24,796 nt of DNA from a virus, in IMG/VR virus record IMGVR_UViG_3300036832_000082, positions 1-24,796 of that record, one strand, 5' to 3'. The stretch's first letter is position 1. Every line of letters starts with the position of its first letter. The translations under genes and the position numbers were made by a program. Shown piece by piece: positions 1 through 24,796 of the stretch. Under the pieces are notes generated by a model. The model was not told the DNA's origin. It ran no database searches and saw only the letters and a program-made list of their open reading frames with translations.

Positions 1-123
1 AATAGCCTTGCGTTTCGCACCAAACATTAGACCACCTTGCGCTAGTGCAAGCAAGTCATCCTTAGCTTCTAACAAGGCATACATATGCCAGTAGAATAGT
101 TTGGTTGCTTCTCTCTTGCTCAT
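1..123 (-). CDS. 5' part of a leftward phage gene of unknown function
   Basis: Read leftwards from an ATG at 123-121, 41 codons stay open to the window edge, so only the N-terminus is present. It begins MSKREATKLFYW and continues as an amphipathic, Lys/Ala/Leu-rich helix ending in GAKRKAI. An AAAGGA Shine-Dalgarno lies about 9 bases before the ATG, which supports the start. No domain is recognisable in this fragment. It is the only gene on this strand that I can support, and it is divergent from the virion operon. That makes the interval between them a likely two-way promoter region. Gene reality is fairly secure from the start signal and clean reading frame; function is unknown. Confidence 0.6.
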   Translation of the reverse strand, partial: MSKREATKLFYWHMYALLEAKDDLLALAQGGLMFGAKRKAI

Positions 124-259
124 CTCTATTTTTCCTTTCATCCACTTCCGTATTCACACAATACACTATACTTACCAGCGATCAAGATAATAATGAGAGG
201 GAAAGATTACAAAATGGTAATGTTAAAACCCTACCAAACAGGTCAATCATATAGGCCAT

Positions 260-293
260 ATAAATCCCATAGGATACATAAATCCCATCGGAT
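260..293. repeat. Tandem 16-base direct repeat
   Basis: ATAAATCCCATAGGAT at 260-275 is repeated at 278-293 with one change (A to C at the twelfth base). The start-to-start distance is 18 bases, close to two helical turns, so two copies of a bound protein would face nearly the same side of the DNA. Confidence 0.75.
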
Positions 294-309
294 TAGTAGG
301 AAATAGCAC

Positions 310-412
310 GATAGTTGGCTAGATTGGTGGCCACCTATCACGATAGGTATCTAGCATCCTAGTGTGATAGGTCGATAGGTAGCTAGCATGATAGTTCGAT
401 GGCTCGATAGGA
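310..412 (+). repeat. GATAGGT iteron-like cluster
   Basis: The word GATAG(G/T)(T/A) occurs at about 310, 342, 366, 374, 390 and 406 on the + strand. An inverted copy at 333-339 makes the perfect palindrome ACCTATC-AC-GATAGGT (333-348). The extended copy GATAGGTAT at 342 matches the middle of the dyad-element half-site (for example GATAGGTATG in the reverse complement of the 2192-2245 copy), so one protein might bind both. An origin with iterons, an operator array and a degenerate element cluster are all possible. Confidence 0.6.
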
Positions 413-511
413 GGGGGTATCGACCCTTTTCGGGCGTGGTTGTCATAGAAACCTTTAAGATCTCCCACAATTTCCTAAACTTTTCCAATTTCACACCAAA
501 GACTAACAACT

Positions 512-571
512 GGCGCCCCGAAACTCTCATACTAGTCTAAAAAATGAGACATACTATCAGCATTTCTGGCC
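512..571. repeat. Dyad element copy 1
   Basis: It starts with GGCGCCCCGAAAC, has the centre GTCTAAAAAATGAGAC (535-550) and ends in ATACTATCAGCATTTCTGGCC. The right half, reverse complemented, matches the left half (GGCC/GGCGCC, then AAA, then CTGATAGTATGTCTC). It lies upstream of the HAF-repeat gene. Confidence 0.8.
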
Positions 572-667
572 ATCAATCAGATCCAGCCTCTTTGGAATTA
601 CCAATTGAATACTATCGGGTTCTGAGAGAAGATAGTAGCATAAGAGTGGACTGGGGTGGATTATCAA

Positions 668-2074
668 ATGCCTGTTATTGGTGCTCCTTACAGTGCGAAT
701 AGTTGGATTTGGTTAGATCCTGAACAATCAGGAAGTGTTTGGGTCATTGGTTCCTGGAGAGGACTGGTTCCATACGGGCATGTTGTCTTCCAAACTATAG
801 TGTTTGGATCTGGAACTATCAGAGGTGGACTCATCTTTCCATTCTCTCTTCTCAACTCCTTCGCACAAGTCCTGTATACATCCACTAATCCAGTTGTTTT
901 GAATATCAATAAGAATGATGATCTGATTGGAACGATCAACTTCGCTCCTGGATCTCATGATGGGACTTTCTCTTTCTCTAAAGATGTGCAGTTTCTCCCA
1001 GGAGATTTTCTGACAATAACTTCTACTGGAACTAGAGATCCAACCTTTTCTGACTTCTCTTGGAACTTACAAGGCATACCTGTTAGTAGCGATCCTGGTG
1101 GTTGGCCTAGTGGATACACTGCTCTTCCTCAGCCAACTGGGAAGAGTATTTTTGTGAATGGGGTTTCAGGAGATGGATTGGTTATAGTTGGAGCAGTTTA
1201 TTATGATGAAGTTGCTCAGAATGGGCACGCTTGTTATTGGACTCAGGATGGTGGATTGGTAGATATCGGATTGCTGCCCGGAGGGGTTGATGGTATGGCT
1301 CTTGATGCTAATCAAGACGGGAGTGTGATTATAGGTTGGTCTACTGATGGGACTGGACTTACTCATTCCTTCCGATGGACTAAGAGTAGTGGAGGAATGA
1401 TTGATCTAGGACTTTTGAGTGGGTATAATCAACTCCTTGCTAGAGCAATCTCTGGGGATGGGAATATCATAGTTGGAACTGCTAGAGGTGGCAGTTCGTT
1501 CACTTCAATCAAGTGGACTTCAGGAGTTACAGGTTTTGTAGATCTTGGTAAGCTTCCTGGTCATTCCTACAGTCAAGCATATGGAATTTCCTCTGATGGT
1601 CAGGTAATAGTAGGAGAGTCTGCAACAGCTGTAGGTGCGAATACTACTCCCTACCAATGGAAAGCTGGTAGTATGAGTGCTCTAACTCTTCTTGCTGGAG
1701 ATACTAGAGGAAGTGCTGGAGACTGTTCTTCGGATGGTTCGATAATTGCTGGAACTACTAATAGTAGTGTATTCAGATGGACTCTTTCAGGAGGAATGGT
1801 TGCTATTTCTCTTCCTGCTGGAAATACTGGACGTGGAGAGTCTGGTATGACAGATGATGGCTCCAACATAGTTGGAATTGTTCTTATGTCCACTCAACAG
1901 AGTATATATCACTGGACTGCTGGAGTTGGAGCAGGAAGTAGTGTTTTGATACCAAATGTCCCTGGTGGGAATACTCATGATGCGTATAATGGAGTTATCA
2001 GTAAGAATGGTTCAGTTATAGCTGTAGATGTTCAGAGTAGTCCTCAGAATACTGGATGGGTTTATGGTCTCTAG
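668..2074 (+). CDS. HAF-repeat (beta-propeller-like) putative virion surface protein
   Basis: The 468-residue product starts at the ATG at 668, preceded by GGGGTGG eight bases upstream. A GTG at 656 would add four residues and cannot be excluded. Residues 1 to about 145 form a beta-rich domain with a GDFLTITSTGTRDPTFSDFSWNL-like stretch of the kind seen in phage tail and fibre proteins. The rest consists of about seven repeats of some 45 residues, each with an [S/D]DG.[V/I]I[V/A]G core (GDGLVIVG, QDGSVIIG, GDGNIIVG, SDGQVIVG, SDGSIIAG, DDGSNIVG, KNGSVIAV) and a W[T]..G.(M/L)..L strand. This is the HAF extracellular repeat pattern, which probably folds as a beta-propeller. There is no signal peptide, so a virion-borne receptor-binding or surface-binding role is more likely than secretion. 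That role is an inference from the next gene, a polysaccharide hydrolase. Confidence 0.75.
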   Translation: MPVIGAPYSANSWIWLDPEQSGSVWVIGSWRGLVPYGHVVFQTIVFGSGTIRGGLIFPFSLLNSFAQVLYTSTNPVVLNINKNDDLIGTINFAPGSHDGTFSFSKDVQFLPGDFLTITSTGTRDPTFSDFSWNLQGIPVSSDPGGWPSGYTALPQPTGKSIFVNGVSGDGLVIVGAVYYDEVAQNGHACYWTQDGGLVDIGLLPGGVDGMALDANQDGSVIIGWSTDGTGLTHSFRWTKSSGGMIDLGLLSGYNQLLARAISGDGNIIVGTARGGSSFTSIKWTSGVTGFVDLGKLPGHSYSQAYGISSDGQVIVGESATAVGANTTPYQWKAGSMSALTLLAGDTRGSAGDCSSDGSIIAGTTNSSVFRWTLSGGMVAISLPAGNTGRGESGMTDDGSNIVGIVLMSTQQSIYHWTAGVGAGSSVLIPNVPGGNTHDAYNGVISKNGSVIAVDVQSSPQNTGWVYGL

Positions 2075-2264
2075 TTCTCTAATTACCGGGGCTTCCGCGA
2101 GGCCGAAACTTGAGAGGCCGAGCGCCCGATATGGGCAGCGAGCCTATATATAAGATATCTCTAATTACTAGACAAAGGACCAACTGTTCTCGGCCCGGAT
2201 CTTCTATACCTATCGCCCCTCATACCTATCAGCTTTTTTGGCGCCAAACTAAGGAACTCTCTAA
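2075..2264. other. GC-rich intergenic region between the HAF and GH5 genes
   Basis: This 190-base gap is far richer in GC and CpG than its flanks. TCTCTAATTAC occurs at 2076-2086 and again at 2158-2168. In between are two GAGGCCGA words (2099 and 2115 area) and a small GCCC-GATAT-GGGC hairpin (2124-2136). The right end is a dyad element (2192-2245) and the Shine-Dalgarno of the next gene, AAGGA at 2251-2255. No T-tract follows the hairpin, so it is not a standard terminator. Confidence 0.6.
2192..2245. repeat. Dyad element copy 2 (degenerate centre)
   Basis: The left end is GGCCCGG and the right half reads CTCATACCTATCAG, then TTTTTT, then GGCGCC. Reverse complemented, the right half is GGCGCCAAAAAA, G, CTGATAGGTATGAG, very close to the family half-site. 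The left half has drifted. It lies 20 bases upstream of the GH5 start. Confidence 0.65.
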
Positions 2265-3665
2265 ATGGTTGATCAAATCACTCAGAACTTCATCAATGAT
2301 CTCGCCTCAGTTCATATCTATGTCCAACCTGCTCCCACACCAACTCCAGCACCAACTCAACCTCCTGTTGCTCAAGAGAGTCCTGATGGAACTACTGTTC
2401 TAGTTGGGAGTAATACTATTATCACGGACTCACATGCAATGGTTTGGACCATCAGTTCTACTGGAGTCATACTCAAGAATGGTCAACCAGATAATACTAC
2501 TCAGAATGTCATCAAACTCTACTACAAGACTCATGAAGTATATCAAGAGAACTCTTCAAATCTTTGGTGGGTTTGGAGAAACAACTCTTGGGTGTCAGTA
2601 AGTGATCCAACAGTTTCTGGAACTGGGAAGTTCAAGATTGCTAGTGGGAAGATCTATCAACCAAACGGGAAAGAGTTCATTGCTCGTGGGATCAATGTCA
2701 ACGATTGGCAGATTAATACAGTCGTTACGAATGATGCTTGTGAGCCTCTTCTCAAATCCTTCCCACGACTAAATTGTATTCGTCTCAACTGTGGTAACTA
2801 TCCAACGAATACGAGTCAATATGAACCGGCTCTTACTCGTCTGATCAACAAAGGTATTCTTGTTTGGTTCGATGATCATACTGGTATCAGTAAGCCTCCT
2901 TATACTGGGGCTGCTCTAACTAAAGAAGTCGAATGGTTCAAGATGGTTGCCAAAGCATATGCGTATACTCCATATGTTTGGATCAATGGTTTCAATGAAC
3001 CAAGTGATGGGAAAAATCTCCCTGGAGTTACAGATCAGCAAGTTGCTATCTACAATGGTGTTCATCTTGTTTCTCCAGACGTATTCGTCGTCATGGAAGA
3101 ACCTTGTGGTGGCAATCCTGGTCTAGTTGGTATCAAAGGTCGTGGGTATGATGGTTCTGGGCCGATGCCATCAGCAGCATACGCACAGATGAAGAATATC
3201 ATATGGAGTCCTCACTTCTATGGATGGAGTTGCAACTATAGCAATGATCGAGCAACTGTTGCAGCAGCACTCAAAGGAAGTGTTGATAGTGCTAGTGGTA
3301 TTGCTGCTGCTCAATCTATTACTAGTGTTGATAACCCTGTTCCAGTTATCATTGGAGAGTTCGGGGATAGCACTACTGGTGATGCTATTGACTCCAATGG
3401 CACTCTTGTTGTTGATGTAGTTGGAACAAGTGGGTATGGATTTCTAGCTTGGCATTGGAGAGCATCTACTAATCCAGGAGATAAACTCACTGTTGATGAC
3501 TCTGGGACTCTTACTCCTTATGGTCAACAAGTCAGAGATCTGATCTTGAGAGCAGCTGCAATTGAGGATGGACAACTTTCAGGAACAGCGACAACTTATG
3601 AAGTTGAAGTAGAGGTAGTTGAAGAAGTCATTGAGATTGAGACAGAAGATGGATCTCAATCCTGA
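2265..3665 (+). CDS. Glycoside hydrolase family 5 (cellulase-like) virion depolymerase
   Basis: The 466-residue protein starts at ATG 2265, nine bases after AAGGA. Domains in order: a short N-terminus (1-20) that could anchor to the virion; a Pro/Thr linker (21-34); a small carbohydrate-binding-type module (about 38-115, ending NLWWVWRNNSWV); a GH5 catalytic barrel (about 121-430); and an acidic VEVEVVEEV tail. Key residues visible are NEP with the putative acid/base Glu245, SPHFYGW with His317 and Tyr319, and IGEFG with the putative nucleophile Glu365. GH5 enzymes cut beta-1,4 and related glucans or mannans by a retaining mechanism. With no signal peptide and a place in the virion cluster, it probably degrades host exopolysaccharide or cellulose during adsorption. 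The exact substrate cannot be told from sequence. Confidence 0.85.
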   Translation: MVDQITQNFINDLASVHIYVQPAPTPTPAPTQPPVAQESPDGTTVLVGSNTIITDSHAMVWTISSTGVILKNGQPDNTTQNVIKLYYKTHEVYQENSSNLWWVWRNNSWVSVSDPTVSGTGKFKIASGKIYQPNGKEFIARGINVNDWQINTVVTNDACEPLLKSFPRLNCIRLNCGNYPTNTSQYEPALTRLINKGILVWFDDHTGISKPPYTGAALTKEVEWFKMVAKAYAYTPYVWINGFNEPSDGKNLPGVTDQQVAIYNGVHLVSPDVFVVMEEPCGGNPGLVGIKGRGYDGSGPMPSAAYAQMKNIIWSPHFYGWSCNYSNDRATVAAALKGSVDSASGIAAAQSITSVDNPVPVIIGEFGDSTTGDAIDSNGTLVVDVVGTSGYGFLAWHWRASTNPGDKLTVDDSGTLTPYGQQVRDLILRAAAIEDGQLSGTATTYEVEVEVVEEVIEIETEDGSQS

Positions 3666-3891
3666 ACCTTTTAGTAGTGATGATACTCCCATTAGTCTAG
3701 CTATTAAAGGATTTATTGCTTTAGGATTAGAAGAACTAGTTCCTTTGTTTCTAATACTAGTGGGACTAGTTACTGTTTTTTCTATTTGTTATTCTGTTAT
3801 TAGTGGAGTAAGAAGAATTATTAGGAGGATTTTGATTTGGAGAAGAAGGAAGAAGAGTGTTAGGAATTTGAGTAAAGAGAAGTTGTATTAG
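3649..3891 (+). CDS. Small single-span membrane protein
   Basis: Starting at ATG 3649, inside the last 17 bases of the GH5 gene, this encodes 80 residues. An acidic N-terminus (MDLNPEPFSSDD) is followed by a hydrophobic segment around residues 30-50 (VPLFLILVGLVTVFSICYSV). The C-terminus is strongly basic, with RRIIRR and RRRKK. A TTG at 3619 would extend it by ten residues but has no better ribosome site. The charge pattern predicts one membrane span with the basic tail in the cytoplasm. Small membrane proteins of this type in phages include holins, but no holin family is recognisable and no lysozyme or spanin gene is next to it. Alternatives are a superinfection or envelope protein. The overlap suggests translational coupling to the hydrolase. 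Confidence 0.6.
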   Translation: MDLNPEPFSSDDTPISLAIKGFIALGLEELVPLFLILVGLVTVFSICYSVISGVRRIIRRILIWRRRKKSVRNLSKEKLY

Positions 3892-3912
3892 TTAGTTGGT
3901 TGGCTATTGAGA

Positions 3913-3972
3913 CCGCCCACAACCTTATAGGTATGTCTCAAAAAAGAGACACTAGCAGGAGTAAAAATCGCC
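3913..3972. repeat. Dyad element copy 3
   Basis: The centre is a perfect hairpin GTCTC-AAAAAA-GAGAC (3935-3950). It is flanked by ATAGGTAT on the left and ACTAGCAGGAGTAAAAATCG on the right; the outer arms are worn (CGCC at both ends instead of GGCGCC). Its right arm carries the AGGAG that probably serves as Shine-Dalgarno for the gene at 3973. Confidence 0.75.
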
Positions 3973-4587
3973 ATGTCTAAGAAATTTCTCTCACTAACAA
4001 CTGCTCTTATCTTTGGTCTTTCCACACTACGAGCAGATGCTGGACAAGCTATCATTGCTGTTCAACCTACTAATACTCCTCCTGTTAATGTTCCTAGTGA
4101 TCCAAATGCTCAACCATATTTTAATACTGGAACTGCATTTACATATATTACAACTCCACCTATATCTTTATCTGCATATGCTTCTGGTAACTGTGTAGGA
4201 GGTGCTCAAGCAGTTGCTGGAGCTAGTAGATTTTCTTCTAGTGGTGTAGCAACTGCTCCTAAAAGTTTGTGGATTACTAGTATTCAGATTATTGATAGAT
4301 CCATTCAGAATATCCCTATTGATTTGGTGGTTTTTGATAATAATAATGGATTATATACAGATAATACTCCTTGTAATATCAATGCTGCTGATACTGGTAA
4401 AATAATTGCTGTTTTTCATATTACTGATTGGTCAACAGCTGGATATGGATTGGCATTTTATAATGCTAATTTTCATATTTTAAGTGTTGCTCCTAGTGGG
4501 AATTTATATATTATTGCTGTAGCTAGAGGAGCAGCTACTTATACTGCTTTGGCACTTACTTTTAAGTATTCTATTATTCAAGATTGA
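3973..4587 (+). CDS. Signal-peptide-bearing phage beta-protein, paralogue 1
   Basis: This 204-residue protein begins with a typical Sec signal peptide: MSKK, the hydrophobic run FLSLTTALIFGLSTL, then RADA before GQA, with likely cleavage near residue 23. The mature part is beta-rich: SGNCVGGAQ, KSLWITSIQIIDRS, PIDLVVFDNN, TDNTPCNI, KIIAVFHITDWS, LYIIAVARGAATYT, and a terminal FKYSIIQD. Proteins with this order of strands (L.S....D......DL..FD......TDN......D....I..........GN.Y...VARG..TYT) occur next to capsid genes in many phages, as I recall usually without signal peptides. Two conserved Cys residues suit an oxidising compartment. It has a closely related neighbour downstream. Export to the periplasm or surface is predicted; function is unknown. 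Confidence 0.7.
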   Translation: MSKKFLSLTTALIFGLSTLRADAGQAIIAVQPTNTPPVNVPSDPNAQPYFNTGTAFTYITTPPISLSAYASGNCVGGAQAVAGASRFSSSGVATAPKSLWITSIQIIDRSIQNIPIDLVVFDNNNGLYTDNTPCNINAADTGKIIAVFHITDWSTAGYGLAFYNANFHILSVAPSGNLYIIAVARGAATYTALALTFKYSIIQD

Positions 4588-4603
4588 AGGAAGGAGAAGG
4601 AAA

Positions 4604-5227
4604 ATGATTAAGAAGTTTTTGTTATCAACAGTAGCTTTTGGCTTTCTCACTTTACTTTCTCCTACTTCTATCCAAGCTGAGCAAGCTATCATAGCTGTTC
4701 AACCACCAACTACTTCTCCAGTAAATGTTCCAAGTGATGCAAATGCTCAGCCATATATAAATACTGGAACAGGAATAGTTTTTCTTAATGCTCCAACTAT
4801 ATCAGCTGCTACTTATACATCTGGTAACTGTGTAGGAGGTAGTCAGAGTATAACTACTGCCAGTAGATTTGGTTCTGCTGGTGGAGTTGGAACTGCTCCA
4901 AAGAGTGGATGGTTGACTAGTATTGAAGTCATAGATAAAGCATCTCAGACTGTTCCGTTGGATATAATTCTTTATGATAATACTCCTGCTACATATACAG
5001 ATAATACTCCTTGTGCTGTTCAAACTGGAGATGCTAATAGAGTAATTGGTGTTTTTCATCTTACAGATTGGACATTAGTTGGATACAGTCTTGGCACTAT
5101 TCTTACTAATTTTCATTATACAAGTGCTGCTCCATCAGGTCAAATATATGCTGTAATTATAGCAAGAGGAACTCCTACTTATACTGCTAATTCTCTTAGT
5201 TTCAGATATTCTCTTATTCAAGATTAG
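4604..5227 (+). CDS. Signal-peptide-bearing phage beta-protein, paralogue 2
   Basis: At 207 residues, this is a tandem duplicate of the preceding gene, with roughly half the residues identical by eye across the whole mature region. It keeps VQP..T.PVNVPSD.NAQPY.NTGT, SGNCVGG, PKS.W.TSI, YTDNTPC and the SLIQD/SIIQD end. Its own signal peptide, MIKKFLLSTVAFGFLTLLSPTSIQA, differs in detail but has the same plan. A very strong purine-rich ribosome site (AAGGAAGGAGAAGGA, 4588-4601 area) precedes ATG 4604, so it may be made in large amounts. Only 16 bases separate it from its paralogue, so both are probably on one transcript. A secreted or envelope role is inferred from the signal peptide, not from any known homologue. 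Confidence 0.7.
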   Translation: MIKKFLLSTVAFGFLTLLSPTSIQAEQAIIAVQPPTTSPVNVPSDANAQPYINTGTGIVFLNAPTISAATYTSGNCVGGSQSITTASRFGSAGGVGTAPKSGWLTSIEVIDKASQTVPLDIILYDNTPATYTDNTPCAVQTGDANRVIGVFHLTDWTLVGYSLGTILTNFHYTSAAPSGQIYAVIIARGTPTYTANSLSFRYSLIQD

Positions 5228-5256
5228 AAGTGAAGAAAGAGAGGAGTTCGGAACAG

Positions 5257-5376
5257 ATGTTGAAGTATATACTACTGTTTGCTGTTATTCTAGGAGTCGC
5301 TAGTCAGAGTATTAACTACTCTCAAGCTGCTCCTACGAATAAGACTATTCTTCTATATGTGAAGAAGATCAGATAG
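5257..5376 (+). CDS. 39-residue secreted or membrane peptide
   Basis: A short frame from ATG 5257 to TAG 5374-5376 is preceded by GAGGAG at 5241-5246, about ten bases upstream. The product starts MLKYILLFAVILGVASQSIN, then YSQAAPTNK and a basic tail YVKKIR. The first 25 residues look like a signal peptide with a possible cleavage after SQA, leaving only about 14 residues. It could equally be a tiny single-span membrane protein. It is packed between paralogue 2 and the next gene (four bases to ATG 5381), which supports a real gene. No homologue is recognised. Confidence 0.5.
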   Translation: MLKYILLFAVILGVASQSINYSQAAPTNKTILLYVKKIR

Positions 5377-5380
5377 AAGA

Positions 5381-5680
5381 ATGAGGACTTTTTGGAATTG
5401 GAAAGAAGGATTTCCTAGAATGCCGCTTGACCGTCAAATGCCTCAGTACCAGAGCCATAAGAAGGTTTGGGCTCTGAGAATTCTCTCAGTAGAAGTGAAT
5501 ACTATACACTTCATGAGTTCTATTTATGCTCCTAGAGAAGTTGATCCTAAAATCTTCTCTAGATACATTCCTGTCTCAGGAGACTATTTCGTAGTCTATG
5601 ATGATGGATACGAAAGTATTTCTCCTAAGAAAGCCTTCGAGGAAGGTTATACTTTAGTCAGTGGAAGTGAAAGGGAGTAA
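5381..5680 (+). CDS. Small phage protein of the YQSHKKV...ESISPKKAFEEGYT type
   Basis: The 99-residue product contains PQYQSHKKVWALRI, then YIPVSGDYFVVYDDGYESISPKKAFEEGYT. This arrangement is recurrent in small uncharacterised phage proteins found near packaging and structural genes. Two starts are possible: ATG 5381, with only GAAGA upstream, and ATG 5420 (residue 14), with AAGGA at a good nine-base distance. The second gives an 86-residue protein beginning MPLDRQMPQ and may be the true start. It lacks Cys, membrane segments and signal sequence. The C-terminal half looks like a small beta-plus-helix fold. Function is unknown. Confidence 0.65.
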   Translation: MRTFWNWKEGFPRMPLDRQMPQYQSHKKVWALRILSVEVNTIHFMSSIYAPREVDPKIFSRYIPVSGDYFVVYDDGYESISPKKAFEEGYTLVSGSERE

Positions 5681-5686
5681 TAGGAA

Positions 5687-6100
5687 ATGACTACTCGTGT
5701 TACAATTGAAGTTTCTGGTAACCCAGTCAAGCTTGTTACCAGTGCTGATAATGCTTCTACTCCACAGGAGCCGATAGTTACTGAAACTCTTCTTACTCCT
5801 GGACAGCCTCATGTTCTTTATGTCTATCCTGGATATTCTATTACTGAACTCATTGAGGTGGAGCAAGTCAAAGTAGTTGCTCCACCTCCAGCTGCTAGTG
5901 GTATTGATATTGGGACAAATCCTAGTGGAGGAGCCGCTTTGGCTCCTAGTAAAGAAGCTGTGGGTGGGACTCCGGAACCAACTCCTACTCCTGAGCCATC
6001 TCCAACTCCTGTTCCTACTCCAACTCCGGAACCTACTAAGACTCCTGCTCCTCATTCATCTTCTTCCTCAAGTTCTAGTTCGAACAAACCCTCAAGATAG
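5687..6100 (+). CDS. Pro/Thr/Ser-rich low-complexity phage protein
   Basis: This 137-residue protein starts at ATG 5687, after AAGGGAG and AGGAA sites. Residues 1 to about 60 form a compact beta-rich domain (MTTRVTIEVSGNPVKLVTS, then HVLYVYPGYSITELIEVEQ). The remainder is an extended linker: an Ala/Pro/Gly part, a PEPTPTPEPSPTPVPTPTPEP repeat, and a run of nine Ser before NKPSR. Small phage proteins with the same N-terminal type are common in structural regions, and the tail would be disordered and highly exposed. A decoration or fibre-linking role is possible. The gene ends two bases before the next dyad element. Family assignment is not certain. Confidence 0.6.
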   Translation: MTTRVTIEVSGNPVKLVTSADNASTPQEPIVTETLLTPGQPHVLYVYPGYSITELIEVEQVKVVAPPPAASGIDIGTNPSGGAALAPSKEAVGGTPEPTPTPEPSPTPVPTPTPEPTKTPAPHSSSSSSSSSNKPSR

Positions 6101-6101
6101 G

Positions 6102-6163
6102 TGGCCCGAAAGTCTCATACTACGTCTCAAAAAAGAGAATACTAACAGACTTTTAGGGGCCCC
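6102..6163. repeat. Dyad element copy 4
   Basis: The left arm is TGGCCCGAAAGTCTCATACTAC, the centre TCTC-AAAAAA-GAGA (6125-6138), and the right arm ATACTAACAGACTTTTAGGGG then CCCC. The right arm, reverse complemented, begins GGGGCCCCTAAAAGTCTG and matches the left arm well. AGGGG (6155-6159) lies nine bases before ATG 6169, so the arm itself supplies that gene's ribosome site. Confidence 0.85.
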
Positions 6164-6168
6164 AAACA

Positions 6169-6402
6169 ATGCCAGTTGACAATCAACATCAAAAGATATC
6201 TGGATATCGAGATCTTTCTCAAGAAGAGATTGATCTTATGAATGAGTTGAAAAAAGCAGGGAATAATGTAGGAACTATTCTGGAACAGGTAGCATCTATT
6301 CCTAATATTGATCAGAGATGGTTGTCTATCGGAAGAACTGATATCCAGAAAGGTTTCATGGCTGCTATTCGTAGTATTGCCAGACCTACTACTTTCTGCT
6401 AA
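6169..6402 (+). CDS. acb2: Acb2-like anti-CBASS cyclic-nucleotide sponge
   Basis: The 77-residue, largely helical product reads [22 protein letters not shown], a variable helix, then [29 protein letters not shown]. This two-part pattern (GYR.LS..EI.L.N..K near the start; D.RW..IG.T.IQ.G.MA..R.IA.PTTF at the end) is, to my knowledge, that of the Acb2/Tad1-hairpin family. Acb2 proteins form hexamers that bind cyclic di- and trinucleotides made by host CBASS defence, keeping effectors inactive. Tyr13 and Lys28 are spaced like Tyr11 and Lys26, residues I recall as ligand contacts in Pseudomonas phage Acb2. Length fits the family. It sits between structural and packaging genes with its own dyad element upstream. 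The family call rests on memory of the motif; ligand binding is not proven here. Confidence 0.72.
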
Positions 6403-6421
6403 CTAGAAGGTTTTCGCACCA

Positions 6422-7000
6422 ATGGCTGTTGCAGTTGACAAAATCAAAGAGCTCCTTGGTAACGGACTCTCTAATGAAGTCGTTGCTACAGCTGTTGGTG
6501 TGCATCCTTCCTATATAACTCAACTTATGTCTGATGAACAATTCTCAGCAGAAGTTGTAGCTAGAAGAACTACTGCTCTAGCTGCTCATACTATCAGAGA
6601 TCGCAGTTGGGATGGAATTGAGGACTCTCTACTCAGGAAACTTGGAGAGTTAGTAGAAAATCACATGATCTACAAAACTCATGATGTCCTACAAGCGATA
6701 AGAGTAGTTAATGGAGCTAGGAGAAGAGGTGTTTCTACTCAAGAGTCTCTAGTCGTAAACAACAACGTTGTCAATCTAGTCATGCCTACAGTAGTCTTGA
6801 ATTCCTACAAAAAGAACTCTCATGGGGAAGTAGTAGAAGTTTCTACTCCTACTGGGCAAACACAGACTCTGGTTACTATGCCAGCATCAGCTTTGATGGC
6901 TAAGCTTTCGGAGCAGCATCAAGGCCCGGAGAATAGGAAAGAGTATGAGCAAATTCGTAACTATCTACCAGAAAGTGATGGAGAGAAGAAAGAGTCTTAG
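6422..7000 (+). CDS. terS: Putative terminase small subunit
   Basis: The 192-residue protein starts at ATG 6422 with AGAAGG about eleven bases upstream. Residues 7-40 (IKELLGNGLSNEVVATAVGVHPSYITQLMSD) form a clear helix-turn-helix. A helical middle follows (about 45-105, with RDRSWDGIEDSLLRKLGELV and VLQAIRVVNGARRRG), then a beta-rich stretch and a charged C-terminus ending ESDGEKKES. Its place just before the large terminase and the DNA-binding N-terminus are as expected for the small subunit, which recognises the packaging site and feeds DNA to the motor. A transcription factor is the main alternative. The 3' end overlaps the next gene. Confidence 0.7.
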   Translation: MAVAVDKIKELLGNGLSNEVVATAVGVHPSYITQLMSDEQFSAEVVARRTTALAAHTIRDRSWDGIEDSLLRKLGELVENHMIYKTHDVLQAIRVVNGARRRGVSTQESLVVNNNVVNLVMPTVVLNSYKKNSHGEVVEVSTPTGQTQTLVTMPASALMAKLSEQHQGPENRKEYEQIRNYLPESDGEKKES

Positions 7001-7190
7001 AGATGAGATTGATGTAGAGGAGATTATACTGCCAGAGGAATTGAAGAGAGAATTGGAAGAAGAGAGAAGAAGGAAGATTGTTATCAATGAATTGAGGAAT
7101 AAGGATAATAGATTTGCTAATGAGAGATTGAATAGGATCAGAGAGCAACTAGAGAAGAAGAGATTAGAAGGATCGGAGAATGACTCTTAG
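6945..7190 (+). CDS. Charged coiled-coil protein between the terminase genes
   Basis: This 81-residue frame overlaps the end of the small terminase gene by 56 bases from ATG 6945 (AGGAAA upstream). An internal ATG at 6978 would shorten the overlap to 23 bases. Its stop lies inside the first codons of the large terminase gene (11-base overlap). The protein is almost entirely charged helix: EEIILPEELKRELEEERRRKI, then RFANERLNRIREQLEKKRLE. Overlap at both ends suggests translational coupling of three packaging genes. It could assist terminase assembly; no family is recognised. Confidence 0.55.
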   Translation: MSKFVTIYQKVMERRKSLRDEIDVEEIILPEELKRELEEERRRKIVINELRNKDNRFANERLNRIREQLEKKRLEGSENDS

Positions 7191-8808
7191 AGAAGATATT
7201 GGGTTCTATGATGATACTCTAGCTCTTTCTAGGAAAGATGCTACTAAAGAGTCAATTTTGCGCTCCGAAGAGCAGATACTACGTCTCAAAAATGAGATAC
7301 TAACAGAAAGTTCAGGCGCCGAATTAGAGTCCGATCCAGAGATAACTAGTGGGAATTTTGACAGACTCCAAATCATAGAAGCTTGTAAAATTGATCTCAA
7401 CTTCTTCGCTGCTATTTCTATTCCAGATACATTTGTTTATCCATTCCCAGCTACTCATATTACTGCTTGGCAGATACTTATAGATGGAGAACAAGATAGT
7501 GAGCACAAATTCTTACAATTTGCTATTGGTATTCCAAGAGGACACGCAAAAACTACACTTCTTAAACTCTTCGTTCTTAGATGTATTCTCTTCACAAATA
7601 GAAGCTTTTTCCTTATTACCTGTTCAACAGAACAGCATGCAATTAACTTCATCTCTGATATCGAACTTATGCTCAACAACTCGAACATCAAAGCAATCTT
7701 CGGAGATTGGAGACTAGGACTGGAGACGAATACTAGAGGTTTCAAGAAATTCGGTTTCAATGGTCGGAGTATTACTATCTTTGGTATCGGAGCAGAAGGT
7801 TCTGTTCGTGGTATTAATGTTGGTAACTCACGACCAGATGTTATTGTTATGGATGATATTCAGACTAAAGAATGTGCAGACTCTATTCTCATGAGTAAAG
7901 CACTTCTTGAGTGGATGGTTGGGACTCTTATGAAGGCTAAGAGTCCAAAGGGTTGTATGTTCATCTTTGCAGGGAATATGTTTGCTGCTAGAGGTAGTAT
8001 TCTTAGGCAGTTGAAAACTAATCCTACTTGGATCAAGTTCATTTCTGGAGCTATTCTTGCGGATGGTAGAGCTCTTTGGCCAGAACATCGTTCATTAGAG
8101 AGTTTGATTGAGGAACTCAATAATGATATTGCTATGGGTCAGGCTCATATCTTCTTCTCAGAAGTCCTTAATGATACCAATGCTGGGATCAATTCTACAG
8201 TCGATTATAGTAAATTCCCTATTTGGCCTTGGAGTAAAGAAGATCTTCCACAAGGAAAATTCCTTCTCATAGATCCTTCTCAAGGTAAGGGGAAGGATGC
8301 AGATGTTATTGTTACTGTTGAAGTCTACGACTCGAAAGTTGGGATCAGAGCAGTTCATGAGGATTACTATTCTCCGGCGAATTTGATCAGGAAAGCTCTG
8401 ATTATAGCTATTCAGTCTGAGATATATTGTATAGCTATCGAAGCAATGGCTTATCAAAGCACTCTCATTTTTTGGTTTGAACAAATCTGTCAGGATATTG
8501 GCATCAGTGGAATATCTTTTGTTCCTATCTACACGAATTCCTACTCCAAGAACTCTCGTATCTCTAGTGCAATCAAAGCAATGCAGACTCGGGAGATATA
8601 TCTTCATGACTCTATCAGAAGTGTTGTTCAGAGACAGATAGCAGATTGGAACCCTTTGAAGAGGGATAACAAAGATGATATTCTTGATGCTATTAGTAAT
8701 GCTCCAAAAGTTGTGGCCGAATATACTTATGATATTATGTGTAAGAGTAATCTCTTAGTTCTTGAAGCCAACAAGGCTGAAGTAGTGGAATTTAATAGTT
8801 GTTTTTGA
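7180..8808 (+). CDS. terL: Terminase large subunit (packaging ATPase and nuclease)
   Basis: This 542-residue protein is of normal length for the family. The ATPase domain has a Walker A-type loop GIPRGHAKTT (117-126) and Walker B VIVMDDI (221-227). The RNase H-like nuclease domain shows its acidic residues at Asp365 (FLLIDPSQGKGKDAD), Glu421 (AIEAMAYQ) and Asp500/Asp503 (KDDILDAISN). It cuts concatemers and drives DNA into the prohead through the portal. Start ATG 7180 overlaps the previous gene by 11 bases. Residues 28-47 are encoded by a dyad-element copy, an oddity placed before the ATPase core where it should be tolerated. Assignment is secure. Confidence 0.95.
   Translation: MTLREDIGFYDDTLALSRKDATKESILRSEEQILRLKNEILTESSGAELESDPEITSGNFDRLQIIEACKIDLNFFAAISIPDTFVYPFPATHITAWQILIDGEQDSEHKFLQFAIGIPRGHAKTTLLKLFVLRCILFTNRSFFLITCSTEQHAINFISDIELMLNNSNIKAIFGDWRLGLETNTRGFKKFGFNGRSITIFGIGAEGSVRGINVGNSRPDVIVMDDIQTKECADSILMSKALLEWMVGTLMKAKSPKGCMFIFAGNMFAARGSILRQLKTNPTWIKFISGAILADGRALWPEHRSLESLIEELNNDIAMGQAHIFFSEVLNDTNAGINSTVDYSKFPIWPWSKEDLPQGKFLLIDPSQGKGKDADVIVTVEVYDSKVGIRAVHEDYYSPANLIRKALIIAIQSEIYCIAIEAMAYQSTLIFWFEQICQDIGISGISFVPIYTNSYSKNSRISSAIKAMQTREIYLHDSIRSVVQRQIADWNPLKRDNKDDILDAISNAPKVVAEYTYDIMCKSNLLVLEANKAEVVEFNSCF
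7260..7320. repeat. Dyad element copy 5, inside terL
   Basis: The left arm is GCGCTCCGAAG, followed by CAGATACTAC. The centre TCTCA-AAAA-TGAGA (7284-7297) is followed by ATACTAACAGAAAGTTCAGG and CGCC. It is read in frame as terminase residues 28-47, with the core split as cGT-CTC. Confidence 0.85.
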
Positions 8809-8836
8809 TTAACTGGATCTAATTGATGCACTGAGT

Positions 8837-8886
8837 GTCTCATACTATGAGACAAAATCAAGGGGATAGTATCGAGATGTCAGGCG
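8837..8886. repeat. Dyad element copy 6, at the portal gene start
   Basis: A perfect palindrome, GTCTCATA-C-TATGAGAC (8837-8853), is followed by GATAGTATCGAGATGTCA and GGCGC (8882-8886). The same 17 bases recur at 15783-15799. The right arm runs into the first codons of the portal gene; the left GC arm is missing. Confidence 0.75.
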
Positions 8887-10991
8887 CTCAAACAGTAACT
8901 CCTTTTCAACCTCCTCCAGGTCTTAGAAATAGACCTCCTGTTGGTTCTACTTCTACTGCTCAGGATACTGGAACAAATGCCTCTTCTACTATCATAATTC
9001 CTGTAAATACTGAGCAACAGACTCAGATAATTCGATCTATAACTGCTTGGCAGAATTCTCAATATACTCAATACTCTCTTCGGACTGAGATGGAGAATAT
9101 TGATCGGATATACATGAGAGAGAAGGATTGGACTGAGGATCAGGTTAAGAGTAGACTTGCTAATAGAAAAGGTGACTCTAGGCAGATCCAGAATGTTACT
9201 GTTCCTATTGTTATGCCTCAAGTCAATTCTTGTCTTACTTATCTATCTGATGTCTATCTAACTGGATATCCAATCTTTCCGGTAGTAGCTGATCCATCTA
9301 ATGAAGATGCTGCTCTTCAGCTGGAGACAATTATCCAGGAGAATGCTGTTACTGCTGGTTGGGCTCATCAACTTGGAATGTTCTTTCGAGATGGTCTGAA
9401 GTATAATCTTCATGCGATTGAGTGTGATTGGAAACAGAGAGCTAATTGGACTGTTCAGAACGATTTGAGTAAAGCAAATAATGCTGGAGCCAGAAAGATA
9501 CTATGGGAAGGGAATGTTCTCAAGAGGATGGATTTGTATAATACTTTCTGGGACCCAAGAGTTCATCCTTCAGAGGTTCATCTGGAAGGAGAATTCATTG
9601 GGTATACTGAAGTCTATTCTAGAATTCGTTTTAAGAAATACTGTAATAGTCTCTACAACATGGCTCCTAAGAGTGCAGTTATAGCTGCTCTTAACAGTCA
9701 ACCAATCCAGGGAGCTATTGGAGCTTCTACTACTGCTCCATTCGGATACTACATCCCAGCTGTAAATCCATATCCATTCTATAATAAGAGTGCGAATATG
9801 GACTGGTTGAATTGGGCTAGTAATACTCCTACTAGTAGAACAGGAGTTAACTATGTCAATGCTTACTCAATTACTACTGTGTATGCTAGAATTCTTCCTG
9901 ACGATTATGGTTTCACTGTTCCTGAGCGAAATACTCCTCAGGTATGGAAGTTTGTTATAGTCAACGGAGCAGTTGTCCTAACTGCAGAAAGACTCACGAA
10001 TATTCACAACTTCCTTCCTATCTTCGTTGGACAACCAATCGAGGATGGATTGGACTATCAGACTAAGAGTTTTGCTACTAATGTCGCAGATATGCAGGAT
10101 ATTTGTTCTGGTCTTTGGAATGGACATATCGCCTCTAAAAGGAGGCTAGTAGGAGATCGTGTTCTCTATGATCCTTCCAGAGTGAACCAGAGAGATATCA
10201 ACTCTGATAATCCTGCTGCTAAGATACCAGTCAGACCTAGTGCTTATGGGAAGCCAATGAGTGAAGCTGTTTATCAGTTTCCTTTCCGGGATGAACAAAC
10301 AGACTCCTTGGTCCAGAGTTCCAATCTGGTTGTTGCTATGGCCAATCTTATCAATGGTCAGAACCCTGCTCAACAGGGACAGTTTGTCAAAGGGAATAAG
10401 ACTAGACATGAGTATGCTGATGTTCAGGGTCATTCAAATGGTCAGAACCAGCAGATTGCATTGAGTATTGAGTATCAAGTTCTTGTTCCTATGAAGGAAG
10501 TTCTCAAACTTAATACTCTTCAGTATCAGGGCCCGAAAACTATCTACAACACTGGAAGAGGTAAGCAAGTTAATGTCAGCCCAGAGGATCTGAGGAAGAG
10601 TGCTGTTCACTTCAAAGTAGCAGATGGTCTCATACCTACTGATAAGATAACTGGGGATGATTTGCTGCAAACAGTTATTCAACAATTTGGATCCAGCCCT
10701 CAACTTGCGGCCGGATACAATATAGCAGACGCTTTTACTTACCTAATGAAAACTCAAGGTTTGGATCTTACTCCTTTCGCTAAGAGCCAAGCGCAACTCC
10801 AATATGAACAAGCTATTCAAGCTTGGCAACAAGCAGCACAAGAAGCTGCTAAAGCTGGAGCTCCTTTCTCTAGTCCACAACCACAACCAAGTCCTGCTCT
10901 TCAACAAGAGATGCAACAGAAACAACAAGGTATGGGTGGAACTAGCAATTCTACTCCTACTACAGCAGCATTGGAAGCAACTCAATCATGA
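8877..10991 (+). CDS. Portal protein
   Basis: From ATG 8877 the product has 704 residues; a GTG at 8835 in the same frame would add 14 residues but would read through the palindrome. AAGGGG (8860-8865) lies eleven bases before ATG 8877. After a Pro-rich N-terminus the body is mixed helix and strand (RMDLYNTFWDPRVHPSEVHLEGEFIGYTEVYSRIRFKKY; IWNGHIASKRRLVGDRVLYDP-like region), followed by a long helical part. It ends in a Gln/Ala-rich coiled tail (QQAAQEAAKAGAP, QQEMQQKQQ). Length and position directly after the large terminase match large podovirus portals, the dodecameric channel for DNA entry and exit and for tail attachment. I rely on context and overall resemblance more than on a diagnostic motif. 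Confidence 0.8.
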   Translation: MSGAQTVTPFQPPPGLRNRPPVGSTSTAQDTGTNASSTIIIPVNTEQQTQIIRSITAWQNSQYTQYSLRTEMENIDRIYMREKDWTEDQVKSRLANRKGDSRQIQNVTVPIVMPQVNSCLTYLSDVYLTGYPIFPVVADPSNEDAALQLETIIQENAVTAGWAHQLGMFFRDGLKYNLHAIECDWKQRANWTVQNDLSKANNAGARKILWEGNVLKRMDLYNTFWDPRVHPSEVHLEGEFIGYTEVYSRIRFKKYCNSLYNMAPKSAVIAALNSQPIQGAIGASTTAPFGYYIPAVNPYPFYNKSANMDWLNWASNTPTSRTGVNYVNAYSITTVYARILPDDYGFTVPERNTPQVWKFVIVNGAVVLTAERLTNIHNFLPIFVGQPIEDGLDYQTKSFATNVADMQDICSGLWNGHIASKRRLVGDRVLYDPSRVNQRDINSDNPAAKIPVRPSAYGKPMSEAVYQFPFRDEQTDSLVQSSNLVVAMANLINGQNPAQQGQFVKGNKTRHEYADVQGHSNGQNQQIALSIEYQVLVPMKEVLKLNTLQYQGPKTIYNTGRGKQVNVSPEDLRKSAVHFKVADGLIPTDKITGDDLLQTVIQQFGSSPQLAAGYNIADAFTYLMKTQGLDLTPFAKSQAQLQYEQAIQAWQQAAQEAAKAGAPFSSPQPQPSPALQQEMQQKQQGMGGTSNSTPTTAALEATQS

Positions 10992-11269
10992 GTAGTAGAA
11001 TAGAAGAACTTGTCAAGGATATTAACATAAACTTCCATAAGCGTGAATTCTCTTCTACTAGAGATGAACATCTTAGTAAAGTTCTCTCTCCACTTCAGAG
11101 ATTTGGTTTGGAAAATTTACTAGTTGAACTGATTGAAGAGAAACTTGGATCAGCAGTTGGAACTGAGAATTATATGTATACTCAAGAATACCTCAGAGGT
11201 CAGATAGAGCTTGTGAAATATCTTCTTGCTCTTGATGACGCTGCTAGAGCCGACCAACCGGGTCTATAG
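10988..11269 (+). CDS. Small head-region protein after the portal
   Basis: This 93-residue frame begins in an ATGA overlap with the portal stop, so translation is probably coupled. It is helical and charged: MSSRIEELVKDININFHKREF, then SPLQRFGLENLLVELIEEKLGSAVG, and EYLRGQIELVKYLLALDDAARAD. No membrane segment or motif is evident. Small helical proteins at this place occur in many podoviruses between portal and scaffold. Function is unknown. The gene stops four bases before the hairpin of dyad element copy 7. Confidence 0.65.
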   Translation: MSSRIEELVKDININFHKREFSSTRDEHLSKVLSPLQRFGLENLLVELIEEKLGSAVGTENYMYTQEYLRGQIELVKYLLALDDAARADQPGL

Positions 11270-11310
11270 TTTGTCTCAAAAAAGAGAATACATATACAAC
11301 TTTTGGGCCG
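11256..11310. repeat. Dyad element copy 7
   Basis: The centre is TCTC-AAAAAA-GAGA (11274-11287). The right arm is ATACATATACAACTTTTGGG then CCG; the left arm is worn (CAACCGGGTCTATAGTTTG). Its left part overlaps the last codons of the preceding gene. Confidence 0.75.
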
Positions 11311-11337
11311 CAAATCAGATAAGAAAGGACTAAACAA

Positions 11338-12147
11338 ATGGCACTTCTCCCAACAATCATGAGTCTGTTTGGATCGAAGAATAACACCCCTGGTCCAGGA
11401 CAAGTATCTAATCCTTCTCCTGGGGAGCAAGCAGCAGGAACAAATCCTACTGTTCCTTCTCAAACAACTCCTCAGAGTAATGGCTCCAATCCTGCTATTC
11501 CAGCTATTCCTCCTGGGGAAGGATCACCACTAGATAAGTTCCAGGATCTATGGAAAGCTGATACTACGGATACAACCAAAACAACTACTCAACCTTCTCT
11601 AGTTCCTAACTTCAATCTCGATCCAAAAGGATTGATGGAAGCAGCAAGTAAGGTAAACTTTACTGCTCACATTGATCCAGAATTGGTAACAAAAGCATTA
11701 GGTGGGGACTCACAGTCCTTTCTAGAAGTTCTAAATCAAGCATCTAGATACGGTTTCGCAGCAGCGACAGCAAGTAGTGGAGAATTGATTAAGAATTCTC
11801 TAAACTCTGCTCAAACAGTTCTCCATGATAATGTGCTTCCAGGTGCATTTAGAGAACACCAAATCTCCCACGCACTAACTCAAAGTAATCCAATCTTCTC
11901 TGATCCTTCAGTAGCTCCTATGTTAGGAATGTTGAAAGATCAGTTGACTAGTAAGTTTCCAACCGCAAGTCCTGAACAGATTGCTGCGACTGCGGCTGAA
12001 TACTTAGGACAAATGTCGAGCAAGATTGTTACTGCTTCTGGTGGTAGTATTCTTTCCAGGGAACAAGCTACTAGAGGTCCTGGTGGATATGGTAGGCAGA
12101 AAGAACAAGATTGGTCGATATTCTTCGATACTCCGACTAGTGGATAG
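11338..12147 (+). CDS. Putative capsid scaffolding or assembly protein
   Basis: The 269-residue protein starts at ATG 11338 with AAAGGA upstream. The first 75 residues are Pro/Gly/Asn/Thr-rich and probably disordered. They are followed by KFQDLWKAD, a helical core (about 95-225, with SSGELIKNSLNSAQTVLHDNVLPGAFREHQI and MLGMLKDQLTSKFPTASPEQIAATAAEYLGQM) and a Gly-rich end with a short aromatic C-terminus DWSIFFDT. A disordered-plus-helical protein just before the capsid gene is the usual layout for a scaffold. The role is inferred from composition and position. Confidence 0.6.
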   Translation: MALLPTIMSLFGSKNNTPGPGQVSNPSPGEQAAGTNPTVPSQTTPQSNGSNPAIPAIPPGEGSPLDKFQDLWKADTTDTTKTTTQPSLVPNFNLDPKGLMEAASKVNFTAHIDPELVTKALGGDSQSFLEVLNQASRYGFAAATASSGELIKNSLNSAQTVLHDNVLPGAFREHQISHALTQSNPIFSDPSVAPMLGMLKDQLTSKFPTASPEQIAATAAEYLGQMSSKIVTASGGSILSREQATRGPGGYGRQKEQDWSIFFDTPTSG

Positions 12148-12220
12148 AAATCAGTAGCTAGAAATCTAATGGAGAGCTCCAGGATATTTTAGCTACTTTA
12201 GTTAGAAAAGGAACAAAGTA

Positions 12221-12919
12221 ATGACTGCGTTTAGGATGACTGGACTCAGGGGTATTATGGGTGAAGCCATTAGTCCTGGGGATAGTGTTCTCTCTGGGGA
12301 CTTGACAGCTTCAGTTCCAACAGTTGGTTCTACTACTCTCACAGCTGCGCAGATTGTTAGTGGGAATATCTTCAGATCCGGATCTGGAGCCGGGTATACT
12401 GATACTTTCGATACCACTGGAAATGTTCTTAATGCACTAGGAGGAAATCTTCCTGGGGGTGCTATCGTCAACGGATTGAGTCTCAAGCTTCGGATTGTAA
12501 ACACTGTTGCTTTTGCTGAAACTATTACTCTTCCAAATGGATATGTTACTGGACTAGGAACAGTAGCATCTGTTGCTGCTTCCACTTGGAGAGACTTTCT
12601 CCTTACTTTCACCAACACTCAACCTCCAGTTAGTAACGTCTGCAATACTACTAGTGGTTCAGCAGTTGTTACTTGGAACCTTCCTGTAGGACAGCCTGTT
12701 CAGCCTATTGGTGTGAGTCCTCTTGCTATTAACATCATGCCTGGTTGTTCAGTTAGTGGACCCGGTGTTCCTGCTAATACAACAGTTCTTTCTGTTCAAC
12801 AAGGTCAGGGTGGAAGTGTTGGATTTACTATGAGTGCCAATGCTACTATTACTGGCATTGCTGCTCTTACCTTCCAGCCTGTTATTACTGTCAACAGTTT
12901 GGGCTCCGGACCTCTATAA
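12221..12919 (+). CDS. Beta-rich head decoration-like protein
   Basis: The 232-residue product starts at ATG 12221, with AAAAGGA eight bases away. After a short N-terminus it shows TLTAAQIVSGNIFRSGSGAGYTDTFDTTGNVLNAL, then GAIVNGLSLKLRIVNTVAFAETITLPNG. This beta-sandwich pattern (AAQ...G...R......DT.......A.......G........N......ETITL..G) is common in small phage structural proteins encoded beside capsid genes. The second half (ITVNSL end, GCSVSGPGVPANTTVLSV) is a further beta domain. It lies directly before the major capsid gene. A decoration or stabilising protein is the best guess; a tail component is possible. Confidence 0.6.
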   Translation: MTAFRMTGLRGIMGEAISPGDSVLSGDLTASVPTVGSTTLTAAQIVSGNIFRSGSGAGYTDTFDTTGNVLNALGGNLPGGAIVNGLSLKLRIVNTVAFAETITLPNGYVTGLGTVASVAASTWRDFLLTFTNTQPPVSNVCNTTSGSAVVTWNLPVGQPVQPIGVSPLAINIMPGCSVSGPGVPANTTVLSVQQGQGGSVGFTMSANATITGIAALTFQPVITVNSLGSGPL

Positions 12920-12960
12920 GTTTGTCTCAAAAAAGAGAATACTTATAGACTTTTTCGGCC
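12905..12960. repeat. Dyad element copy 8
   Basis: The centre is TCTC-AAAAAA-GAGA (12925-12938). CTATAAGT (12914-12921) pairs with ACTTATAG (12941-12948), giving a long, almost continuous stem. The right arm continues ACTTTTTCGGCC; the left arm begins TCCGGACC and overlaps the end of the preceding gene. It lies 29 bases before the capsid start. Confidence 0.85.
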
Positions 12961-12989
12961 ACCAATCAGAAGCAAAGTGAGAACTCTCC

Positions 12990-14213
12990 ATGACTACAGG
13001 TATCTTCAATTCCGGCATGATTACTCAAGATCTTGCTAGGAAGTCCTTCGCTGGTATGCTGACTCGTCTCTTTCCTAATGGTAACAGTCCTCTATTCGGA
13101 CTCACTTCCATGCTCACTTCAGAAACTGCGCTCCAAGCAGAGCATGGGTTTTTCACTAAGACTATGCTCTTTCCTCAGCTAACAATCGGTGCAGCTGCTC
13201 AAACTGCTGTTGATACTATCTTTACTGTTACTTCCAGTGTAAACATTGTTCCTGGAATGGTTATGCGAGTGGACTCCACTGGTGAGAATGTCCTCATCAA
13301 TGGTATCGTCTCTCCAACTCAAGTCTCCGTTCAACGAGGAATTGGTTCTACAGCTGCTGCTGTAATTGCTGGTGGGACTAATCTCTATCAAGTTGGAAGT
13401 GCATTTGAAGAAGCAAGTCTCCGACCGAATGCTTTGGCTATTAATCCGGTCAGGGTTACTAACCTTACTCAAATCTTCCGGAATACTTGGGCTATATCTG
13501 ATAGTGCTCGTGCTACTCAGGTTATTGCCGGTGATACTAATGTTGCTGAAAATCGGCAGGATTGTGCAGCCTTCCATGCAGTTGATATTGAGAAAGCTAT
13601 CTTCTTTGGTCAGAAGTTTTCTGGCACTAGGAACGGACAGCCGTTTAGAACAATGGATGGAATATACTCTATTGTTTCTAATCTGGCTTATTACCCTCCT
13701 AGCTATTCTTCTGTCAATGTTACGGTAGCTGGAGGAACTACGAACTATACTCAGTTCGAGACTGCTTTTGATCCTTGCTTCAATCAGGCAACTGATCCGA
13801 AGGTAGCTAACGAACGAGTTATGTTTGTTGGTGGAACTGCTAAGAAGGTCATCAATAACATTGGTCGTTTGAATGGGACTTACTACATGGTCTCAGGAAT
13901 GACTGATTGGGGACTTCAGTTTGATACTATCAAGATTGCTCGTGGAACTTTCAGAGTTATCGAGCATCCACTCTTTAACACTAATGCCTCCTGGAGTAAG
14001 CTAGCTATTGCTGTTGATCTTTCCTCCTTCTCTCTTGCGTATCTTGGAGATAGAAAGACTCAGAATAAAGAGTTCAATCTGGATGCAGCTGATGTTGCAG
14101 ACAATGGAATTGATGCTGTTGGTGGAACTCTGACTACTGAGTTGACTACAGTTATCAAGAACCCTCCTGCTTATGGAATTATGACAAATCTCACAGCTGC
14201 GGCAGTTGGATAG
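12990..14213 (+). CDS. Major capsid protein, phage SU10-like family
   Basis: The 407-residue product is of normal size for a HK97-fold capsid protein. The segment around residues 139-180 (FEEASLRPNALAINPVRVTNLTQIFRNTWAISDSARATQV) resembles the conserved N.TQIF....(I/V)S..A core that I associate with the SU10 major capsid family (DUF5309-type). That is followed by an AFHAVDIEKAIFFGQK helix and a C-terminal beta domain with YYMVSGMTDWGLQFDTIKIARGTFRVIEHPLF. There is no N-terminal protease-like or delta domain, consistent with a separate scaffold upstream. The ribosome site is weak (GTGAGA), surprising for so abundant a protein, and the dyad element lies just upstream. Confidence 0.85.
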   Translation: MTTGIFNSGMITQDLARKSFAGMLTRLFPNGNSPLFGLTSMLTSETALQAEHGFFTKTMLFPQLTIGAAAQTAVDTIFTVTSSVNIVPGMVMRVDSTGENVLINGIVSPTQVSVQRGIGSTAAAVIAGGTNLYQVGSAFEEASLRPNALAINPVRVTNLTQIFRNTWAISDSARATQVIAGDTNVAENRQDCAAFHAVDIEKAIFFGQKFSGTRNGQPFRTMDGIYSIVSNLAYYPPSYSSVNVTVAGGTTNYTQFETAFDPCFNQATDPKVANERVMFVGGTAKKVINNIGRLNGTYYMVSGMTDWGLQFDTIKIARGTFRVIEHPLFNTNASWSKLAIAVDLSSFSLAYLGDRKTQNKEFNLDAADVADNGIDAVGGTLTTELTTVIKNPPAYGIMTNLTAAAVG

Positions 14214-14235
14214 AAGGATCAAAGACCAACTATTT

Positions 14236-14299
14236 GGGCGCCGAATTTCTTGATACTATGTCTCAAAAATGAGAATACCTATTAAGAATTCCGGCGCTC
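14236..14299. repeat. Dyad element copy 9, the most symmetric copy
   Basis: A 64-base imperfect palindrome centred at 14267.5. It starts GGGCGCCGAATTTCTTGATA, has the centre TCTCA-AAAA-TGAGA (14261-14274), and ends TTAAGAATTCCGGCGCTC. About two thirds of the 32 positions pair without gaps, and more if one base is allowed to bulge near TATG. It lies between the capsid gene and the next. Confidence 0.9.
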
Positions 14300-14332
14300 A
14301 ACAAATCTCTTACCAGAAGGAATTTCTCTCAA

Positions 14333-15034
14333 ATGTCTGACTCTTACCAAATTCAGAATAACCCAAATCTTCTCAATCCTCAGAACACTAGTAACCAAAG
14401 TGTTCCTTCTCACAACGCAAATATCACAGCACCATTTCCTGTTAAAACTCAACAGGAAACTGTATACTATACTTGCTCAATGCTCAACCATCATATGATC
14501 CGAACTGATGGGAAGAAGCTTGCATTTGTCTTTGGAATTCTCTCCACAAATGATGTTTACGATATTCAATATCTTGATGCTGAAATCAAGTTTGGAAATC
14601 CTTATGTTCGTAAAGCCAGTAAGGAGGAAGTTGATTTCTATCAGATGAAGATTGATCCTAGAGGAACTATGGAGAAACAACTTACTCCTGAGATTGAGTC
14701 CAGAGTTAGAGTGGAACTAGAAGTTGAACTCAGGAAGCAACTAGAGAAGAAACTCTCTGTTCTTGGAACTGATCTTACTCAAGAACAGAAAGATATATTC
14801 CTCAAACTAATGGATCAGCCAGTTCCAGAAGAACAACTGAATAGAGATGCAAAGAGTATTGCTCAAACTGATGCACTCCAAAGACTTCGTGCTGCTTCTC
14901 AAGAAGGAGTTAGAAGTGGAACTGGAACAGTTAGAGTGAATACTGCTGGAACTACTCAAGATGTTCCTTCTCTCAAAGGAATAGTTGGAACTGATCGACT
15001 TCCTAATCAAGCTGACAGTTCTACAGATAAGTAA
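14333..15034 (+). CDS. Structural-region protein with a conserved N-terminal domain
   Basis: The 233-residue product has a disordered Asn/Ser-rich N-terminus (1-38). A compact domain (about 42-105) begins TVYYTCSMLNHHMIRTDGKKLAFVFGILSTNDVYDIQYLDAEI. A long charged helix follows (ESRVRVELEVELRKQLEKKL) and then a flexible Gly/Thr-rich tail. A YTC......DG....F..G...T.......YLD.EI pattern is familiar from proteins encoded just after capsid genes in podoviruses of this kind. Its role there is not established as far as I know. AAGGAA lies ten bases before ATG 14333. The gene comes between the capsid protein and the putative adaptor. Confidence 0.6.
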   Translation: MSDSYQIQNNPNLLNPQNTSNQSVPSHNANITAPFPVKTQQETVYYTCSMLNHHMIRTDGKKLAFVFGILSTNDVYDIQYLDAEIKFGNPYVRKASKEEVDFYQMKIDPRGTMEKQLTPEIESRVRVELEVELRKQLEKKLSVLGTDLTQEQKDIFLKLMDQPVPEEQLNRDAKSIAQTDALQRLRAASQEGVRSGTGTVRVNTAGTTQDVPSLKGIVGTDRLPNQADSSTDK

Positions 15035-15056
15035 TTGGAGATTGGAGTTCGGAGAG

Positions 15057-15734
15057 ATGAACCTCCAGGAATTAATCTCAGCTGTTTATACTGAAACTGC
15101 TAGACCAGACTTGGTAGATGAAACTCTACAAGCAGTTCTTGAAGCTACTTTGAGTGTTCATACTTGTGAGCAGTTTCCTAAGGATATTGTAGAAGCAACT
15201 GTTACTTTTGATGATCCTCTTCTTCATGTCCAAACTCTAGACACTGGAGCTCTTCCTAACTATCGGAGTATTGCATACATTAGGAAGATGGACCCTGGTA
15301 TCAATTCTGTTCAACTCACTGGGAATGTTCTTCCAAATCAGAATACCTATCGTTCTACTCAATTCAATTTTCTCAAAAGAGTTGATATTGGAGATATTGT
15401 AGATAGATATGGATATGAGAAAACAGATGTTTGGTATCAAGCAGGAAATCTGATCAACATCAAGAGCACTACTGCTCTAGCATATGTAACTGCTGCTTGG
15501 TATCAGTATCCAACTCTTGATCCAACTGGAGTTAATTTTGTCAGTTGGGTAGCAAATGAGAGTCCTTGGTGTATTGTCTACAAAGCCTCTGGACAAGTAT
15601 TCTCTAAGATCGGAGAAGATAAGAGTGCTGCTCTGTATCTCAGACAACCTACTCCTGGTCAGAGTGAAGATACTGGTGGATCTTTTTACCAACAACTTGC
15701 TATTCTGAAGAGAAATAATATTCTACTTGGATGA
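15057..15734 (+). CDS. Head-tail adaptor or tail tubular A-like protein
   Basis: I place the start at ATG 15057, with GGAG nine bases upstream, giving 225 residues; a start at 14985 would lie inside the previous gene and lacks a site. The N-terminus MNLQELISAVYTETARPDLVDETLQAVLEATLSVHTCEQFPKDI is a helical bundle typical of adaptor proteins, with ETARPDL..ETLQAVL..TL recurring in phage proteins at this position. The rest is beta-rich: TLDTGALPNYRSIAYIRK, DIGDIVDRYGYEKTDVWYQAGNLINIKS. Adaptors of this type sit below the portal and join it to the tail. The call rests on the N-terminal pattern and the gene order. Confidence 0.65.
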   Translation: MNLQELISAVYTETARPDLVDETLQAVLEATLSVHTCEQFPKDIVEATVTFDDPLLHVQTLDTGALPNYRSIAYIRKMDPGINSVQLTGNVLPNQNTYRSTQFNFLKRVDIGDIVDRYGYEKTDVWYQAGNLINIKSTTALAYVTAAWYQYPTLDPTGVNFVSWVANESPWCIVYKASGQVFSKIGEDKSAALYLRQPTPGQSEDTGGSFYQQLAILKRNNILLG

Positions 15735-15746
15735 GGATTTTGATTG

Positions 15747-15810
15747 CCGGCCTGAGACATTACATACTATCCATGTTTGCATGTCTCATACTATGAGACT
15801 CCGGAGCACC
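15747..15810. repeat. Dyad element copy 10
   Basis: CCGGCCTGAGACATTACATA is followed by CTATCCATGTTTGCAT, then a perfect palindrome GTCTCATACTATGAGAC (15783-15799) identical to that at the portal start, then TCCGGAGCACC. The GGAG at 15803-15806 is nine bases before ATG 15816 and is its likely ribosome site. Confidence 0.75.
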
Positions 15811-15815
15811 AATCA

Positions 15816-17366
15816 ATGGCTAATCAATTTATCAGACTCAATCTAGCTAGTGCTATCTTCCCGTTCTATACGGAAGCTGCTGGCAGAACTATCATAATGC
15901 CTGCGATAGATGAGAATTTTGATCGGTATAATGCTGCGAACACTACTCCTGATAAAGGAGTTCCACAAGTATTCTACATGCACAATTGTATGCCTATCTC
16001 TGGAGGTTTTCAAAGCATCAGTTACGATCAAGCTATTCCTGCTTATGCAACTCCAGCTACTGATTTTGATACTTGTTTCTCTCTAGTATCCTCTCACTTC
16101 AATCCTTATCTATTCGTTCCTGCTAGAGGTAAGAACTACATCTTTGATGGGAACAACAATGCTTGGACATCTACTAATCCATTTACTCCAGGAAGTGTTC
16201 CTCCGAATTGCTTAGTAACTACAGCCTTCATTAAAGGAATAACTTATATCTACTATGCTGGTATAGGTTGTTATCAATACAACGATGCTACTGCAACTTT
16301 CTCTCCAATAACTCTTACTGGTCTGATAGCTACTGATATCCTTGGTATCTGTGAAGCCAATGGATATATGATTGCTTTCAGTGCTGCTGCTATTGCTTGG
16401 TCGTCGATCTCCAATCCTACTGATTTTGTTCCTAATATTCAAACAGGTGCTGGTGGTGGTGCTATTCAAGAAGCTAAAGGTAAGATCAACTTCTGTGTTC
16501 ATCTAGCTGGAGGTTTTCTTATCTACTGTGAGAGGAATATAGTTGGAGCTTCTTATACTGCCAATACTGCTTTTCCTTATATCATCGTAGAAGTCAAAGG
16601 TTCTGGAGGAGTTGATAGTATTGATAAGGTAGCTTATCAAGGCAATCTCTCATATATGGTTGCTATGACTACTGCTGGACTTCAGCAGATTTCTCTTGAC
16701 TCCGCTATTCCTACTATGCCAGAAGTTAGTGATTTTCTCACAGCTAAAGTATTTGAGGACTTTGATGAGACAACTGCTAGTTTCAGTATGCAATATCCTA
16801 CTACTGCATTGTCTATTAAATTATCTTCTGTGAGTAATAAATTCATAGTCATCTCCTATGGACTTGCTGCTCCTGATTTTACTCATGCAATTATCTTTGA
16901 TATTGGTCTCAATAGATATGGGAAAGTAAAAATCAATCATAGATGTGCATTTGTTTTTATTGATCCTGGTCCTGGAGTATTTGGTGCTGTTAGAGCTAAA
17001 GAAAATCTTGCGTTTCTTCAGAAGGATGGGAAAGTCCAACTAGCGAATTTTAATATCTCAACAGCTAATTCTGATGGAGTTTTTATCTTAGGAAAACTTC
17101 AATTCTCCAGACAGAATGTTATTATTCATCAGACTACTGATGTAGAGAGTGTTCATCCAGAAAGAAATGATTTTGAGTTACTTCTTCTTCCAACCTTTAA
17201 TGGTAAGGATTTTGATACAGCTGTTCCTACTGTTCCAATCAGATCAGGAAGATTGGTGAATACTTTTGCTAAGAGATTTACTGCTATCAATCTTTCTCTA
17301 TGTTGCATAGGAGCTTTCAATCTTACTTCTTTGATTACTAATTTCACTATCGGAGGAAATAGATGA
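15816..17366 (+). CDS. Tail protein, tail tubular B-like (beta-propeller)
   Basis: The start is ATG 15816, which gives 516 residues; an upstream TTG at 15777 would run through the palindrome. The protein is beta-rich with repeated propeller-like strands (YLFVPARGKNYIFDGNNNAWTST, GITYIYYAGIGCYQYNDATATF, GYMIAFSAAAIAWSSISNPTDF, LAGGFLIYCERNIVGAS, NLSYMVAMTTAGLQQISLDSA). It starts MANQFIRLNLASAIFPFYTEAAGRTI. Size, position after the adaptor and the propeller pattern fit the tail tubular B or nozzle component of a short tail, through which DNA leaves. No diagnostic motif was available. Confidence 0.65.
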   Translation: MANQFIRLNLASAIFPFYTEAAGRTIIMPAIDENFDRYNAANTTPDKGVPQVFYMHNCMPISGGFQSISYDQAIPAYATPATDFDTCFSLVSSHFNPYLFVPARGKNYIFDGNNNAWTSTNPFTPGSVPPNCLVTTAFIKGITYIYYAGIGCYQYNDATATFSPITLTGLIATDILGICEANGYMIAFSAAAIAWSSISNPTDFVPNIQTGAGGGAIQEAKGKINFCVHLAGGFLIYCERNIVGASYTANTAFPYIIVEVKGSGGVDSIDKVAYQGNLSYMVAMTTAGLQQISLDSAIPTMPEVSDFLTAKVFEDFDETTASFSMQYPTTALSIKLSSVSNKFIVISYGLAAPDFTHAIIFDIGLNRYGKVKINHRCAFVFIDPGPGVFGAVRAKENLAFLQKDGKVQLANFNISTANSDGVFILGKLQFSRQNVIIHQTTDVESVHPERNDFELLLLPTFNGKDFDTAVPTVPIRSGRLVNTFAKRFTAINLSLCCIGAFNLTSLITNFTIGGNR

Positions 17367-17367
17367 G

Positions 17368-17538
17368 ATGAAAGAATTATTCAAATATCTCAGACATAGA
17401 TTGGTGCATAAACTTCATTGGCAATATGGAATGATAGTTTCTTGGACTCAGGAAGGAGATGTTTGGATAGGTTTTAAGTGTCTGACATGTGGAGAAGTTA
17501 CTGGAATACACAAGAGTCGTGCTAGATGGAGTAGGTAG
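17368..17538 (+). CDS. 56-residue CxxC mini-protein
   Basis: A short gene begins one base after the tail protein stop. GGAGG lies about eleven bases before ATG 17368, inside the previous coding end. The protein is basic and aromatic: MKELFKYLRHRLVHKLHW, then WIGFKCLTCGEVTG, then a basic end RARWSR. The single CLTC pair resembles half of a zinc ribbon; with His residues nearby it could bind one metal or act as a dimer. Small proteins with FRC..CG near tail genes occur in other phages. The next gene starts two bases after its stop. Function is unknown. Confidence 0.6.
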   Translation: MKELFKYLRHRLVHKLHWQYGMIVSWTQEGDVWIGFKCLTCGEVTGIHKSRARWSR

Positions 17539-17539
17539 A

Positions 17540-18130
17540 ATGTCTGGAACTCCCAGTAGCAGTAACTATCAGAGTCCTAACTTTTCAATACCTTATGTCT
17601 TTCCTCCAGATGTTCCTCCTGCTCTCATACCTGTAATCAAGCCAATATATATGGCACTTCAAAATCTCATTCAGATCATGATTACTTCCTCAGGTATTGC
17701 TTCTAGAAATCCTGGGGCTGTTCTCTCTAGCGCAGGAGATCCTACTGCATTTCTTGCAAACAATACTCATAGGTTCTATGTCCAAGCAACTGAAGCTATA
17801 GCTCAAGGAGCTATGATTAACTTAGTTGCAGTTCTCGGAACTATCCAAGTTAGGAATGCTAATGCTACTACTGGAGCTAGACAAGTTGATGGTTTCTGTT
17901 CTCAGACTGCTGGAATAGCAGCAGGAGCTATTGGAGAAGTTGTCCTTGGGAATGGGATGAATTCCTTCTTGACTGGTATGACAGTTGGATCTAGATACTA
18001 TTTATCTACTACCAATGGTCTAATAACTTCTTCACCTCCAGTTGCAGCAGGAAATCTTCAACAATCAGTAGGGATAGCAATCTCTCCTACTTCTTTGGTT
18101 TTCTGGACTGGACAACAAATTCAACATTAG
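17540..18130 (+). CDS. Tail or head beta-protein with C-terminal decoration-like domain
   Basis: Started at ATG 17540, one base after the previous stop and with GGAG eight bases away, the product has 197 residues. The N-terminus is Pro-rich, then PPALIPVIKPIYMALQNLIQIMI forms a helix. From about residue 80 there is a beta domain: HRFYVQATEAIAQGAMINLVA, then GFCSQTAGIAAGAIGEVVLGNGMNSFLTGMTVGSRYYLSTTNGLIT and PPVAAGNLQQSVGIAISPTSLVF. The segment G.RYYLS...G.I...PP.......VG.A.S...L.F is widespread in phage tail and capsid accessory proteins. It probably decorates the virion, perhaps as a trimeric spike. A longer start at 17489 would overlap the previous gene and is unlikely. Confidence 0.6.
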   Translation: MSGTPSSSNYQSPNFSIPYVFPPDVPPALIPVIKPIYMALQNLIQIMITSSGIASRNPGAVLSSAGDPTAFLANNTHRFYVQATEAIAQGAMINLVAVLGTIQVRNANATTGARQVDGFCSQTAGIAAGAIGEVVLGNGMNSFLTGMTVGSRYYLSTTNGLITSSPPVAAGNLQQSVGIAISPTSLVFWTGQQIQH

Positions 18131-18148
18131 GAATAGGAGTCTGGAACA

Positions 18149-19222
18149 ATGTCTGGTGATGTAACTGGAGTAGGAGCTATAATCAGTGCAGCTACTGATC
18201 TAGCCAAGTATGTGATTGGAGTTAATACTTCAACCAATACAAGTGGATTGACTGATACTAAGAGTAATGTTACAACAAAAGTTGCTGCTGATACTGATAC
18301 TACCCAGACAACAACTGGTAGAACTACAACTACTGGTCAGAGTATTACGGATACTACTAACACTCAGACTACTCAGAACTTCGCTGATCCAACTGTTATT
18401 GCTGCTCTCAAGCAGTTTGCTTCTACTGCTATCAGTAATTCAACTGATCCGAATAAGACCCAAGGACTTCTACAGGGAATTCTCCAAACAGCTGGAGATG
18501 CTATGACTAGTGTCTTTGGTCAACAATCCCAGTCTGGTATCTACAACTCCAGTGCTACTAGGTCTCAGAATGATAACATTCTAGCTAGAGCTTCTGCTAT
18601 GGCTTCTCAGGCAATTCTCGGATATCAGACTACTGAGCAAGGTCTAGCGAAAGATGCTCTCAGTCAACTAGCTACTTCTACTGCTGGAACTACTAGCACT
18701 CAGACCAGTAGGAGTGAGACTGATACTAGTAATATTGTTGATGTCAATCAAATCGTCAACACTGCTACTCATCAAGCAGCAACTACACAAGTAGCAGGAG
18801 AAACTAGTGGAGCTTCTACTTCTAATGTCAAGGGCAAGTCTGGAATGTCTGTTGTTTGCACTTGGATGTATCAGAGAGATCTACTAGATTGGAAAGAATA
18901 CTACATCTGTTCTGATGCACTAGCGAGAAAGCCTTGGTATCATGCTCGTGGTTATCAAACTATTGGTGGCCCGATGGTCTCATACCTAAACGCTTTCGAT
19001 ACTAACAACTTTGGTTCACGCCTCATACTATCAACCTTCCGGGCGCGTAGTAGTTATATTTGCTCCAAACTAGGATACAAAAAATACTCTCCTACTCTCA
19101 AGGGTTTCCTAGCAACTGCTCTGATTGCTTCTCTTACCTATCCATTCGCATCCTTCTATTACCTACTTTATCTCTTAGGTATGAAAAATCCATACTATCA
19201 AGATCTCCAGGCCGCGAACTAA
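18149..19222 (+). CDS. Putative ejected or tail-interior protein, Ser/Thr-rich, with dyad element inside
   Basis: This 357-residue protein starts at ATG 18149, nine bases after AGGAG. Residues 1-225 are very rich in Thr, Ser, Gln and Asn, with few charges (TTQTTTGRTTTTGQSITDTT; TSTAGTTSTQTSRSETDTSN) and helical pieces between. From about 233 it changes to an aromatic, Cys-containing domain (VCTWMYQRDLLDWKEYYICSD, PWYHARGYQTIGGP). Near 325-345 a hydrophobic helix follows (FLATALIASLTYPFASFYYLLYLL). Residues 274-300 are encoded by a dyad-element copy. Phages of this layout place one or two internal virion proteins just before the giant one, so ejection with the DNA is a reasonable guess. No family is firmly recognised. 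Confidence 0.6.
   Translation: MSGDVTGVGAIISAATDLAKYVIGVNTSTNTSGLTDTKSNVTTKVAADTDTTQTTTGRTTTTGQSITDTTNTQTTQNFADPTVIAALKQFASTAISNSTDPNKTQGLLQGILQTAGDAMTSVFGQQSQSGIYNSSATRSQNDNILARASAMASQAILGYQTTEQGLAKDALSQLATSTAGTTSTQTSRSETDTSNIVDVNQIVNTATHQAATTQVAGETSGASTSNVKGKSGMSVVCTWMYQRDLLDWKEYYICSDALARKPWYHARGYQTIGGPMVSYLNAFDTNNFGSRLILSTFRARSSYICSKLGYKKYSPTLKGFLATALIASLTYPFASFYYLLYLLGMKNPYYQDLQAAN
18968..19047. repeat. Dyad element copy 11, long variant inside a gene
   Basis: The left arm is GGCCCGATGGTCTCATACCT. Then come a GATACTAACAACTTTGGTT segment and a second half, CCTCATACTATCAACCTTCC followed by GGGCGCG. It is about 20 bases longer than other copies and lacks the A6 hairpin. It is read in frame, with the core split GTC-TCA. 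Confidence 0.6.
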
Positions 19223-19240
19223 AATCGAAGGACTTTTCCA

Positions 19241-21205
19241 ATGCCTGATCCAATGGACGATCAAAGACAACATCCAGATCTTCCTCCTAACAATCCAAAC
19301 TCCTATACTCCAACAGATGCAACCAAGACAGTTGCTCCAGTTGTTGCTCAGGTAACAGGAGGAAATGCAGGAGCAACTATTGCTGGAGTTCAAGGTGCTA
19401 CAGATGCTAGTAACAATTTCTTCGGAGATATCGGAGCAGCTATTGGTAAGGTAGCTAATCAACTAGGTGCAGTTTTCAATGCTGGAAAAGCAGTTGGGTC
19501 TGGAGTATCTGCTCCTGTTATTGAGGACTTAGCTCAGAAGAGAGCAGCAGCAATAGTTCAGAAAGGTATAGCTGATGCAGCTACTGCTGGTATGGATGGT
19601 ATGCACAAAGCTCTAGCTGCTGATCAAGTTAGAGATGATGCTCTTCGTTTAGGAGCAGGATCAGATCAACCAAAGACTCAGCAACTTCTCTCTTCTATTG
19701 GAGAAGCTGGAACTCAGATGGCTGGACATTTAGCTGCTATCAACAAAGCTTCTCAAAAGGGATTTCTTGAAGATCCTGCTAGTTGGTTGATTAATCACAT
19801 CGTCACAATTCCTTCTGAACAGAATAGAGCGAATATTAATCTTGGAGTTATCAAAGCTGGAAGTGCTGCTTTAGCTGCTGACTCGGAAACTATTCAGAGT
19901 AGAACAGTAGTCGATAATGCTGTGAATAGTATATATACTAAAGAACGAGCCCAATCAGAAGTTGTTTCTGGATTAGCAGCAGCCGCAGCAGCTGGATACT
20001 CAGTTCTCTCCGAAGGTAAGCAACTAGAGATTAGTGCTTATCAACTTGCTAATGAGCAGGAAAGAACTAGGATTGCTAATGCTCATCTTAAAATGGAACA
20101 AGAGCTTCAGCCAGGTAAACTTGCATTACAAGATATGCAAAAACTATATTATGGACAAGCTAAAGAAAGTCTTATGGCAGAACAAGCTCAAAAGACTGCG
20201 CTCTATCATGAACAGATGCTTAGACTAGCTGAAGCTAATAGTCAACATGCTGAAGTTCTTTCTGATGTGAATAATGTCTATCAGAGTGTAGGACTTCCTG
20301 GAGGAGTTACTGATGTGAATAAACTTCCTCCTGTTCAAAGAGGAGCTCTTATGGAGTTAGGAGCAAATCTCAGGACTACTAATCAATTCTCTCCGAATGC
20401 TGGTAAGTCTATTCAACTTCTCCAGGATGCTGGAATTCCTCTTACTAAGATAGCTCCGAGTCAGATACCTACTGTTCAGAACTTAGATGAACTCTATCAA
20501 AGAGGAGTTACTGAGGCTCTAACTCTTCGTGTTGGAGAACAGAGACCAACAGGGAAGATACTTGAAGATAGAGTTAATGCTTTTGTTCAGAATGAACTTA
20601 TTAAAGAGCAGAATGGTGGATATTCTGCAAGTAACAAATTCTACTCTCTTCCTTCAGTTGCTCAGACTATGGAACTTCCTTGGGCTCAGAACAATCCAAT
20701 CATACAAGCCCTCAAACCTCTTACTGTTGATGGGAATGGAAGTCCAGTTAATAGACCGATGGATGGAAATTTAATTATCAATACTGCTGCTCGTCTTATT
20801 AGTGAAGGAAAACTTACTGAGAACCAAGCAGTTGCTGCTCTTAAGGATTATGGATTTAATACTCTCAATGATGGTCAGAAAGCTGGAGGATATTATAAGC
20901 TTGGAATTCCAGTTCAAGAGAAATTTCCTATTATGTATAACAAATCTGGTTTCTCTTTCGGATCCAGTTCGAACAGAGTAGATCTTTATTCTAGTGCTAG
21001 TGTTCTTTCTGTTCTCAGAGCTCAGATTGCTGGAACTAGAGCAGAGCAATTAGGAGCAGGAGGTGGATTTGGAGCAGGAACTACTGGTCCTGCTAGTTTG
21101 AGTCCTGAGAGTGCTAGAGATATTCGTGCTGGTGGAGCTAGGAGTTTGCAGATCCTTAAAGGAGGACTTCTTATTCCTTCTCAGGATCAACAACAGACTA
21201 GATAG
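19241..21205 (+). CDS. Large internal virion protein
   Basis: The 654-residue protein starts at ATG 19241, eight bases after AAGGA. After a Pro/Asn-rich N-terminus it is Ala/Gln/Gly-rich and mostly helical. Residues 40-110 are small-residue helices (GGNAGATIAGVQGATDASNNFFGDIGAAIGKVANQL). About 230-340 is probably coiled coil (EISAYQLANEQERTRIANAHLKMEQEL and following). There is no signal peptide and no obvious enzyme motif. Composition and position, immediately before a giant protein at the end of the virion operon, match podovirus internal core or ejection proteins that enter the cell before the DNA. Start and end are clear; role is inferred. Confidence 0.65.
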   Translation: MPDPMDDQRQHPDLPPNNPNSYTPTDATKTVAPVVAQVTGGNAGATIAGVQGATDASNNFFGDIGAAIGKVANQLGAVFNAGKAVGSGVSAPVIEDLAQKRAAAIVQKGIADAATAGMDGMHKALAADQVRDDALRLGAGSDQPKTQQLLSSIGEAGTQMAGHLAAINKASQKGFLEDPASWLINHIVTIPSEQNRANINLGVIKAGSAALAADSETIQSRTVVDNAVNSIYTKERAQSEVVSGLAAAAAAGYSVLSEGKQLEISAYQLANEQERTRIANAHLKMEQELQPGKLALQDMQKLYYGQAKESLMAEQAQKTALYHEQMLRLAEANSQHAEVLSDVNNVYQSVGLPGGVTDVNKLPPVQRGALMELGANLRTTNQFSPNAGKSIQLLQDAGIPLTKIAPSQIPTVQNLDELYQRGVTEALTLRVGEQRPTGKILEDRVNAFVQNELIKEQNGGYSASNKFYSLPSVAQTMELPWAQNNPIIQALKPLTVDGNGSPVNRPMDGNLIINTAARLISEGKLTENQAVAALKDYGFNTLNDGQKAGGYYKLGIPVQEKFPIMYNKSGFSFGSSSNRVDLYSSASVLSVLRAQIAGTRAEQLGAGGGFGAGTTGPASLSPESARDIRAGGARSLQILKGGLLIPSQDQQQTR

Positions 21206-21221
21206 ATAGAGGAACTAGAAG

Positions 21222-24200
21222 ATGGCTGATGATGAGTTTCTTAATCCAACAAATCCTTTAGGTATTGCTGGTGCTGGAGGAATTGGAACTGGATCTCGTT
21301 TTAGTTCGGGCGCCGAAACTCCTGATAGTATGTCTCAAAATTTAGACACTACCAGCCCGATCAGGCCGTCATCATATGCAGATAGAGTTTCTAATACTCT
21401 GACTGGTGCATCTTTAGATGCTCAGGCTCAAGGTTCCAAACCTATTTCAGATATCGCATATGATCTAGTAACCAAAGCTGCTCCTCTTACTGGTGCAGCA
21501 GTTGTTAACTCCTTCTACAACACAGCAGTAGAAATAGGAAACTTCCTTGGTGGAGATTTCCACAAGGCTACTATCGAAGATGAATTCGGACCAAGTTCTG
21601 AAACTACTGCTTACTATCAACAACATGCTGGTCCAATAGAAGGAGCAGCTTTAGCTATAGGATCTCTTGCTCCAGGTCTCGGAGCAATCAAAGTTCTCAA
21701 ACTCGCACAAGCTGGGAAGTTTGGGAATGCTATGAAGATAACTACTGGTCTAGCTTCTGGTATTCAAGATGCTGCAATCAAAGCAGCCGCTGATGATATG
21801 GTTGGGAATGCTACTGGAGCTAGTCTGTTTGGACTCTCTTCAGTTAACAAGACTAAAGCTATTCTCGCTGGTATCGGAGATCAGGCTCTCCAAGGAGTTG
21901 CATATCAGACTGCTACTCTAGCTACTATGCACGCTAGTCCGATAACAGATGCGAATACATTTGGGGATAATCTTTCTGATGTCTTTGATGCGGCCAAAGG
22001 ATTTGCAGTAGTTGGAGGTTTGATAGAAGGGGCTTCTTCTATTTATAAGATCAACAAAGCTATCAAAGCAGCAGACTTGAGCACTAAACAACAAGAAGCT
22101 TTTGGTCTCCTAGGAAAAGGTAACTACACTCCTGGGGATCGAGTAGTTAAAGCTTATGAGACTCTGGATCAGATACCTGCTCCAACTAATACTCTTGGAC
22201 AGCAGAAACTCAACATAACGACTCATACTACTAATCGAGAGATCCAGAAGATCCTAATCGGAGCAGCTGGTGGGGATGAAGAAGTTGCTGGGACTTTTAG
22301 GAACTTCCTTGAGAAAGGAAGAAAGGATGGTTCCATAGGTCCAGAGGAACTTCAGAATAATCTCGGTCAGATGTCTAGAATTGGAAGATATGATGATATT
22401 GGAGTAGTCTCTACTCCTAGTGATGTTTTCTATATTCCTTCTAAGATTGATCCTGCTGGTATTTCTACTTCTACTCATGATGATCTTATGTTTCGAGACT
22501 CTCATTCAGATTTTGACACTCAAGTATCCAGAGCTATGACTCTGACAAATCCAACTCAACTTCCAACTATCGGGCGCGCCACAGACCGATTGGTATTGAG
22601 CCCGTTAGGTATGCAAACTTCCGGCGTCACAGCACAAAAATATGCTGGAGTTCTTGATGCTTATAAGCAAGGAGTTGATATCTTCATCTCTTCTGATGGT
22701 AAGACTCATATCAATCCATCTTCTGGAACTTTCAAAGAAGTTGCTCGTCCTGGAGAAAGTAGAGTTCTTTCAGTAGCAGAAAGAGCAGAATATGAAAAGA
22801 CTGGAAATCTTCCTAAGGACTCTAAACCTTTGGAGTCTGTAGGAACTATTCTTGATACTGCTACTGGTAAACTCTTTGATGCAGCAAGTCCTCCACTTCC
22901 AGTAGTCGGAGATATTGGTAAGCCAAATCTTACTAATCAAGGTCTCATGGTTGGGAAACAAGTATTCCCTCAGAAAGCTGGATCAGAATTCGATCCTCTT
23001 TCAGTTACTCCTCTTGATGCTAATGCTCGATACGTTTGGGCTTCTCTCAGAGGGATTAAGAACTCTGACTCTATAGCATCAAACGATCTTCCTATGCTAG
23101 AGCAAATGTATAGAGAAAAAGCCGCAGGTTTTGAGCATGAGAATATACCTGTTTTTAATGACGGTTCTAGCGTTCCTTCTACTGCTGGAGATCTTCTCGA
23201 TCATATTTCCCAGTTAAAACAAGCAGCATATGGAGATCTGTTGAGTCAAGGAAAGAATACTGATGAGATTGGTCGGATACTTAACTCTCCGACTAGTGGA
23301 ATGACTAAGAACTTTAATTCCTTAGATCCAGCAGATCTGATAACTGATCCTGCTCTTAATGCAAACACTCGTCATATTCGTCTAGCTTATGATATTGGAA
23401 CTACTAAGGACTCTGAAGGAAATCTTCTTAGAGGTCTACAGAATACTAATTATCGAGTTAAGTTAGCAAGAGATACTAACTCTGATACTGTATCCAATTA
23501 CCTCTCCACAATCTCAGGAGGTTCTCAACAAAGAGCTCAGGAACTCTTCTCTAGACTCCAATTCACTAAAGGTGCTGGAGATGCAGATATCTTAGGCGCA
23601 GGAAGTTCTTTCCTACGAAATGCGAACTCTGACTTTGGAACTATTGGTCAACAATCCGAACGGATGGGTAGAGCAGTTTCTGAGATTGGAACTCAAAGAA
23701 CTTCAGTAGTAGCAGATACTCTAGCTAGTCCAACTAATTCCTTACGAAGAGATCCTGCTCTAGCAGCAGAGTATGGGAATTTCGTAGCAGTCAGGAGAAT
23801 GACTGGAGAACATTATGTTCTTCTCTCAGATGTAGATGCAGCAGCAAATAAACTGCCGCCCAACACTGCTATACTAGAGGGGGCTGTTAAGAAAGATCCG
23901 AAAACTGGAGCAGTTACTATTGATAGAACATACCTACCAAATGGTTTTGTATCTGGTGATACAGATATGCAAGGGTTCTTTGGAACTACTCAGAGGAATG
24001 TTCTCAAATCCTATTACACTCTTTCCCCTGAAGTAGTAGCAGTAGAACGAGCTTCTCAGGGTTTGAACAATATTCGTAACTCTCTTAGATCAGATTGGTG
24101 GAAATCTCAGGGAATAAACAAAGAAGCTCCTAATCCTGATCGTCTTTACACTCCTCCGATAGATGGAAGTAAGTATCCATTCTTTGCTTATGTTCGCCAG

Positions 24201-24796
24201 AAAGAAGGATATGCTCTTGGAGAGAGTGGAGCTAGTATCATAACTGCTAGAAGTGATGCAGAACTCCAGACTAAGATTGCTAGACTTGGTCCTGAGTGGG
24301 ATGCGTTCACTAAAGAAGAGATTGCTGATTTCAAAAGAAGTCAAGGAGAATATGAATTCAATCGGAACTTCATGAATAATCAAGCGAATACTGAACTTGC
24401 TAGAAAAGGTATTCTAAACAATGTGGTTCCTGATACTAGAGCACAAACAGCTATTGACGATCTAGCTAGCTGGCATTATAAACAAGAACTTCAACTTCTC
24501 AGGGATCATGTAGAACTTCACAATGCAGAACCATTTGCTCAACTCACTGCAATGGGTCAGAGATTTGCTGATACTGGAACTGCTAGATTTGGAGCTATAA
24601 CTCCATTCATGGCTAGAACTGCTACTAATCCTTACAACTCATACATACGAACTGCTCTTGGAGTCTCCAGTAAGGACAACTATCCTCTTTGGCAACTAGC
24701 ACAAGAGAGACTAGAGTCCTTTGGAGATACTGCTTTTAATAGAATTCGAGATGCTTTTGGAGCTACTAGGAAAGGACTTCTTTCTGTTGAAGATGC
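21222..24796 (+). CDS. Giant virion protein, 5' part (open at window end)
   Basis: A frame starting at ATG 21222, after AGAGG nine bases upstream, runs open to the window edge: at least 1191 residues with no stop. The N-terminus (MADDEFLNPTNPLGIAGAGG) is disordered. A Gly/Ala-rich amphipathic region follows (about 125-280; IEGAALAIGSLAPGLGAIKVLKLA, FAVVGGLIEGASSIYK), and the remainder is mixed helix and strand. Two dyad elements are encoded inside it, at residues 29-49 and 451-469. Giant proteins at this place in podoviruses are injected; in N4 the equivalent is a virion RNA polymerase. None of the T7-type polymerase motifs is visible in this part, so no enzymatic function is claimed. Confidence 0.7.
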   Translation, partial: MADDEFLNPTNPLGIAGAGGIGTGSRFSSGAETPDSMSQNLDTTSPIRPSSYADRVSNTLTGASLDAQAQGSKPISDIAYDLVTKAAPLTGAAVVNSFYNTAVEIGNFLGGDFHKATIEDEFGPSSETTAYYQQHAGPIEGAALAIGSLAPGLGAIKVLKLAQAGKFGNAMKITTGLASGIQDAAIKAAADDMVGNATGASLFGLSSVNKTKAILAGIGDQALQGVAYQTATLATMHASPITDANTFGDNLSDVFDAAKGFAVVGGLIEGASSIYKINKAIKAADLSTKQQEAFGLLGKGNYTPGDRVVKAYETLDQIPAPTNTLGQQKLNITTHTTNREIQKILIGAAGGDEEVAGTFRNFLEKGRKDGSIGPEELQNNLGQMSRIGRYDDIGVVSTPSDVFYIPSKIDPAGISTSTHDDLMFRDSHSDFDTQVSRAMTLTNPTQLPTIGRATDRLVLSPLGMQTSGVTAQKYAGVLDAYKQGVDIFISSDGKTHINPSSGTFKEVARPGESRVLSVAERAEYEKTGNLPKDSKPLESVGTILDTATGKLFDAASPPLPVVGDIGKPNLTNQGLMVGKQVFPQKAGSEFDPLSVTPLDANARYVWASLRGIKNSDSIASNDLPMLEQMYREKAAGFEHENIPVFNDGSSVPSTAGDLLDHISQLKQAAYGDLLSQGKNTDEIGRILNSPTSGMTKNFNSLDPADLITDPALNANTRHIRLAYDIGTTKDSEGNLLRGLQNTNYRVKLARDTNSDTVSNYLSTISGGSQQRAQELFSRLQFTKGAGDADILGAGSSFLRNANSDFGTIGQQSERMGRAVSEIGTQRTSVVADTLASPTNSLRRDPALAAEYGNFVAVRRMTGEHYVLLSDVDAAANKLPPNTAILEGAVKKDPKTGAVTIDRTYLPNGFVSGDTDMQGFFGTTQRNVLKSYYTLSPEVVAVERASQGLNNIRNSLRSDWWKSQGINKEAPNPDRLYTPPIDGSKYPFFAYVRQKEGYALGESGASIITARSDAELQTKIARLGPEWDAFTKEEIADFKRSQGEYEFNRNFMNNQANTELARKGILNNVVPDTRAQTAIDDLASWHYKQELQLLRDHVELHNAEPFAQLTAMGQRFADTGTARFGAITPFMARTATNPYNSYIRTALGVSSKDNYPLWQLAQERLESFGDTAFNRIRDAFGATRKGLLSVED
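21308..21367. repeat. Dyad element copy 12, inside the giant gene
   Basis: The left arm GGGCGCCGAAACTCCTGATA, then GTAT, is the cleanest half-site in the window. The centre is GTCTCAAAATTTAGAC (21332-21347), and the right arm ACTACCAGCCCGATCAGGCC is more worn. It is read in frame as residues 29-49, with the core split tG-TCT-C. Confidence 0.85.
22572..22628. repeat. Dyad element copy 13, degenerate, inside the giant gene
   Basis: GGGCGCGCC on the left is followed by GATTGGTATTGAG. The right half reads TTAGGTATGCAAACTTCCGG then CGTC. The outer arms and GGTAT cores are recognisable and inverted, but the GTCTC hairpin is lost. It encodes residues 451-469 of the giant protein. Confidence 0.55.

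Follow-up and report, generated by a model that had tools for sequence, protein, structure and literature searches.

PeSL cassettes of T4-type phages, reportedly described by Arbiol in 2010, are repeated stem-loops lying between genes that are said to aid shuffling; PeSLs carry early promoters. REP elements are short dispersed palindromes that occur in many copies, some of them within replication and repair genes (PMC3733652). Rickettsia palindromic elements (RPE) are also palindromic and dispersed, and are found as in-frame insertions in protein genes (PMC10969869). The GC clusters of yeast mitochondria are short palindromes too, housed in a compact and AT-rich genome; they show presence/absence polymorphism, merging and shuffling, with the mobiliser unresolved, and a putative target-site duplication and a constraint on the palindrome have been reported for them (PMC4478555).

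The family described here consists of imperfect palindromes of ~70 bp in a 24.8-kb IMG/VR record, called the window below. Like REP elements these are short dispersed palindromes in many copies, but they are longer, their aligned arms carry neither a GTAG nor a CGTC tag consistently at the stem base, and no RAYT tyrosine transposase was found among the ~30 phage ORFs scanned. With RPE they share a dispersed, palindromic nature and an in-frame position in ORFs (a 15-aa insertion in a helicase, and four copies in one frame), whereas RPE, compared by description only, measure ~150 bp and belong to Rickettsia genomes, and half of the phage copies lie in gene gaps. The GC clusters differ in belonging to an organelle, and their target-site duplication and palindrome constraint were not seen in the phage copies generally. 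Unlike PeSLs, the phage palindromes include intragenic copies, and the clear ones have no promoter match to the sigma-70 type, which may not be that of the host. As the family works like REP elements, RPE and GC clusters but fails on tag, size or host features, it was assigned to none of them and is best read as analogous to all three. A literature search of limited reach found no described phage family of such palindromes; the sequence-only reading that had preceded this analysis knew of no phage element with this sequence.

The window is from a podovirus-like phage and codes for terminase, portal and major capsid proteins (PHROG 38, 15554 and 1328); its portal is 30-35% identical to the closest annotated relatives, those of EBPR podovirus 3, Polaromonas phage Tiera and the PaP2/119X group. 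A sequence near-identical to the whole window lies inside a contig of 48,518 bp (IMGVR_UViG_3300036791_000092, hereafter G001), with differences almost confined to 10343-11433 and one mismatch over the remaining shared sequence. The left-arm genes of G001 are on the + strand and the replication genes mostly on the - strand, and a Pfam scan of ~30 ORFs revealed a recombination and replication set of PD-(D/E)XK nuclease, AAA ATPase, helicase and family A polymerase. The helicase is divided between two ORFs (38758-39735 and 39811-41169, both -); the expected conserved segment is still encoded in the 75-nt gap, but in a different frame, which makes a change of frame likely, whether real, programmed or a sequencing error. 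Other features observed were a GH5 cellulase-type phage protein with a proline-rich N-terminal repeat (window 2265-3665; Pfam PF00150, E 7e-16), two tandem duplicated genes for ~205-aa proteins with 71-77% identical blocks and signal-peptide-like starts (window 3973-4587 and 4604-5227), and a second hairpin set near the contig ends, CTAGC- and GATAGGT-rich, that is possibly another repeat family (window 318-404; G001 47334-48091).

Copies were found by folding the 13 places listed in the sequence-only reading, by whose positions they are named here, and by searching for the core TCTCAAAAANGAGA. Eight of these places (512, 3913, 6102, 7260, 11256, 12905, 14236 and 21308) clearly belong to the family and four hold rearranged or degenerate copies (2192, 8837, 15747 and 18968), while 22572 received no support from the profile model. 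The consensus has the core GTCTC-AAAAAN-GAGA, flanks ATACTA/TAGTAT and outer arms of GGCGCC/GGCC type, the centre being written as the hairpin GTCTC-AAAAAN-GAGAC. The proposed plan of inverted arms around an A-rich centre stood, but this core describes the copies better than the exact half-site CTGATAGTATGTCTC, which few of them have (that at 21308 does). With five additions from G001, 13 core-bearing copies were obtained from the two contigs, scoring 26-62 bits with the family profile (38-62 bits for the eight window copies) against a maximum of 5.8 bits in 194 kb of shuffled sequence. Since the core-bearing copies themselves served to train this profile, independent support comes from the two copies on a third contig, L007, and from the absence of the family elsewhere. 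Rearranged copies 8825 and 15740 have GTCTCATACTATGAGAC in common, with a similar copy at G001 27208; degenerate copies are at window 2185 and 18962 and at G001 33515.

Two compositional claims of the earlier reading were borne out. All five GGCGCC hexamers of the window lie within a listed copy, with 0.46 expected in shuffles, and the CpG observed/expected ratio is 1.00 in the copies against 0.38 across the G001 genome. This strong depletion spans the whole G001 contig, with the palindromes exempt.

Table 1. Palindrome copies by position (window coordinates unless marked G001).
Feature	Position	Strand	Context and support
Clear copy	508..578	+	Upstream of first left-arm gene (656); profile 37.9 bits, E 2e-10
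Degenerate copy	2185..2250	+	Between gene ending 2074 and gene starting 2265; missed by profile; sequence, fold; outer arms and two ATACCTATC words, A-rich core absent
Clear copy	3906..3972	+	Fills 81-nt gap before gene 3973; 42.8 bits
Clear copy	6096..6167	+	Fills 68-nt gap before gene 6169; 62.2 bits; hairpin -24.9 kcal/mol, z -5
Clear copy	7254..7325	+	N-terminal coding part of terminase large subunit ORF (7180-8808); 46 bits
Rearranged (type 2) copy	8825..8893	+	Terminase-portal junction; GTCTCATACTATGAGACAAAA...GATAGTAT; same type at G001 27208-27280
Clear copy	11247..11316	+	Overlaps stop of gene 10988-11269; 51.2 bits; empty in L007, HNH-gene allele in G001
Clear copy	12896..12967	+	Overlaps stop of gene 12221-12919, upstream of major capsid gene; 58 bits; core/loop reversed in L007
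Clear, nearly perfect copy	14232..14302	+	Downstream of major capsid gene (12990-14213); 48.9 bits; -30.5 kcal/mol, z -7.5; conserved in L007
Rearranged copy	15740..15810	+	Between genes 14985-15734 and 15777-17366; shares GTCTCATACTATGAGAC with 8825-8893
Degenerate, expanded copy	18962..19050	+	Within ORF 18149-19222; sequence; weak half-site matches
Possible single half-site	19191..19220	+	3' end of ORF 18149-19222; half-site profile 9.7 bits, marginal
Clear copy	21303..21372	+	N-terminal coding part of large ORF starting 21222; 38.8 bits; encodes GAETPDSMSQNLDTTSP
Five further clear copies	G001 32740, 35725, 39002, 40878, 43946		Core-bearing

The family was found on three contigs only, the third of which, L007, is a 5.9-kb contig with a capsid protein 98% identical to that of the window. 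It was missing from relatives at about 70-86% capsid identity and from annotated phages, and a search of 2.9 million viral contigs and 84,980 bacterial and archaeal genomes found no family beyond chance core matches. The matches of the core to bacterial genomes and to other viral contigs were rejected as family members, being single and partial and about as numerous as expected by chance. When all fetched loci were scanned with the profile, none was found in relatives and only short core matches were seen, in contigs chosen by the core pattern. A search for additional carriers through the DNA polymerase returned G001 itself as the sole match. In L008, L032, L034, L035, L038, L061, L078 and L081 no dispersed family comparable to that of the window was recognised; the enriched words considered there as candidates were coding repeats, local repeats or single hairpins.

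The comparison of orthologous loci with and without a copy, which the sequence-only reading had suggested, brought out net insertions and one occupied/empty site. Measured as distances between aligned flanking genes, copy-bearing junctions in the window were usually about 35-65 nt longer than in relatives. The excess before the capsid gene was 42 to 44 nt against seven relatives and 27 to 30 nt against three more; against L008 the net difference was +66 nt at the TerS-TerL junction and +52 nt at the TerL-portal junction. After the capsid gene the window was longer by 36 to 48 nt than several relatives and by 14 to 16 nt than two, others carrying more DNA there. For the portal-g10988 junction, which has no copy, the difference was near zero for most relatives. 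The scaffold-g12221 and g15777-g17489 junctions were longer in the window too, without a recognised copy, so length alone is not specific. Relatives hold an extra 1.0-4.7 kb at the place of 15735-15776, between its two flanking genes, and the rearranged 15747 palindrome sits at this joint; such copies may mark old module joints.

Three sites were compared between the window and L007, the third being the 14236 copy treated below. The 11256 site holds a copy in the window and is empty in L007, with a net difference of +51 nt and no target-site duplication visible at this single occupied/empty site. G001 carries an L007-like allele there with an HNH endonuclease ORF. This ORF (G001 11247-11720, in place of window 11250-11433) is accompanied by a divergent flanking tract (window 10343-11433), which has the appearance of homing with co-conversion of the flanks. 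At the 12905 site the core reads GTCTCAAAAAAGAGA in the window and GTCTCATTTTTGAGA in L007, with flanks identical over ~100 nt and nine differing columns, all within 30; the change is a reversal of the core, or its conversion by a reversed core.

The claim that the palindromes stand at gene boundaries held in part. Gaps account for 9.2% of the G001 genome but hold six of its 12 core-bearing copies (p=3e-4); the other six lie within ORFs. Four intragenic copies (window 21308; G001 35765, 39042 and 40920) are read in one common frame, giving D/G-S/T-M/L-S-Q-K/N-x-D, from which the frame of the terminase copy differs. In the helicase ORF at G001 39811-41169 the copy is an in-frame insertion, coinciding with a gap of ~15 residues that follows the block IEIIQDIHS in relatives. 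At least 12 of 13 copies have the A-rich strand of their core as the sense strand (p=0.003); the thirteenth, G001 43946, has ORFs possible on both strands, so the count may be 13 of 13. This hints at a constraint at the RNA level or linked to replication, a point against the mobile reading given below.

Altogether, these observations suggested, and we consider it probable with some reserve, that the palindromes are a dispersed, non-autonomous, mobile-like repeat family private to one podovirus-like phage lineage, with a post-capsid copy that was probably exapted. A small mobile palindrome, one of several roles named in the sequence-only reading, thus emerged as the best supported, through lineage restriction, net insertions, the occupied/empty site and the in-frame intragenic copies. 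Against mobility, the sole occupied/empty site sits in the tract that differs between the window and G001 along with the HNH gene. Within one genome no pair of copies was alike enough to show recent transposition, and only short identical words were in common. Conservation of the core was well above that of the arms, in part by ascertainment, since copies were selected by their core; neutral decay alone would not give such a contrast.

A ~70-bp palindrome would have moved repeatedly into gene junctions and into coding segments that tolerate it in an open frame. A typical entry would have added about 35-65 nt net, and some entries would have replaced part of the target. Copies would then have diverged, with cores reversing or rearranging, as expected if hairpins mediate template switching or if arms or copies recombine. 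Among the ~30 ORFs scanned with Pfam, which included part of the small ones, there was no transposase, no RAYT and no other obvious mobiliser. The phage recombination and replication enzymes could copy or flip palindromes through template switching or strand annealing, and a RAYT-type mobiliser could be supplied in trans by the host. The majority of the copies look like tolerated passengers. A more specific version, which we put forward tentatively, is a selfish, protein-coding-compatible palindrome that proliferates in a compact phage genome, copying and flipping itself through the phage recombination and replication enzymes with no transposase of its own, and was the donor of the post-capsid regulatory hairpin.

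The 14236 copy stands apart. Between the window and L007 it differs in 1 of 69 columns, against 21 of 66 in the flanks, gap columns included (p=6e-7). In relatives the sequence after the capsid gene forms unrelated hairpins, with a median z of -2.9 there and of -0.9 upstream; those of L016 and L018 have T-tracts. The constraint and these unrelated hairpins together indicate that the copy probably serves as, or replaced, a conserved hairpin, and by this comparison of sequences it was probably exapted for a role that relatives supply with unrelated sequence.

An unlikely alternative is that all copies are RNA hairpins sharing one function at gene junctions, be it mRNA processing, stability or termination, on the model of the RNase III sites of T7-type phages. 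Several copies are indeed strong hairpins (z -3.5 to -7.6), the A-rich loop lies on the sense strand in 12 of 13, the post-capsid copy is under constraint, and alignment-based covariation was slightly above shuffles (65.0% paired against 60.4%, near-duplicate L007 rows included). However, copies 512, 11256 and 21308 folded hardly better than shuffled sequence (z about -1), about half of the copies are inside ORFs, and relatives lack the family. Compensatory covariation was rejected as proof of RNA structure, being apparent self-pairing: when arms were permuted among copies, own arms paired no better than arms of other copies (p about 0.13-0.6 over whole arms), and a signal in the middle arm segment (p 0.014) was gone once the two best copies were removed. 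Most copies therefore look like mirrored half-sites or decayed palindromes, and not like hairpins that were maintained. Additionally, clear copies did not match intrinsic terminators and had no T-tract after the arms, and Rfam gave 0 matches in the window at gathering score. The mRNA-processing role proposed earlier draws no general support from arm covariation, but the post-capsid copy looks functional.

Half-sites that mirror a common consensus more than each other, a conserved core and enrichment in gaps would also suit dyad-symmetric DNA sites bound by a regulator or RNA polymerase of the phage, which we regard as improbable. Copies deep within ORFs (G001 39042, 40920 and 33568) fit an operator poorly, and so do the 12905 core, rearranged with its loop reversed between unchanged flanks, and the placing of one copy per junction within one co-directional block, with none at the junctions of relatives. 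The promoter role also lost ground, as no sigma-70 promoter coincided with a clear copy, though this consensus may not be the promoter type of the host. Recombination linkers for module exchange at shared palindromes, to which copies at many gene joints, the position of 15747 where relatives carry 1-5 kb more and the sole recent exchange at a copy-bearing junction might point, are very improbable and a role left unsupported, as that exchange, around the HNH gene, runs across a copy instead of ending there and has its edges in coding DNA, and the copies have no more than short identical words in common.

Bacteria and organelles are known to contain small palindromic repeats, whose mode of spreading there is unresolved. 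As a mobile-like repeat family, the palindromes described here, about a dozen copies in a 48-kb phage, would offer a simple system in which to watch gain, loss and flipping. The same family would also show a selfish repeat turning regulatory, with one copy in place of the hairpin that relatives carry after the capsid gene.
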